From Providencia rettgeri (lineage in GTDB: Bacteria; Pseudomonadota; Gammaproteobacteria; Enterobacterales; Enterobacteriaceae), in NCBI RefSeq assembly GCF_001874625.1, contig NZ_CP017671.1, positions 1,302,001-1,366,000 on the forward strand: a stretch of 64,000 nt of DNA. Direction: 5' to 3'. The notes under the pieces were generated by a model. It was not told the origin of the DNA, did not search any database, and was given only the letters and a program-made list of their open reading frames with translations. Position numbers and translations under genes: made by a program. Shown piece after piece: positions 1 to 64,000 of the stretch. The number at the start of each line of letters is the position of its first letter. Within the stretch, counting starts at the first letter, position 1.

Positions 1-1120
1 CTGGCTGCTTCATTTCAATAACGCCGATGGCACCGAGGACGCGTATATCCGCGACGCTAGGGTGAGAGCGCAAAGGCATTAATTCAGCTTTGAGTTGTAG
101 CTCAATATTGGCGATGGTTTGTTGCCACGGGCTATTGAGCAATAGTGATAGGCTTGCATCTGCAACCGCACAGGCAAGGGGGTTGCCCATAAATGTTGGT
201 CCATGCATAAAACAACCAGCCTCGCCATTGCTTATGGTTTCGGCGACATGGCGAGTTGTCAGGGTTGCTGATAGCGTCATATAACCCCCAGTTAATGCTT
301 TGCCGATACACATAATATCAGGTGAGATATTTGCGTGTTGACAGGCAAATAGTTTACCGGTGCGGCCAAATCCTGTCGCAATTTCATCTGCTATTAGTAA
401 GAGGCCATAATGGTCGCATAAATCACGTACGCCTTTTAAATAGGCAGGGTGATAGATGCGCATTCCCCCAGCACCTTGAACAATGGGTTCTAGGATGATC
501 GCAGCAATTTCATGGCTATTTTCTGCTAATTGTGCTTCGAGTGGATGTAAATCTGCGGGGTTCCATTCATCATTAAAACCACATTGTGGAGCTTCCACAA
601 ACACGTGGGGGGGCAAATACCCCTTGTACAGTCCATGCATGGAATTATCTGGGTCACAAACGGCCATAGCACCAAAGGTATCACCGTGATATCCGTGGCG
701 TAATGTCAAAATTCGCTGGCGTTTTTCGCCTTTGGCTTGCCAATATTGCAGTGCCATTTTTAGTGCCACTTCAACTGCGACAGAGCCTGAATCAGCGAGA
801 AATATGCATTCCAGTGGTTCAGGAGTGATAGTCACTAATTGTTTGCATAGATTTACTGCTGGTGGGTGAGTGATCCCCCCAAACATGACATGAGACATTT
901 TGCTCAACTGAGTGGTAACAGCTTGGTTGAGTTCAGGGTGATTATAGCCATGGATTGCAGCCCACCATGAAGACATGCCGTCAATCAATCTTTTTCCATC
1001 AGGCATCACGAGTTCGACTCCTTGCGCTTCCACAATGGGATAGGCTGGAATGGGTTGGCTCATTGATGTGTAAGGATGCCAAATATGTTTGGCATCAAAA
1101 GTAATATCAGCATTGTTCAT
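1..1120 (-). CDS. bioA: Adenosylmethionine-8-amino-7-oxononanoate aminotransferase, 3' end cut by window
   Basis: PLP-dependent aminotransferase that converts 8-amino-7-oxononanoate to 7,8-diaminononanoate with S-adenosylmethionine as amino donor, the third committed step of biotin synthesis in the cytoplasm. The minus frame opens at an ATG at 1120-1118 ([20 protein letters not shown]) and stays open to the window edge, giving about 373 of the roughly 430 residues expected; the C-terminus lies outside. Recognisable stretches include [10 protein letters not shown] near the start and [11 protein letters not shown] near the cut end. It is divergent from bioB, with a shared operator between them. 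Identification is secure; only the end is missing. Confidence 0.95.
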
Positions 1121-1129
1121 TTTTATCTT

Positions 1130-1160
1130 CGTCAACTTTTTATGATCATTTTAGTTGACA
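1130..1160. promoter_or_regulatory. Bidirectional biotin operator (BirA-type dyad)
   Basis: The 92-bp gap between bioA and bioB contains a perfect dyad, GTCAACT at 1131-1137 and AGTTGAC at 1153-1159, with 15 bp between the arms. In enterobacteria the BirA-biotinyl-AMP repressor binds one dyad of this layout (consensus related to TTGTAAACC with a spacer near 15) between bioA and bioBFCD and shuts off both directions. The arms differ from the E. coli sequence, so the assignment rests on position, symmetry and spacing. Confidence 0.75.
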
Positions 1161-1212
1161 TGATAATCGCAATATTTAAACTGGCAACAACTTTTTCAAC
1201 TGGAGAGTTCCC

Positions 1213-2250
1213 GTGAGCCAATTAAAACAGTGGACAATAAAACAAGCTAATGAACTGTTTTCAATGCCTTTTTTTGACTTGTTATTTCAAGCGCAGCAAA
1301 TTCATCGGCAAAATTTTGATCCCCAACAAGTGCAAGTGAGTACGCTTCTATCAATTAAAACAGGGGCTTGTCCCGAAGATTGTAAATATTGTGCTCAAAG
1401 TGCTCGTTATAAAACGGGGCTAGAAACTGAGCGTTTAATGGAAGTACAACAAGTTTTAGAATCAGCTAAGAAAGCGAAGCAAGCAGGTTCAACGCGTTTT
1501 TGTATGGGGGCTGCATGGCGTAACCCTAAAGAACGGGATATGCCTTATCTTGAAATGATGGTTAAAGAGGTTAAATCGTTAGGGATGGAAACCTGTATGA
1601 CACTTGGAATGATTGATAATACCCAAGCCCAGCGTTTAGCAGAAGCAGGCTTGGATTATTACAATCATAACCTTGATACTTCTCCTGAATATTACGGCAA
1701 TATTATTACAACACGTACATACCAAGACCGTTTAGATACTTTAGAAAATGTGCGTGATGCGGGTATCAAGGTGTGTTCAGGCGGGATTTTAGGGTTAGGG
1801 GAAAAAGTGAGTGATCGTGCTGCACTCTTAGTGCAACTTGCCAATTTACCAAAGCCCCCAGAAAGTGTTCCCATCAATATGCTGATGAAAGTCGAAGGGA
1901 CGCCGATGGCGGATAATGAAGATGTTGATGCCTTTGATTTTATACGCACGATCGCAGTGGCTCGGATCATGATGCCAACCTCCTATGTGAGGCTTTCTGC
2001 TGGTCGAGAATATATGAATGAGCAGACTCAAGCGCTGTGTTTTATGGCTGGAGCGAACTCAGTATTTTACGGCTGTAAATTACTGACAACGCCTAACCCA
2101 GACGAGAACAAAGACCTCGCATTGTTTAACAAACTAAACATTAACCCAGAGCGAATTGAAACGGATGAGGGAGATAACCAGCAAGCGGCTAAACTAGCCG
2201 AAACGTTGCTAACCGCAGATAACCCACAATTTTATAACGCTGTTGTATAA
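1213..2250 (+). CDS. bioB: Biotin synthase
   Basis: Radical-SAM enzyme that inserts sulfur into dethiobiotin to make biotin. The radical-SAM cluster motif is visible as CPEDCKYC (CxxxCxxC) near residues 53-60. The 345-residue length matches the family. It starts with GTG at 1213 behind a GGAGAG ribosome site at 1202-1207. The stop codon overlaps the first base of the bioF start, so bioB, bioF, bioC and bioD form one translationally coupled operon driven from the BirA operator. Confidence 0.98.
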
Positions 2251-3407
2251 TGTCTTGGCAATCATTCATCGAAGAACAGATTGAACAGCGTAAACAAGCG
2301 TCGATCTGGCGGCAACGTCAATGTATTGACCGGGCTGATGGCCGGTCACTTTATCTGGCAGACAAAGAATATCTTAACTTCTCATCCAATGACTATTTAG
2401 GGTTAACTCACCATCCTAAGGTTGTTGCAGCTTGGCAAAGAGGAGCAAATCAATATGGGGTCGGTAGCGGTGGCTCAGGCCATATTACTGGTTACACCAA
2501 AGCACATGATGAGCTCGAAACGGCACTTGCTGAGTGGTTGGGGTATTCAAAGGCACTGTTGTTTATTTCGGGTTTTGCTGCCAACCATGCTGTGATCACG
2601 GCGTTGATGACACAAAACGACCGTATTTTAGCAGATAAATTAAGTCATGCTTCAATCATCGAAGCTTCGATGCATTCAGGGGCTAAATTACGTCGCTTTC
2701 ATCATAATAATACATCATCTCTAGAACATCTAATCACTAAGCCTATTACAGGGAAAACTCTTGCTGTCACTGAAGGGGTATTCAGCATGGATGGCGATAG
2801 TGCGCCTTTGCGACAATTACAACAAATCGCCACAAAACACAAAGCTTGGCTGATGGTTGATGATGCTCATGGGATTGGAGTTAAAGGTGAGCAAGGACGT
2901 GGAAGCTGCTTTGAGCAGGGAGTTAAGCCTGAAATTTTAGTGGTGACGTTTGGTAAAGCATTCGGTTTAAGTGGGGCAGCAATACTTTGTGACCAGCAAA
3001 CCGCTGACTTTTTGGTGCAATCTGCACGCCACTTAATTTATAGCACGTCAATGCCGCCTGCACAGGCCGTCGCCATTTTATCGGCGATGCAACAAATCAA
3101 GCAAGCAGATGAAGCGCGTTTTAATCTTAACCAACATATCGAATACTTTAGAAATAATGCGAATTTCAATGGGATGAAACTAGCCGACTCAAAGACGGCT
3201 ATCCAACCATTAATTGTTGGTGATAACCAAGCTAGCCAACAACTCGCAAATTTTTTGCGTAATAGAAATATTTGGGTTCACGGGGTCCGCCCACCCACAG
3301 TGCCAGTGGGAAGTGCTAGGCTACGGATCACATTAAGTGCCGCCCATAGACGTCAAGATATTGATCAATTATTGGAGACTTTAGATGATTTCGTCTCTAT
3401 GTCGTGA
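2250..3407 (+). CDS. bioF: 8-amino-7-oxononanoate synthase
   Basis: PLP-dependent acyltransferase of the alpha-oxoamine synthase family; condenses pimeloyl-ACP with L-alanine to give 8-amino-7-oxononanoate. Visible landmarks are [12 protein letters not shown] near residue 40, the DDAHGIG stretch and the PLP-lysine region [13 protein letters not shown]. The 385-residue length is normal. The start ATG overlaps the bioB stop by one base, and the end overlaps the bioC start by 23 bases. Confidence 0.98.
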
Positions 3408-4170
3408 AAAGCATAAAATAGCGGCTGCTTTTGGCCGCGCTGCGAAAAATTACGATTCTGTTGCTAGCTACCAGCAAGCAACAGGAGAACAGCTGTTGAA
3501 GCAATTGACATCCGAATTAGCATTAATGGCACATTCAGCACCATTACGGGTGTTGGATGCGGGGTGTGGCACGGGGTATTTCAGTCAAAAACTTACAGCT
3601 CAAGGTTACCAAGTCACAGCGTTAGATATTTCTGTAGGGATGTTAGATGTTGCAGAAGGGAAGTGTGCTGCGGATCATTATATCTGTGCAGATATAGAAA
3701 CGATCCCATTAGCGGATCAAAGTGTTGATGTCGTGTTTTCCAATTTAGCACTCCAATGGTGCCAAGATATCACTCAAGCATTAAGCGAATTATACCGTGT
3801 GACTAAACGTGGGGGAATAGTGGTATTTACCACACTGGGAGAACATTCATTAAGTGAATTATCGAGCGCTTGGAAAGCATTAGATGATGCTCCTCATGTT
3901 AATGTGTTTTTGGGAGTTCAGCAAATGCGCAATAGCTGCCAAAGATGGAGAAATCAGCTAACTATTCAAAAAGATACATTGTATTTTTCTGGAATTACAG
4001 AGTTACTTCATTCATTAAAAGGGATAGGGGCAACTCATTTAACCGCTGGGCGCAAAACGGGGTTAATGACACGCCAGCGCCTAAAACAGCTTGCGGCTGT
4101 ATATCCGATAACAGAACAAGGGTTACCTTTAACTTATTATACGGTATTTGGGGTACTTTATCGTGACTAA
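3385..4170 (+). CDS. bioC: Malonyl-ACP O-methyltransferase
   Basis: SAM-dependent methyltransferase that caps malonyl-ACP so that fatty-acid synthesis can build the pimeloyl chain of biotin. The class I SAM-binding motif [12 protein letters not shown] is near residues 57-68, and the N-terminal [12 protein letters not shown] is typical of BioC. The chosen ATG lies inside the end of bioF; the resulting 261 residues are close to the family length. It overlaps the bioD start, so it belongs to the same operon. Confidence 0.95.
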
Positions 4171-4843
4171 AACGTATTTTGTAACAGGAACGGATACCGA
4201 AGTTGGTAAAACGGTCGTAAGCTGTGCTTTATTGCAGTCTGCAAATTGCCAAGGTGTTAAAACAGCAGGTTACAAGCCAGTTGCATCAGGCAGTGAAATT
4301 ACACCACATGGTTTACGAAATAGTGATGCATTACTATTGCAAGCAAATAGCGGGTTAACATTACCTTATAGCGCAGTTAATCCGATTGTATTTGAAGCAC
4401 CAACATCCCCGCATATAATTAGTGATAAATTGCAGCAACCGATCGAATTTTCAGTGATCAATAAAGGCTTACAGCATCTACAATCGCAAGCGGATTGGGT
4501 ATTAGTTGAAGGTGCTGGTGGTTGGTATACACCGTTATCCCATGAACAGACTTACGCTGATTGGGTTATCGAACAGCAATTACCAGTGATTCTAGTGGTG
4601 GGCGTTAAGTTAGGTTGTATTAACCATGCATTATTAACGATGAAAGCGATTATCGCTTCAGGCTTATCAGTGGTTGGTTGGGTTGCTAATGAGGTAGAAA
4701 CCCCTGGGGATTACCAAAAACAGTATTTAGAGACACTTAAACATATGATTAAAGCACCTTGCTTAGGTGTGATCCCGCATCGCAAAGATATAATGGGCTG
4801 CTCATTAGGGCAATTTTTAGATCTTTCTTTACTAACATCTTGA
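4163..4843 (+). CDS. bioD: Dethiobiotin synthetase
   Basis: ATP-dependent carboxylase that closes the ureido ring of dethiobiotin. The P-loop TGTDTEVGKT is right at the N-terminus, and VEGAGGWYTPL is the second conserved motif. I choose GTG at 4163, which overlaps the bioC stop and gives [16 protein letters not shown], lining up with the E. coli start; an in-frame upstream TTG at 4148 would add five residues without a better ribosome site. The product is 226 residues. Confidence 0.95.
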   Translation: MTKTYFVTGTDTEVGKTVVSCALLQSANCQGVKTAGYKPVASGSEITPHGLRNSDALLLQANSGLTLPYSAVNPIVFEAPTSPHIISDKLQQPIEFSVINKGLQHLQSQADWVLVEGAGGWYTPLSHEQTYADWVIEQQLPVILVVGVKLGCINHALLTMKAIIASGLSVVGWVANEVETPGDYQKQYLETLKHMIKAPCLGVIPHRKDIMGCSLGQFLDLSLLTS

Positions 4844-5125
4844 TCAAACATTTTAAAATGATGAATCAGCCCCTATATAGAAAGCGATAGTGGGCTGTAA
4901 TAATTGTTAATTATATTGGCGATCTTTTTAACGTGATCAACCTAAATTTTGTCAAGTTTTTCACCTGAGATACCTGCTGGATCTTCGTAAAAAAGATAAA
5001 ATCCCTTTTTCGTAGCGGATACTACGTAAAAATTTTTTCATCGAACTGCCATCTTATTGTCATTTAGCTATCATTTAACAAATTTTAGATATTGCGTGAA
5101 AGCATGAGCCCTAAGGGCTTCAAGA

Positions 5126-5150
5126 GTTATCCACTATTTCTGTGGATAAC
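5126..5150. promoter_or_regulatory. Inverted pair of DnaA-box-like sites upstream of uvrB
   Basis: GTTATCCAC (5126-5134) and GTGGATAAC (5142-5150) form a perfect 9-bp inverted repeat with a 7-bp spacer. On the minus strand 5149-5141 reads TTATCCACA, which fits the DnaA box consensus TTATNCACA exactly; the plus copy ends in CT instead of CA. DnaA-box-like sequence has been noted before uvrB in E. coli, so this may be conserved. Function is inferred. Confidence 0.5.
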
Positions 5151-5419
5151 CTTGTGTATTAACGTTATAAAACAAGTTCTATGCTAGGTGACAAGCGGCT
5201 TTGCCTTTATTTGATGTGAATCTGGACTCGAAATTAATTTATTTTAAATTCAATTGGTTAAATAAAATCAAGCCTTCAATTTGTATTTAACATAGGGCGC
5301 AAAAAGGCAATAGCATAAAATATAAAGTTTAGAAAAGGTCAAGTACTTTTTTGGGGATAACATTTTTATAAACTTATTGGAATGGTTAATTACAGAAAAT
5401 TTCATCTCAGGGCTTGAAG

Positions 5420-5435
5420 CTGGTTTTTTATCCAG
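5420..5435 (+). promoter_or_regulatory. LexA box of uvrB
   Basis: CTGGTTTTTTATCCAG follows the CTG-N10-CAG pattern of the SOS operator. The E. coli uvrB operator has the same T-rich centre and CCAG right arm, so this is very likely the LexA site. It lies 37 bp before the uvrB ATG. Confidence 0.8.
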
Positions 5436-5471
5436 TATTATAACGCAAGAGATAAGCTAAGGGGCGTTAAT

Positions 5472-7489
5472 ATGAGTAAGGATTTTAAACTGCATTCTGA
5501 TTTCCAACCGGGGGGGACCAGCCTGAAGCTATTCGAAAATTAAGGGAAGGGCTACAAGATGGTCTCGCTCATCAAACCCTATTAGGGGTAACAGGTTCGG
5601 GGAAAACCTTTACGATAGCTAACGTCATCGCAAAAGAAAATCGACCAACCATGTTGATGGCGCATAATAAAACCTTAGCGGCTCAGCTTTACAGTGAAAT
5701 GAAAGCGTTTTTTCCTGAAAATGCGGTTGAGTACTTCGTTTCTTACTATGATTATTATCAGCCAGAAGCTTATGTACCAAGCTCGGATACCTTTATTGAG
5801 AAAGATGCCTCTGTTAACGAACATATTGAGCAAATGCGTTTGTCTGCGACTAAGGCTTTACTTGAACGTCGAGACGTCATTGTTGTCGCTTCGGTATCTG
5901 CTATTTATGGGTTAGGTGACCCCGATAGCTATTTAAAAATGATGTTGCATTTGACGGACGGTATGATTATTGATCAACGGTCGATTCTCCGTCGCTTGGC
6001 AGATCTACAATATACACGTAATGACCAAGCCTTTACCCGTGGTACGTTCCGTGTACGCGGTGAAGTTATTGATATATTCCCAGCTGAATCAGATGAATAT
6101 GCTTTACGTGTTGAATTATTTGATGACGAAGTCGAAAGGTTATCCTTGTTTGACCCACTTACCGGTCAAATCCAACATCGTGTTCCTCGTTTCACCGTCT
6201 ATCCTAAAACGCACTATGTTACGCCGAGAGAACGTATTCTTGAAGCGATGGAACAGATAAAAGTTGAGTTAGTTGATAGACGTAAAGTTCTATTGGAAAA
6301 CCACAAATTAGTAGAGGAGCAGCGGTTAACTCAACGCACTCAGTATGATTTAGAAATGATGAATGAGCTCGGTTATTGCTCAGGGATTGAAAACTATTCA
6401 CGTTATTTGTCAGGGCGAGCACCGGGTGAAGCCCCTCCAACCTTATTTGATTACCTCCCTGCTGACGGTTTATTAGTGGTTGATGAGTCTCACGTTACTA
6501 TCCCGCAAATTGGGGCGATGTATAAAGGTGACCGTTCGAGAAAAGAAACTCTGGTTGAATATGGTTTTCGTCTACCTTCCGCATTGGATAACCGGCCAAT
6601 GCGCTTTGAAGAGTTTGAAGCACTGGCACCTCAAACAATCTATGTCTCTGCAACACCAGGTAACTATGAGCTTGATAAATCTGGTCATGAGGTTATCGAA
6701 CAGGTTGTTCGCCCAACTGGGTTACTTGACCCAATAATTGAAGTTCGTCCTGTTGCAACTCAAGTTGATGATTTAATTTCTGAAATTCGTATTCGTGTAC
6801 AGAAAAATGAGCGGGTGTTAGTCACTACGCTAACAAAACGGATGGCAGAGGATTTAACCGAATATCTTGAGGAACATGGCGAGCGAGTACGTTATCTCCA
6901 TTCTGATATCGATACAGTTGAGCGTGTTGAAATTATTCGCGACTTGCGTCTTGGTGAGTTTGATGTGTTGGTTGGTATTAACTTATTAAGAGAAGGCCTC
7001 GATATGCCTGAGGTGTCTCTTGTCGCTATTCTGGATGCAGATAAAGAAGGGTTCTTGCGGTCAGAGCGTTCATTGATTCAGACTATTGGCCGTGCCGCCC
7101 GTAACTTGAATGGTAAAGCTATTCTGTATGGCGATAGGGTCACAAATTCAATGCAAAAAGCGATTGCCGAAACGGAACGCCGCCGTGCTAAACAAATGGC
7201 TTTCAATGAAGAGCATGGCATTACTCCACAGGGGCTTAATAAGAAAGTCGGCGATATCTTGCAAATTGGTCACAAAGTGGGGGGCAAGGGCAAGAATCGA
7301 GCCAAAGATAACATCAAAAATGATGTTATGGCTGATGTGCAATCTATGTCGACAAAACAGTTGGAACAACGCATTTCGCAACTCGAAGCCCAAATGTATA
7401 AACACGCGCAAGATTTGGAGTTTGAAGCTGCGGCAAGGGTGCGAGATGAACTGCAAGCGATACGCTCTCAGTTTATTGCTAACTCATAA
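5472..7489 (+). pseudogene. uvrB: Excinuclease ABC subunit B, frameshifted in a 7-G run (possibly a sequence error)
   Basis: UvrB is the damage-verifying helicase-like subunit of nucleotide excision repair, loaded by UvrA and partner of UvrC. Translation from ATG 5472 gives [15 protein letters not shown] and then leaves frame at a run of seven G at 5510-5516. One more G would restore DQPEAIRKL and the rest of a normal protein of about 672 residues, including the P-loop GVTGSGKT, the beta-hairpin region [10 protein letters not shown], helicase motifs and the C-terminal UVR coiled coil ([28 protein letters not shown]). The remainder shows no other damage and a LexA box precedes it. The one-base loss in a homopolymer suggests a base-calling error or a very recent mutation. 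Confidence 0.9.
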
Positions 7490-7517
7490 ATATTGATTAA
7501 AAACAATTTGTTAAGAT

Positions 7518-7564
7518 TACCCCGCCGCTTATTGGCAGCGGGGCTGTTCAATCAAGGCGGGGTA
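7518..7564. terminator. Nested hairpins between uvrB and glsA
   Basis: The uvrB and glsA 3' ends converge here. TACCCCGCC (7518-7526) pairs perfectly with GGCGGGGTA (7556-7564), while an inner hairpin CCCCGCCGC/GCAGCGGGG uses part of the same left arm. The two structures are mutually exclusive. T runs are short, so terminator activity is likely but not certain. Confidence 0.55.
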
Positions 7565-7571
7565 TTATAGG

Positions 7572-8489
7572 CTAACGGCATTTGTATAAATTATAGCCTA
7601 AACTTTTGGCGAGTTTTGCGACCATCTTTTGCCCTCTAACGCTGTTTCCTATTGGGTCTAAAGGTGGAGAAAATGCCGCAATTGCCATCACTCCAGGTAT
7701 TATCGTTAATATACCGCCTCCGACTCCGCTTTTGCTAGGTAGCCCAACGTTATAGGCCCAATTGCCTGAACTGTCGTACATCCCTTCCATGGTCATTTCA
7801 GCGAGTATTTTCGGGCAGTTATCAGGGTTAAGGACTTGCTCTTTGGTTATTGGGTTTTTCCCACCGGTTGCAATAGTTGCACCCATAGTGGCTAATTCTA
7901 CCGTGGTAATAAGTGTTGAGCACTGACGAGTATATACATCACAAGCTTCCATTGTATCGCAATAAAGGTAGCCAGCGGCATATAATAGCCAAGCAATTCC
8001 ACGATTATGAAAATTAGTCGCTTGTTCGGACTGGTTTAATTCCTCAGAAATAGTAATCTCTTTAGAGCCTAATTTTCGTTGCATCTCTAAAATACGTTGC
8101 CAGCGCTCATCTATTGATTGCGCTTTAATAATACTTGCCGCTGAAATTGCACCTGCATTGACTAAGGGGGACAAAGGTTTATCTCCATGTAATTCTAATG
8201 CCATCACAGAATTAAAAGGCAACCCTGTCGCAGATGCCCCTAACTTTTCTTGAATTACATCAGGGCTAAAGTCTTCGAGTGCTAAGGCGAGCGTACACAC
8301 CTTAGAAATCGATTCAATAGCAAAACGGTATTGGGTATCACCTGCTGAAATAATATCCCCTTGAGCCGTCACCACGGCTAATGCGCAAAGTTGACTATCA
8401 ATTTTGGCTAAAAATGGAATATAGTCTGCATTTGCTCCTTCCGTATCATGGCGGAATTCTTGGTAAATATCTTCGACAGTAACGCGCAT
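7572..8489 (-). CDS. glsA: Glutaminase
   Basis: Hydrolyses L-glutamine to glutamate and ammonia in the cytoplasm. It belongs to the serine-dependent glutaminase family with a beta-lactamase-like fold: the SxxK catalytic motif is ESISKVC near residues 61-67, and other family stretches are NAGAI, SGVGGGI and the ending LGYNLY. The 305 residues match the E. coli proteins YneH/YbaS (about 308-310). It follows an AEC-type transporter gene with a 60-bp gap on the same strand, so the two may be cotranscribed. Glutaminases of this type support acid resistance in enterics; whether this one does is not shown. Confidence 0.93.
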   Translation of the reverse strand: MRVTVEDIYQEFRHDTEGANADYIPFLAKIDSQLCALAVVTAQGDIISAGDTQYRFAIESISKVCTLALALEDFSPDVIQEKLGASATGLPFNSVMALELHGDKPLSPLVNAGAISAASIIKAQSIDERWQRILEMQRKLGSKEITISEELNQSEQATNFHNRGIAWLLYAAGYLYCDTMEACDVYTRQCSTLITTVELATMGATIATGGKNPITKEQVLNPDNCPKILAEMTMEGMYDSSGNWAYNVGLPSKSGVGGGILTIIPGVMAIAAFSPPLDPIGNSVRGQKMVAKLAKSLGYNLYKCR

Positions 8490-8549
8490 TTTTTTAGATC
8501 TAGCATAAGTGTTATTCCTTAATAAATATAAGTTAATTATTAAGCTCAG

Positions 8550-9482
8550 TTATATTGTATGGATAAAATATAAAATAACAGGGATATATAATAAATAAAT
8601 AAGAATAGAAAATGTTAAAGCTTGTGTTGCAAGTGTTATATCGGCTTTATATTTATTAGCTAAGATAACAGTCGTATTTGGAATAGGTAGTGAACAGACT
8701 AGTATTGTGACTTTTATCATCATTATTGGCATATTCAATAAATGGCCAAGTAATAAAACAACTAAAGGTGTAACAATAAACCTAAAAATAATAATCACTA
8801 TAATAGGTATGGTTATTTTTAATGTTTTTAAGCCAGTAAGATAAATGATGACCCCAATAATCAGCATTGCGAGAGGTGAAGTCATGCCATTTAAATAGTC
8901 AAAAAAAGATGTTAATAAACTGGGTATCTTTATATGAGTTAATAATAGAAATACACCAATAATAAATGCGATTAGAGGCGGTGTGAAAATATTTTTTATT
9001 GTATCTATAACGTTAAATTTTTCGGTATTATTATCATTCTTAAGTAAATAGATGCCTAATGTCCAGTAGATAATGGTTTGTGCTATGTATGTCATTAATG
9101 CATAAGGTAATTGATGGGAACCATAAACGGCCATTGTGATTGGAATACCAAAAAAAACAGTGCTACTCATCGAGCAAAGGCCAATAAATAAGCCATGTTC
9201 TCCCCTTGGGATCTTCATTATAATAGCAACTATAAAGGAAATTAACATTAACAGTAAAATAGTGCTAAATGGGAGTATAATAGCTGGAATTAATGTTAAA
9301 AATTCTTTTTTTGAAAAGTCAGTAGTGATAGATAAAATGAGCGTTATAGGCAATGTGATATTAAGTAATAACTTTGTCATTGCACTATTACTATTTTCAT
9401 TGAACCACTTTATTTTACCTAAAATAAATCCTATCCCAACAATCAGAAAAAGAATTAAAATATTTGAATAATCATTTAGCAT
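8550..9482 (-). CDS. AEC-family (auxin efflux carrier fold) transporter
   Basis: A 310-residue very hydrophobic protein with about ten predicted membrane segments in two halves, typical of the AEC/BART superfamily (MdcF/YfdV-like permeases). Family features are the N-terminal LFLIVGIGFILGKIKWFN and the late LVCSLPIPNTTVILANKYKA. Family members move small organic anions such as malonate or malate. The DNA is more A+T rich than neighbouring housekeeping genes. The glutaminase gene directly downstream raises the possibility of a glutamine or glutamate related substrate; that is inference only. Confidence 0.75.
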   Translation of the reverse strand: MLNDYSNILILFLIVGIGFILGKIKWFNENSNSAMTKLLLNITLPITLILSITTDFSKKEFLTLIPAIILPFSTILLLMLISFIVAIIMKIPRGEHGLFIGLCSMSSTVFFGIPITMAVYGSHQLPYALMTYIAQTIIYWTLGIYLLKNDNNTEKFNVIDTIKNIFTPPLIAFIIGVFLLLTHIKIPSLLTSFFDYLNGMTSPLAMLIIGVIIYLTGLKTLKITIPIIVIIIFRFIVTPLVVLLLGHLLNMPIMMIKVTILVCSLPIPNTTVILANKYKADITLATQALTFSILIYLLYIPVILYFIHTI

Positions 9483-9618
9483 TTACGTTCCTCAATGGCA
9501 TTATATGGAACCACATTTTGCTAGTCATAAATATTAAAAGTTATCTTTATAAAATCATATATTAATAATATAGATGAAAACCTTGGAAAAGAGAAAAATA
9601 ATTATGAAGTTTTTAGGA

Positions 9619-9654
9619 ATAGAATTTAATTCCTCCTTAAAAAGAGGAACTAAA
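9619..9654. terminator. Hairpin between the AEC gene and yvcK-like gene
   Basis: GAATTTAATTCCTC at 9619-9632 pairs with GAGGAACTAAATTC at 9641-9654 with one mismatch and an 8-nt loop. It stands downstream of the yvcK-like gene on the minus strand, where it could end that transcript, though no long T run follows. Confidence 0.5.
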
Positions 9655-9669
9655 TTCTTAAATGCTTAA

Positions 9670-10578
9670 TTAAATTAATTGGATGGCAGCCTCAATGGCT
9701 TGTAATAGTAGCTTTCTATCGTGACGATAAGGGATGTCATCTGCCTCAAGAACACGTTGGATGATTTTACGCTCTCCACTAATATTATCTATTTGCGTGC
9801 GTGGCCCAAGGATCAATGCATCGATTTTTTTACAGCCAATATAATGCTCCATCATTTGTAACTTTTCAGGTAAAGAAAGGTTAGCGGCAGGGGAGCTTAT
9901 TTCTTTTGCTAAGTTACCAATATAAATCATTGGTGCTTTACATTCATGCAATGCACTTGCAATTTCTTCTAACAATAAGAGTGGCATCAGGCTTGTAAAA
10001 AAACTACCGGGGCCGATGATGATCAAATCAGCTTGGTGAATAGCCTCTAAAGCTTCGCCTGTCGCTTTGACTGTTGGATATAAACGAAGTTCTTTCGGGA
10101 CTTCACTCAGGGCATCGACATTCACTTCACCGTAAACCTCATTACCCATCTCATCAACAGCCATTAAGTCAACAGGCGATTCTGACATCGGGATTAACTG
10201 CGCATCGACTTTTAGCATATTACGGATGAGATTAATGGCTTCCAAAGGTCGCACGCTCAGATGATCTAATGACTTTAGCATCAAATTACCTAAGTTATGG
10301 CCAGATAGCTCACCATTACCACTAAAACGATATTCAAACATGGCAGAAGCAATTGAAGGCTCAGTGATCAATTGGTTCAAACAGTTACGCATATCTCCCC
10401 AAGCGATCCCACCTTCAGACCGACGAATTCGACCCGTAGAACCGCCATTATCAGTGGTGGTAACGATGCCGGTTAAACGAGAACCTAAAGAGGAAAGAGA
10501 AGACATCACGCGACCAAGCCCATGCCCGCCACCGAGAGCGACAACATGCCTGAGATCCGCCAGACTGCAATTCGGCAT
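9670..10578 (-). CDS. ybhK: YvcK/YbhK-family putative NAD- or nucleotide-sugar-binding protein
   Basis: Member of the CofD/YvcK superfamily (Rossmann-like). The N-terminal [17 protein letters not shown] is the nucleotide-binding glycine loop, followed by [15 protein letters not shown] and GDMRNCL; all are family signatures. The homologue YvcK of Bacillus binds UDP-GlcNAc and affects cell shape under gluconeogenic growth; the E. coli YbhK role is not settled. Length 302 matches. As in E. coli it sits beside moaA in divergent orientation. Assignment to the family is firm, cellular role is not. Confidence 0.9.
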
Positions 10579-11244
10579 AGTGTTCCTATATCAATTAATT
10601 TTTAGCACCAAAAAATAACCAAATCGTTTACAACGGCAAAATTCATCCGATATGCCACTGCTATTTTTTATGCTGCACTTAAAAAGGGTTCTAAATAAAT
10701 TGGGCATTAATCTATCATAAAACATCATTCTTAGCTTAAGTACTGTGATAAAAAACAATAAAAGAGAACATTCCGTATTGAAGTGTGCTTAATGCGGAAA
10801 AATACACCAGATAATCTTGCTATAAATCGTACTAAACTGGAAATGATAGGCTTCGGTATTGGGAGTCATAACATAATTGCAACTGCATTTGAGGTATTGA
10901 ATTGCAATTAAATGGCCGTGTGAGTTTTGTTTACACTGGTTTAATGGTGAACTGGGCTCTTATTTTAGATCTACATCAATAAATGTTTAATTAAATAATA
11001 AGGTGTGTTAATCATTTTATGAGAAATTGTATTCATTGTTATAGCTCAAAACAAAAAATTATCAGTAATAATAATGGCTTCGAATCAATTACCTCATCTT
11101 ATGTAAGTCGCTGTATAATATAATATATATCGAATTCTGATTCGCTTTTTCAATTTCTATCAGCTAGAATCCATACAGAAATTAAGTGAACAGAGTGGCT
11201 AATTTTATTTTTCAAAATCAGCGGCTAAGTTCCAAATAAAACTC
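10579..11244. other. yvcK-moaA intergenic region
   Basis: About 670 bp of A+T-rich DNA between two divergent genes. I see no credible reading frame. A TATAATATAATATA stretch near 11113-11126 could supply -10 elements for the moaA leader transcript. Otherwise I see only A/T runs. Confidence 0.5.
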
Positions 11245-11352
11245 CTAGCCTTTGCGTCTAAGTTTGCATAAACAAATATGATGCACTGGCCGTGGCATAC
11301 AGCCACCAGGGTGTAAGATAGAAATGTCTGCATCTCCCGTATTTGGAAAGGT
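11245..11352 (+). ncRNA. Moco riboswitch-like leader of moaA
   Basis: The leader before moaA contains the block CTCCTAGCCTTTGCGTC (about 11250-11266), a GGCCGTGGC-ATACA-GCCACC hairpin (about 11289-11307), the string AGGGTGTAAG, and ends at CTCCCGTATTTGGAAAGGTG, which carries the ribosome site. These blocks and their order are what I recall of the molybdenum-cofactor-sensing RNA in front of E. coli moaA, where it represses translation when cofactor is plentiful. A covariance-model search would settle the exact limits. Confidence 0.75.
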
Positions 11353-11358
11353 GTGATT

Positions 11359-12339
11359 ATGCAACAACTCGTCGATCAATATGACCGGAAATTTTACTAT
11401 CTTCGGCTTTCTATAACAGATGTTTGCAATTTTCGTTGCACATACTGCCTACCTGATGGCTATAAACCCAGTGGCCGCCATGAATTTCTAACACTAGATG
11501 AAATACGTCGCATCAGTACAGCATTTGCTGAACTGGGAACGGAAAAAGTGCGTATTACTGGTGGTGAGCCAACAATGCGTAAAGATTTCAGCGACATTAT
11601 TGCCGCAATTAATGAAAATGACGCCATCAAAAAAATAGCGGTGACGACTAATGGTTACCGCATGGCGAGGGATGTACAAACATGGAGAGAGGCTGGTCTG
11701 AACGCGATTAATGTCAGCGTCGATAGTCTCGATCCTCGTCAATTTGCTGCAATTACAGGGCAAGATAAATTTTTCCAAGTGATGAAAGGCATTGATGCTG
11801 CTTTTGAAGCAGGCTTTGAGAAAGTCAAAGTGAATGCCGTACTGATGAAAAATATCAATGATATTGCGTTGAAATCATTTCTAAATTGGATTAAACATCG
11901 CCCAATTCAATTACGTTTTATTGAGTTAATGGAAACGGGGGATGGCAGCGATATCTTCCAACGTTACCATGTTTCCGGTGAAACGGTTCGTGCTCGCTTG
12001 ATTGAAGAGGGCTGGTATATGTTGCCTCGCTCTCGTAGCGATGGCCCAGCTCAAGTCTTTAGTCACCCTGATTATCAAGGTGAAATTGGGCTTATCATGC
12101 CGTATGAAAAAGATTTTTGTCAAAGTTGTAACCGCCTACGTGTTTCCTCACTAGGAAATTTACATTTATGTTTATTCGGTGAAAATGGTGTTCCTCTACG
12201 GGATTTGTTGGCAGATGATAGCCAAAATGAAGACCTAAAAGCCCGCATACAGCGTGGGTTACACCATAAACGTGAAACTCATTTCCTACATATGGGTGAT
12301 AGCGGCATTACACCAAATTTATCTGTTATTGGCGGTTAA
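11359..12339 (+). CDS. moaA: GTP 3',8-cyclase
   Basis: Radical-SAM enzyme for the first step of molybdenum cofactor synthesis: cyclises GTP to 3',8-cyclo-GTP, which MoaC turns into cyclic pyranopterin phosphate. The N-terminal cluster motif CNFRCTYC and a C-terminal [18 protein letters not shown] (second 4Fe-4S site) are present, and the C-terminal GG end is seen. ATG 11359 is preferred over an in-frame GTG at 11353 because GGAAAGG at 11345-11351 is well spaced from it. Product 326 residues. It heads moaA-moaC-moaD-moaE. Confidence 0.97.
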
Positions 12340-12363
12340 CCCTTTTAGATTTCAGGAGAAAAT

Positions 12364-12840
12364 ATGTCCCAACTGACTCACCTCAATGCGTCGGGCGAGG
12401 CGCATATGGTTGATGTTTCTGCAAAAACTGAAACTATCCGCGAAGCTCGTGCTGAAGCTTATGTCACGATGAACCCCGAAACGTTATCGATGATTGTTGA
12501 TGGAAGCCATCACAAAGGGGATGTGTTTGCTACGGCACGTATCGCAGGTATTCAAGCTGCAAAAAATACTTGGCAGCTTATTCCTTTGTGTCACCCATTA
12601 TTACTCACTAAAGTCGAAGTGACACTTACTGCAGAGCAGCAATATAACCGTGTTCGTATTGAGACATGCTGTCGTTTAACAGGTAAAACTGGTGTGGAAA
12701 TGGAAGCGTTAACCGCCGCTTCGGTAGCGGCACTGACTATTTATGACATGTGTAAAGCTGTACAAAAAGACATGGTCATCGGCCCTGTTCGCTTATTAGA
12801 AAAAACAGGCGGGAAGTCTGGACATTTTAAGGTGGAATGA
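12364..12840 (+). CDS. moaC: Cyclic pyranopterin monophosphate synthase
   Basis: Acts directly after MoaA, rearranging 3',8-cyclo-GTP to cyclic pyranopterin monophosphate. Conserved stretches: [18 protein letters not shown] near the start, [15 protein letters not shown] in the middle and [25 protein letters not shown] before the end. The 158-residue length is normal. E. coli has moaB between moaA and moaC; here moaC follows moaA by 24 bp with no moaB. Its stop overlaps the moaD start. Confidence 0.97.
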
Positions 12841-13085
12841 TGATTAAAGTTTTATTTTTTGCGCAAGTACGTGAGTTAGTGGGGGTAGACTGTTTAGACA
12901 TTACTGAACACTATCAGACAGTTGAAGATTTACGCTACGCGCTCTCTCAAAAAGGTGAACGCTGGGCATTGGCACTTGAGGATGGCAAGTTACTGGCGGC
13001 TGTTAATCAATCGTTTGTTCCGTTTACTCATCCGCTTACTGATAACGATGAAGTGGCATTTTTTCCTCCGGTCACAGGGGGATAA
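12840..13085 (+). CDS. moaD: Molybdopterin synthase sulfur carrier subunit
   Basis: Small ubiquitin-like protein whose C-terminal Gly-Gly is adenylated by MoeB and converted to thiocarboxylate; it then donates sulfur in the MoaD2-MoaE2 synthase. The ending FFPPVTGG is the hallmark. Two starts overlap the moaC stop (ATG 12837 and ATG 12840); 12840 gives [13 protein letters not shown], like E. coli, and 81 residues. MoeB, its activating enzyme, is also in this window. Confidence 0.95.
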   Translation: MIKVLFFAQVRELVGVDCLDITEHYQTVEDLRYALSQKGERWALALEDGKLLAAVNQSFVPFTHPLTDNDEVAFFPPVTGG

Positions 13086-13086
13086 A

Positions 13087-13539
13087 ATGGAAAATACCCA
13101 TATCGCAGTACAGACAGATAACTTTAGTGTTGGCGAACAATATCAATGGCTTGCTGAATGTGATAGTGATGGCGCGGTGGTGACCTTTACAGGCAAGGTT
13201 CGTAACCATAATTTAGGGGACAGTGTAGCTGCCTTAACTTTAGAGCACTATCCTGGCATGACTGAAAAAGCCTTAACAAACATCGTCACCGAGGCGAGAG
13301 GCCGTTGGCCACTCCAAAGGGTCAGTGTTATCCACCGTATTGGTACACTGCAACCGGGAGACGAAATCGTGTTTGTTGGCGTCACCAGTGCTCATCGTAA
13401 TGCTGCATTTCAAGCTGCTGAATTTATAATGGATTATTTAAAAACAAAAGCCCCATTTTGGAAAAAAGAAACCTTGCCAGAAAACGAGCGCTGGGTGGAA
13501 GCGAAAGAGAGCGATGAAACGTCTGCAAACCGTTGGTAA
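13087..13539 (+). CDS. moaE: Molybdopterin synthase catalytic subunit
   Basis: Large subunit of molybdopterin synthase, using MoaD thiocarboxylate to build the dithiolene of molybdopterin. ATG 13087 lies one base after the moaD stop and gives 150 residues. Family stretches: GAVVTFTGKVRNHN, LTLEHYPGMTEKAL, HRIGTLQPGDEIVFVGV, HRNAAFQAAEFIMDYLKT and PFWKKE. Confidence 0.97.
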   Translation: MENTHIAVQTDNFSVGEQYQWLAECDSDGAVVTFTGKVRNHNLGDSVAALTLEHYPGMTEKALTNIVTEARGRWPLQRVSVIHRIGTLQPGDEIVFVGVTSAHRNAAFQAAEFIMDYLKTKAPFWKKETLPENERWVEAKESDETSANRW

Positions 13540-13673
13540 TCGCATTTTTTCCCCTAAAAAATACGAATTTGCCGAATGGTATTGTCAAAATAATGTGTTA
13601 GACTTTGGTTAATTTTGTCCGATTGCAGTATTTTTACTGGGTCGATTTTTCTTTTAGCGAAAGGGTAACCATC

Positions 13674-14381
13674 ATGGGTCAGTTTGATCAACGTAATGAT
13701 TCTCTTGTCCAGAGGGCCAATACAGGCGTTCAGGCATTTATGTCGCAAGTATACGGCTGGATGACAGTCGGTCTATTGCTGACAGCATTTGTTGCGTGGT
13801 ATTCAGTAAGCAGTGGTTTGTATTACACCATTGCAACGAATAAAGTATTGTTTTTTGGAATGATTATCGCTGAACTTGGTTTGGTCATGGGGATATCATT
13901 CTTACTGCAAAAAATTAGCGGAATGGCAGCGACGGGCATGTTTATGCTTTATTCACTGCTAACGGGTTTAACTATTTCAGTGATCCTCGCTGCTTATACG
14001 GGCGAATCCGTCGCGGGTACGTTTGTAATTACCGCAGTGATGTTCGGTGCATTAAGCTTCTACGGCTATACCACTAAACGTAGCTTAACAGGGATGGGTA
14101 ACTTCCTGTTTATGGCTCTAATTGGTATCGTTGTTGCTTCTTTAGTTAACATCTGGCTGCAAAGCACAATGATGTATTGGGTGATCACTTACGGTGGTGT
14201 GCTACTGTTTGCTGCGTTAACTGCGTATGACACTCAAAAACTGAAAGAAATGGGTTCACAAATTGATGAAGATGACAGGGAAACCATGCGTAAGTACTCT
14301 ATTATGGGTGCATTATCTCTGTATTTAGACTTCATTAACCTGTTCTTAATGTTACTGCGTATCTTCGGTGACCGTCGATAA
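13674..14381 (+). CDS. ybhL: Bax inhibitor-1 family inner membrane protein
   Basis: Seven-segment membrane protein of the BI-1/TMBIM family. The signature LTAYDTQKLKEMGSQID and the ending YLDFINLFLMLLRIFGDRR match E. coli YbhL closely. Members are reported to leak protons or calcium and interact with membrane quality control, but the bacterial role is not established. ATG 13674 gives 235 residues (MGQFDQRNDSLVQRANTG), the usual length. A strong terminator follows. Confidence 0.93.
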   Translation: MGQFDQRNDSLVQRANTGVQAFMSQVYGWMTVGLLLTAFVAWYSVSSGLYYTIATNKVLFFGMIIAELGLVMGISFLLQKISGMAATGMFMLYSLLTGLTISVILAAYTGESVAGTFVITAVMFGALSFYGYTTKRSLTGMGNFLFMALIGIVVASLVNIWLQSTMMYWVITYGGVLLFAALTAYDTQKLKEMGSQIDEDDRETMRKYSIMGALSLYLDFINLFLMLLRIFGDRR

Positions 14382-14436
14382 TTCATGTTTCTATCCATTA
14401 GTTAACATGTGGTCGCTTTAGCCGTAAAAATTCAAA

Positions 14437-14468
14437 ACCCTTGTTACTTCGGTAACAAGGGTTTTTTG
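14437..14468 (+). terminator. Rho-independent terminator after ybhL
   Basis: CCCTTGTTAC, loop TTC, GGTAACAAGGG, then TTTTTT: a long GC-containing stem closed by a T run. It also stands before the 3' end of the opposing ybhR gene. Confidence 0.93.
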
Positions 14469-14588
14469 ATCTAAATACTATCGTAAAATATGATTTGAAT
14501 ATTATTAGTTTGTTTGTAATTCAAGGCGTTATTGGTGTCTCTAGCATGTTCAATTGTGCTTCTAAAACGTAATGTTATATCTTTATGA

Positions 14589-15695
14589 TCACGCTATTTT
14601 TTTCCTAAATAAATAATAAGCCGCTGAACTGGTGATTATCGCAATGATAAATAATGGCCAAAGGCTATGAAAAACCACGGAGAAATCTGCATCTTTAAGG
14701 TAGATTTGCTTGGTTATTTCTGTGAAATGGCGAATAGGGTTAATCCACGTTATTTCTTGTAGCCAAATTGGCATATTTTCAACTGGGGAAATATACCCTG
14801 ACAACAAGACTGCTGGCATCATAAACACGAATACACCAATGAATGCTTGCTGTTGCGTTGAACATAATGCCGAAATTAATAGCCCAAACCCGACCAATGA
14901 CAAGCCATAAAATAACATGGTGGCATAAAATAGCAGCAGGGAGCCAGCAAACGGAATTTGATAGCAAAAAATACCAATGACAAGTACTAGGGTTGCTTGC
15001 GCGGTAGCCACAATCAAAGCAGGGACCGCTTTACCGATAAATATTTGCCAAGTTGTTAGTGGGGAAACTAATAGTTGGTCGAGGGTTCCTTGTTCGCGTT
15101 CTCTTGCAATTGACAGCGATGTTACAATCAAAACGCCAATAGTGGTTATCAGAGCAACTAATGATGGAACGATAAACCATTTATAATCCAAATTAGGGTT
15201 ATACCAATTACGGACAACTAATTCACTGTTATTGAGGGAGACCTGTGTTTGTGCCAATTCTTGTTGGTATTGCATCACAATTTGTTCAACATAGTTTGCA
15301 GCAATTTGCGCACTATTTGAATTACGTCCATCAAGCAGTAATAACATATTGGCATTTTGTTGTGTCGCAATATCAGCACTAAAGTTTTGGCTAAAACGAA
15401 CGACGAGTAGTGCTTGGCGGTTATCAAGTACTTTGCGAACCTCTTTCTCATTTTTCACTAATAAAATATGAGAAAAAGCACTGGCTTTGGCGAGCCGTTG
15501 GGTTAGTTCTATAGAGTGTTTACCACTGTCTTGGTCAAAAATAGCAATCGTGGTATTAGTGACTTCTAATGTGGCAGCCAAGGGAAATAAAATCATCTGA
15601 AAAACCACAGGTAAAATCAAAATCATCCGCGTCTGTGGTTCTTGAAGTAATGATTGAAGTTCTTTCATAATTAAGGTGTATAAGCGATAAAACAT
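14589..15695 (-). CDS. ybhR: ABC transporter permease YbhR
   Basis: Inner-membrane permease of the ABC-2 type, last gene of the cecR-ybhG-ybhF-ybhS-ybhR cluster. One N-terminal membrane segment, a large periplasmic domain (about residues 45-170) and five or six C-terminal segments follow the family plan; the cytoplasmic loop [21 protein letters not shown] is the ABC-2 signature. The E. coli complex is implicated in efflux of drugs such as cefoperazone and in Na+/H+ exchange. Length 368 matches. Confidence 0.93.
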
Positions 15696-15704
15696 AGTGA
15701 CACC

Positions 15705-16844
15705 TCAATCAAGACGACGACGGGTTTTAAGCGCCGTTAAGCCAATAAATAAGATGGCTGATGCGATTAACAACAGAAAATCGGTCAGTAAAACGAGGTA
15801 GACATCCCCAGCAAGAAATAGTGTTTGTAAACTACTGACAAAATAGCGAGCAGGGATAAAATAAGTCACTACCTGAATGATTGCTGGCATGCTATCAATT
15901 TCAAAAATAAAACCAGATAACATTATTGCAGGTAAGAATGCGGCATTTAGAGCCACCATAGCAGCATTGAATTGATTACGAGTGATGGTAGAAATTAATA
16001 AGCCCATTCCAAGTGCGGTTGCAAGATAAAGACTGGTGATCACAAATAACACCAGTAATGAACCTCGATAAGGCACACCTAACACAAAAGTGGTGACAAA
16101 CATGCATAAAACCATCACAAATGAGCCAAGCACTTGGTATGGCAGTAATTTTGAAAGTAATAATTCAGTTTTAGTAATTTGAGTAGAAAGTAACGCTTCC
16201 ATTGTGCCACGTTCCCACTCCCTAGCAATGACTAGCGAGGTTAAAATAGCCCCGACAACAGTAATGATAATGCTGATTGCCCCTGGGATAATAAAATGCT
16301 GACTAATGGCCGCCTCATTAAACCAATAACGCATATCGACCTCAATCAAGGGGGAAATGGGTTTACCTTGGTTTTCCCCTTGTTGCATCTGCCATGTATG
16401 CCAAATACCTTTGGTGTATGCTTGCACAAAATTCGCGGTATTTGGCTCACTACCATCGGTAATAACTTGGATAGCCGCATGGCCTTGTGCTTGCAATAAT
16501 TGCGCTGAAAAATTAACAGGGATCACGACAATGCCGCGGATCTCACCAGCTTGCATTTTGTCTATCAAAAAGTTTCTATTATTACTAATAGTTGCATCAA
16601 TAAATGGCGAGCCTGTAAAGGTATCGACTAATTCACGTGCTTGTGGGGTTTGCTGCTCAAGCAAAATACCAACGCGTAATTTACTTGAATCTAGATTGAT
16701 ACCATAACCGAAAATAAACAATAACATTAGTGGGATAACAACAGCGATTAATGCACTGCTTGGGTCACGGACAATTTGTTTAGTTTCTTTCCAACATAGC
16801 GCTTTGAGCCTACGCCATGAAAAATGGGAAGCTGATTGAGTCAT
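15705..16844 (-). CDS. ybhS: ABC transporter permease YbhS
   Basis: Second ABC-2 permease of the same exporter, 379 residues, pairing with YbhR. N-terminal cytoplasmic [19 protein letters not shown], a periplasmic domain and the loop [20 protein letters not shown] show the family. It overlaps the ybhF stop by 4 bp and precedes ybhR by 9 bp. Confidence 0.93.
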
Positions 16845-18583
16845 TGAGCCTCCTGCTGTTTATCATAACGGTTGATCAAACCAATAAACGCATCTTCCAT
16901 CGATGGGTCTGGGTTATCGTTAGTCACAACTTGCTGTTTTAGCTCGTCGGGGGTACCCGCAGCAATAATTTTGCCATGATAAACCAGCCCAATTCTATCG
17001 CAGTATTCTGCTTCATCCATAAAGTGTGTGGTGACCATGACAGTGACGCCTTTATCAACCATACCATTAATATGTAACCAAAATTCCCTACGGGTTAACG
17101 GGTCAACACCTGAAGTCGGTTCATCTAAAAATAAAATATCAGGTTCATGCATTAACGAGCAGGCCAGTGCTAAACGTTGCTTGTAACCCAAGGGAAGAGA
17201 GTCTGTGACCTGATTAATTATGGGAGTAAAATTGAAAGCATCGACCATCTCTTGAATTTTGCTTGATTGTTGTTTGTGATGTAAACCATAAACACCAGAG
17301 AAAAACTTTAGGTTTTGCCCAACTTTTAAATTGCCATATAGTGAAAATTTTTGAGCCATATAGCCAAGATGTTGCCTAACTTTATTTGAACTCGTTTTTA
17401 AGTCCATACCCAGTACCAATGCTTGGCCATCGGTTGGCTTCATTAAAGCACACATCATTTTAAATGTTGTCGATTTACCTGCACCATTAGGCCCTAACAA
17501 CCCAAAAATTTCCCCTCGTTTGACCTGAAAGTTGACCCTATCTGTTGCCGCAAATTGACCAAATTTTTTTGTTAAATTACGAGCTTCTATAACAGTTTCC
17601 TGCGGGTTAGCAGGTATTTGTGGCACGATAGCCGCTAATTCGGAACGATGGGATGGCCCTCCACCAAGCAAATCAATAAAAGCATCTTCAAAGCGGGGTT
17701 GTGGTGCCTCAATCAGCTTTTTATCGCTCATATCTAAAGCTGCTAATAAATTTGCTTGGGATGCGTTAGGCTTTAAAATTAGGCGAATATAACGGCCTTG
17801 GATGACTCCATCGGTGGTTTCGGGTAATACGAGCGCATTTTGTAGCACTGTGCGTTTTTGGTTAGCTGGGGCATCAAGTAAATAGGAACGCCCAGCCATT
17901 TTTTGGGTTAATACTTCAGGTGCGCCAGAGTAAAGCTGCTTTCCTTTATTTAAAAGCAGTACATTTTTACATTGTTGGGCTTCATCTAAATATGATGTGC
18001 TCCAAAGGATTAACATACCGTCATCTGCAAGGGTATGCACCATTTGCCATAACTCGCGTCGTGCGATTGGGTCTACACCAACCCCCGGTTCGTCTAATAG
18101 CAGCACTTTAGGTTTACCTAATAATGTACAAGCTAAACCGAGCTTTTGTTTCATTCCGCCAGAAAGTTTACCCGCCAACCTTTTAGTAAAAGGGGCTAGG
18201 CTCGTAAAAGAAAGTAATTGCCGATAAGTAGATATGCGTTCTTCACCCACTATGCCTCTAAGGTCAGCATATAAGTCCAAATTTTCTTGGACTGTTAAGT
18301 CTTCATATAGCCCAAATTTTTGTGGCATATAACCAAGACTTGCACGCATCGCGATACTGTCTTCAATGGGGTCAAGCCCCATAACTCGAATTTTCCCCGA
18401 GTCTGGTTTTAATAAGCCGGCAAGCATTCGCATTAATGTGGTTTTACCTGCGCCATCAGGGCCAACAAGACCTGTCACAGAGCCACCATGAATATCGATT
18501 GTTAAGCTTTCAACCGCAGGGGCGCTAAGGCCAACAAACGTTTTTTCGACATTGACTAGGCGAATACTGTAATTATCACTCAT
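16841..18583 (-). CDS. ybhF: ABC transporter ATP-binding protein YbhF (two ATPase domains)
   Basis: 580-residue cytoplasmic protein with two fused ATP-binding cassettes. Domain 1 has Walker [11 protein letters not shown], signature [12 protein letters not shown] and Walker [14 protein letters not shown]; domain 2 has [10 protein letters not shown], a divergent signature [13 protein letters not shown] and [13 protein letters not shown]. It energises the YbhS/YbhR permeases with YbhG as periplasmic adaptor. The gene lies 9 bp after ybhG. Confidence 0.95.
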
Positions 18584-18592
18584 TGCAAACTC

Positions 18593-19588
18593 TTATTGCT
18601 TATGATCAGTGAATTGAATGGTTACAGGCATTCCTTGACGTAATGCCTCATCTGCATCATTGACAACAATGCGTAGCCGATAGACTAAATCAGTTCTTAA
18701 ATCAGGTGTCTGTACGCTTTTAGGGGTAAATTCGGCGGTCGGCGAGACAAAACCAATGGTACCGTGGTAAGGCTTATCTGGCCGGCTATCAGTACGTAAA
18801 AGTACTTCTTTGCCCGGTACTGCCTCACCAAGATGGGGTTCACTGACATAGGCTCTGACCCAAACAGGGTTTGTGAGTGTCACGCTAAATACGGTATTGC
18901 CTGAATTAATGATAGTGCCAGGCTCAATAGCCCTAGTTAATATTGTACCGGTGGAGGGGGCGGTTAAAAGAGTGTCTTGTAAGTCCAATTCAGCTTGTGC
19001 AACAGCAGCTTCAGCCTGCAACCATTCGCCCCTTGCGGCGGCTATTTCTTCTTGGCGAAAACCACTTTGATATTGATTGAGTTTATCTTGTGCGGCTTGG
19101 AGTGCGGCAAAAGCTTGATTGCGATTATTTTTTGCATTATCTAGCTCATTGGCTGAAATAACGCGTGAAGCTGCTAGCCCTTGCTGGCGCTTATAAAAAT
19201 TATCCGCATATTGCCAAGCGGCTTGTTTCTGTGCGACTTCAGCTTCAACTTGAGCAATTTCTTGAGTACGGTAACCACTTTCTTTTAATGCTAACTGAGC
19301 CTTCGCGCTATCACGTACCCCTTTAGCTTTATTTAATGCGTTGATATAAGGGGCATCATCAAGTTGACCTAGTTTATCCCCTGCAACAACGTGTGCACCC
19401 TCATCGACATTTAAAGACGCCAGTTTTCCAGGTACACGGAAACTAAGGTTAACGGTTCTAACATCAACATTACCATAGAGTGTCAATGTATTCTCTTGCT
19501 GAGATTGGTAATAGTAATAACCTCCAGCGGCAATACCGATTAATATGACAATAATTAGAACAACTGCGGAACGGTTTTTATTGTTCAT
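18593..19588 (-). CDS. ybhG: HlyD-family periplasmic adaptor YbhG
   Basis: Membrane fusion protein anchored by an N-terminal segment (about residues 9-27, [20 protein letters not shown]). It has a lipoyl-like half around [20 protein letters not shown], a long helical hairpin (about residues 80-200) and a beta-barrel around [19 protein letters not shown]. It links the YbhF/S/R exporter to an outer-membrane channel, probably TolC-like. Length 331 matches. The 151 bp before it contain no gene. Confidence 0.93.
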
Positions 19589-19739
19589 AGCTAACCTTAC
19601 TTAAGAGCCTGTGATATGAAAAACGGATATTGGTGTTAGAGGCTGTTGATTTTTGATGCTCGGTTTCTGTTTGAAAGACGGCGAAAATCATCAGCCTCTA
19701 GTGATAATCAACGTGAATATTTCACTTTAATTAATGATA

Positions 19740-20438
19740 TCACTTTTCATGTTGTTTGCGATGACGTAAACCAGCTAAAAGTATATTAGTATGCTCAATA
19801 AGAACTTGATTAATAATTTCAAATTCATTTTCATTGATATGTTTCCAACCCGTTTGCCGTAACAATGTTTCCCGTGCAATGCGAAATGACAGGGTTTCAC
19901 CAAGAATAGCATGGGTGTGGATAAGCGTCGTTAAATGGTTGGGGTCTGCACCAATATAGAGGGCGATAAGCCGGTTTAATCGTGAGTGTATTGGGCCTAA
20001 AGCATGTTCATGAATGATGGTATATGCTTCAGTTGGATTGAGCTGTTCGCGCGCTAATATACGCGAAAAACTCAAATTTTTCTTTTCGAGTTGAAAATAG
20101 TTATACGCAATTACAGTCCGTTGCAGTAAATCTAAAGCATCCTCAGGTTTTTGAGTTGCTATCGGTTTTTCTAAAAATTGATCAATTGCCAAGAAAACAT
20201 CACTGAAATCATCTTTGATATTTTTGGCTATAAGGTGGGCAACGGCTAAGTAAAGCCCTTCTTTTGAACCAAAATAGTAAGATATTGCGGCGATATTTTG
20301 CCCTGAAGCTTGTGCAATTTTCCGTGTTGTTGCGCCATCAAGGCCTTGCTCTCCATAGACATCAGCAGCTGTGTGCAGCAGTTGTGTTTTTGCGTTTTCT
20401 CCCCGCAAAGTTTGCGATGAACCTGTATTCATAAACAT
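19740..20438 (-). CDS. cecR: TetR-family regulator CecR
   Basis: Helix-turn-helix repressor; in E. coli CecR (YbiH) controls the ybhGFSR exporter and rhlE, exactly the genes placed on either side here. The N-terminal HTH reads KTQLLHTAADVYGEQGLDGATTRKIAQASGQNIAAISYYFGSKEGLYLA (residues 18-66), followed by a helical ligand domain of the DUF1956 type. Length 232 is usual. It is divergent from rhlE across 283 bp holding a palindrome. Confidence 0.92.
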   Translation of the reverse strand: MFMNTGSSQTLRGENAKTQLLHTAADVYGEQGLDGATTRKIAQASGQNIAAISYYFGSKEGLYLAVAHLIAKNIKDDFSDVFLAIDQFLEKPIATQKPEDALDLLQRTVIAYNYFQLEKKNLSFSRILAREQLNPTEAYTIIHEHALGPIHSRLNRLIALYIGADPNHLTTLIHTHAILGETLSFRIARETLLRQTGWKHINENEFEIINQVLIEHTNILLAGLRHRKQHEK

Positions 20439-20522
20439 TCCTTTTAAAAATCAGAATTAAATAACACCCAATAAGCTCTTAATTGGCTTTTATGTTTATA
20501 AGGGACAAAAAACGACATCTCA

Positions 20523-20548
20523 TAGTATTGTGTAAGTATATATACTAT
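20523..20548. promoter_or_regulatory. Palindrome between cecR and rhlE, candidate CecR operator
   Basis: AGTATATATACT (20535-20546) is a perfect 12-bp palindrome, and ATAGTAT (20523-20529) faces ATACTAT (20542-20548). It lies in the gap between cecR and rhlE, where a TetR-type repressor of both genes would bind. Sequence identity with the E. coli CecR site was not checked. Confidence 0.45.
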
Positions 20549-20721
20549 ATAGGGGGGATTTTATATTAATTTATTAACCAAACTAAATTAATATATTTAT
20601 CATCTGCAAATAATGTTAGAATTTGGTGATGTCGCACGGCAGTTTGCGCTTTTTCCTCTGACTCACTTCCCCCATAACTGCCAAAATCTATTGAAAGCGG
20701 TGAAGCCCGGAGTAATTTAAT

Positions 20722-22047
20722 TTGACTACTTTTTCAGACCTCGCATTAAACGAGGAAATCTTGCTTGCCATTAATGAATTAGGCTATGAAAGTCCAACGC
20801 CAATTCAACAACAAGCGATCCCAGCAGTGCTTGCAGGAAGCGACCTTTTAGCCAGCGCACAAACAGGCACCGGTAAAACTGCGGGTTTTACGTTGCCAAT
20901 TTTACAAAAACTGGTTACTACTCCTCGTGCTGGGAATAATCGTAAGCCAATTCGCGCATTAATTTTGACGCCAACAAGGGAGCTTGCGGCACAAGTTGCT
21001 GAAAATGTAAAAGAGTATAGTCGTCATCTACGTATTCGTTCGTTTGTGGTTTTTGGCGGTGTAAGTATTAACCCTCAGATGATGAAGTTACGCGGAGGCG
21101 TGGATATTTTAATCGCGACCCCAGGGCGCTTGTTAGATTTAGCTCATCAAAATGCGGTTGATCTTTCTCAAGTAGAAGTATTTGTGTTAGATGAAGCTGA
21201 CCGCATGTTAGATATGGGGTTTATTCATGATATCCGCCGAGTTATTAACAAATTACCTAAAAAACGTCAAAATTTATTATTTTCTGCTACTTTTTCAGAT
21301 GAAATTAAGCAGTTAGCAAATAAGTTACTGAATAACCCAGTGACCATTGAAGTGGCTCCTCGTAATTCAGCTTCTGAACAAATTACTCAGTATGTTCATT
21401 TAGTTGATAAAAAACGTAAATCGGAATTACTTTCTTTTATGATTGGTCGTGAGAATTGGCAACAAGTTTTAGTCTTTACTCGGACAAAACATGGGGCTAA
21501 TCGTCTAGCTGAGCATTTGAATAAAGACGGTATTAAGGCTGCGGCTATTCATGGTAATAAAAGCCAAGGTGCTCGTACACGTGCTTTAGCCGATTTTAAA
21601 TCGGGGGATATTCGAGTCTTAGTTGCAACCGATATTGCAGCACGGGGCTTAGATATTGAACAACTGCCTTATGTTGTAAATTTTGAGCTGCCTAATGTTG
21701 CTGAAGATTATGTACATCGTATTGGTCGTACTGGCCGTGCTGAAGCGACAGGTATGGCGGTTTCATTAGTGTGTATTGATGAAGCTAAATTGCTTAAAGA
21801 TATTGAAAAATTACTTAAAAAGCCGATTCCAAGAATGTCTGTAGAGGGCTACGAGCCGGACCCTTCTATTAAAGCGGAACCTATTCAAAAAACACCACAA
21901 CGTGGTGAGCGCCGTTCGAGTGGGGCTTCTAGCAATAAACCTCGTCGTACCAATGTATCCACGGCTAAGCCTAGTACGGGGAAAACGTTGAGTTCGCCAT
22001 GGAAAAATGCACAGAAAAAAGCTAAACAAGGTCGTCACGAAGGTTAA
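20722..22047 (+). CDS. rhlE: ATP-dependent RNA helicase RhlE
   Basis: DEAD-box RNA helicase involved in ribosome maturation. Motifs in order: Q motif PTPIQQQAI, Walker [23 protein letters not shown] as [16 protein letters not shown] as LFSATFS, and HRIGRTGRA. The tail from residue about 385 is basic and low-complexity, as usual in RhlE. The start is TTG at 20722 behind GGAG at 20710-20713. Product 441 residues. Divergent from cecR. Confidence 0.95.
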
Positions 22048-22071
22048 CTGATTTAACTAGTCGTATTAAAA

Positions 22072-22118
22072 AAGTGGCTCAGCACGATGTTTATTACATC
22101 GGTTGAGCTACTTATTTT
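22072..22118 (+). terminator. Terminator after rhlE
   Basis: AAGTGGCTCA (22072-22081) pairs with TGAGCTACTT (22104-22113) allowing one G-A mismatch, with an internal CGATGT/ACATCG stem, then ATTTT. The remaining 230 bp up to dusC hold no gene. Confidence 0.75.
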
Positions 22119-22348
22119 GATATAGCTTTCCCCTCGCTAAAACTCTTCGTTGCCATTTCCCCATTAAGACGCTCATTCTTATGATAATTCTTCTGCTTAT
22201 TTACCAACGAAAATGTATTATAGGCGGCAATTGATTAGGTTAAGTTTTATGTCACACGTTAATATTAATATTCTAAAGGTGCTTTATTTAAGGCAATTAA
22301 ATGTATGAAATTTCTTTTTACCTTATGGCGTTTTTGGGTGAGTAATTT

Positions 22349-23290
22349 ATGCGTGTTTTATTAGCTCCGATGGAAGGGGTTTTAGATCCTCTAGTTCGCA
22401 CTTTACTTAGTGAAGTTAATGATTATGACCTTTGTATTACCGAATTTATTCGAATAGTTGATACTTTATTGCCGGCAAAAACCTTTTATCGCCTATGCCC
22501 TGAACTAAAGTATAAAAGCCGAACTCCTTCTGGGACTTTAGTACGGGTGCAATTATTAGGGCAACACCCACAATGGTTAGCTGAAAATGCGGCTAGAGCT
22601 ATAGAACTAGGTTCATATGGTGTCGATTTAAATTGTGGTTGCCCCTCTAAAACAGTGAATGGCCATGGCGGTGGAGCAACATTATTAAAACAGCCTGATT
22701 TAATCTATAACGCAGTCAAAGCGATGAGAACAGCAGTACCTAAACCGTTACCGGTTTCGGCTAAAGTTCGTCTTGGCTGGGATAATAGTGACCTTGCTTA
22801 TGAAATTGCAGATGCGGTTCAACAAGCAGGTGCAACAGAATTAACTGTTCATGGGCGAACGAAAGAAGATGGTTACAAAGCAGAGCGAATTAATTGGCAT
22901 GCAATAGCTGAAATTCGTCAGAAACTTACGATCCCTGTTATCGCTAATGGGGAAATTTGGGATTATACCAGTGCTCAGAGTTGCCTTAATATTACAGGTT
23001 GTGATGCAGTAATGATTGGGCGTGGAGCGTTGATCACCCCGAACCTGAGTCGTGTGATTAAGCATAACCATAAAAAAATGCCGTGGGAGCAGGTTGGGTT
23101 ATTACTATTAAAATATACGGAGTTAGAAAAACAAGGGGATACAGGTAATTACCATGCAGCTCGTATCAAGCAATGGCTTGGTTATTTACGTAAAGAGTAC
23201 CGGCAAGCAGACGAATTATTTTCCCAAGTAAGGTCTTTAAAAAATGCTCAACAGATAGCACAGGTCATAACGGAAATAGTTAGCCATTGA
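22349..23290 (+). CDS. dusC: tRNA-dihydrouridine(16) synthase
   Basis: FMN-dependent reductase that makes dihydrouridine at position 16 of tRNA. Landmarks: [14 protein letters not shown] at the N-terminus, [18 protein letters not shown] with the catalytic cysteine, [12 protein letters not shown] and [20 protein letters not shown]. The 313-residue length fits DusC rather than DusA or DusB. Confidence 0.95.
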
Positions 23291-23448
23291 TGATGAACAC
23301 GAATAATTATCAGGAGTTAATAGTTGCTAAATTGGCTTATAGGGTCTTTACTTATTTGATATGGTAGTGGTTTAGTTAACTTATTTACTACTATTATATA
23401 AGATTTTTAGAATATTACTGTGCAACAACCTAGTCTAGGAGGAGTAAG

Positions 23449-23697
23449 ATGGGAGTTATTGCTTGGATTATTTTTGGTTTAATTGCAGGTATCTTAGCTA
23501 AGTGGCTAATGCCAGGTACTTACCATATGGGGTTTATTATGACCACTGTGCTAGGGATCGTTGGTGCGGTTGTTGGTGGGTACATTAGCACCTTCTTTGG
23601 CAAAGGGAAGGTTGACGGCTTCAACTTTGGTAGTTTTGTTGTCGCTGTTATCGGGGCAATTGTGGTGCTGTTCTTAGCGGGTATATTTGTAAAATAA
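23449..23697 (+). CDS. GlsB/YeaQ/YmgE-family small membrane protein
   Basis: 82-residue hydrophobic protein of the transglycosylase-associated-protein family, with three membrane segments and glycine-rich repeats (GVIAWIIFGLIAGILAKWLMPG, TVLGIVGAVVGGYIS). Members are often induced by general stress; the molecular role is unknown. The start follows a very strong ribosome site, GGAGGAG, at 23439-23445. Confidence 0.88.
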   Translation: MGVIAWIIFGLIAGILAKWLMPGTYHMGFIMTTVLGIVGAVVGGYISTFFGKGKVDGFNFGSFVVAVIGAIVVLFLAGIFVK

Positions 23698-23725
23698 CGC
23701 TTTCTTAGTTAGTAAAATCTATTAT

Positions 23726-23760
23726 ATAAGCCACTCAGACAAGTTAGTGGCTTATATCTT
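23726..23760. terminator. Bidirectional terminator between the YeaQ-like gene and sseA
   Basis: ATAAGCCACT (23726-23735) pairs perfectly with AGTGGCTTAT (23746-23755). Both flanking genes converge on it; short T-rich runs lie on each side. Confidence 0.8.
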
Positions 23761-23788
23761 TTATGGGGTATCGAAAAAGGTTGATTAG

Positions 23789-24628
23789 TTATGGCTCTAT
23801 AGGAAGGCCATTATCCTGCCCCCATTGTGCCCATGAACCATCATACAACCGTACATTATGGTTACCCAAAAGTGTAAGGGCCATCAACACTACAGCTGCG
23901 GTCATCCCAGAGCCACATGTTGTCATTGATGGTGCATTAATATCAACACCTTGCTCATTAAAAATGGCTTTCAGTTGTTCTGGGGATTTAAACATACCAT
24001 TTTCAACCAGTAGGTCCCACGGGACATTTTTGCTGCCGGGAATATGCCCCATACGTAACCCTGGGCGAGGTTCTGGTGCTTGAGCTAGAAAGCGAGCAGT
24101 GGCACGGGCATCAATAATTTGGATTTTACCATCATGAACAATATCAAGTACTTGTTGCTGGTTCAGTGCATTACTGTCTTTACGTGAGGCTGTGAATTTT
24201 TTAGTTTCAGGAGGGGGAACCTCACCAGATTGAACAGTAAATCCTGCAGCTTTCCATGCATCGATACCGCCCGCTAAAATTTTAACGTTATTGCAGCCCA
24301 TAGTGGTGAAAGTCCACCATGCTCTAGGCGATGAAAATAAATTATTTTGTGAGTAAATAATAACTTGCGTCTCATTGCCTATACCCATCATTCCAACGGC
24401 GTGGCTGAATACTTCAGCGCTTGGTAGCATATGAGGTAAGTCACAGGATTTATCGGCGATTTCATCTTGATGAAAAAACTGAGCGTTAGGAATGTGTTCT
24501 TCTAGATAACGTTGACGGCAGTCATAAGGAGCGGTTGGTGGGGGAGATGAGGCATCAAGTACAATGATATTGCCATCAAACAGATGTGCGTTTAACCATT
24601 GAGGGGTTACAAAATAGTCGTTGTACAT
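23789..24628 (-). CDS. sseA: 3-mercaptopyruvate sulfurtransferase
   Basis: Two-domain rhodanese-like enzyme that moves sulfur from 3-mercaptopyruvate to thiol acceptors. The N-terminal domain is inactive; the C-terminal domain carries the active loop TTCGSGMTA, the CGSGxTA form typical of mercaptopyruvate sulfurtransferase. Length 279 equals the E. coli enzyme. Confidence 0.95.
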   Translation of the reverse strand: MYNDYFVTPQWLNAHLFDGNIIVLDASSPPPTAPYDCRQRYLEEHIPNAQFFHQDEIADKSCDLPHMLPSAEVFSHAVGMMGIGNETQVIIYSQNNLFSSPRAWWTFTTMGCNNVKILAGGIDAWKAAGFTVQSGEVPPPETKKFTASRKDSNALNQQQVLDIVHDGKIQIIDARATARFLAQAPEPRPGLRMGHIPGSKNVPWDLLVENGMFKSPEQLKAIFNEQGVDINAPSMTTCGSGMTAAVVLMALTLLGNHNVRLYDGSWAQWGQDNGLPIEP

Positions 24629-24665
24629 AAGCTATCTCCATGCTGGTTTGATAAATGACTCTAAA

Positions 24666-24827
24666 TTATTGCACTTGATTAGGTGCTGGTAATACTGAGG
24701 GGGATTGTTGTTGCCCCTGTTCAATAGGTGTCGTTGAACGAGTGTAAATATTCATGCCAGCTAAAACAATGCCGCCTACTGAGCCAAAAGCACATAATGC
24801 GCAAAGTGCGATAACAACCTTTTTCAT
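24666..24827 (-). CDS. Small single-pass membrane or secreted protein, 53 residues
   Basis: A short frame upstream of sseA on the same strand: MKKVVIALCALCAFGSVGGI, then VLAGMNIYTRSTTPIEQG and a Q/P/S-rich tail ending in NQVQ. The charged start followed by about 24 hydrophobic residues looks like a membrane anchor or signal peptide. I do not recognise a family. The ribosome site is weak (CACAGAAA region). It is credible for its composition and uninterrupted frame but needs homologues to confirm. Confidence 0.5.
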   Translation of the reverse strand: MKKVVIALCALCAFGSVGGIVLAGMNIYTRSTTPIEQGQQQSPSVLPAPNQVQ

Positions 24828-24962
24828 TTTCTGTGGCCTGCGTAATCATAGTAGTAATAAGAACACAAAGTATAACTGGATGAGTGTTGCAAACAAGTTA
24901 AAAGCTGCTTTTTCTGCGTATGAGTTGGTGTTTTGCAAAAGGCTTCCCAATTTTTATGTATA

Positions 24963-24978
24963 ATGGTGTTTAATACAG
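24963..24978 (+). promoter_or_regulatory. Candidate LexA box of dinG with overlapping -10
   Basis: ATGGTGTTTAATACAG has a perfect right arm (ACAG, followed by TA) and a weak left arm (ATGG instead of CTGT). It overlaps TATAAT at 24959-24964. dinG is an SOS gene in E. coli with a LexA box before it, so this is the best candidate here. Confidence 0.5.
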
Positions 24979-25076
24979 TAGTTTTGCGAAGCGCTTGGCA
25001 AACAAATTGTTTTGGCGTTCCCTTCTGTTTTCAGATTCATTATCTTTTATCTTAACTTTGGTCATCTGCATAACTT

Positions 25077-27185
25077 ATGTCCCTGTCGAATAAAATTAAA
25101 GAACAAATAACCCAGTGGTATAAGGGGCTGTCATCACAAATTGATGGGTTTATTCCCCGAGCACCACAACGTCAGATGATAGCGGAAGTAGCAAAAAATT
25201 TGGCAGATGATGACGGTCGCCACCTTGTTATTGAGGCGCCGACAGGGGTGGGGAAAACGCTGTCTTATTTAATACCCGGTATTGCAGTGGGAAGAGCCGA
25301 AGGTAAAACGCTAGTCGTCAGTACGGCAAATGTGGCGCTGCAAGACCAGATTTATAGCAAAGATTTGCCGTTATTGAGCAAAATTATTCCTGATTTGAAA
25401 TACACTGGCGCATTTGGCCGAGCACGTTACGTTTGCCCTCGCAATTTAGCCGCAATCTGTGCGGCAGAAGGCGAGCAAATTGACTTAATGCTATTAGTGG
25501 AAGATAAAACAGAGGTCGCAAATAGCGAAGAGCGGGCTATCTGCCAACAGCTTAGCCATGATTTCCAAAGTTTTGCATGGGATGGCCTAAGGGACCACCA
25601 TAAGCGCTCTTTCAGTGATAACTTATGGCGTAAAGTCAGCACAGATAAAATGAATTGTTTAGGCCGAAATTGCCAATTTTACCAGCGCTGTCCATTTTTT
25701 ATTGCTAGACGGGAAATTGAAGATGCAGATGTTGTGGTTGCAAACCATGCATTAGTGATGGCGGCGATGGAAAGCGAGTCGGTGCTACCTGACCCTAAAA
25801 AATTATTACTAGTACTTGATGAAGGGCACCATGTTCCTGATGTCGCAAGGGATGCCCTTGAAGTTGAAGGTGAAATTACGTTAGTTCAATTAACTGCTCA
25901 GCTTGATAATTTTATTCATCATGTAGGGCAATATATGGGGCAGTTTCGGCCAGTAAAGCCGCCAAAATTAGCTAATCCGGAGCGGCTACAACAACATGCT
26001 GAAAAATTACGAGAGTCATTTCGTGATTTTTCTATGTTAGCGAATGCTTTACTACCTGAAACGTCGAAAGAGAATGAATATTTATTTCCTCTAGGGGTAC
26101 TACCAGAGCCAATGCAGTTAAGTTGCCAAATGCTCTTTAAGCAAACGGATGCTCTAAAAGGGTTAGCAGAAGCGATATTAAACGATTTAACTGAACAAAC
26201 GGCAAAGCAAGACATTGTTCGCTTACATCGCTCTATTTTAACAACTAGTCGGGCTATGGGTTATTTTGAAAATATGGCAAAGCTTTGGCGTTTGGCAGCC
26301 TTAGACCAAAGCTCAGGGGCGCCAATATCTAAATGGCTAAGTCGGCGCTATGAAAAAAACCAATCACGCGTCTTTATGCATTGCGCGGGGATCCGCGTTA
26401 GCGAGCAATTGCAACATTTACTGTGGCGAAATGTGCCACATATTGTGATTACTTCGGCAACGCTTAGGTCTCTAAACAGTTATTCACGTTTTATGGAACT
26501 GACAGGGCTATCAGAAAAAAATGATGATCGTTTTGTCACCCTTTCTTCGCCTTTTAATCATATTGAGCAAGGGAAAATTATTATTCCTCAAATGGAATAT
26601 GAGCCAACTATTCATAATGAAGCTCAGCATTTAGCTGAAATGGCGGCATTTTTCCGTGAGCAGTTTATAAAAGATACTCACCGTGGGGTCTTGGTATTGT
26701 TTAGCAGCCAACGTGCAATGGAAGGGTTCCTTGAGCATGTTAAAGACCTACGGTTACAGCTTTTAGTTCAAGGGGATCAGCCTCGCTATCGGTTAGTCGA
26801 AACACATTGTGAAAGAATTAACCAAGGGCTATCCAGTGCTTTGGTTGGTTTGCAATCTTTTGCGGAAGGGTTAGATTTAAAAGGTGAGTATCTTACCCAA
26901 GTCCATATTCATAAGATTGCATTTCCTCCGGTAACAAACCCTGTGATTATTACAGAAGGTGACTGGCTAAAGTCATTGAAACGTTACCCTTTTGAAGTAC
27001 AAAGTTTACCAAGTGCTTCATTTAATTTAATCCAACAGGCAGGTCGGCTAATTCGTAGTCATGAATGTTATGGTGAAATAATTATTTATGATAAACGCTT
27101 ACTGACAAAAAATTATGGAAAGCGTTTATTAAATGCTTTGCCTGTATTCCCTATTGAGCATCCTAAAATGCCTGAAAAACCATAG
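25077..27185 (+). CDS. dinG: ATP-dependent DNA helicase DinG
   Basis: Superfamily 2, XPD-like 5'-3' DNA helicase that resolves R-loops and recombination or replication intermediates. Walker A is EAPTGVGKTLSY near residue 57; the iron-sulfur cysteines are in YVCPRN, MNCLGRNC and RCPFF; the DEAH-like box is LLVLDEGHHVPD. The motif-VI region is FNLIQQAGRLIRS. Length 702 is close to E. coli (716). Confidence 0.96.
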   Translation: MSLSNKIKEQITQWYKGLSSQIDGFIPRAPQRQMIAEVAKNLADDDGRHLVIEAPTGVGKTLSYLIPGIAVGRAEGKTLVVSTANVALQDQIYSKDLPLLSKIIPDLKYTGAFGRARYVCPRNLAAICAAEGEQIDLMLLVEDKTEVANSEERAICQQLSHDFQSFAWDGLRDHHKRSFSDNLWRKVSTDKMNCLGRNCQFYQRCPFFIARREIEDADVVVANHALVMAAMESESVLPDPKKLLLVLDEGHHVPDVARDALEVEGEITLVQLTAQLDNFIHHVGQYMGQFRPVKPPKLANPERLQQHAEKLRESFRDFSMLANALLPETSKENEYLFPLGVLPEPMQLSCQMLFKQTDALKGLAEAILNDLTEQTAKQDIVRLHRSILTTSRAMGYFENMAKLWRLAALDQSSGAPISKWLSRRYEKNQSRVFMHCAGIRVSEQLQHLLWRNVPHIVITSATLRSLNSYSRFMELTGLSEKNDDRFVTLSSPFNHIEQGKIIIPQMEYEPTIHNEAQHLAEMAAFFREQFIKDTHRGVLVLFSSQRAMEGFLEHVKDLRLQLLVQGDQPRYRLVETHCERINQGLSSALVGLQSFAEGLDLKGEYLTQVHIHKIAFPPVTNPVIITEGDWLKSLKRYPFEVQSLPSASFNLIQQAGRLIRSHECYGEIIIYDKRLLTKNYGKRLLNALPVFPIEHPKMPEKP

Positions 27186-27279
27186 GGAAGTCATTCGGTT
27201 TATATCGCTATTGGTCTATTTTAGAAAAATATCAATGGTGATATAAAAGTAGTAAATATTGGTTTTTAAGCAAAAATAA

Positions 27280-27301
27280 AAGGCCACATTGCTGTGGCCT
27301 T
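27280..27301 (-). terminator. Terminator after dps
   Basis: AAGGCCACA (27280-27288) pairs with TGTGGCCTT (27293-27301). On the minus strand, downstream of dps, the stem is followed by TTTATTTTTG. It may also serve dinG from the other side. Confidence 0.88.
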
Positions 27302-27333
27302 CGGTCAATTAAAATTGACTCTAGGGTACGACA

Positions 27334-27837
27334 TTACTCAATATTTGCTTCTAAGAACCAAAGGAATTTATCCATATCACGGGAAGCTGCGGTAAACATA
27401 TCAGCGGTGTCTTCATCTTCGACTTCATCAATGGCTTTACGGATATCATTTGCCACAACAGCATAGCGATCAGCTAAGGCTTTTAAGTGGTCTTGTACAC
27501 TGTGAATATTGATAGGGTAAGCCTCTAAAGAGGTAAAACGATTAACCTCTTGGGTTGTACCGATTGCTACGCCACCTAATTGGACAGCACGCTCAGCAAA
27601 TTCATCTAAGTGTTCCACAAGGGTTGACCTAAAGCCGTCTAACATTTCATGAACAGCAATAAAGTTACGACCACGCATATTCCAATGTGCTTGTTTAGTC
27701 ATCAAAGAGAGATCGGTAAAATGGACTACCATAACATTAAGGATACCAATGGTTTCCAATTTTACGCTATCTTCCATATCATTACGGGTATATAAAAGTT
27801 CAGTTGAAGATGCTTTAAATAATTTAGCTGTGCTCAT
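27334..27837 (-). CDS. dps: DNA protection during starvation protein Dps
   Basis: Ferritin-like 12-mer that stores iron, consumes hydrogen peroxide and compacts DNA. The ferroxidase region is visible in [44 protein letters not shown], with the His and Asp/Glu ligands of Dps. The 167 residues match E. coli, and the lysine-containing N-terminus ([11 protein letters not shown]) is the DNA-binding tail. Confidence 0.96.
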
Positions 27838-28163
27838 GATTCATCCTCTCTTAAATATGAATTTGTTTAATAACCTCATCTGCTAATAAATATAAAATAT
27901 TAAAGTGTATTTGTCATAGCGTAATAAACGATTAATTTAATAGGTCTATCCGATATGCTTTAATTCATTGTGGATGTTGAGGATTAATTGTTTTTTGCAA
28001 TAAGTGCTATAGATGTAAGTAATGAATATTTAAATATTAAAATAAAAATAACAAATGATTATTTCAAACAGATGAATAAATCTTTACATCAAAATAGGTT
28101 AATAAACACAGGAAAGACAGTATTTATTAACCTAATGTACTAATTAGCCTATTTTACAATAGA
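27838..28163. other. dps-rhtA intergenic region
   Basis: 326 bp, A+T rich. The dps promoter should lie within the first 150 bp; I cannot place the -10 with confidence. The other end holds the rhtA terminator hairpin at 28095-28134. No reading frame of interest. Confidence 0.5.
28095..28134 (-). terminator. Hairpin after rhtA
   Basis: TAGGTTAATAAA (28095-28106) and TTTATTAACCTA (28123-28134) are a perfect 12-bp inverted repeat. On the minus strand it follows rhtA and is followed by TTTTG, as in a weak intrinsic terminator; the stem is A+T rich. Confidence 0.6.
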
Positions 28164-29051
28164 CTAAGAAACTTTCTCAATTTTTGATTTAGGCGTAGCG
28201 GTCGAGGTAGAGCCTATCGAAGCGCAAACGATACACAATAAAGCTAGCCATTGAGTCATTGTTAAGTGTTCTTGTAAGAAAACAATACCTAAAAATGCCC
28301 CCATACAAGGTTCAAGGCTCATTAGCGTACCAAATGTACGAGCTGGTAAGCGTGTGAGTGCAATCATTTCCAATGTATAAGGAAATGCGGTCGATAAAAT
28401 GGCTACCGCTAATGCAAGAGGCAAAATAGAAGGGTCAAACATGACTTCAAACCCTGTTTGCATTAAACCTATCGGGAAGAAGATCATGGCCGAGATAAAT
28501 GAACCGATAGCTACAGTTGCTGCGCCATAGCCGGCTCCTGCTCGCTGACCAAAAATAATATAAATCCCCCAACAAACACCAGCTCCTAGTGCATAAATAG
28601 CACCTAGTGGGTCAATGGAATTAATATTATCGCCAATAGGCAGTAAGAATAATAACCCAGTTATAACAAGAGCTATCCAAAGGAAATCGATAGGTCGGCG
28701 AGATGAAAACATCGCGACCGCTAAAGGCCCTGTGAATTCTAATGCAACTGCTATCCCTAATGGAATCCGCTCTAGTGACAGATAAAATAGGTAGTTCATC
28801 GTACCTAAGGATAAACCATATGTGAGCAATGGGACGAGTGAGCTTCTTCTGAATTTTAAGCGCCAAGGCTTGAAAATAATAAAGAGTATAATTGTAGCCA
28901 GCAATAAACGTAAACCAGTAACACCGGGAGCGCCGATAACAGGAAATAAAGTTTTAGCTAAAGATGCACCGCTTTGAATAGAGGCCATTGCAAGCAGTAA
29001 TAACCCTATAGGCAATAGCGGCAGAGCGCTCTTTTTTGTGTCGGCAGACAT
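28164..29051 (-). CDS. rhtA: Threonine/homoserine exporter RhtA (EamA family)
   Basis: Ten-segment inner-membrane exporter with two EamA repeats, 295 residues, exporting threonine, homoserine and related amino acids in E. coli. Typical stretches are GASLAKTLFPVIGAPGVTGL and RTFGTLMSLEPCMGAFLG in the second repeat. It is a neighbour of dps, as in E. coli. Confidence 0.88.
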   Translation of the reverse strand: MSADTKKSALPLLPIGLLLLAMASIQSGASLAKTLFPVIGAPGVTGLRLLLATIILFIIFKPWRLKFRRSSLVPLLTYGLSLGTMNYLFYLSLERIPLGIAVALEFTGPLAVAMFSSRRPIDFLWIALVITGLLFLLPIGDNINSIDPLGAIYALGAGVCWGIYIIFGQRAGAGYGAATVAIGSFISAMIFFPIGLMQTGFEVMFDPSILPLALAVAILSTAFPYTLEMIALTRLPARTFGTLMSLEPCMGAFLGIVFLQEHLTMTQWLALLCIVCASIGSTSTATPKSKIEKVS

Positions 29052-29361
29052 AAATAAGTAAACCTCGGAAAACGTAACTGAGTTGGTAATAAATATTTAG
29101 AAAATAAGTATTTGGTTATGAAAAATAATTTCTTAATGATTATCTCATAAAAACAAGAGGCTTTATATTTCTTTATTGCCAATAACCTTCTACCCTAGGG
29201 GATAAAGTGCTTTATAGCTAAGTTTAGATTAAGAGTAATGCTATAAGCAAAAATTTATAATAATTTCATTATGACAAATAATGTAGGGTTGAGCTTCTAT
29301 ATTAGGCTCGTATAATCCTCTTTTCTAAAAAAGTCATAATCAAAAGGGAAATGAGGGTCAA
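29052..29361. other. rhtA-LOG gene intergenic region
   Basis: 310 bp between divergent genes. I see no gene; a CTACCCTAGGGGATAAAG stretch and A/T runs give no clear regulatory call. Confidence 0.4.
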
Positions 29362-29937
29362 ATGGGAAAAATTAAAAGCGTTGCCGTCTATTGTGGTTCA
29401 AGCATGGGAAAACATGAAATCTATCAGCAAAAAGCGATAGAGTTTGCTAAAGAGATGGTTAAACGTGATATCACGTTAGTTTATGGTGGGGCGAGCGTAG
29501 GAATTATGGGAACCATTGCTGATACCATCCTTGCTTTAGGGGGGAATGTTGTTGGGGTGATCCCATCGTTATTAGAAGAGCGGGAAATTTCGCATAAAAA
29601 TTTAACGCAGCTATATAAAGTAGACACTATGCATCAACGAAAAAATAAAATGATTGAGCTTGCGGATGCATTTGTTGCTTTACCGGGGGGCTATGGCACT
29701 TTGGAAGAATACGCAGAAGTCTTCACATGGAGCCAAATTGGCTTACATACTAAGCCTTGTGCTCTGTTTAATATCAATAATTATTGGCAGCCATTAGTTG
29801 ATATGACTAATAAGATGGCAGATGAAGGTTTTTTACATGAAAAATATCGTCATATGGCAATAGTTGATGATTCCCCAGAGAGGATACTAAATAGTTTTGA
29901 ATCATATATTGCGCCGCCAGTTAAAACTTACGACTAA
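29362..29937 (+). CDS. LOG-family (TIGR00730) Rossmann-fold protein
   Basis: 191-residue member of the lysine decarboxylase-like/LOG family. The N-terminal VAVYCGSSMG and the signature PGGYGTLEEYAEVFTWSQ are clear. Plant and bacterial members release cytokinin bases from cytokinin nucleotides, and several bacterial members hydrolyse AMP; the true substrate here is unknown. A GNAT gene follows after 33 bp. Confidence 0.9.
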   Translation: MGKIKSVAVYCGSSMGKHEIYQQKAIEFAKEMVKRDITLVYGGASVGIMGTIADTILALGGNVVGVIPSLLEEREISHKNLTQLYKVDTMHQRKNKMIELADAFVALPGGYGTLEEYAEVFTWSQIGLHTKPCALFNINNYWQPLVDMTNKMADEGFLHEKYRHMAIVDDSPERILNSFESYIAPPVKTYD

Positions 29938-29970
29938 CGTCTCTTCTTAATGCAATAAACGGAAAGAACG

Positions 29971-30429
29971 ATGATAAGACTAGCGATAAAAAGCGATGTA
30001 GGGGCTATTTCATCACTTTATCAAATTTTATTTGCGGAAATGGCTGCATTTGACCCTGAACGGATTAAGCCAGCTCAGCAAGCTCTTGAGTTTATTGAGA
30101 ATGCAATAACTGATGATAAATTTCATCTGTTAGTAGCTGAATTTGAAGGTGAAATTAAAGGGTTTTGTATTGCTCAACAACAATCTGCCGATCCTTATAA
30201 TTGCATCGTCCCTAGAAACTTTGGTTATATCTTTGATTTGGTAGTTGCCCCGAATTTTCGTGGTAAAAAAGCAGGTCAAGAATTGTTAAATGGCATGAAA
30301 TCGTGGGCGAAGAGCAAACAATTTAGCCACCTAGAACTCTCAGTGCTGGCACAAAATCGCCAAGCCATTAAGTTTTATGAACGAGAAGGATTAACCGAGA
30401 TCAGCCGGACAATGGGGATTAAACTTTAG
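29971..30429 (+). CDS. GNAT-family N-acetyltransferase
   Basis: 152 residues with the GNAT fold: YIFDLVVAPNFRGKKAGQELLNGMKSWA contains the acetyl-CoA pyrophosphate loop (motif A), and VLAQNRQAIKFYEREGL is motif B. Substrate unknown. It lies close behind the LOG-family gene and may share its transcript. Confidence 0.85.
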   Translation: MIRLAIKSDVGAISSLYQILFAEMAAFDPERIKPAQQALEFIENAITDDKFHLLVAEFEGEIKGFCIAQQQSADPYNCIVPRNFGYIFDLVVAPNFRGKKAGQELLNGMKSWAKSKQFSHLELSVLAQNRQAIKFYEREGLTEISRTMGIKL

Positions 30430-30679
30430 TTTGGTGTTAAATCAACTTTTCCTTCTGTGTTATTAATCCGCTAAAAACAGCACAAGATCTAAGCGGCGTA
30501 ATATGGCATAATGCGCCGCTATTTATACCTGCTGTAATCTATGTACTCAAATGACTGGCGTGTGAAATTTATTTTGTTATCCAAATACCCATTTTGGGGG
30601 ATTTCCGTTCGCTTACGCTGTTGTCATATAAACTTATTCATCGCAGGTTATTTTACACCGTTTAATTTAAGGCATAGCA

Positions 30680-32278
30680 GTGTTAACAACGAACAATATC
30701 ACTATGCAGTTTGGCAGTAAGCCGCTGTTTGAAAATATTTCAGTTAAATTTGGAACTGGTAACCGTTATGGTTTGATCGGCGCAAATGGCGCAGGTAAAT
30801 CGACATTTATGAAGATCTTAGGTGGTGACTTAACGCCAACTTCAGGAAATGTGAGTACGACAGATCCAAATGAACGTATTGGTAAACTTCGCCAAGATCA
30901 GTTCGCATTCGAAGAATACACTGTGCTAGATACAGTAATTATGGGTCATATCGAACTGTGGAATGTGAAGCAAGAACGCGACAGAATCTATGCACTTCCT
31001 GAAATGAGCGAAGAAGATGGTTATCGAGTTGCTGACTTAGAAGTCGCTTACGGTGAAATGGATGGCTACAGTGCGGAAGCTCGAGCTGGCGAATTATTAC
31101 TCGGTGTGGGTATTCCTGTTGAGCAGCATTATGGGCCAATGAGCGAGGTTGCTCCAGGTTGGAAATTGCGGGTACTTTTGGCGCAAGCATTATTCTCTGA
31201 CCCAGATATTTTATTGCTTGATGAGCCGACGAATAACTTGGATATCGATACTATCCGTTGGTTAGAGCAAGTATTGAATGACCGCAATTGCACAATGATC
31301 ATTATTTCCCATGATAGGCACTTTTTAAATACGGTGTGCACACACATGGCGGACTTAGATTACGGTGAATTGCGTTTATTTACCGGTAATTATGATGAAT
31401 ATATGATTGCTGCGACACAGGCTCGCGAACGCTTACTTTCTGATAACGCGAAGAAAAAAGCGCAAATTGCTGAACTACAATCTTTTGTGAGCCGTTTTAG
31501 TGCAAATGCTTCTAAATCGAAGCAAGCAACTTCACGGGCTCGTCAAATTGACAAAATTCAGCTTGATGAAGTTAAAGCTTCTAGCCGTCAAAACCCATTC
31601 ATTCGTTTTGAGCAAGAGAAAAAACTATTCCGTAATGCGCTTGAATTAGAAGCAGTAACAAATGGTTATGACCAAGGTCCACTATTCAAAAATGTCAATT
31701 TACTGTTGGAAGTGGGCGAGAAAATGGCCGTGATCGGTGCCAATGGTATTGGTAAGACGACTTTCTTAAAAACACTGATGGGCGAACAACCAGCCACCAG
31801 TGGTGTGGTTAAATGGTCTGAAAACAGTAAGATAGGCTATTATGCACAAGACCATGCCGAAGATTTTGAAACAGACCTAACTGTTTTTGACTGGATGAGC
31901 CAGTGGAAAAATGAAGGTGATGATGAGCAAGCGGTACGCAGTATTTTAGGTCGCTTGTTGTTCTCTCAAGATGATATTAAGAAAAAAGTTAAAGTATTAT
32001 CGGGTGGTGAACAAGGCCGTATGCTGTTTGGTAAGTTGATGATGCAACAGCCGAATGTGTTAATTATGGATGAACCCACTAACCACTTGGATATGGAATC
32101 TATTGAGTCATTAAACTTAGCCCTTGAAATGTATAAGGGGACGCTAATATTTGTTTCCCATGACCGTGAATTTGTAAGTTCACTAGCAAGTCGCATTTTA
32201 GAAATCAAAGAAGATAAAGTTATTGATTTCAAAGGAAGTTATGATGAGTATCTAACTAGCCAAGGCGTAGTGCTCTAA
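30680..32278 (+). CDS. ybiT: ABC-F family ATPase YbiT
   Basis: Soluble protein with two ATP-binding cassettes and no membrane domain, of the ABC-F class that acts on ribosomes. Walker A motifs GANGAGKST and GANGIGKTT; signatures [15 protein letters not shown] and [14 protein letters not shown]; Walker [12 protein letters not shown] and [11 protein letters not shown]. The interdomain linker (about residues 240-300) is charged and helical. Product 532 residues, near-identical layout to E. coli. The start is GTG at 30680. Confidence 0.95.
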
Positions 32279-32321
32279 TCATATTTTAACTTTTAGTATC
32301 GATTGAGTATGCTCAGTCACT

Positions 32322-32366
32322 AAAAAGCCCCCCAATTATTGGACAATCCATTTGGGGGGCTTTTTA
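32322..32366. terminator. Bidirectional terminator between ybiT and yjdM
   Basis: AAAAAGCCCCCC and GGGGGGCTTTTT form a 12-bp perfect stem around a 20-nt loop. With a T run on one side and its complement on the other, it can stop both converging transcripts. Confidence 0.93.
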
Positions 32367-32388
32367 TTTAAAGAAAGCTAATGCTTAC

Positions 32389-32730
32389 TTAGTTCTTCTT
32401 AACAAATTCAGATTTCAGTTTCATTTGGCCAAAACCGTCAATCTTACAATCAATATTATGGTCACCTTCGACTAAACGGATCCCTTTCACACGGGTACCG
32501 ATTTTCAGCATTGAAGAACTGCCTTTGACTTTAAGGTCTTTAACTACAGTGACAGTATCGCCATCAGCTAATAGGTTGCCATTGGCATCTTTTACAATGA
32601 GCTCATCAATATCAGCTTCAGGCTCGGCATCATTCCATTCATGCGCACACTCAGGGCAGATATACATATCATTATCAGTATAGGTGTATTCAGACTGACA
32701 TTTAGGGCAAGGAGGGAATTGCATATTCAT
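32389..32730 (-). CDS. yjdM: Zinc-ribbon protein YjdM (PhnA family)
   Basis: 113-residue cytoplasmic protein with an N-terminal zinc ribbon [21 protein letters not shown] and a C-terminal KOW-like beta domain ([17 protein letters not shown]). Older annotations call it PhnA/alkylphosphonate utilisation, but a role in phosphonate metabolism is not supported. I start at ATG 32730 ([12 protein letters not shown]), which matches homologues; a longer frame to 32790 adds unconserved residues. Confidence 0.9.
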
Positions 32731-32869
32731 ACTCTCAGTAACGTTATCAAAATAATAAACTGTGGTAACAGCGCTAGCCGTAAATGCCACAAAAGAGGGA
32801 TAGTATAAGGTGAAAGGGCAAAAAAAATATTTTTTCAGATTATTCTTAATTTACTGCAAGTGTAATGGA

Positions 32870-32891
32870 AAGGCGAGAAACTTCCCGCCTA
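32870..32891 (-). terminator. Hairpin after moeB
   Basis: On the minus strand AGGCGGGAAGTTTCTCGCCT forms a short stem with a G-T mismatch, followed by TTCC. It lies just downstream of moeB. Weak but well placed. Confidence 0.5.
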
Positions 32892-32910
32892 ATTGAACTT
32901 GGTTTGATTA

Positions 32911-33663
32911 TTAGTGTTGACCGCATACTTCGCAATGTGGATCTTTAGTTAGCTTAAATTGGCGAAAATCCATAGTCATAGCATCAAATAGCAACACTTT
33001 CCCCGAATTTACTTGGCCATAGTTAGCCAGTAATTTAATCGTTTCCATCGCTTCCAAGGTACCAATAGTGCCAACTAAAGGCGACATCACACCAGCCTCG
33101 ACACAAGTTAAACTATTTTCTCCAAATAACCGGCTTAAGCAGCGATAGCATGGGGTATCATCTTGATAAGTAAAAACGGACAATTGACCTTCCATGCGAA
33201 TAGCTGCACCGGAAATAAATGGTTTTTTATGAGGTAAACATAAACGATTTAACTGCTCACGAATGGCTACATTGTCGGTGCAGTCTAAGACCACATCATG
33301 GCGTTTAATTAATTCATCAAGCTGTTGGTCATCTAATTGCATATTAACTGTGTCAATACGAATATGCGGATTGATAGCACTAAGCTGCGATTTAGCTGAA
33401 TTAACTTTAGGCTCACCAATAGTTGCATCGCGGTGCAAAATTTGCCTTTGCAAGTTTGATAATGACACCGTATCAAAATCAACCAAGGTTAAGTGACCGA
33501 CTCCAGCTGCCGCAAGGTATTGGGTCGCTGCGCAACCTAAGCCACCTAGACCGATAACGAGCGCATGGCTGGATTTGAGTTTTTCTTGCCCGTCAAAATC
33601 AAACCCGCGTAAGATAATTTGGCGGTTGTAACGCAGCATTTCGTCATCACTGAGTTCTTGCAC
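32911..33663 (-). CDS. moeB: Molybdopterin-synthase adenylyltransferase
   Basis: E1-like enzyme that adenylates the C-terminal glycine of MoaD. The nucleotide loop ALVIGLGGLGCAATQYLAAAG is at residues 34-54; two CxxC pairs for zinc are CYRC and CEVC near the end. Length 250 matches. It lies 5 bp after moeA, so moeA-moeB form an operon. Its partner moaD is at 12840-13085. Confidence 0.96.
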   Translation of the reverse strand: MQELSDDEMLRYNRQIILRGFDFDGQEKLKSSHALVIGLGGLGCAATQYLAAAGVGHLTLVDFDTVSLSNLQRQILHRDATIGEPKVNSAKSQLSAINPHIRIDTVNMQLDDQQLDELIKRHDVVLDCTDNVAIREQLNRLCLPHKKPFISGAAIRMEGQLSVFTYQDDTPCYRCLSRLFGENSLTCVEAGVMSPLVGTIGTLEAMETIKLLANYGQVNSGKVLLFDAMTMDFRQFKLTKDPHCEVCGQH

Positions 33664-33668
33664 GATAA

Positions 33669-34910
33669 TTATTCGCTTTTCAATAAGTAGTTAAACATTT
33701 CAACTTCGACCATTTCTCCCGCTTCAACTCGACCGCGTTCTCTTTCTAATACGATAAAACAGTTCGCTAAGCTAAATGAGCTAAATACATGCGACCCTTG
33801 GTGGCCAGTAGTGGCGACGTGTAATTGCCCTTGTTCGTCGGCCGTTAAAATACCACGTTGGAAATCAAGGCGGCCCGGTGTCTTTTTCAGTGGTGTAGTG
33901 ACTGGTACTTTAAAACGCAGCGGTGTACACCATTGGCTGTGCCCTGAGAGGCGGGCGATCAGCGGTTGTACCAACTGATAAAAGGTTAATGCAGCAGACA
34001 CTGGGTTTCCTGGTAGACCGCAAAACCATGAAGAGCTGAGTTTGCCAAAAGCAAAAGGTTTCCCCGGTTTTATTGCCAACTTCCAAAAGCCAATCGAACC
34101 AAGCTCATCTAAAATTTGTTTGGTATAGTCAGCTTCCCCCACAGAAACACCACCGCTACTGATCACTAAATCTGCTTGTTGGTCGGCTTCGATAAAAGTC
34201 TGTTTTAGTTTCTCTGGGGAGTCGGGGATCACGCCAAAATCTAATATTTCACAGTTGAGTTTTTCGAGCATCAGGCGAACGGTAAAACGGTTAGTGTCAT
34301 AAATTTGCCCGTCAGCTAATGGTTGGCCAACAGCCTGTAGCTCGTCTCCGGTGGAGAAAACGGCAACTTTTAAACGGCGATAGACGGTCACATCAGAAAT
34401 GCCTAATGACGCAATAAGGGGTAATTGCGCTGTTGTCAGTAATGTGCCCGCAGGGAACACTGCGCTACCTTGGGCAATATCTTCCCCCGCTTTACGAATA
34501 TTACTGCCTTTTTTAATTGGCTGTGTGAATATAATACCCTGCTCAGTTTGCTCTGTTGATTCTTGCATAACTACGGTATCAACGCCTTGAGGAATTGGAG
34601 CTCCGGTCATAATACGGATACAGCAACCTGCTTTAAGCTCCCCCTCCATCGGTTTACCTGCAAAAGATTTACCGGCAACTGGCAATGGGGTTTTGCCATC
34701 CCAATCAGCAAAACATAAACCATATCCATCCATCGCAGAATTATCAAATGGTGGAACATTAATCGGGGAAATCAGGTCAGTGGCGATAATACGTTGAGCT
34801 GAGCTGGTCAGTGGAATGATCTCTGTGCCTGTCACGGTTTTAGTGTTAGAGAGTAGCTTTTCTAATGCAAGCTCTAGAGAAATCAAATCGTTAGTATGAC
34901 ACTGATCCAT
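33669..34910 (-). CDS. moeA: Molybdopterin molybdenumtransferase
   Basis: Inserts molybdate into adenylylated molybdopterin in the final step of cofactor synthesis. Signatures: [37 protein letters not shown] and [13 protein letters not shown]. Length 413 matches E. coli MoeA. First gene of the moeA-moeB operon. Confidence 0.96.
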
Positions 34911-35162
34911 AAATAATAACCCTCATTATTGTTATATGCCTTGAGGCTAAAAATGTGTTGGTAATGCATATTATGGCAGAAATACCTGATTGGGTGAATG
35001 AATAGAAATTGATTACAAATAGCTTTTAGTTAGATTTATATTAGTGAGCAATGAATTAAGCGATAATAAACTGCACGAAAAGCATACTTGATTTGTTGAA
35101 ATGATGTTAAAAGTTAGAAATTGAATTATTCTATATAACAATAATATTCAGGCTTAATATGA

Positions 35163-36353
35163 GTGAATATAGTGTCAATAAAACCAATAACTTTTTCTCC
35201 AAGCCATAGCGAAAAGGCTTTTCATATCGCATTTACGGGGTTTCTCTCCTTAATCGTGGTGATGGGGATAGGGCGATTTACATTAACCCCTCAAGTGCCT
35301 TTAATGATCAAAGAACATCAGTTAACACTATCGACTGCCAGTGTTGTTGCTGCTTGTAATTATCTTGGTTATTTACTTGGCTCATTTGATGCGATGAGAG
35401 CACGCTCACACGTTGAAAAGCGCATGTGGTTAGGTGTTTGGGGCGCGGTAGTGATAACTCTGCTTAGCGCGTTGTTAAATGGGCCTATTTTACACAGCGT
35501 TGCCCGCTTTGTGATTGGTTGGGCGAGTGGAATAGCATTAGTTCTTGTCGCAGCATGGGCGAATGAAACCCTTGCTCGGTTAAATAGGCCAGCACTCAGT
35601 GTTGCTGTTTTTGCGGGCACAGGTGCTGGGATTTTTATTAGTGGTGTGCTGGCTGTTGCTATCCAAAGTTGGCATTTAACGGCTAGCCAAGCTTGGATTA
35701 TTTATGGGGTACTAGCGCTGATCTTAAGCTTATATATTAGCCGATATTTACCCCGCAAAGGGCAGTGGGAAAGGCCTTCTGGTGAAATAAAAAAATTAAT
35801 ACTAACCCCAGAAATTAAACGTTTGGTTTGGTGTTATGGGTTGGCTGGTTTTGGTTATATTTTACCTGCTACATTTTTATCGCAAATGGCAGCACAGCGT
35901 TTCCCGGATAGCTTATTTGCTCAGTTTGTTTGGCCTATTTTTGGGGCATCAGCGGTTGTTGGGATTGTATTAGCCATGCTACTACGAAATTTGTCAACAA
36001 CCCGTAATCGTTTAGCGATTAGCTTGTGGTTACAAGGGCTCGGTATTTTGATTGCGGAAGTGGTTCCCGACATTTCAGGTTTAGCATTTTCTGCGGTATT
36101 GGTCGGTTCAGGTTTTATGTGTACGGTGCAGTTAGCGCTTCAATTAGGGCGTGAACTTGCACCTGATCATAACCGTTTTATGGCAGGGTTATTGACAACA
36201 TTTTATGCTATTGGGCAATTAATAGGGCCAACGCTATCATTTATATCCACGTCTTTAACAGGGCGATTGGAACCCGCGCTATATATCGCACTTATCGCCT
36301 TGGTAGTAGGCGGATTATTGGTTTATCGTTACCCTAAACGTGAGCTTCGTTAA
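35163..36353 (+). CDS. YbfB/YjiJ-family MFS transporter
   Basis: 396-residue major-facilitator protein with about twelve membrane segments. The N-terminal GFLSLIVVMGIGRFTLTPQVPLM and RARSHVEKRMWLG are typical of the YbfB/YjiJ group, whose substrates are unknown. Start GTG 35163 is uncertain; a nearby ATG at 35160 is in another frame. It stands alone between divergent moeA and folE. Confidence 0.82.
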   Translation: MNIVSIKPITFSPSHSEKAFHIAFTGFLSLIVVMGIGRFTLTPQVPLMIKEHQLTLSTASVVAACNYLGYLLGSFDAMRARSHVEKRMWLGVWGAVVITLLSALLNGPILHSVARFVIGWASGIALVLVAAWANETLARLNRPALSVAVFAGTGAGIFISGVLAVAIQSWHLTASQAWIIYGVLALILSLYISRYLPRKGQWERPSGEIKKLILTPEIKRLVWCYGLAGFGYILPATFLSQMAAQRFPDSLFAQFVWPIFGASAVVGIVLAMLLRNLSTTRNRLAISLWLQGLGILIAEVVPDISGLAFSAVLVGSGFMCTVQLALQLGRELAPDHNRFMAGLLTTFYAIGQLIGPTLSFISTSLTGRLEPALYIALIALVVGGLLVYRYPKRELR

Positions 36354-36554
36354 TAAATATTTAGTTCAGCATATTATATATGTGATAGTGATTTTAAATC
36401 ATAGGATTACTATGGTGAAGAAAGTTGCCTATGGACATGCAAATATTTCACTCCCGCAGTTGAGGTTATACTGGATTATCTGTACCTGCTGTTTTAGAGT
36501 AAAGCGCACACCTGCATTTTTATAATAATAGTTACACCATTTGTGGAGGAACCC

Positions 36555-37214
36555 ATGCCATCTCTGAGTAAAGAGGCCGAATTAGTTCATGCAGCTTTGG
36601 AAGCTAGAGGCTTAGAAACGCCTTTGCGTATCCAGCCGAAATCAGGCGAAGAGCGTAAGCAACTGATTGAAGGGCATATGACAGAGATCATGAAGCTACT
36701 GAATCTGGATTTATCTGATGATAGCTTAGCTGACACCCCTCGTCGTATTGCAAAAATGTACGTCGATGAGATTTTTTCAGGTTTAGATTATACTAATTTC
36801 CCAAAAATCACATTGATTGAAAATAAAATGAAAGTCGATGAGATGGTAACGGTACGGGATATCACATTAACCAGTACTTGTGAGCACCACTTTGTGACCA
36901 TTGATGGTAAAGCGACGGTTGCTTATATTCCAAAAGATAAAGTCATTGGTTTATCAAAAATTAATCGTATTGTGCAGTTTTTCTCTCAGCGCCCGCAAGT
37001 TCAAGAGCGTTTAACTCAGCAAATTTTAGTCGCCTTACAAACGTTGTTGGGAACGACGAACGTTGCTGTTTCCATTGATGCCGTGCATTATTGTGTTAAA
37101 GCACGTGGTATACGCGACGCCACCAGCGCGACAACGACGACATCGTTAGGTGGGTTATTTAAGTCGAGCCAAAACACAAGGCAAGAGTTTCTACGTGCTG
37201 TTCGCCACTTATAA
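36555..37214 (+). CDS. folE: GTP cyclohydrolase 1
   Basis: Zinc enzyme that opens GTP to 7,8-dihydroneopterin triphosphate, entry to folate and pterin synthesis. [20 protein letters not shown] contains the catalytic Cys and His zinc ligands, and [16 protein letters not shown] the second cysteine. ATG 36555, behind GGAGGA at 36545-36550, gives [12 protein letters not shown] as in E. coli and 219 residues; an upstream GTG at 36543 has no ribosome site. yeiB follows after 3 bp. Confidence 0.97.
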
Positions 37215-37217
37215 GTT

Positions 37218-38360
37218 ATGGTAACAGCGGCATCGTCAAGGCGTATAGCGCAGCTTGACACTGTTCGTGGCATGGCAATTCTAGGTATTTTTCTTTTGAA
37301 TATCTTTGGGTTTGCTTTGCCACAAGCAGCTTATTTAAACCCCTATTACACGTCAACGACCTCTCCTTCAGAAGCCTATATCTGGGTTGTTTTCAATGTG
37401 CTGTTTCAAGGCAAGGTTTTGGCCATTTTTTCTATTTTATTTGGGGCGACTTTAGCATTATTACAGTCGCGAACATTGAGATGGAATCATTGCCGGCTTT
37501 TTATCTTAGCTATCTTTGGAGTTATTCATGGTGTGCTTTTTTGGGATGGAGACATTCTTCTTGCTTATGCATTGACAGGGTTAGTCGCTGTGTATCTAAT
37601 TAATTATTATAGTGACCGAGTATTGTTAAACCTCGCTGTTACCATTTATTTAGTTGGTTTGATTATATTATTTATTTTAGGTAGTGGCGTTGACCCGAGC
37701 CATTTTTGGCAAATTTCAGCGCAACAGGTAGCTGATGAGCAAATGGTAAGAATTGCGGGGGGAATCGAAGGGGTTATTTACCGCACAACAGAAATGTTTA
37801 TCATGGTAGAAATGCTGGTCATCCAATATGGCTGGCAATTATTAGCGCTAATGGTCATTGGGGCGTTATTAATTAAAAATGGTTGGCTTAAAGGGCAATT
37901 TAGTCCACAAAATTACCGGAAAATAGCTAAATTATTTATTGTTCCTGCGCTGGTGGTGCAAATTATCGCGTTATATGCACAAAGCCAATTAAATTGGAGC
38001 TATTTTGCTACTTCAATTGTAGGGTACATTATTAATGAGTTAGTTACCCCTTTTCAATCATTGGGTTATATCGCATTAGTATATGGCTTTTGGGGTAAAA
38101 TCCAGTCTAGTAAATTGGTTGATTACCTACAGAATGTGGGGCGAATGGCATTAAGTAACTATATTTTACAAACCCTGATTTGTACGACAATATTTTATCA
38201 CCTAGGGTATTTTGGGGTATTCAGCCGTGTTGAATTACTGCTTTTTATTCCAATAATTTGGGCTATAAACCTATTATTTTCTCATTATTGGTTGCGAGTA
38301 TTTCGCCAAGGGCCACTTGAATGGTGCTGGCGTACGTTAACTGAAAAGTTGTATCGTTAA
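37218..38360 (+). CDS. yeiB: DUF418 membrane protein YeiB
   Basis: 380-residue membrane protein with about nine or ten segments. The N-terminal RIAQLDTVRGMAILGIFLLNIFGF and C-terminal DUF418 part (GRMALSNYILQTLICTTIFY) define the family. The function is unknown. It directly follows folE, as in E. coli, and is probably cotranscribed. Confidence 0.9.
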   Translation: MVTAASSRRIAQLDTVRGMAILGIFLLNIFGFALPQAAYLNPYYTSTTSPSEAYIWVVFNVLFQGKVLAIFSILFGATLALLQSRTLRWNHCRLFILAIFGVIHGVLFWDGDILLAYALTGLVAVYLINYYSDRVLLNLAVTIYLVGLIILFILGSGVDPSHFWQISAQQVADEQMVRIAGGIEGVIYRTTEMFIMVEMLVIQYGWQLLALMVIGALLIKNGWLKGQFSPQNYRKIAKLFIVPALVVQIIALYAQSQLNWSYFATSIVGYIINELVTPFQSLGYIALVYGFWGKIQSSKLVDYLQNVGRMALSNYILQTLICTTIFYHLGYFGVFSRVELLLFIPIIWAINLLFSHYWLRVFRQGPLEWCWRTLTEKLYR

Positions 38361-38401
38361 GCGGTTATCGGCTTTAATGATGGCTTATTCACTTAGGTCA
38401 G

Positions 38402-39474
<1,073 letters not shown>

Positions 39475-40170
39475 ATGAAACTAACGACATTAATCGCGGC
39501 AAGTGCGGTACTGATTACTTCAAGCGTAGCAGCAAAAGATTACCAAATTAACCATACAGAACAGTTGAAATCACTGAATGATGCGACTAAAAGTGCTGAA
39601 ATCTGGGAACAGGCAGAGGTATTGACGGACTTTACTTATCCATGGGAAAAAGAAGCCGCTCCGAAAACAGATTTTCGTGCACTTTGGAGTGATGACGCAT
39701 TATATTTTCGTTTTATTGCCGAAGATAAAGACATACAGCTGGGGGATGACCCTGATAAAGACCAAGCAGTATTAGATTCTGATCGTGTAGAGCTATTTTT
39801 TGCTACCAGCCCTGAATTAAAGCCTTATTATACTGCTGAAATGGACCCTAAAGGGCGTATTTTTGACGCGAAGGCTAATTTTTATCGGGAAGTCGACCCT
39901 AGTTGGAATTGGGAAACGCTGCAAACCGTGGGTGAAATAACACCAAACGGCTATATATTAACAGGCAAGATTGACCTTGATGAGTTCAGCAAGCTTAATT
40001 TATGGCAAGACAAAGATAAGAAAACCCTAATGTGCGCTATCTTACGCGGGGAGTTTAGTGCTGGTGAGCCTAAGCAAGTCCGTAAGTGGATTAGCTGGAT
40101 CAAACCTGATTCTGTAAAACCTGATTTTCATATACCTTCTGCTTTTGGCTCCTGTAAATTTGTAAAATAA
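39475..40170 (+). CDS. Secreted carbohydrate-binding module family 9-like protein
   Basis: 231 residues with a signal peptide (MKLTTLIAASAVLITSSVAA, cut before KDY) and a beta-sandwich of the CBM9-like type: FRALWSDDALYFRFIAEDKDI, VLDSDRVELFF, YYTAEMDPKGRIFDAKANF and SWNWETLQTVG are the usual blocks. It should be periplasmic and bind a sugar or glycan. ATG 39475 is chosen because AGGTG at 39464-39468 is a good ribosome site; an in-frame GTG at 39466 overlaps that site. The shared palindrome with murQ suggests a link to N-acetylmuramic acid or peptidoglycan sugars. Confidence 0.8.
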   Translation: MKLTTLIAASAVLITSSVAAKDYQINHTEQLKSLNDATKSAEIWEQAEVLTDFTYPWEKEAAPKTDFRALWSDDALYFRFIAEDKDIQLGDDPDKDQAVLDSDRVELFFATSPELKPYYTAEMDPKGRIFDAKANFYREVDPSWNWETLQTVGEITPNGYILTGKIDLDEFSKLNLWQDKDKKTLMCAILRGEFSAGEPKQVRKWISWIKPDSVKPDFHIPSAFGSCKFVK

Positions 40171-40177
40171 CGCTATT

Positions 40178-40204
40178 AGCGGCAGTATTTCACTGCCGCT
40201 TTTT
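40178..40204 (+). terminator. Terminator after the CBM9-like gene
   Basis: AGCGGCAGT (40178-40186), loop ATTTC, ACTGCCGCT (40192-40200), then TTTT. A good intrinsic terminator, which implies murQ has its own promoter. Confidence 0.92.
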
Positions 40205-40309
40205 CCCTTAGAACATGAATGAACTGTGAGAAAGATCATAATCATCACTTTAGTTGATTTTATTATTGCAATTTAAATTGAAATAAAAATTCATATATAT
40301 TAATTTTTA

Positions 40310-40326
40310 TTGAAATTAAATTTCAA
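40310..40326. promoter_or_regulatory. Palindromic operator before murQ (probable MurR site)
   Basis: TTGAAATTAAATTTCAA is a perfect 17-bp palindrome ending 20 bp before the murQ ATG. A second imperfect copy, TTGAAATAAAAATTCA, is at 40278-40293. An RpiR-type repressor gene (probable murR) lies in the same operon, so autoregulation is likely. Confidence 0.7.
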
Positions 40327-40346
40327 ATGCAATGAGGGGTGTTTTA

Positions 40347-41264
40347 ATGTCTCTAGCCGAAAGTACTCTGAGTGACTGTCTACAAAATGAATTCAATCAG
40401 GAAACCTTACAGTTTTCACGTTTGGAGACATTATCGATGGTTACACTCATTAACCAAGCGGATAGCACAGTTGCAGGGGCTATTCAGACCGTTTTACCCG
40501 CGATTGCAGAGGCGGTTGATGCTATTGCTGAGTGCTTAAAACAAGGCGGTCGTTTGTTTTATATCGGTGCGGGGACTAGTGGAAGGCTTGCAGTCTTAGA
40601 TAGCGCGGAGTGCCCTCCAACTTTTGGTACCTCACCAGAATTAGTACAATCAATTATTGCTGGTGGTCAAGATGCGATGCTAAAGGCAGTTGAAAATATT
40701 GAAGATTCACCTGAAGCAGCAATAGAAGAATTGAAAAAGCGCCAGCTTTGTGGAAAAGACGTTGTTGTGGGTATCGCTGCAAGTGGGCGAACTCCATTTA
40801 CTTTAGCAGGGATTGACTATGCCAATGGGCTTGGTGCGTTAACCGTTGCTATCACGACCCGGGGCCGCGGGCTCTTAAGTCATATTGCAAAAATAGCGAT
40901 TGCGCCAGATGTAGGGCCTGAAGTGCTATCAGGCTCAACGCGCATGAAGAGTGGTACCGCCCAAAAAATGATTTTAGGTATGTTAAGTACATGTGTTATG
41001 GGCCGCCTCGGCCGTATCCACACTAACTTAATGATTGATGTCGTTGCCAGTAATATTAAATTATTACGCCGTGCAGAACGAATTGTCAGTGAAGTTTGCG
41101 GTATTGATACACAAATAGCCGCAGAGTTATTAGTGCAAGTGGATTACCACCCACGACGCGCAATTTTAATGTATGAATTACAAATTAGTGCACAGCAAGC
41201 AACGGATATAGTTCAGCAGCATCCAAATACAACACTGGATAAAATGTTAGAAACTCACCGTTAA
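40347..41264 (+). CDS. murQ: N-acetylmuramic acid 6-phosphate etherase
   Basis: Cleaves the lactyl ether of MurNAc-6-phosphate to GlcNAc-6-phosphate and D-lactate, recycling cell wall sugar. SIS-domain protein: RLFYIGAGTSGRLAVLDSAECPPTFG and VVVGIAASGRTPFT are the sugar-phosphate loops, and VGPEVLSGSTRMKSGTAQK is the MurQ signature. ATG 40347 follows GAGGGGTG and gives 305 residues (E. coli 298). First gene of murQ-murP-murR. Confidence 0.95.
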   Translation: MSLAESTLSDCLQNEFNQETLQFSRLETLSMVTLINQADSTVAGAIQTVLPAIAEAVDAIAECLKQGGRLFYIGAGTSGRLAVLDSAECPPTFGTSPELVQSIIAGGQDAMLKAVENIEDSPEAAIEELKKRQLCGKDVVVGIAASGRTPFTLAGIDYANGLGALTVAITTRGRGLLSHIAKIAIAPDVGPEVLSGSTRMKSGTAQKMILGMLSTCVMGRLGRIHTNLMIDVVASNIKLLRRAERIVSEVCGIDTQIAAELLVQVDYHPRRAILMYELQISAQQATDIVQQHPNTTLDKMLETHR

Positions 41265-41325
41265 TAAACCGGTATAGCATGATGGAGAGCCAAGCTATTG
41301 GCTCAGCCAACATCAGGGGAATAAT

Positions 41326-42687
41326 ATGGCTAATAAGATAGAACATCTGGAAGTACTCGCCAGAGAAATAGAAAAATATGCGGGCGGCTTTGAGAACGTG
41401 GCAACTTTAACTCACTGTATGACTCGTATCCGTTTAGTGTTAAAGGACAATAGCAAGTTTGATGCTGATGCGTTGAAGCAAATTGATGGTGTGAAAGGTG
41501 TTATTTTTAATGGTGAGCAACAGCAGGTGATTGTTGGTATGGGCACCGCAGCAAAAGTTTTTTCAGTAATGAATAAGCGAATGCAGGGTAGTGCATCAGG
41601 CACCACAGCCGAGCAAGCTCCTGTAGAGAAAAAAGCGTTTTCTATTCGTCGTACTTTAAACACCTTGGCTGCTATATTTGTTCCTACTATTCCAGCTCTG
41701 ATTGGTTGCGGCCTTATTATGGGGCTTATCAATATTGTTCGTTTGGTTGCACCAGGGGTTGTAGAACAATTTCCAGAGCTATTCAAATTATTGAAATTAA
41801 TCGGCAGTTCAGTATTTGTTTATCTATCAATTATGATTGGGGTAAATACGGCAAAGGAACTCGGCGCATCGACCTCAATTGGTGCGGTTATGGCGGGCTT
41901 GCTCTCCATGCCGGGATTGGCTGATATTACTTTATTTGGCTCCAAACTGGTACCAAATAGTGGTGGGATATTCGCCGTCTTGATGGTCGTTGTTTTTTCG
42001 TCAAAATTTGAAGTGTGGTTTCGAAGTATTATCAAAGAAAGCCTTGATTTGATAGTCACACCATTTGTTACGATCTTAGTATCAGCAATGGTTGCCATTA
42101 TCGTATTCCAACCTGCTGGCCATTATTTGAATCAAATCTTGGCGCAAGGTGTTTCTGTTGCATTACTGGATAGTGGTGGTGGTGCTGTAGCGACAGGTGG
42201 GGTCTTAGGCGGTAGTTTCTTATTTTTACTGTTAACGGGTCTACACCAAGGGTTGATACCTATCCATGCGGAAATTTTACAAACCTTTGGTCTGAATTAT
42301 TTATTCCCAATCTTAGCAATGGGCGGTATGGGGCAGGTAGGTTCTTGTTTCTGGGTGTATTTAAAAACTAAAAATCAACGGTTGAAAAAAACGCTAGTCG
42401 GGGCATTGCCGGTCGGTATTTTTGGGGTAGGTGAACCATTGTTATTTGGTGTGTCATTACCGCTAGGTAAGCCCTTCATTGCTGGCTGTATTGGTGGTGC
42501 TGCTGGTGGTGCATTAATGGCCTTTTTCCATGTTGGTATTATCATCCCATTTGGCACCGCTGGGTTATCATTAATCCCATTAGTAGGAGATGGGCAAATA
42601 CTGGACTTTCTAATTGCAGTTGCAGGCGCATGGATTGTCGGGTTCATTGCCAGTATGATAATAGGCTTCACTGATCCAGAAAAATAA
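41326..42687 (+). CDS. murP: PTS transporter EIIBC for N-acetylmuramic acid (MurP type)
   Basis: Takes up and phosphorylates MurNAc, feeding MurQ. EIIB domain at residues 1-90 with the phosphocysteine in LTHCMTRIRLVL (about residue 31), a linker to about residue 110, then EIIC with about ten membrane segments and the conserved GVGEPLLFGVSLPLGKPF. No EIIA is fused; like E. coli MurP it would depend on a glucose-type EIIA encoded elsewhere. Length 453 against 474 in E. coli. Confidence 0.9.
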   Translation: MANKIEHLEVLAREIEKYAGGFENVATLTHCMTRIRLVLKDNSKFDADALKQIDGVKGVIFNGEQQQVIVGMGTAAKVFSVMNKRMQGSASGTTAEQAPVEKKAFSIRRTLNTLAAIFVPTIPALIGCGLIMGLINIVRLVAPGVVEQFPELFKLLKLIGSSVFVYLSIMIGVNTAKELGASTSIGAVMAGLLSMPGLADITLFGSKLVPNSGGIFAVLMVVVFSSKFEVWFRSIIKESLDLIVTPFVTILVSAMVAIIVFQPAGHYLNQILAQGVSVALLDSGGGAVATGGVLGGSFLFLLLTGLHQGLIPIHAEILQTFGLNYLFPILAMGGMGQVGSCFWVYLKTKNQRLKKTLVGALPVGIFGVGEPLLFGVSLPLGKPFIAGCIGGAAGGALMAFFHVGIIIPFGTAGLSLIPLVGDGQILDFLIAVAGAWIVGFIASMIIGFTDPEK

Positions 42688-42702
42688 CTAGAAGGAATAG
42701 CC

Positions 42703-43548
42703 ATGTCGACACTGACGGTAAAACTGGAAAGCTTACAAACTAGAGGTAAAGGCACTGAGCAGCGAATTGCCACATTTTTGTTGGATAATCGTGACAGTAT
42801 GATTGCGATGAATGCCGCAGAATTAGCACAAGCTGCTGGGGTCAGTAGTGCGTCTGTTATCCGCTTTTCACGCCAGATGGGTTACCGTGGCTATCCTGAA
42901 TTTAAAGTTGATTATTTGTCTGATGAAAAACAACATAAAGCGGAAAGCTTATACGGTAATCTGAGCCGTAATGATGGAACGGAGCAGATAATCGCTAAAA
43001 CAGGGCAAATGTTTATTTCGGCAATTGAAAAGTCATTGGATTTACTAGAGCCGTCAGTTATCGATGACGTTGCCCAAAAAATGAATAATGCGAAGCGGAT
43101 TGTATTGTTTGGTGTGGGGTCATCAGCAATTGTTGCCAGTGATATTTACCATAAACTTATTCGTATCAACAAGCATGCATTATTCAGCTACGACTTACAT
43201 GTTCAGTTAAGTTATTCTGCTAATTTAAACCAAGATGATTTAGCTATTGCAGTGACTGCTCGTGGGAATACTCAAGAAATCAACCAGATGTTGCGAGCTG
43301 CGAAAGAGACAGGCTGCCCGACGGTTGCTTTGACTCGTTTCGGGCAAGATGAAGCGGTGAAATTAGCTGATTTCAGTTTACCTTATTTTTATGATGAGCA
43401 GCATACACAGTTAGGGATAATTACCCCCCAAGTGTTACAGATGATCATCTTTGATACGTTGTTTTTTAAATATCTTACGTTAGTGGATAGTGATGCAGAC
43501 TTAGCATTACAAAAAGGGCGACAAGCACTGATACAAGGCAAGAGTTAA
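42703..43548 (+). CDS. murR: RpiR-family transcriptional regulator (MurR type)
   Basis: 281 residues: N-terminal RpiR helix-turn-helix (MNAAELAQAAGVSSASVIRFSRQMGYRGYPEF, about residues 32-63) and a C-terminal SIS domain (RIVLFGVGSSAIVASDIYHKL) that would sense MurNAc-6-phosphate. It lies 15 bp after murP, so it belongs to the operon; in E. coli murR is divergent from murQP. Likely targets are the palindromes at 40310 and 39408. Its last base is shared with the next gene's start. Confidence 0.85.
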   Translation: MSTLTVKLESLQTRGKGTEQRIATFLLDNRDSMIAMNAAELAQAAGVSSASVIRFSRQMGYRGYPEFKVDYLSDEKQHKAESLYGNLSRNDGTEQIIAKTGQMFISAIEKSLDLLEPSVIDDVAQKMNNAKRIVLFGVGSSAIVASDIYHKLIRINKHALFSYDLHVQLSYSANLNQDDLAIAVTARGNTQEINQMLRAAKETGCPTVALTRFGQDEAVKLADFSLPYFYDEQHTQLGIITPQVLQMIIFDTLFFKYLTLVDSDADLALQKGRQALIQGKS

Positions 43549-44330
43549 TGATTGTAACAGAGTTAGCAATAGGTGCTCTAATTGGGCTGATTATCAGTAC
43601 AACGGGGGTTGGTGGTGGAGTGATTGTTCTGCCCATATTAACCTATTTTTTTGGGCTTAACGCATTAGCGGCTGTCGCGACAGCTAATTTTCTTTCGATG
43701 TTGATGAAAGTCTCTTCTTCCTATATGCATTTTCGGTTAGGCAATATTCCTTTTAAAGGGGCGATGATTGTTTTAGCCATTATGTTGCCGAGTACTTTTT
43801 TATCAAGTCTTTTAGTGACTTGGCTTGGGGGATTGCCTGGGTATCAACTACAAGTCGAATGGGGGATTAACCTTTTAGTTGCTGCTGCAATTATTTTCTC
43901 GTTGTATTTATTTATTCAGAGAATGTTTTTTGTTTCAGTCATTAAGCAAAAAATGGTAGAAACCAACCAACTAAAAGCGATGGCGCTCCCTGCTATTCTA
44001 GCCGGCGTGGTGCTAGGTGCAACGGGGGTGGGTGGTGGTGTTGTTGTGTTACCTATGCTATTGCGATATATGCAGCTGAATATTAAACAGGCAATAGGGA
44101 CATCAATTTTTGTGACGACGTTATTATCGGGTTCATCAGCTTTGGCTTATGCGCAGGATGGCTATACCGATTTAAAATTGGCGTTGATATTATGTGCTGG
44201 GGCATTGATGGTGATGCCCCTTGCGAAATATTTATTGGTTCATTTGTCTGAGCGCACTTTCCAATATGTCACATTGTTATTGATTGCCTGTAGTGCGGTG
44301 ATGATGACTATGAATTTATTTTCTTTTTAG
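43548..44330 (+). CDS. TauE/SafE-family membrane permease
   Basis: 260-residue protein with eight membrane segments in two repeats: LIGLIISTTGVGGGVIVLPILTYF and VVLGATGVGGGVVVLPMLLRYM carry the family G-x-GGG pattern. Members export sulfite, sulfoacetate or similar organic anions. The start overlaps the regulator stop by one base, so it is translationally coupled to the mur operon; export of lactate or another product of MurNAc breakdown is conceivable but only inferred. Confidence 0.82.
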   Translation: MIVTELAIGALIGLIISTTGVGGGVIVLPILTYFFGLNALAAVATANFLSMLMKVSSSYMHFRLGNIPFKGAMIVLAIMLPSTFLSSLLVTWLGGLPGYQLQVEWGINLLVAAAIIFSLYLFIQRMFFVSVIKQKMVETNQLKAMALPAILAGVVLGATGVGGGVVVLPMLLRYMQLNIKQAIGTSIFVTTLLSGSSALAYAQDGYTDLKLALILCAGALMVMPLAKYLLVHLSERTFQYVTLLLIACSAVMMTMNLFSF

Positions 44331-44347
44331 TTTTATCGTGTTAGGGC

Positions 44348-45235
44348 TCAGCTTTGCCATTGATTGAGCTCTTTTTCCATTTCTTGATAAATAAATTGAC
44401 GCTCATAGTTAAGTTCTTCATTTTCGGATGATGAATACTGATTAAGTGCAAAAAACAGTAAAATAGCCGCAATTAAAGTAATTAATATACTAGATGTAAA
44501 TTTTCCTCGGTTGGTTGCCTGTGGCGCAAGTACAAAAGCCCCACTAATAAATGCGCCAAGAACTGCACCGCCAATATGTGCCGCGTTATCAATCCCTGAT
44601 TGCAAACCATTTACCAAAGTTAGACCTATCATGGCCATTATATTGTATAACGGGCGCTTTAACTGGTTTCGTTGTTCTATAGAAAGAGCAGGGTTATTGA
44701 TGGCTTTTAAAAGGTAAATAACTGAGGCTGCGGCTAACCCCATAATGGCACCTGAAGCGCCAATACTAACAGTGATATAAACGGTATTATCGGGTAGATA
44801 AAGGCTGCTCCATGTATTTAATGAGGCTTGAGATGCCACTTCTTTTAATGCTTCTTGATATTGCCAATAAGCGCTGAAAAAGGCAGCTCCGATACCTGAA
44901 AATAGGTATATCGCGAGCATTCTAAATTTCCCATAGTTACGTTCGCATTCAATCCCAATAACAAACAAGGCCAACGTATTTAAAGCAAGGTGCATACCGC
45001 CTGAGTGCAATACCATACTGACTGGATAACGCCACCAATCTCCAGTTAATGAAAGTTGGTAAACATTGGCACCAAATAGCAATAAATTATTTTCTTGGGA
45101 ATCGAGTGGGGCGGCATAATTGAGCTGATAAAAATAAACAACAATATTTAGCACCGCAATACAGAGCGTCAGGGCTATTGCCCATAGGGAAAATTTAGGT
45201 TTCTGCACAGTTGCTGCATTGAGGTCGCCAGTCAT
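44348..45235 (-). CDS. aarA: Rhomboid intramembrane serine protease AarA
   Basis: Seven-segment membrane protease. Catalytic Ser161 lies in GASGAIMG and His220 in AAHIGGAVLGA; HSGGMHLALNTLALFVIG is the conserved loop and helix after TM1. In P. stuartii AarA removes the N-terminal extension of TatA, enabling Tat export and release of a quorum signal. Long stretches match AarA as I recall it (LFGANVYQLSLTGDWWRYP), with an extra loop of about 11 residues around 130-145. The island begins only about 130 bp upstream of this start. Confidence 0.92.
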   Translation of the reverse strand: MTGDLNAATVQKPKFSLWAIALTLCIAVLNIVVYFYQLNYAAPLDSQENNLLLFGANVYQLSLTGDWWRYPVSMVLHSGGMHLALNTLALFVIGIECERNYGKFRMLAIYLFSGIGAAFFSAYWQYQEALKEVASQASLNTWSSLYLPDNTVYITVSIGASGAIMGLAAASVIYLLKAINNPALSIEQRNQLKRPLYNIMAMIGLTLVNGLQSGIDNAAHIGGAVLGAFISGAFVLAPQATNRGKFTSSILITLIAAILLFFALNQYSSSENEELNYERQFIYQEMEKELNQWQS

Positions 45236-45367
45236 GTAAATATCCTATTAATCAGTCATGGACGTTATCTTAAATAAGTGATTTGTTTAGCGCAATTTAT
45301 CATTATCTGAGAATACAGATTTTAGCTTTTTAGGGAATCGTAAAAACAAAAAAGGGGCCTAACGGAG

Positions 45368-45387
45368 TATATAGTGAATTTTGTGTA
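45368..45387. other. Candidate left attachment site of the island
   Basis: TATATAGTG (45368-45376) followed inward by AATTTTGTGTA (45377-45387). The right junction has TACACAAATT inside and TATATAGTG outside. Joining the ends gives a core flanked by inverted TACACAAATT/AATTTTGTGTA arms, as expected of a tyrosine-recombinase site. Confidence 0.5.
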
Positions 45388-45408
45388 CTTCTGTTGGTGA
45401 GTGAGTGA

Positions 45409-45445
45409 ATGCCCCATAAGCAAAGGCTTTTGGGGCATTTTTAGT
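45409..45445 (+). terminator. Terminator-like hairpin inside the left end
   Basis: ATGCCCCA (45409-45416) pairs with TGGGGCAT (45431-45438), with an inner AAGC/GCTT stem, then TTTT on the plus strand. It would stop transcription entering from the aarA side, not the minus-strand cassette transcripts, which meet no T run there. Confidence 0.6.
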
Positions 45446-45479
45446 TTTTACACGGTATGTAATTTGGTGTGTAAAAATA

Positions 45480-45523
45480 GGAGCACTTGCTCCAAGGGCT
45501 CTGCCCTCTCGCCGCAAGCGGCG
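45480..45523. repeat. Three tandem perfect mini-hairpins
   Basis: GGAGC-ACTT-GCTCC (45480-45493), AGGGC-TCT-GCCCT (45495-45507) and CGCCG-CAAG-CGGCG (45510-45523) follow each other within 44 bp. Each is a perfect 5-bp stem with a 3- or 4-nt loop. Just before lies TTTTTACAC (45445-45453) facing GTGTAAAAA (45469-45477). Role unknown; possibly a folded single-strand end of the island or integron. Confidence 0.7.
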
Positions 45524-45530
45524 ATTCACC

Positions 45531-45554
45531 CGAGGTATTTCACGACCAGCGATG
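45531..45554 (+). repeat. 24-bp direct repeat flanking the integron, left copy
   Basis: Identical to 52398-52421 except one base (C instead of G at the 11th position); it begins CGAGGTATTT and ends GACCAGCGATG. The two copies enclose the integron inside the island. Confidence 0.85.
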
Positions 45555-45707
45555 TGATCCAGTGAGAGCACAGATACAGATAACTTCCTCGGGGATGCTT
45601 AAAAGTGAGCAATGGTCGTACCACCATACTCATACTGTAGCTGGAGGATGCCATAATAAATTGGCCGCCCGTAGCTTTGGTCGCAAAGCGAACGTTCAGA
45701 TTTCGGA
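45555..45707. other. Non-coding tail of the integron
   Basis: About 150 bp between the last attC and the left 24-bp repeat. I see no gene, cassette or IS end in it. It may be a remnant of a lost cassette or of the original integron host. Confidence 0.4.
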
Positions 45708-45793
45708 ATAACGCTTAGGTAACCGGCGCCGGAGCGCCAGCGGAGGGAACCAAAAGCGGCACGCTTTTGGCGTCCGGTTGACCGCCTTGTTAC
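45708..45793 (-). other. attC of the GNAT cassette
   Basis: Imperfect inverted repeat running from ATAACGC to CGCCTTGTTA, with an internal CAAAAGC/GCTTTTG stem. It ends the last cassette of the array. Confidence 0.85.
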
Positions 45794-46254
45794 ATGGTGA
45801 TTCGATAGTATCCGCCATACTCTCCATCCTTAGAACCACTGTGCGTGGCCTGCCAACCCAATTTTTGGGCCACTCTCTTGCTGGCCACATTATCGTCCGC
45901 GATGAAGACCTGAACGGTATCGAGGTCGAACTCTGTGGATAGCCTTTCAACCGCCAACTCGCAAGCCTTGGCAGCTATCCCGTTTCCCCAAAACTCCGAC
46001 CTGATGAAATAGCCGAAGTCGAAAACGCCATCTATCTGCTTAATACCGCAGAACCCGATAAATTCATCTTTATCAGCCTCTGCAATAGCAAAGCGAGTTG
46101 GGTTAGTGAGAGCACTCTCGAACCAAGAATTCGCCTCATCTTCTGTCAGGGCGCGACCCGGCCCAAGAAATCGCATGACCTCAGGATCTCGAAGCATCGA
46201 CATAACAGCCGTCTTATCTTTCTGTTGAAGATCCCTCAGCTTCACTGGAATCAT
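45790..46254 (-). CDS. Cassette GNAT acetyltransferase (RimJ/RimL-like)
   Basis: 154 residues with FGYFIRSEFWGNGIAAKACELAVERL, where GNGIA is the acetyl-CoA loop, and DNVASKRVAQKLGW. It resembles RimJ/RimL-type N-acetyltransferases; the acceptor is unknown. It is not close to the aminoglycoside acetyltransferases I recall. Eighth and most distal cassette from the integrase. Confidence 0.8.
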   Translation of the reverse strand: MIPVKLRDLQQKDKTAVMSMLRDPEVMRFLGPGRALTEDEANSWFESALTNPTRFAIAEADKDEFIGFCGIKQIDGVFDFGYFIRSEFWGNGIAAKACELAVERLSTEFDLDTVQVFIADDNVASKRVAQKLGWQATHSGSKDGEYGGYYRITM

Positions 46255-46270
46255 AAGGCCGACCTCACCA

Positions 46271-46338
46271 TGTAACGCGAAGCTAAGCGGCGGCCCGTCA
46301 GGGACGTCCGGTGGACGGCCGTCAGGCCGGGAACGTAC
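46271..46338 (-). other. attC of the HIT-like cassette
   Basis: G+C-rich imperfect dyad of about 70 bp between the HIT-like stop and the GNAT start, with GACGGCC-type stems and a TAACGC end. Less canonical than the others. Confidence 0.6.
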
Positions 46339-46779
46339 TTAAGCGATTTGTTGTACGTTCCAAGACTCCCGCAGCTGGCCAATGACACCCGCGACCGTTT
46401 CAAACACCACCTCGTGAGAGCAACGGTAACGGTCCCTGGCCCAATCCAAAACAATAGGGCCTCGAATTTGTGACGCATGGTGGGGAAATGCCTCCAAGTA
46501 CTCTTCAGTAAGGGCGGCTCCCCTGGGAAAAATGTGAAAATGAAGTCGAGACTGCTCTTCCCCAAACTGAGCGCAGTAGATGCGCAAGGGATTCACTGCT
46601 TCCTTTACCAGCGAAGTGACATTGGCCAATAGAGGGCCAAGGCTCTCGACCGATTGCCTTGGTAGAGCATCTAGCGATTCGACTGAAGCCAACGGAGAGA
46701 CGATCAAATAGCCGGGCACAGCACAGGAATAGCAGTGCTCGACTAAAAAATCTTCTGATCGTCCAATCTCGAAGTTCAT
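46339..46779 (-). CDS. Cassette HIT-like domain protein
   Basis: 146 residues with the fold of the histidine-triad nucleotide hydrolases: AVPGYLIVSPLASVESLDAL and the motif SRLHFHIFPRG near residues 96-106. The usual HxHxH triad reads HFHIF, so the third histidine is phenylalanine; catalysis may be altered. Substrate unknown. Seventh cassette. Confidence 0.75.
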   Translation of the reverse strand: MNFEIGRSEDFLVEHCYSCAVPGYLIVSPLASVESLDALPRQSVESLGPLLANVTSLVKEAVNPLRIYCAQFGEEQSRLHFHIFPRGAALTEEYLEAFPHHASQIRGPIVLDWARDRYRCSHEVVFETVAGVIGQLRESWNVQQIA

Positions 46780-46792
46780 CAGTACCTACTCG

Positions 46793-46876
46793 TACAACGC
46801 TTGCAGCATGCGCGCCTGCGGAATGGAGCCAAAGGCGCAATGTAGTAGGCGTCGCCGTGCCTGCATTGGTTAAAAC
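46793..46876 (-). other. attC of the secreted-protein cassette
   Basis: About 84 bp from CAACGC to TTGGTTA. It shares the internal pattern GCATGCGCG...GGAATGGAG...GCAATGTAGTAG with the next two attC sites. Confidence 0.8.
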
Positions 46877-46882
46877 CTACCA

Positions 46883-47389
46883 TCAGGAACCTCCGGGGTT
46901 AGCCAGCCGCACCGCAACGTTGCTGTGTTGCGATCCAGTTTCATTCTCATGCTGTGAGCCGAAAAGATTGACCCACTGCCCCTGAACCAACACCAACTCC
47001 CCGTTGCCAACACTGCTCCCATTGCTCCCATTGCTCCCATTGCTTGTAGTGTAATTGCCAGCATAGTTGAACTGGAATTGGCCGGACGAGCCCATGATTG
47101 GCTTGAGTTCATAACCTATGGACAACTCACTGGAAGAGGCAAAGCCTTTATCCTTGCTCGATACGCTAACCCTTAAAAGTCTCGATTCTTCCAGAAAGCT
47201 TGGCAATAAATCAGAGGGTAAGCTATCCGATTGTGTAGCCTGACACTCACAATACCGAACCTCCAACACCAGCGTTTTATTGGCGAGATAGTCTTCAGGA
47301 GCCGAGTTGTCGGCAAGAGCAATGCTAGGAATCAAGGATAGAAAGAGCAGATTAACCCGCAGAGTAATTTGTGTTGCGATCCGTTGCAT
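46883..47389 (-). CDS. Cassette secreted protein with Asn-Gly-Ser repeats
   Basis: 168 residues. The N-terminus (LRVNLLFLSLIPSIALADNS) is a signal peptide, probably cut after ALA. The mature part has RYCECQA near the start and a low-complexity NGSNGSNGSS stretch encoded by a 9-bp tandem repeat at about 47014-47044. No family recognised. Sixth cassette. Probably periplasmic. Confidence 0.65.
   Translation of the reverse strand: MQRIATQITLRVNLLFLSLIPSIALADNSAPEDYLANKTLVLEVRYCECQATQSDSLPSDLLPSFLEESRLLRVSVSSKDKGFASSSELSIGYELKPIMGSSGQFQFNYAGNYTTSNGSNGSNGSSVGNGELVLVQGQWVNLFGSQHENETGSQHSNVAVRLANPGGS
47014..47044. repeat. 9-bp tandem repeat in the secreted-protein gene
   Basis: The unit TGCTCCCAT occurs three times in a row, with a partial fourth copy. 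On the minus strand it encodes repeated Asn-Gly-Ser, so slippage would change length in steps of three residues without frameshift. Confidence 0.85.
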
Positions 47390-47408
47390 GTGACCTCCTG
47401 TATTTACG

Positions 47409-47493
47409 TTTTAACGCCAGCCAGCATGCGCGGCTACGGAATGAAGGCGAAGCCGCAATGTAGTAGACGTCGCCGTGACTGGCCTTGTTATGC
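47409..47493 (-). other. attC of the 110-residue-protein cassette
   Basis: About 84 bp, TTAACGCCAGCC to GGCCTTGTTA. Apart from the first base, one mismatch separates it from the attC at 47851-47936. Confidence 0.85.
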
Positions 47494-47495
47494 AT

Positions 47496-47828
47496 TTACC
47501 ATTGGACCAAAACGTCTTGAACTTTCAGTGTCTCCGAGTCGAATCCAATCGCCCAAAACACTTTGATATCACTTTTGCTGTACTTCGCCTTCCACAACGT
47601 CAACTTGGACTCATTTCTCGGTAGGCAATCTATAGACTCGATGCTTTCCAACGCACCCATTTCGTTCTCTATATCCCGACACATATCCAGATACATGTCT
47701 TCAGTGATCTTCCCATCGTCATTCGGGTCCTTAGGCAGCGCCGACATTTCTTGGAGTTCCCGATAGCTCCTTCCGTCATGTAGCTTGATTAGTCGCTCAG
47801 CCAGTTCAGTTTCTCGGTCAGTGATCAC
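47496..47828 (-). CDS. Cassette hypothetical protein, 110 residues
   Basis: I start at GTG 47828, preceded by an excellent AGGAGG (plus-strand CCTCCT 47838-47843) just inside the cassette boundary; a longer frame to 47867 would run into the neighbouring attC. The product is acidic and soluble (ITDRETELAERLIKLHDGRS, ending VQDVLVQW), without recognised domain. Fifth cassette. Confidence 0.65.
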   Translation of the reverse strand: MITDRETELAERLIKLHDGRSYRELQEMSALPKDPNDDGKITEDMYLDMCRDIENEMGALESIESIDCLPRNESKLTLWKAKYSKSDIKVFWAIGFDSETLKVQDVLVQW

Positions 47829-47850
47829 GTAACTTGTCCTCCTTGATTGC

Positions 47851-47936
47851 ATAACGCCAGCCAGCATGCGCGGCTACGGAATGGAGGCGAAGCCGCAATG
47901 TAGTAGACGTCGCCGTGACTGGCCTTGTTAAAACCT
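47851..47936 (-). other. attC of the DnaJ-zinc-finger cassette
   Basis: ATAACGCCAGCC to GGCCTTGTTA, with inner CGGCT/AGCCG stem; almost identical to the attC at 47409-47493. Confidence 0.85.
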
Positions 47937-47942
47937 CTTGGG

Positions 47943-48344
47943 TCACTTGGAATAATGCCCCTCTACTGTAATTTGTACCGGAGTGCAGCCAACACGTCCG
48001 GCACCATGGCAGCCATAGCAAGTTTCCCTTTCCCCAGTTTTCGGGTTGTCGTAATACCCGACACCGGCGCATACCTCGCAAGGGCAGCCATTTGCTGAGA
48101 GCTTTTTATACTTAAGCCATGTTTGCTCAAGCAATGTGCTTGGTTCTGCCTTTCCCGTAACCACATCCAACAAATGTTGGTGCTCGATATTGATGGGATT
48201 GAGAACACCTTGCTCTAAAGCCCTAATCCAACACCCATTCAGCTCCAGCTCCATATTTTCCTGATGGCTAAATTGTCGCTCGAGCCATGCGGGTAACAGA
48301 AAATCCATCTCTCGATATTTTTTATGTTGTTGTTCATCGTTCAT
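47943..48344 (-). CDS. Cassette protein with DnaJ-type zinc-finger repeats
   Basis: 133 residues. The C-terminal part has CEVCAGVGYYD and CYGCHGAGRVGC, two CxxCxGxG-like repeats as in the DnaJ cysteine-rich domain, but there is no J domain. It probably binds zinc and perhaps a protein client. Fourth cassette. Confidence 0.7.
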   Translation of the reverse strand: MNDEQQHKKYREMDFLLPAWLERQFSHQENMELELNGCWIRALEQGVLNPINIEHQHLLDVVTGKAEPSTLLEQTWLKYKKLSANGCPCEVCAGVGYYDNPKTGERETCYGCHGAGRVGCTPVQITVEGHYSK

Positions 48345-48365
48345 GGTATCACCAGGGCATACCCC

Positions 48366-48444
48366 GTTTTAACGCCTGGGCTCAGCGGCCGATTTGGAGG
48401 CGCACCGCGCCGGAAAACCGGTCCGCTGGAGCCCCTGGTTATAC
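48366..48444 (-). other. attC of the DinB cassette
   Basis: TTTTAACGCCTGGGCTC to GAGCCCCTGGTTATAC: complementary ends with a G+C-rich centre (CGCACCGCGCCGG). Confidence 0.85.
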
Positions 48445-48981
48445 ATTGTTCTGACTCGGGATCAGTGCTAGCAAATCCGTTACCCCAACGTCTTCGCCAG
48501 ATTGCGAAAGTAGCGTAGTTACCTGCCCCCGATGATGAGTTTGATGATTGAAGAAATGATAGATCAAGGAGGAAAATCGTTTGGTGGCGGGCACACCCTT
48601 GGTATTCTGATAGCTGAGAATAAAATCTAAATCACTATCAGTGAGCCCTGAAATCCATTTGATGATTTTCTCATCTAGCCACTTTCGGTGGCTATACAAC
48701 TCATCAAGATCTTCGAAAATTATTTGGTTGAGGTTTTTGGGAGCCGCTAGCTCAGTGATTTCACGTAGTGGTTCAGCGCTTGCTGGTTGTGCAGCAAACC
48801 TCTTTAGCCAAATCGTATCCCCAACAACGATATGGTTTAGCGTACCCAATATTGACCCGAAGAAGGCTCTTCGATCTTCTAAAAGAGCCGATTTGCTCAG
48901 GTTGCCTGCGGCGCCATATACCCTCTCATTCATCCACCGGTTGTATTCGGCCATCAGCTCAAAATGTTGTTTCAGGCTCAT
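48439..48981 (-). CDS. Cassette DinB-family protein
   Basis: 180 residues, a four-helix bundle of the DinB/YfiT type: LKQHFELMAEYNRWMNERVY at the start, LNHIVVGDTIWLKRF with the first metal histidine, and YHFFNHQTHHRGQVTTLL with the HxxxH pair. Relatives include metal-dependent thiol transferases and detoxification enzymes. Substrate unknown. Third cassette. Confidence 0.82.
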   Translation of the reverse strand: MSLKQHFELMAEYNRWMNERVYGAAGNLSKSALLEDRRAFFGSILGTLNHIVVGDTIWLKRFAAQPASAEPLREITELAAPKNLNQIIFEDLDELYSHRKWLDEKIIKWISGLTDSDLDFILSYQNTKGVPATKRFSSLIYHFFNHQTHHRGQVTTLLSQSGEDVGVTDLLALIPSQNNV

Positions 48982-49002
48982 CTGACTGAGGTCCTTCTAC
49001 TG

Positions 49003-49088
49003 TATAACGCCTCACATCACCGGGAGCGAAAAGCAAAGCGAGGGACGAGCGGTACTTTTTGCTCTCCGAGTGCATGTGATTGTTATGT
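49003..49088 (-). other. attC of the ereA cassette
   Basis: TATAACGCCTCACATCAC at one end and GTGATTGTTATG at the other, with a GGGAGCGAAAAGCA/TGCTCTCC inner stem. Confidence 0.85.
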
Positions 49089-49105
49089 AGTCCAATTTCC
49101 GATGC

Positions 49106-50329
49106 CTATAATTTCACTAATTTATCTTGGTTGGCGCTAGGAACGCAGAATATAGCGTCAAAGGCATCACTCACATTCGTCTCAACAGATGAGCTCTGCG
49201 ATCTAACTCGGCTAGCGCCTTTAACGTCGTCCGACAATATTAAACATGAGCCCGCCACACCCCTAGCACTCATAATATGCTGTTCCACACTGTCTCTTTG
49301 GATTTTATCAGCGTCTGTGGGCTCCACCGAAAAGCCTAACGGACTGTCAGGCGAAGGAAACTGCATCTCCGGCACAGTACCCCCTAGATGCGTTGCTCCA
49401 ATGGCACGGTAATCTTTCCTCCGATACGCAAGTTGCTGGCCCATAGGAACAGCCGTAAGTTCTCCAGAAAAGGAAACTGAAGTCTTCTGGATATGGTTGT
49501 TATGCGCAAGTAGAAGTATCTTCAAATTTGGATCTGCGTGAAGAAATCTCTCAACAGTGGTAGCTGTGAACATCTCACGAACGGAAGTGTCACCATCGAG
49601 TGAAGTGCCATCAAAGAGCATCTTCATGGTGCGCAATGTTTCGAGCGTATGTTCAATCGAACAGACACACTCCGACGCCCTTTGAAACAGCTCCTTTCCA
49701 CCTCGCTGGACTAGAATTGGTTCCAATCCAGACAACCGCAACTTTAACCGACTAATCCGGGAGAAGGCTTGATCCTGTTTAGCGGTACCCAGTTCACCCC
49801 ATTGCGCGGATGAAATCACGGGGGAATCGCCACATATGGATTCCAAAGACTGGATTAACGCATCGACGTCCGGCTTCAAAATGGGATCCAGTAAATCAAT
49901 AGCCGCGGACAATCTCTGTAAGTCGTCAAGTGGGTTCAGCGTATTGGGCAAATCAACGCCAACCACCATAATGCTTTTTCCAGTCTCTAAAAGATAAGAT
50001 TTGAGCCAAGTCAGCACCGACCCATACAGAGCGAAGGTCAATGGGTTCGTGATTTCCTCTAGCTTATCCGTGCTCGCTGAAGATTTGAGCCATTCGGAGA
50101 TCCGGTTACCCTGAACCGCCCCGCACTCCAGCCCAATTGCATTAAACTCGTGCATCTCTACAAAGTATCGGATGAAACTGGCTCTGGCCAAGGAAAACTC
50201 AGAAACAAAGTGAGCCCCTTCGCCAATCCCTATCACTCTGGCATATTTCGCCATCGAAGATAGATCTTCAAGCTCACTGAAATCTACATTACAAGGCTGT
50301 AAGAGCGTTCTGATTGTTCTGTACGTCAT
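49106..50329 (-). CDS. ereA: Erythromycin esterase EreA
   Basis: Hydrolyses the lactone ring of 14-membered macrolides. The 407-residue sequence matches EreA as I recall it; RVIGIGEGAHFVSEF includes the catalytic histidine region near residue 46, and LLLAHNNHIQK is the second conserved block. It is a known integron cassette. Second cassette, behind dfrA. Enterobacteria are intrinsically little susceptible to macrolides, so its benefit may have been in another host. Confidence 0.93.
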   Translation of the reverse strand: MTYRTIRTLLQPCNVDFSELEDLSSMAKYARVIGIGEGAHFVSEFSLARASFIRYFVEMHEFNAIGLECGAVQGNRISEWLKSSASTDKLEEITNPLTFALYGSVLTWLKSYLLETGKSIMVVGVDLPNTLNPLDDLQRLSAAIDLLDPILKPDVDALIQSLESICGDSPVISSAQWGELGTAKQDQAFSRISRLKLRLSGLEPILVQRGGKELFQRASECVCSIEHTLETLRTMKMLFDGTSLDGDTSVREMFTATTVERFLHADPNLKILLLAHNNHIQKTSVSFSGELTAVPMGQQLAYRRKDYRAIGATHLGGTVPEMQFPSPDSPLGFSVEPTDADKIQRDSVEQHIMSARGVAGSCLILSDDVKGASRVRSQSSSVETNVSDAFDAIFCVPSANQDKLVKL

Positions 50330-50390
50330 ATGTTCAACTCAATATCTTCATTATGATGGATCTGCTGTATCTAGTTCCTAGGTCAGGATA

Positions 50391-50514
50391 CATAACGCCC
50401 TGTTAAGGTGTGAGCAACGCAATACCGAAGCCTCCACACACCACCTTAATCACTTAAATCAACGCATAGTGAAAATGCCACGCGTTGCGAATCACTCTTG
50501 AACAGTTTGTTAGC
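50391..50514 (-). other. attC of the dfrA cassette (Vibrio-type repeat)
   Basis: About 124 bp, longer than the others. It contains CAACGCGTGGCATTTTCAC, the core I recall from the 123-126-bp VCR repeats of the Vibrio cholerae superintegron, with TAACA and GGGCGTTATG at its ends. Points to a Vibrio source for this cassette. Confidence 0.85.
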
Positions 50515-50983
50515 CCTTTGTCCAAATTTGGTACGTGTAATCAATATTTGAACTGAAACTTTGCTCAAATGTTTGCTTGAAACTCTGTGGAACTGAAGGG
50601 AAAAACACGTCGCCAGAGATGTGCTTATGAATCACTGAAAGATGGATAACATCTGCTTGTTCGATTAATGCTTTGTAAATTTCACCACCACCAGAAACAA
50701 AGACATGTGTTGTCGTGTTGTCTAAGTAAGCTAATGCCGATTCAACGCTTGTGAAATAAACAACATCAGGATCATTCGAGGCCATTTCAGTACGAGTAAC
50801 CACAGCATATTTCCTATTCGGAAGTTTACCCATTGAGTCGAAAGTTTTACGACCGACTAAAAGCCAATGATTGTAAGTCATAGCTTTGAACAGGAGCTGC
50901 TCACCATATACATGCCAAGGTATATCCAATCCAGAGCCAATTACTCCATTCTCGGAAACAGCTGCCATAATGGATATTTTCAT
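50510..50983 (-). CDS. dfrA: Trimethoprim-resistant dihydrofolate reductase
   Basis: 157-residue DfrA of the dfrA1-like integron group, reducing dihydrofolate in spite of trimethoprim. [44 protein letters not shown] and [18 protein letters not shown] are the expected blocks. It looks nearest to the dfrA6/dfrA31 branch as I remember it; the allele number needs a database. First cassette, with a strong GGAGG ribosome site right after the recombination point, so best expressed. Confidence 0.93.
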
Positions 50984-50996
50984 TTTTCCTCCTGAG

Positions 50997-51060
50997 GGCT
51001 AACAGCTTATTAGTTTGCTTTCTTATTAAACCGCAACACCATCACCCAGTCCAATACTGC
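50997..51060 (-). other. attI site and junction with the dfrA cassette
   Basis: On the minus strand the junction reads GTTAGCCC just before the dfrA ribosome site, the G/TTRRRY-type crossover. The integrase-proximal side up to about 51060 is where attI must lie; its exact extent is not known for this integrase type. Confidence 0.7.
51025..51054 (-). promoter_or_regulatory. Candidate cassette promoter (Pc)
   Basis: On the minus strand TTGGAC (51054-51049) and TTTAAT (51030-51025), 18 bp apart, point into the cassettes. Both boxes are imperfect matches to consensus. Placement is right; activity is inferred. Confidence 0.35.
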
Positions 51061-51143
51061 TTCACAACCTGAATAACCTCGATTTTTCAGATCATTACCC
51101 CTCCATCTCAGGGGGCTTTTGAGCTTTTGGTTCTGTGAAAAGT

Positions 51144-51180
51144 GTGCACGCGGGATATTTATGCACGTTTTTGCACGTTA
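51144..51180 (+). repeat. Three TGCACG repeats between attI and the integrase gene
   Basis: TGCACG occurs at about 51145, 51162 and 51172, the last two extended to TGCACGTT. Direct repeats near attI are used by IntI1 as accessory binding sites; a similar role is possible though the spacing from the crossover is larger. Confidence 0.5.
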
Positions 51181-51306
51181 AATCCAGTGGGTCGAATTTT
51201 TCCCATGCTGAAACAGATACCTACAGAGATGCATTGTGAAAAGTGAGCAGGGCCGTGCAAATTAAGCCGCAAGAATTTTGGTGTTTTTGGGTGTTTTTTA
51301 TTATAA

Positions 51307-51322
51307 CTGTACGTACATACAG
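51307..51322 (+). promoter_or_regulatory. Perfect LexA box before the integrase gene
   Basis: CTGTACGTACATACAG is a perfect CTGT-N8-ACAG operator, 22 bp before the integrase start codon. LexA control of integron integrases, linking cassette shuffling to the SOS response, is established for class 1 and Vibrio integrons. Confidence 0.92.
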
Positions 51323-51344
51323 CATTCAGCCACGGAGGGCGAGC

Positions 51345-52313
51345 GTGTCGAAATCACCGTTTCTACAATCGGTCCGCACAGAAATTAGGACAAAGCAGTA
51401 CAGCTACCGAACCGAGAAGTCCTATCTTTACTGGGTTCGTCAGTTCATCCTTTTCAATGACAAGAAGCACCCAAAAGTCATGGGTAATCACGAAATTGAG
51501 CGTTTCCTGAATCACCTCGCCGTCAATCGGGGAGTCAGTCCGGGCACTCAAAATCAGGCGCTATGCGCGATTATTTTTGTCTACAAGCATGTGCTGAAGC
51601 GGGAGATTGAAAACCTACAGTACAAGATGACGAAAACGCCTCGACGCATGCCAACCGTTCTGAGTCCCGATGAAGTTGCTTCTATTCTTCAAAACATGGA
51701 TGCAGAGTATTGGCTCATCACTGCGCTTCTTTATGGATGCGGTTTGAGAATCAACGAAGCTCTTTCGCTTCGCGTGAAAGACATCGACCTAAAAAGCCGC
51801 AGTTTGCTCGTATTCAACGGTAAGGGACGAAAAGATCGATACACACTGATTCCAGGCAATCTAAGAGAAAACATGGAGCGACAATTCGCCCATGTCAGGG
51901 CTGTACATGAGTCCGATCTGGCCGATGGATTCGGGCTTACGTCAGTGCCGGCCTCACTTCACAAGAAGTATGGACCGGCCATGAAGGACTTTGGTTGGCA
52001 GTACCTGTTCCCATCCGTAACAAGATGCGTTCATCCCATCGCTGGTTATGTGTGCCGCCACCATCTTCATCATTCATCGTACTCGCGGCGATTGAGGCAG
52101 GCCGTTCTGGCCACGGGAATCACCAAGCGTGTGACGGCTCATACCTTTCGGCATGCCTTTGCGACAGAGTTATTGAGATCGGGGAGCGATATCAGGACGG
52201 TCCAGGAAATTCTTGGGCATAGCGACATTCGAACGACAGAAATCTACACGCATGTCATTGGCGATCGACGTGCTGGAACCGTCAGCCCTTTTGATCGTTT
52301 GCCAAGTTCTTGA
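51345..52313 (+). CDS. intI: Integron integrase, not class 1
   Basis: Tyrosine recombinase that moves cassettes between attC and attI. From the GTG at 51345 the protein is 322 residues: catalytic Arg135 (GCGLRINEAL), His266 and Arg269 (AHTFRHAFATELL), His292 (LGHSDIRTTEIYTHV) and Tyr301. The IntI-specific alpha-I2 insert lies at about 205-225 (LHKKYGPAMKDFGWQYLFPS). I prefer this start over GTG 51243 because GGAGG at 51334-51338 is well placed, it follows the LexA box, and the N-terminus SKSPFLQSVRTEIR aligns with IntI2. By memory it is nearer IntI2 and marine gamma-proteobacterial integrases than IntI1. Confidence 0.93.
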   Translation: MSKSPFLQSVRTEIRTKQYSYRTEKSYLYWVRQFILFNDKKHPKVMGNHEIERFLNHLAVNRGVSPGTQNQALCAIIFVYKHVLKREIENLQYKMTKTPRRMPTVLSPDEVASILQNMDAEYWLITALLYGCGLRINEALSLRVKDIDLKSRSLLVFNGKGRKDRYTLIPGNLRENMERQFAHVRAVHESDLADGFGLTSVPASLHKKYGPAMKDFGWQYLFPSVTRCVHPIAGYVCRHHLHHSSYSRRLRQAVLATGITKRVTAHTFRHAFATELLRSGSDIRTVQEILGHSDIRTTEIYTHVIGDRRAGTVSPFDRLPSS

Positions 52314-52492
52314 TGGGGCGTTGCTTACCCGTTTAAGGGGCGTAAAGCCTGGAATTGGGAGTGCGGCGAATGTCCGCTTTTGTTTATGAGCTGATTTCGA
52401 GGTATTTGACGACCAGCGATGATCGTTTAAGATGAAGTTGCGGTACAGGGAGAGGTCCCGATGGCCGCGACCGGCGATGAGGGGGCGTGCCA
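52314..52492. other. Gap between intI and the helicase gene, with the right 24-bp repeat
   Basis: The two genes converge here. The gap holds the right copy of the 24-bp repeat; I see no terminator or gene in the remainder. Confidence 0.5.
52398..52421 (+). repeat. 24-bp direct repeat flanking the integron, right copy
   Basis: Starts CGAGGTATTT and ends GACCAGCGATG; one mismatch from 45531-45554, same orientation, about 6.9 kb apart. It marks the likely border between integron and mobile-trio backbone. Confidence 0.85.
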
Positions 52493-54667
52493 TTAATGGC
52501 TTACCCCCGAATCCCTCTCTTGCAGCAGCTCCCTCAAGAAACTCGCCCGCCTGGTGGCATTGCTTACCGATTTTACGATGGACGCAAAATCACTAGCCTG
52601 CCCGACAATATGTATCTCTGCCTCGGCACGGGTAATCGCCGTGTAAAGCCACGCACGGTCTGAGATACGCCCCGTCTGGACTGCCACGATGATTCTCGGG
52701 AACTGGCTCCCTTGAGCCTTGTGGAGCGTGATTCCGTAGCCAAGCTCCATGCAATCGAAGACTTCATCCGTAATTGAAATGGCTTCGCCGGTATCCAGCG
52801 TCACGACACCAAATGTTTCCTGGCCGTCCTTGGTGTCGCGCTCTGTTGAGGATAATACGCCAAGAGACCCATTCTGAATGCCGATGTTGTACTTGTTCCT
52901 GGTGAAGAGGATCGGGTCGCCCACTCTGATATCGAGGAAGAATTCATCGCCATGCAGTCTAAACTGCAAGCACTCCCCATCGGGATTGATCAGCTTTTGG
53001 CACTCACGGTTCACCTCGCCAACTAGAGCCTTGGTGGCTCCGATGATCTGAGTGTTATAGGGTGACTCCGCATACAAGGATTTGCACTTATCGACCATCT
53101 TCTGCGGAGGCGTCTCGTGGAACGTGATTGCGCCAACCGATAACGCAGGAGGCACCTCACCCCGATTGATGGTGGCCGAGTATTCCGGGATGCCCGTTGA
53201 GTCTTCCTGGCGTTTGACGATGTTCAACTCAACCGTAGCGATTGCACCGGACTCAACGATGTCTGAGAGGACTTTGCCGCAGCCGATGGCTGGTAGCTGG
53301 TTCGGATCGCCGGTCAGGATGATGCGTACCGAAGGATCGAGGTGCGTAACAATCCGATACATGGTCGGCAGGTCGGTCATACTGGCTTCGTCGATGACCA
53401 GGAGATGCTGCGCCTGATCCAGTGACGGCGAGATCGGCTCTTCCCGCAACAGGCGAGCAATTGTCATGGTGAAGAATCCGATGCTCTCGTGCAGTCGCAT
53501 AGCAGCTCGCCCCGACAGAGCGACGGCATGAACCTGATAGCCTAGTGCGGCATAGGCTTTGAGCACGGCACGAAGGACCGTGGTTTTACCCGTACCGGCA
53601 CCACCCGTAATGCAGGACACCGCATTGGTAAGGCTCAACTCGACCGCTTGGACCTGCTGCTCGGTCAGGTCGTAGGGCAACTCCTGAACGGCCTCGGTGA
53701 GCGCCTTGAAGACGGATTCATCTTCATTCTTGATGGCGGCCAGGGCCTTGAGCCGCTTCGCAACGACCGACTCCATCATGATTTGGGCGGTAGGGTGGTA
53801 GGTGCCGGTCTCTGGCCTGAGAATGAACTGGCCGTTGCGATAACCGCTGGCGAACGCCTCTGCGACCAGAGCTTTATCGCCCAGAAGCTTGGTCACCTCG
53901 GGCCTGAGCGCCGGATGGGAGGCGTAGGTGTGCCCCTTTTCTACCTCTTTTCGTATCGCGCTTTCTAACGCAGCTGCGAGCCGCACCGGTGCCGATTTAT
54001 CCATGCCCATTTTTTCAGCAATCGCATCGATATCGGGAAAAGGCATTCCGAATCCGAGCAATGCGTAGGGATTGGTCTTGAGTACCTCAACGGTTCGATT
54101 ATCGTGGTACTTTAGAATGCGTTGCTGGATGCTCAGCGGCACTCCCAGAGAAGCCAGCCAATTCGCATGCGCAAGGTTTTTGTACTTGGCGTAGCCGTTG
54201 TATAGCGCGGTTACTGAAACCTCGCTAAGAACCTCCCTGAGACGGCCTCTGTGCTCGGAGGTATTGGATTGGAGCATGGGGTGCAGGTCACTGCCAAAAA
54301 CGTTCCAGAGGGCGCGTGCTTTGGCCTCACCGATACCGGTGAACTCCTTTTCATTGGCAATGAAACGGATCAGCGCCTCGCCCGTTTCCGGCAGCGTGCA
54401 CTCCATCTCAGCTGGGGCGTCATACAAATGTTGCTGAAGCTTATAATCGCCTGCCTGAACGGTCTCCAGCGTCCTTACGCCACGCACTCGCCATTGCTGA
54501 CCAACGGACGGCTTGATAGGCAGGGACTGGTTTTCGCATCGGATGCTGACGATGTATTTGCCCGAGTTGATCTTGTAACTGTCAGTCTTGAGGGGAACGC
54601 CCGTGAAGATCGTGTATTTATAGCCGTTATGCTGGCAGCTGGTGACACGGAAATACTCTTCATGCAT
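52493..54667 (-). CDS. RecD2-like superfamily 1B DNA helicase
   Basis: 724 residues. An N-terminal OB-like region and helix-hairpin-helix segments (FTGIGEAKARALW, residues 109-121) precede the helicase core: Walker A CITGGAGTGKTT (352-363), Walker B HLLVIDEASM (421-430), motif III LTGDPNQLPAIG (451-462) and the C-terminal UvrD-type YGITLHKAQGSQF. This is the layout of RecD2/TraA-like 5'-3' helicases. Its start overlaps the preceding gene by 8 bp, so it is the fifth gene of the recombinase operon and may help excision, integration or replication of the island. Confidence 0.88.
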   Translation of the reverse strand: MHEEYFRVTSCQHNGYKYTIFTGVPLKTDSYKINSGKYIVSIRCENQSLPIKPSVGQQWRVRGVRTLETVQAGDYKLQQHLYDAPAEMECTLPETGEALIRFIANEKEFTGIGEAKARALWNVFGSDLHPMLQSNTSEHRGRLREVLSEVSVTALYNGYAKYKNLAHANWLASLGVPLSIQQRILKYHDNRTVEVLKTNPYALLGFGMPFPDIDAIAEKMGMDKSAPVRLAAALESAIRKEVEKGHTYASHPALRPEVTKLLGDKALVAEAFASGYRNGQFILRPETGTYHPTAQIMMESVVAKRLKALAAIKNEDESVFKALTEAVQELPYDLTEQQVQAVELSLTNAVSCITGGAGTGKTTVLRAVLKAYAALGYQVHAVALSGRAAMRLHESIGFFTMTIARLLREEPISPSLDQAQHLLVIDEASMTDLPTMYRIVTHLDPSVRIILTGDPNQLPAIGCGKVLSDIVESGAIATVELNIVKRQEDSTGIPEYSATINRGEVPPALSVGAITFHETPPQKMVDKCKSLYAESPYNTQIIGATKALVGEVNRECQKLINPDGECLQFRLHGDEFFLDIRVGDPILFTRNKYNIGIQNGSLGVLSSTERDTKDGQETFGVVTLDTGEAISITDEVFDCMELGYGITLHKAQGSQFPRIIVAVQTGRISDRAWLYTAITRAEAEIHIVGQASDFASIVKSVSNATRRASFLRELLQERDSGVSH

Positions 54668-55103
54668 CGGGCGCTACTCCGAACTCTGTGAGGACTTCGG
54701 ACAGTTCACCGTAACGTTTTAGCTTGGCTTCGAGGGTTGCCACCCGGGCCTTTAGTTCAATGTTTTCCTGCTCCAGCACTGAGAGCCTTCTCGATTCCAT
54801 GGCTCTTTTGTTAACGCTGGGATCATAGCGTTTGGGTTCTGATCGCTGGGCCTTGGCGGTTTCGGTCAGTTCTGGCAGAACACCCCGATAACGCAGGTTC
54901 TGCTCCAGATTCTCCAATGCCGTTTTGATGGCCGGATTCTGGCGCAACGCGCTCTTTCCGATGCCTATGGCTTTGGCCACTTCGCCACGGTTTAACTGGC
55001 CCCGATGGAGGATCTGCTTAAAATCGTCATCCGTTTGGGTGGCCACCCAGCTCTGGAAGGCACTCAGGTTCTGACGTGCTCTTTCCTGACCATTACTCAT
55101 CAA
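54660..55103 (-). CDS. VPA1267-family-like coiled-coil protein of the mobile trio operon
   Basis: 147 residues. An N-terminal region with GQLNRGEVAKAIGIGKSALRQNPAIKTALENLE resembles a helix-turn-helix, and residues about 110-135 (LEQENIELKARVATLEAKLKRY) form a coiled coil. The plan recalls TnpC of Tn554. I match it to the protein encoded beside the GMT genes in Vibrio parahaemolyticus (VPA1267); that is from memory. It overlaps both neighbours. Confidence 0.7.
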   Translation of the reverse strand: MMSNGQERARQNLSAFQSWVATQTDDDFKQILHRGQLNRGEVAKAIGIGKSALRQNPAIKTALENLEQNLRYRGVLPELTETAKAQRSEPKRYDPSVNKRAMESRRLSVLEQENIELKARVATLEAKLKRYGELSEVLTEFGVAPDA

Positions 55104-55761
55104 TTTCCCCCAGGATCTTCTTGAGCCCGGTCAGGAAGCCACGAGGCAGGATTTCCACACCATACTCATCCTTCACCTGACCCAATTCGTTCGCCTGGAA
55201 CCCGAGCTTTTCGAGCCACTCATCGGTGCAGACGGTTTGCAGGGCTTTAATCTCGTTGTCAGAGCAGACTCCCTTCAATGAGGGCAGCAGCTCCACACTG
55301 GCGTCTGACTGGGGTTCACTGTAAACCGTAGGGCGCTTGTCGATGACGATCTGGGTTTGGTTCTTGAGCATGTTGGCTTCGCTCCTGTAGCGATCCCGCT
55401 CACGGATGATTTGCCCAAAAAGGGCTCGCACAGCTGTATCATCAATCCGCTCAAGCAACTGATGGTCCTGAGTTGGTCTCTTGGCAGGCCCTACCGGTGG
55501 CTTCTTGGTGGTGGTCTTCGCCTTAGCGGCCCACGCTTCAATCAGGTCCCGGTAATGCTTGTTCGCGGTGGCACGAATCGACTGATAGCCAACGCCGTCA
55601 TTTTCCTCTGAGACACGCCCTATGGTGGTAATGGAGAAGTCCCGGGCACCGGATTCGTAGTAGTCCTTCAGGGTCTGGTTGAGCGTATCCAGGGACGACT
55701 GTGTTTTAGCGGTTTTACCGTCCTTGAGGGACTCCAGAACCGCATTGGTATCGATGTTCAT
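55093..55761 (-). CDS. gmtX: Gamma-mobile-trio protein GmtX
   Basis: 222 residues, no catalytic motif seen. Mostly helical: an N-terminal DNA-binding-like segment (FSITTIGRVSEENDGVGYQSIRATANKHYRDLIEAWA, about residues 42-78), a basic linker and a conserved-looking C-terminus (RGFLTGLKKILGEI). Identification rests on its place directly after the two recombinases and its size. The start overlaps the gmtZ stop by 4 bp. Confidence 0.75.
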   Translation of the reverse strand: MNIDTNAVLESLKDGKTAKTQSSLDTLNQTLKDYYESGARDFSITTIGRVSEENDGVGYQSIRATANKHYRDLIEAWAAKAKTTTKKPPVGPAKRPTQDHQLLERIDDTAVRALFGQIIRERDRYRSEANMLKNQTQIVIDKRPTVYSEPQSDASVELLPSLKGVCSDNEIKALQTVCTDEWLEKLGFQANELGQVKDEYGVEILPRGFLTGLKKILGEIDE

Positions 55762-58379
55762 TCTTCCACCTCCAGGGCGGGAATCCGCGCCACGGATTCA
55801 GTAGGCAAGGTGATTGGGGCTATCTTCTTCACGGCGTCAAACCCGGATTTCAGCAGCCGATCGTCTTTCAGGAATTCCTGCGCCTCAATGTAATTGGACG
55901 CGATCCGGTAGCCCTCAAGCCGATCTTCGGGGGCGGCGATTTTGGCCATCTTGCGCATGAGCGCGTTACCCGCAATCAACTGGGTTTGTTCGTCCATTTC
56001 AAGGAAAACGGGCTTGTACCCGGAACGGGCCATCATGCGGCTCAAGGCGTTGGTACGCTTGGCTATCGCGGGCGTCTTGCGCAGATCATCATGCAGATCG
56101 GGGTGGAACTCAGCGTCCTCGCACAGCAGTGCCAGGTGCAGTAACTCCGAGTCAGTTTCGACGAACTTCATACTATATTTGAGGTCTTCATCAGAGCCGA
56201 CCGCGATCAGCTTTTGCCCGTCGTCGTCCTCTTCACGCCCATTCTCGATCTGGATCACCCGATTGATCAGGTTGAAAATTGCGATGCAATCCTTGGCGTA
56301 CTCATCCGCCTCCACCCTCTGCTTCTCGTAGCGCCGTTCTATCGCCTGAAGTTCGTTGTGCTTGAGAAACACTGCACCGGTTTCCTCAGCGATGAACAGC
56401 TCATCCTTTAGTGCTTCTAGCTGACCCTCTAGGTGAACAGACAGCTCGGCCGCCTGGTGCGCCTTGTAGCTCACCTGGTTGAACGCAGAATTGAGAGCCG
56501 GAAGATAGGTGGCATCGGTAATGTGCCAGCGACAGCGGGGACAGTTTTCCGGCCCGAGGGGGACCGGGCCATAAACTCTTGAATGTGCGCTTTCTGAACC
56601 CCTAACTATCGGGCCACCGTTCCAGCACCCGCCTACGGTGGACAGCTCATCTGAGCGCACGGTGTTGCCCCCAACCAGGCACAAGCCCGTGGCTCGTTCC
56701 TCCCAGCCGATGGGATTCCGGTTGGCAAGCACGCTCTCGACGGAATTGTGCTGGTCGTTGTGAAAGGCAGCCCGGAGCGGGATCTGTCTCATTTCCGCGT
56801 CCACCAGGAAGTTTCGGAGCGAGCCTTCACCTCGTTCGGACAGAACTGCGTGTGCCTCCTTCATTTTGTCGGCCATCACGGAGGGCGTGATCTTGTTGTA
56901 ATAGATCGTCATCAGAAGCCGTGTGTGGCCGGCCAGAAGCTTCGCGATCACCGGCAAGGGGAGGTCGGTGTCCATGGTGTAGCAGGTGATCAAGGAGACC
57001 CGAAGGCTGTGAAGCGGGTAGTCCGTTGCCACCTTAGCGGCTTCCGTACCTTCAAAGTCCTCGCCGTAGTCTTTCACAAACCGAAGGCGATCCCCGTTGG
57101 CCATCGTTTGGCCCGACTGGAAGACATCCTCTTCCAGTTTGGACAACAGGCGATACCACGAACTAGCCAATGAGGTGTAGGTAATTGGAAAAGCAGAATT
57201 ACGCTCCCTGAATAAAAAGGCAAACTCGCCCATTTGTTTCAATTGTTGCTTGGATTTAGCGACGCCAATATGGCTACGCTTAAGCTCTGTGCCACTGACC
57301 AGTCGGTTAATCGGGTTGTATTTTTCCTGCCAACTGCGGAGCTTTTCCAGCCAATACAGCAGCTCTTCGTGCTGCCAAGGGATGGTGTATCCCCGCTGAA
57401 GTTCATCCTTGTTTTGATCGGCGGTTTTGTTGGTGGACACGTAGAGGCCGGTCGAGTACCCCTCGGTCATGGAGTCATATATGCGGCGGAAGACGCCTTT
57501 CTCATAAGGTCGCTTGGGCGTTCCATACTTGAAGGGGTGCTTGGTGTTTTCCACCCATTGCCCACCTTCATAGCGCCAGGTATCGGCTTCGCCGGAGTCC
57601 AGAAACCTCACCTGAAAAGAGCGCAGGGGTAGGTGCAGCTTGGTAAACAGGAACATCGCCATGACCGGCGACCAGATTTCGTGGACCTCAACTCTTTCTC
57701 CCTTCCTGGGCACAATCCGAGTCCGGAAAACGCAATCCGGATCATCAGGGTCGATGACCTCGGGCGGCACTTCCACCCATGCCCCATTGCCAGACTGAAG
57801 GTGATCGATGGCCCATTGCCAGTCCCGGAAATGGTGGCCTACCCACGGCGTTTTATTGCCGGGGTCGTCGGTTGGATAGGGGCAGAGGATGTGCCTCAGT
57901 TGCTGGATGTAGCGATAGGGCAAGGGGCTGTGGACGGTTTCGGTGTTTGATGTGTTATTCGTGATTTTCTCGAACGGATTCGGGAATAGGGGCCGCCCAA
58001 CGCCGTTATCGTCCTCGGCGCTCAAATGGTGCTTGAGGATGTAATTGCATAAATCGACCGTGGACGAAATGTGTTTAGAGTTTTTAGTAATCGATCCACT
58101 GCTAACCAGAAAGGCCTCAAACTCTTCCGTGGACACCTTGTGACCACCCGGATGGCCCTTGAACATCGTGGCCACGTCAACGGCGTACGGGGCTTTAGCG
58201 TTCAGATAGTTAAAGAAGTGTCTTAAGCATTTTAATCGCAGATCAATGCCTACGTTTTGCTCCGCAAGCCATTCGGCGGCGTACTGCTGCCATTGCAGCC
58301 AGTTGTGCCCCAGTTCCTTAGTCACCCACCCCAGCGTCAGATCCGTGGTGTAGCCTTTACTCGTCCTTCTTTTTGTCAT
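55758..58379 (-). CDS. gmtZ: Gamma-mobile-trio integrase GmtZ
   Basis: 873-residue large tyrosine recombinase. Catalytic residues appear as Arg253 (LPLRSFQV), His457-Arg460 (LHSLRVSLIT), His485 (LAGHTR) and Tyr494 (TIYYNK). Behind the catalytic part are four cysteines, C567, C585 and CPRC at 613-616, a likely zinc site, then a long helical region. A partner recombinase of this size beside a 490-residue one is characteristic of GMT elements. It overlaps gmtY by 4 bp. Confidence 0.85.
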   Translation of the reverse strand: MTKRRTSKGYTTDLTLGWVTKELGHNWLQWQQYAAEWLAEQNVGIDLRLKCLRHFFNYLNAKAPYAVDVATMFKGHPGGHKVSTEEFEAFLVSSGSITKNSKHISSTVDLCNYILKHHLSAEDDNGVGRPLFPNPFEKITNNTSNTETVHSPLPYRYIQQLRHILCPYPTDDPGNKTPWVGHHFRDWQWAIDHLQSGNGAWVEVPPEVIDPDDPDCVFRTRIVPRKGERVEVHEIWSPVMAMFLFTKLHLPLRSFQVRFLDSGEADTWRYEGGQWVENTKHPFKYGTPKRPYEKGVFRRIYDSMTEGYSTGLYVSTNKTADQNKDELQRGYTIPWQHEELLYWLEKLRSWQEKYNPINRLVSGTELKRSHIGVAKSKQQLKQMGEFAFLFRERNSAFPITYTSLASSWYRLLSKLEEDVFQSGQTMANGDRLRFVKDYGEDFEGTEAAKVATDYPLHSLRVSLITCYTMDTDLPLPVIAKLLAGHTRLLMTIYYNKITPSVMADKMKEAHAVLSERGEGSLRNFLVDAEMRQIPLRAAFHNDQHNSVESVLANRNPIGWEERATGLCLVGGNTVRSDELSTVGGCWNGGPIVRGSESAHSRVYGPVPLGPENCPRCRWHITDATYLPALNSAFNQVSYKAHQAAELSVHLEGQLEALKDELFIAEETGAVFLKHNELQAIERRYEKQRVEADEYAKDCIAIFNLINRVIQIENGREEDDDGQKLIAVGSDEDLKYSMKFVETDSELLHLALLCEDAEFHPDLHDDLRKTPAIAKRTNALSRMMARSGYKPVFLEMDEQTQLIAGNALMRKMAKIAAPEDRLEGYRIASNYIEAQEFLKDDRLLKSGFDAVKKIAPITLPTESVARIPALEVEE

Positions 58380-59848
58380 GATTTACCTTTGCCCAATCGT
58401 GGATTCTTGCCCGTAAAGTGGCCGTTTGGATCAATGTCTTCAAAACCGTGTTCTGCAAGCGTCTTCCAATCGAAAGATGCGGGGGGCTTTTCCTTATCCG
58501 ATCCCAACTGAAGTTGTTGTGTTGCCTGGGACAGCGCTTCCGAGACTTTCGCGCTGGAGGGCATGGTGTAAGGAACCTGAGACTCCAGGCTTGCGTGATG
58601 CAGGCACTTTTTGCGAATAAGCGGATCGACTCCGGCATCCGTCAATCGACGGCCATAGTTGTGGCGATGGCCGTGTGGATCTAACCCTACGGTCTTGTCG
58701 GGTTCGAGACCAATTCGTCTTAACCCAGCCGCATAATTTTGGTTGAAGGAATTGTAGGTATAGGGATTGCCCAGATAGCGAGAGTCGAAGCTAACAAACG
58801 CATAGGGATGATGGCACTCCACCGATGCACGGAAAACCAAATACTGTCGCCACAGCGACATGAATACTTGGGCAAACTCTTGCGGGAAGAAATGCGCCTC
58901 CAGGTAGCCATCCTTGTCATCTAGGGTTTTGGATTTCCAGCCGAGATGTGGGGTTTTTTGCATCTCCTGGCGCGGGATGCGTGCGTATTTTTCTTGAAGG
59001 TACGCCTTGCGGGTTTTTATCCCTTTTCGGGACTTCCAGCCTTCAGGTGCCTTACCTTCTATCTCGTTGTAGATCCTCACGATTGCCCGATCTGGATCGG
59101 AGGGGTCTTCAAAGACATCGGTGACCCAGAGTAACAGTGCTTCGCTCACCCTCAATCCGGTCGCGTGCATCAGGAGCACGATAAGCTTGTCCCGCAGCGC
59201 AACTCGCGGGTCTTTGGCTCCTCCCAGGCCCTTCATATAGAAGTCTTCAAACTTTCCCGTAGGGAAGGCGATGGCATCGTCATTGGTTTTTGCCAGAGGT
59301 GTTCTGCCCTTGATGCTGCGGGCTCTTTTTACCGTGGTACTAACCGAGGTGTCTTTAATGTGCCCGAGGAAATCATTCTGGTTACGCCTAAACCAAGCGG
59401 CGTACTGAATGCGTTCCTCATGTCGAGTGGCTGTGCGCAAGGTATTGAGAGGCTTGCCCAGACCTTTGTCCGAGAGCCAATTGGTGAAATTCGTCAGATT
59501 GCTGATGTGTCGATGTATCGTGCCATTACTGGCCGGTATCCAATACAGGCCAGAGGGGTCCAATCCATCTTCACCGATGGTCCCGCTGTAGAGCCGTCGG
59601 ACGAAGCCCGCGAACAACGCTTCGGGTTCATCGAACATGCCTTCGTTGGCATCCATGAACTCGATGAGGAGTCTAATCGACTGAATATGGTTGGTGATTG
59701 TTGAAAATGAGATGCCATTTAGGTGAAGGCTAAGCACATAATCTGTGACCGACCCCAAAACCCCTTGGTCGGTCAGAATGACCGGGATCTCTGTGGTTAC
59801 TCCACTGTTATCCTGAACTACCTTGGCTGTAACCTTCGTTGCAAACAT
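58376..59848 (-). CDS. gmtY: Gamma-mobile-trio recombinase GmtY
   Basis: 490-residue tyrosine recombinase, first gene of the island operon. N-terminal SAM-like domain (residues about 30-130), then the catalytic domain with Arg233 (HATGLRVSEALLL), His392-Arg395 (PHGHRHNYGRRL), His418 (CLHHAS) and Tyr427 (VPYTMP). Its start is only about 40 bp from the candidate right attachment site, so the promoter lies at the element's edge and might change activity in the circular form. Confidence 0.88.
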   Translation of the reverse strand: MFATKVTAKVVQDNSGVTTEIPVILTDQGVLGSVTDYVLSLHLNGISFSTITNHIQSIRLLIEFMDANEGMFDEPEALFAGFVRRLYSGTIGEDGLDPSGLYWIPASNGTIHRHISNLTNFTNWLSDKGLGKPLNTLRTATRHEERIQYAAWFRRNQNDFLGHIKDTSVSTTVKRARSIKGRTPLAKTNDDAIAFPTGKFEDFYMKGLGGAKDPRVALRDKLIVLLMHATGLRVSEALLLWVTDVFEDPSDPDRAIVRIYNEIEGKAPEGWKSRKGIKTRKAYLQEKYARIPRQEMQKTPHLGWKSKTLDDKDGYLEAHFFPQEFAQVFMSLWRQYLVFRASVECHHPYAFVSFDSRYLGNPYTYNSFNQNYAAGLRRIGLEPDKTVGLDPHGHRHNYGRRLTDAGVDPLIRKKCLHHASLESQVPYTMPSSAKVSEALSQATQQLQLGSDKEKPPASFDWKTLAEHGFEDIDPNGHFTGKNPRLGKGKS

Positions 59849-59858
59849 CCTTGAATCC

Positions 59859-59894
59859 TACACAAATTACACATTATTTACTATATATATAGTG
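59859..59894. other. Candidate right attachment site of the island
   Basis: TACACAAATTACACATTATT lies inside, then ACTATATATATAGT (59880-59893, a perfect palindrome) with TATATAGTG at 59886-59894. TACACA occurs at 59859, 59868 and, beyond the edge, 59944. Compare with the left site at 45368-45387. Confidence 0.5.
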
Positions 59895-59911
59895 CAGTCT
59901 TCAGGAAAAAG

Positions 59912-59935
59912 AAACCCCCAATTAAGGGGGTTTTT
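59912..59935. terminator. Terminator after maeA
   Basis: AACCCCC and GGGGGTTTTT around a short AATTAA loop give a bidirectional intrinsic terminator. It is probably the native maeA terminator, just outside the island. Confidence 0.88.
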
Positions 59936-60000
59936 ATCAAATTTACACAGTTCTATGTACTATAGAGAACTAAGAGCCCCTTTCATACGCTTATTACGAA

Positions 60001-61698
60001 TTAAAATGAAGTTCGTTTATAAGTGCGGTACTCCGGTTTCCAGAAATTACGTTCAATTGCTTCATCAAGTGCTTCATCCGAAGTTACGGTTGCAACACCT
60101 TGAATCTGTGCTTCTTTTGCAACTTGTTTAGCAATGATACGAGAAACGTGTTGGATATCAGAAAGCAAAGGTAATAACGCCCCTTTCCCTTCTTTTGCCA
60201 GAGGAGAACAGCTTGCTAACGCACGGCTGGCAGCCATTAACATACCATCAGTGACACGTTTAGCACCAGAGGCAATCACACCAAGACCAATACCCGGGAA
60301 GATATAGGAGTTGTTACATTGTGCAATTGGGAACACTTGGTCTTTGTAAGACACTGGGCTAAATGGACTTCCTGTTGCGACTAAGGCCTTGCCATCAGTC
60401 CAATTGATAATGTCTTCAGGGCGAGCTTCAACCCGCGAAGTTGGGTTCGATAATGGCATGACGATAGGGCGTTCACAGTGCTTATGCATCTCTTTAATGA
60501 TTTCTTCTGTGAATAACCCAGCTTGGCCAGATACACCAATTAATATGGTTGGTTTGGCATTACGCACCACATCTAACAGTGAAATTGAGTCACTGTTAAC
60601 ATCCCAATCAGTTAAACTTCCACTGTTTTGGGTTAATTTGGCTTGGAAGTCGAGTAAATTAGGCAGTTTATCGGTTAACAGACCAAAGCGGTCAACCATA
60701 TAAATGCGCGAACGCGCTTCTTCGTCACTCAGACCCTCAGATTTCATTTGGGCAATGATTTGCTCAGCAATACCACACCCGGCTGAACCGGCGCCTAAGA
60801 AAGTGACGCGTTGGTCGCTTAACTTACTACCAGCAGCATGGCTAGCTGCAATTAAGCTACCAAGTGCGACGGATGCAGTACCTTGAATATCATCATTAAA
60901 ACAGCAGAGCTCATCACGGTAGCGGTTTAACAACGGCATTGCATTCTTCTGTGCAAAATCTTCAAATTGCAGCAATACATTTGGCCAGCGGCGTTTTACC
61001 GCTTGTACAAATTCTTCGAGGAATTCGTTGTATTCATCGCCAGTGATCCGTGGATGACGCCATCCCATATACAGGGGGTCATTCAGGCGTTGTGGATTAT
61101 TGGTCCCCACATCAATAACGATTGGCAGGGTATAAGCTGGGCTGATCCCCCCACACGCAGTATATAAAGAGAGTTTACCAATTGGGATGCCCATTCCACC
61201 GATACCTTGGTCACCAAGACCTAAGATACGTTCACCATCGGTTACAACGATGACTTTTACGTTTTGTTTGGTGGCATTTTGTAGCATGTCGTCGATGTAT
61301 TCACGGTTCGGATAAGAAATAAATAAACCGCGTGCACGACGATAAATATCAGAGAAATGCTCACAGGCTTCACCCACCGTAGGGGTATAGATGATTGGCA
61401 TGACCTCTGTAAGGTGGGCATCAATAAGGCGATAAAATAAGGTTTCGTTGGTGTCTTGAATATTTCTTAAATAGATATGCTTATCAATATCTGATTTAAA
61501 ATCAATTAATTGGCGGTAAGCACGCTCAACTTGTTCTTCGATGGTTTCAACTTGTTCAGGCAGTAATCCATGTAAGTTAAAACTTGCGCGTTCTTCTTCG
61601 GTGAACGCACTTCCTTTATTCAGTAAAGGAAACTCAAGCAAAATTGGGCCAGCGTAGGGTATATAGAGAGGGCGTTTTGTTTCGTATTCATGTTCCAT
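60001..61698 (-). CDS. maeA: NAD-dependent malic enzyme
   Basis: Oxidative decarboxylation of malate to pyruvate with NAD. 565 residues as in E. coli MaeA (SfcA). Landmarks: [16 protein letters not shown] with the catalytic Tyr, [36 protein letters not shown] with metal ligands, and the NAD loop [17 protein letters not shown]. Chromosomal gene on the right side of the island. Confidence 0.96.
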
Positions 61699-62126
61699 GA
61701 AATATCACTCTTCGGACGATTAATCAACAAAGTCAGGGTAGATCCTAAGCTAAACAGCAAATATGTACAGTAAATAATGATAAAAAAGCGTTAAAAAATT
61801 TACTGAAAAATATTGTGCATATGATAAGGAGTTTAAGCGCGAAAGGGAATGAAAGCTGTCAATGGTGTACTCATTACGGTGGGTAGATCACGGTTAGGCA
61901 AGTATGAATGAATTCTTTTTATCTCAACGGTTTTTTAAACAATGGTTTAACTTCCTGATGGATAAATTCTCTTAATGTTTTTTTCACTGTTTTTAATGAG
62001 TTAGTGAGTGAAAAAATTAGTTTACTGTAAGCGAAATTATATTTTCAAACATCATATATTGCTGCAAGTTTTAAATTTATATAAGTTGAATTTTATTTTA
62101 TATTTCATTTTTCACTAAGGAGTTTT
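61699..62126. other. maeA-hypothetical gene intergenic region
   Basis: 428 bp of A+T-rich DNA between divergent genes. TTTTTTCACT (61979-61988) faces AGTGAAAAAA (62007-62016), a perfect 10-bp inverted repeat. No gene seen. AAGGAG before 62127 is the ribosome site of the next gene. Confidence 0.5.
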
Positions 62127-62750
62127 ATGAATTTAATTAATGGGGTGTTAAGAAATAAGCGTATTTATATATTACTTATTATGGCATTTCTAGGAGGAAT
62201 GAATCACTCAAGAGCAGACTATAACCCAATAGAAACACTAAGGAATATTGACAACTATTTCTATGAAAACAAATATGGTTCATCAATTTTTGGTCGAGTT
62301 ATAACAGATTATTTTTATTTGGTGATGAAAGAAAAAAACAAAACAATTAATAAAACATTGATAGACAAAATAAATTATGACCATGCATTAGAAATGCTTC
62401 AAGTATTGAAGCGAAAAGCGAGGAAACAGAGTACAGGTGAAAAAGTCTCTCATGATATGACCTATAAAGAAGCAGATGAAATACACTATCTGGTTATGTT
62501 ACGTAATAAAATACCGGAAGAAGCTTGGGTTTTAGGTGTGGTATTTTCTGTATTAGATGAAAAAGAAAAAGAATTTTATTGGCAAAAAATTATGGCAGCT
62601 TCCGGAGACCGTGGCCAGGAATTATCGGTAATATACAGCTTAATGAAAGTGATGTTAGAAAAGGAAAAGAAGGCCACTAAAAAACAGAAAATCATTATTA
62701 ATAAATGGTATGAACGTATGAGTAAAACATTATCTTTTGCTAAATCATAG
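62127..62750 (+). CDS. Unrecognised protein with N-terminal membrane signal
   Basis: 207 residues, lysine rich and A+T-rich codons. RIYILLIMAFLGGMNHSRA near the start is a signal peptide or anchor, then YNPIETLRNIDNYFYENK. The block MTYKEADEIHYLV...IPEEAWVLGVVFSVLDE...FYWQKIMAASGD is repeated in related form in the last gene of the window, so the two are paralogues. Function unknown; the grouping with another exported protein is reminiscent of secreted toxin and immunity loci. Confidence 0.7.
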   Translation: MNLINGVLRNKRIYILLIMAFLGGMNHSRADYNPIETLRNIDNYFYENKYGSSIFGRVITDYFYLVMKEKNKTINKTLIDKINYDHALEMLQVLKRKARKQSTGEKVSHDMTYKEADEIHYLVMLRNKIPEEAWVLGVVFSVLDEKEKEFYWQKIMAASGDRGQELSVIYSLMKVMLEKEKKATKKQKIIINKWYERMSKTLSFAKS

Positions 62751-62809
62751 TTTTCATTTAAATAAGTTTAAAAATTAAATGTTATATAAATGTTAAGGTT
62801 TCAATTATT

Positions 62810-63502
62810 ATGAAATTATATTTTGGTTTGATTCTACCGTTATTATTATTCTCTCATATTTCTTATGGGGAGAACCGCCCCGGTTTTGTTTGTGGACAGT
62901 TTAATAAGAATATTATCGAAGTTCCTAGTGAGTATGTTTTTCCATTTGCTGAATATGAAGGGTATAGCTATTTTGATCCAAGGTTTGTTGAAAACAAAAA
63001 AGGGTGTGAGGCTAATTTTAGAATTCTGCCAATGAGGATGTCATGGCCAGAAATGAAACCAATTGATTCAAATGAAAATATAAAAATAATTAGAGTATCT
63101 ATTGAACCACTAGATGGAGATGTTAATGGCTATCTAGAGTATAAAAGATACTTATATCTTGATAGAGGAGAGGAGAAAATAAAAGGCGAGGTATTGTATG
63201 ATGAAAAAATAAATCTTTACTTTAGCGATGTTGAATTAAAGAGGATGAAAAAAAATATTGATCCGGAATATTATAAAAACAGATACTATTGGGATTTGAA
63301 AAATAATGATGTAAATACTTTATTTGAATGTATTTGGATTCCATTTAGACAGGAGTATAGTGACTGTGATGCTATTTTTTTAATTGAAAACATTGGTGTT
63401 AAAGTTAGGTTAAATATGATTTTTGATGATTTAATTATGTGGGAAGAAATAAAGAATGATATTGTTATATTTTTAAACCAGAAAATGATAAATAGGAAAT
63501 GA
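62810..63502 (+). CDS. Unrecognised exported protein
   Basis: 230 residues with a clear signal peptide (MKLYFGLILPLLLFSHISYG, cut before ENRPGF). The mature part is rich in aromatic and charged residues with three or more cysteines (FVCGQF, KKGCEANF, LFECIWIP). No family recognised. It lies 59 bp after the previous gene and 3 bp before the next, so all three are probably one operon. A periplasmic immunity-like role is one possibility. Confidence 0.7.
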   Translation: MKLYFGLILPLLLFSHISYGENRPGFVCGQFNKNIIEVPSEYVFPFAEYEGYSYFDPRFVENKKGCEANFRILPMRMSWPEMKPIDSNENIKIIRVSIEPLDGDVNGYLEYKRYLYLDRGEEKIKGEVLYDEKINLYFSDVELKRMKKNIDPEYYKNRYYWDLKNNDVNTLFECIWIPFRQEYSDCDAIFLIENIGVKVRLNMIFDDLIMWEEIKNDIVIFLNQKMINRK

Positions 63503-63505
63503 TAA

Positions 63506-64000
63506 ATGAATAATGTAACTAGTAGAAAAGGGAATATGAAATTAAATTGGACTGATACGTCTAAGGCTTTAAAAATATTAATTTTAACTAAAAAACCAGA
63601 ATTGATGTATGAATATTTAGAAAGCAAAGGGGATCGATATGCTCCGTTAGCTAATAGTGTGGTAAAAGGGGACTCTTTTTCAGGTGCTTTTGCGTTAAAT
63701 TATTTAGAAGAAGTAACAATAGAAAATGGTAAAAAATTTAATGAGGATAAAGTTAACAATATACGATTCGATATGGCTTATGGTTATGTCAAAATTTTAC
63801 GAGACAGATTCACTGAGGAAGGCATAGAAATAAAAGGTGATATAACCCATGAAGAAGCAATGAAATTTCATGAACGTGTTTTTAGTAAATATGGCTTACC
63901 TGCGGAATCCTGGACCTTACAACCTGTTTTTGATGTACTATCAAACGGAGAAATAAGGGAGGTGTATTGGCAAAAGGCATTGGATGCGGTAGGTAATACA
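63506..64000 (+). CDS. Unrecognised protein, paralogue of 62127-62750, cut by window
   Basis: Opens at ATG 63506, three bases after the previous stop, and stays open for 165 codons to the window edge. No signal peptide is seen (MNNVTSRKGNMKLNWTDTSK). The segment ITHEEAMKFHERVFSKYGLP followed by AESWTLQPVFDVL and EVYWQKALDAVGN aligns with the product of 62127-62750. The rest lies outside. Confidence 0.7.
   Translation, partial: MNNVTSRKGNMKLNWTDTSKALKILILTKKPELMYEYLESKGDRYAPLANSVVKGDSFSGAFALNYLEEVTIENGKKFNEDKVNNIRFDMAYGYVKILRDRFTEEGIEIKGDITHEEAMKFHERVFSKYGLPAESWTLQPVFDVLSNGEIREVYWQKALDAVGNT

Follow-up and report, generated by a model that had tools for sequence, protein, structure and literature searches.

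The window, a stretch of 64,000 nucleotides from Providencia rettgeri, holds what is in our judgement quite probably a complete, recently active transposable element of the gamma-mobile-trio (GMT) type, which carries a mobile integron in its cargo slot and would move by way of a circle into the apex of terminator hairpins. A broader proposal, towards which we lean without great assurance, is that terminator-seeking, terminator-restoring recombinase transposons make up a large branch of GMT elements, characterised by insertion at the hairpin apex, a 6-bp address of the parent site, inward-facing terminators, and a cargo slot repeatedly given the same integron, shared with different multi-recombinase elements. 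The ends of the element were placed by comparing three chromosomal copies and five plasmid records with empty sites; they lie close to the bounds of 45368-59894 given in a preliminary description of this DNA, and replace them:

45365..59969, no strand assigned: whole GMT element, 14,605 bp, GAGTATATAG...CTATAGAGAA

The core consists of five genes arranged head to tail on the minus strand, with neighbours overlapping by 4, 4, 11, and 8 bp, and all five frames are open in the window copy:

58376..59848, minus strand: gmtY, tyrosine recombinase, 490 aa (NF040693, 529.3 bits, cut-off 340)
55758..58379, minus strand: gmtZ, large integrase, 873 aa (NF047926, 989.4 bits, cut-off 600; PF13009)
55093..55761, minus strand: gmtX, 222 aa (NF040692, 228.4 bits, cut-off 40)
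54660..55103, minus strand: VPA1267-family protein, 147 aa (NF040697, 193.9 bits, cut-off 90)
52493..54667, minus strand: RecD2-like SF1 helicase, 724 aa (TIGR01448, 366.1 bits, below the cut-off of 500)

The preliminary description had recognised this overlapping operon, with its recombinases of 490 and 873 residues, its proteins of 222 and 147 residues and its helicase, and had assigned the trio to GMT by order and size. Every gene is present as described, and the HMM comparison that it had proposed places GmtY, GmtZ, GmtX, and the VPA1267-family protein above their curated cut-offs, which rules out the GMT label being a mere resemblance. Homologues of GmtY, GmtZ, and GmtX in one operon, the arrangement by which GMT membership is recognised, are encoded here by overlapping genes. 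The helicase is indeed a relative of RecD2, but its score falls short of membership of that family, and it can be called RecD2-like only; in the GMT element of pKAZ2 the fifth gene likewise encodes a RecD-like helicase. Residues R233, H392, R395, H417/418, and Y427 of GmtY are invariant in 10 aligned rows, as are H457, R460, H485, and Y493/494 of GmtZ in nine. We take these to be the catalytic set of tyrosine recombinases, with the HxxR, histidine, and tyrosine positions kept in both proteins and R233 in GmtY.

The fear that the same 14.5 kb might stand in every Providencia genome is dispelled by comparison within the genus, where GmtY exceeds its cut-off in one of 24 genomes, namely the element's own, and where the joined copy-1 site, without the island, is matched over almost its full length in four of the 23 others (G005, G006, G008, and G012). 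The remaining genomes give partial matches to this site, that of G011 being in two pieces about 105 bp apart. The element is thus found at differing sites and is missing from relatives, as is asked of a mobile GMT element. In wider sampling, scores over the cut-off were obtained in 3 of 369 genomes of the class, counting the element's own, and in 2 of 398 and 1 of 2 genomes of two orders, numbers too small for the target statistics given below to be extended to larger GMT samples.

The far side of the element is occupied by an integron with eight cassettes, in which the start of intI is taken as annotated in the plasmid copies:

51345..52313, plus strand: intI, integron integrase (WP_008169685 in the plasmid copies; TIGR02249, 402.2 bits, cut-off 265)
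51003..51344, no strand assigned: interval between the first cassette and intI, beginning at a GTTAGCC junction; attI and promoters are expected here
50397..51003, minus strand: cassette 1, dfrA46-like (NF000330, 289.3 bits, cut-off 250), attC from 50515
49009..50396, minus strand: cassette 2, EreA-like esterase, attC from 49088
48374..49008, minus strand: cassette 3, DinB-family protein, attC from 48444
47856..48373, minus strand: cassette 4, DUF413 protein, attC from 47933
47416..47855, minus strand: cassette 5, 123 aa, no family match, attC from 47493
46799..47415, minus strand: cassette 6, 168 aa, no family match, attC from 46875
46277..46798, minus strand: cassette 7, 146 aa, no family match and HIT-like only by eye, attC from 46356
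45713..46276, minus strand: cassette 8, GNAT acetyltransferase, attC from 45795

The inverse core of attC pairs with the start of its own cassette without mismatch in all eight cassettes, whereas random 7-mers ending in AAC, tried 300 times for each cassette, did so in no more than 1.7% of trials, and the attC folds have z values of -2.0 to -5.7 relative to mononucleotide shuffles. This test concerns pairing with each cassette's own start, and its boundaries were picked by hand, automatic choice being partly wrong; two attC finders that demand pairing with the core of the next cassette found no site in the array. Of the full integron with dfrA and ereA announced in the preliminary description, intI, eight attC cassettes, and dfrA can therefore be retained, while ereA has to be reduced to EreA-like, since the protein scores 580 bits under a curated EreA cut-off of 750. 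The same text held the combination to be undescribed. No paper on a GMT-integron combination, or on terminator targeting by GMT elements, was found in the literature searched, a body of work that did not extend to the founding GMT paper, but the NCBI annotation of the plasmid records already labels gmtX, gmtY, VPA1269 (GmtZ), VPA1267, and the integron integrase gene by gene.

The distribution of this integrase gene bears on how the integron came to be in the element. It stands beside a GMT core in at least three of 21 GmtY loci from named genomes, a lower bound because several of these loci end before the cargo region. Identities of IntI and GmtZ to the window proteins are 100% and 81% in Marinobacter persicus, 99.7% and 88% in Salinivibrio costicola, and 100% and 99.9% in Pseudomonas mendocina. 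The interval of about 340 bp before intI is 99.1-100% identical in four loci (L047, L064, L067, and L068). Eight plasmid records have the same intI, five of them from Providencia and three from elsewhere (pVb1796, pVb1282-tet, and a plasmid of Marinobacter SBY-1), and in these three the gene adjoins other recombinase operons, that of pVb1796 having the look of intA-tfp-intB-srap with a small protein at 28.9 bits against a DUF6262 cut-off of 29. The slot itself is edged by repeats:

45531..45554, plus strand: 24-bp direct repeat, distal copy
52398..52421, plus strand: 24-bp direct repeat, core-side copy, 96% identical
45679..45697, plus strand: cargo-boundary repeat, distal, its inner 13 bp inverted relative to the intI-side one by eye
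52368..52386, plus strand: cargo-boundary repeat, intI side, where the homology of the pVb1796 and SBY-1 integrons ends

Short boundary repeats occur at the edges of the slot or of the integron in the contexts displayed. It could be argued that the integron has long been a fixed component of this GMT lineage, as its position is the same in the Providencia, P. mendocina, M. persicus, and Salinivibrio elements. This is very unlikely, however, given an integrase at 99.7-100% identity where GmtZ has diverged to 81% and 88% in two elements, a cargo slot in Neopusillimonas filled with different genes (for what look by eye like transporters and thiol-related proteins; the ORFs of loci L162 and L163 are described by eye), and the presence of the same integrase gene beside the different recombinase operons of the three plasmids. 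The integron looks instead like interchangeable cargo.

The arrays differ as well. In P. mendocina dfrA46 (100%) is the last cassette and not the first, being preceded by ORFs of 180 and 231 aa, the latter with the same first 25 residues as an ORF found at QnrVC1 in L068, and the interval before intI is split by transposase-like ORFs; the M. persicus array has cassettes 5, 6, and 8 in common with the window. The claim that a GMT backbone moves a functional integron therefore has two parts: movement follows from copies that are identical or one to three bases apart at different sites, and the word functional draws on the differing array of a near-identical backbone, which suggests that the window integron may gain and shuffle cassettes and that its integrase may be active.

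Three copies of the element are present on the 4.78-Mb contig of the genome, two of them identical and one with a single base difference outside genes, in the interval before intI. Five Providencia plasmid records also carry it (L001-L005), of which L002, L003, and L004 are identical to copy 1, whereas L001 has one base difference and L005 three; in pPROV170-1 and pPROV161-1 the element is present twice. The core frames are disrupted in some of the plasmid copies, namely L001, with a 1-base deletion and gmtY unannotated, L005, where the three differences go with a shortened gmtZ, and the traG copy of pPROV170-1, with gmtX annotated as two pieces, and these may reflect either sequencing error or decay. 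Empty plasmid sites are abundant: at least 80% of the joined query is found in one place in 989 of 998 matching records for traG (the five rows listed being 100% identical) and in 760 of 777 for traN (99.8% in the five listed). The completeness of these sites indicates that insertion brings a gain of 14,605 bp plus 6 bp, with no target duplication, and the added bases give each copy a pair of 6-bp spacers:

45359..45364, no strand assigned: distal spacer CTAACG, a position with CTAAGA or CTTTCG in other copies, read as donor-derived
59970..59975, no strand assigned: gmtY-side spacer CTAAGA, target-derived, a hexamer that recurs as the distal spacer in four other insertions

The distal and gmtY-side spacers of the six distinct Providencia-lineage insertions are as follows (L004 and L005, with hybrid traN/traG flanks, and the second copies of pPROV170-1 and pPROV161-1 are left aside):

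malic enzyme gene-adjacent site (window copy): CTAACG, CTAAGA
peptide-transporter/glpX-like site (gene names by eye): CTAAGA, CGAAAG
own plasmid traN: CTAAGA, CGAAAG
pPROV170 traN: CTAAGA, CTTTCG
pPROV161 traG: CTAAGA, CAGCAG
p16Pre36 traN: CTTTCG, CGAAAG

An earlier reading of the spacers as TAACGG and TAAGAG, one base inward, was replaced by the symmetric CTAACG and CTAAGA after more junctions had been compared. Wherever the empty site is known the gmtY-side spacer is target sequence, and in five of the six insertions the hexamer at the distal end is found again on the gmtY side of another insertion (CTAAGA four times, CTTTCG once); from these recurring hexamers, the distal spacer is apparently the 6 bp of the donor. 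If so, four of the insertions would probably descend from the window copy or from another, unseen one that has its gmtY-side spacer; a source for the window copy's own distal CTAACG was not found among the copies compared. The pKAZ2 element, whose GmtY is 59.5% identical, follows the same pattern: it has entered the traG terminator at the base also used by the Providencia copy, though in reverse orientation, and its gmtY end adjoins the CAGCAG of the target, its distal end CTTTCG, which is foreign to the site. A 6-bp spacer of fixed polarity, one of the marks of a strand-biased circularizing element (SE), is therefore present in the Providencia copies and in the pKAZ2 element.

Copies of the element also appear to have rearranged the DNA around them. 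Copy 2 is flanked by chromosome on the left and plasmid traN DNA on the right, and copy 3 the reverse, so that about 196 kb is bracketed by two direct copies. On the traN side the flanking DNA is of the kind seen in records typed IncC, and the bracketed DNA, which was examined at its two ends and in one 20-kb sample, matches in that sample pPm60 (MG516911), the Providencia hybrid NZ_OL908906, and others; pPm60 is called a pPrY2001-like plasmid in the available part of PMC6737455. If the assembly, with its 14.6-kb repeats, is right, a plasmid of about 196 kb has been fused to the chromosome between copies 2 and 3. The route preferred here is transposition and subsequent recombination of one copy with another, and such a two-step fusion of plasmid and chromosome was shown experimentally for SE-6945, according to the sections available of PMC9345347. 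Direct cointegration by the GMT machinery, or an artefact of assembly, is possible but rather less probable: two direct copies bracketing plasmid DNA are the very picture of a cointegrate, and repeats of this length invite misjoins, but both sites can be rebuilt from the four junctions with the complete spacer pair (CTAAGA, CGAAAG), as for two separate insertions that later recombined.

Recombination between copies is also indicated by pPROV224-1, which has a single copy with the traN-side left flank and the traG-side right flank. This plasmid lacks 70,762 bp of the length of pPROV170-1, a structure that is as expected from recombination between two copies. As this hybrid copy needs homologous recombination, and as core frames are broken in some plasmid copies, one might suppose that the element has spread solely by homologous recombination and plasmid transfer, its insertions being old and its GMT recombinases inactive relics. 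We regard this as highly improbable. The Providencia-lineage copies occupy four unrelated targets (the malic enzyme gene-adjacent and peptide-transporter/glpX-like sites, traN, and traG) with exact ends common to all and with traN hit in both orientations, which homologous recombination cannot produce, and the five core frames of the window copy are open. A recently active element remains the better account.

What most of the targets have in common is a host terminator hairpin, which in the window is split into two halves:

45348..45358, no strand assigned: left half of the split host terminator, AAAAAAGGGGC
59976..59983, no strand assigned: right half of the split host terminator, GCCCCTTT

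These halves fold as a terminator when the site is joined, and all four joined sites give terminator-like hairpins with small loops. At the place of copy 1, G005 and G006 have a terminator-like hairpin with a different loop, and at the joined chromosomal site of copies 2 and 3 such hairpins with varying loops occur in the five relatives displayed. In a palindrome test that required at least 8 of 10 arm bases to be complementary around a 6-nt spacer, 10 of 13 two-sided sites passed, compared to 145 of 168,281 control positions; as traN is counted three times, the 13 sites correspond to 11 distinct targets, of which eight pass. In the three sites that fail, a palindrome can be seen by eye if its boundaries are shifted. 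The table of 13 omits L167/L050, whose distal end was not found, and in several draft genomes it pairs by inference site ends from separate contigs.

A strict one-sided terminator test was passed by 10 of 18 loci (control 2,621 of 178,240), these being the 21 loci less L048 and L053, where the end of the element is the end of the contig, and L065, whose contig begins inside gmtY. In a further plasmid set, which included two loci without an anchor, it was passed by 1 of 10 (control 299 of 18,600); by eye, L181, L182, and the pKAZ2 copy resemble terminator halves, the rest of that set not clearly. The one-sided test is insensitive, as it fails three of the six Providencia junctions that are in terminators. 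L069 is by eye not in a terminator, and with one-sided results of 10/18 and 1/10, terminator targeting as a universal GMT property is unsupported. As read from these junctions, targeting is strong among near relatives and partial further out.

The occurrence of some GMT relatives outside recognisable terminators would also suit a scheme in which terminators are not recognised at all, but are simply safe intergenic places that persist after selection has removed insertions elsewhere. That scheme is unlikely, as it predicts positions between genes but not insertion within the six nt at the apex of a hairpin, with arms symmetric about the 6-nt spacer at 10 of 13 sites, and it does not account for two divergent elements at the same base of traG.

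Insertion at such a place splits a host terminator, and the element has hairpins of its own just inside its ends:

59912..59933, minus strand: inward-facing terminator at the gmtY end, top row of the terminator scan, with covariation
45408..45440, plus strand: inward-facing terminator-like hairpin at the distal end, missed by the rules of the scan

The gmtY-end hairpin, about 36-57 bp inside the end of the element and followed by a T-rich tail, pairs in 93.4% of cells among 19 aligned elements, and six of its eight pairs change on both sides. Its covariation score of 0.450, which is inflated by the relatedness of the 19 rows, was reached by none of 500 shuffles (mean 0.164), and structures slid along the alignment scored 0.083-0.167. 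The distal hairpin folds in all eight distal ends examined, one of which, that of P. mendocina, comes from a near-identical element. These inward terminators probably restore the termination lost with the split host terminator and shield the element. A parallel is offered by SE-6283, which inserts into bcp and carries a bcp homologue (available sections of PMC9345347).

The following course of events is proposed on the basis of these comparisons. GmtY and GmtZ, helped by GmtX, the VPA1267-family protein, and perhaps the helicase, would join the ends of the element into a circle in which they are separated by 6 bp from the gmtY flank, the donor copy being presumably kept or restored. The circle would enter the apex of the hairpin of a host intrinsic terminator; the six apical bp of the target would stay beside gmtY, and those brought by the circle would come to lie at the distal end, so that each copy would record its parent site. 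Insertion would split the host terminator and the element's inward terminators would take over termination. Identical copies on plasmid and chromosome could then recombine, fusing or deleting DNA, and the integron inside could gain or shuffle cassettes independently.

Where a GMT carrier also has an integron that collects cassettes, mobility and gene capture are coupled. If the target rule is true, it explains how islands enter chromosomes and conjugative plasmids without breaking genes, and the inherited spacer, if true, makes the parent site of a copy readable from its sequence, so that traffic from plasmid to chromosome can be traced. If the plasmid that copies 2 and 3 bracket is real, it is a natural case of the two-step fusion described for SEs, and the choice of a hairpin loop by a tyrosine recombinase poses a testable mechanistic question.

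GMT islands carry defence and resistance genes. They were reportedly described by Mahata et al. 2024 in Nat Microbiol. That work is cited for GMT islands in the available part of PMC12715929. The window element shares with them GmtY, GmtZ, GmtX, the VPA1267-family protein, and cargo on the far side of the core; it has an integron as cargo, and exact ends, spacer inheritance, and a terminator target are added by the present analysis, the comparison being with GMT islands as known outside the founding paper. Mobile integrons of classes 1-3 consist of intI and attC cassettes with resistance genes and are carried by a mobile element. The window integron differs from these in its carrier, a tyrosine-recombinase element, and apparently in its integrase, which, compared by profile only, scores 286 bits against a cut-off of 435 on NF011946, which we take to be the class 1 integrase (IntI1) model. 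Tn554 has one preferred site and is not known to have integron cargo. With the window element it has in common two tyrosine recombinases plus a small protein, a 6-bp footprint, and target specificity (Background section of PMC10214605).

The SEs, as treated in the sections available of PMC9345347, have the same 6-bp footprint, with the target's 6 bp at the intA- or gmtY-proximal end and the donor's at the other, and undergo plasmid-chromosome fusion by transposition and recombination, as read here for the window genome; the same spacer polarity is described in the available part of PMC10214605. The targets of SE-6945 and SE-6283 are reported in those sections of PMC9345347 to be without inverted repeats, whereas those of the window element are mostly terminator palindromes. 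The spacer rule would suit membership of the SEs or GInts, but with regard to the intA-tfp-intB-srap core that marks an SE, profile comparison of the core proteins with the SE/GInt-like proteins of the pVb1796 operon and one SBY-1 protein gave no confident match (E 0.13 and 0.2 against pVb1796 proteins; VPA1267 against a DUF6262-like protein 0.0082 at 4.9% probability). GInt islands are likewise multi-recombinase genomic islands, with four essential genes that differ by name from the core genes of the window element, and the words terminator and hairpin and the stem palindrom- are absent from the text available of PMC5385486, where these islands are treated. An SE-like island of Pseudomonas aeruginosa, in the part available of PMC11064530, resembles the window element in having resistance-bearing mobile DNA nested in a multi-recombinase island, but there the nested DNA is a TnAs3-related transposon, whereas here the integron itself fills the cargo slot.

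Two sets of repeats surround the integron cargo of the element (window coordinates):

45531-45554 and 52398-52421, a 24-bp direct repeat that brackets the integron
45679-45697 and 52368-52386, imperfect inverted repeats, seen also in the Neopusillimonas locus (L163) and in two loci that share the interval before intI (L067 and L068), the inner 13 bp being alike by eye

In Marinobacter persicus UTICA, where the integron is absent, one fused copy of the 24-bp repeat (L167 15443-15466) lies between core-side and tail sequence, a sequence pattern that looks as if cargo had been lost or gained between the direct repeats. The imperfect inverted repeats bound the integron in both GMT and non-GMT contexts, and in Neopusillimonas they flank cargo other than an integron; the segment between them is possibly a separate mobile unit.

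In the Pseudomonas mendocina copy (L162), the interval between the first cassette and intI is interrupted, and its pieces share a 6-bp overlap that resembles a target duplication; transposase-like ORFs, recognized by eye, lie within this interval (3401-4968). Among the plasmid copies L001, L005 and L171, gmtY, gmtZ or gmtX frames are broken or shortened by single-base differences, which reflect either sequencing error or true decay. At the copy-1 site of a same-genus relative (G011 C1 3215492-3215596), about 105 bp separate the two matched halves, and no GMT end was seen in the part of this stretch covered by L081.

In the whole 64-kb window, the sole Rfam match above the gathering score was:

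11230-11369, + strand, Molybdenum/tungsten cofactor riboswitch (RF01055, 101.8 bits)

GMT cores also occur in draft genomes of Camelimonas and Neopusillimonas (L058, L062), which are alpha- and betaproteobacteria. The range of the trio may thus exceed the Gammaproteobacteria, or contamination of these drafts may be the source of the cores. The GMT island of pKAZ2 (L184 8144-14431) carries genes annotated as RecN and an ATP-dependent helicase, possibly defence cargo.
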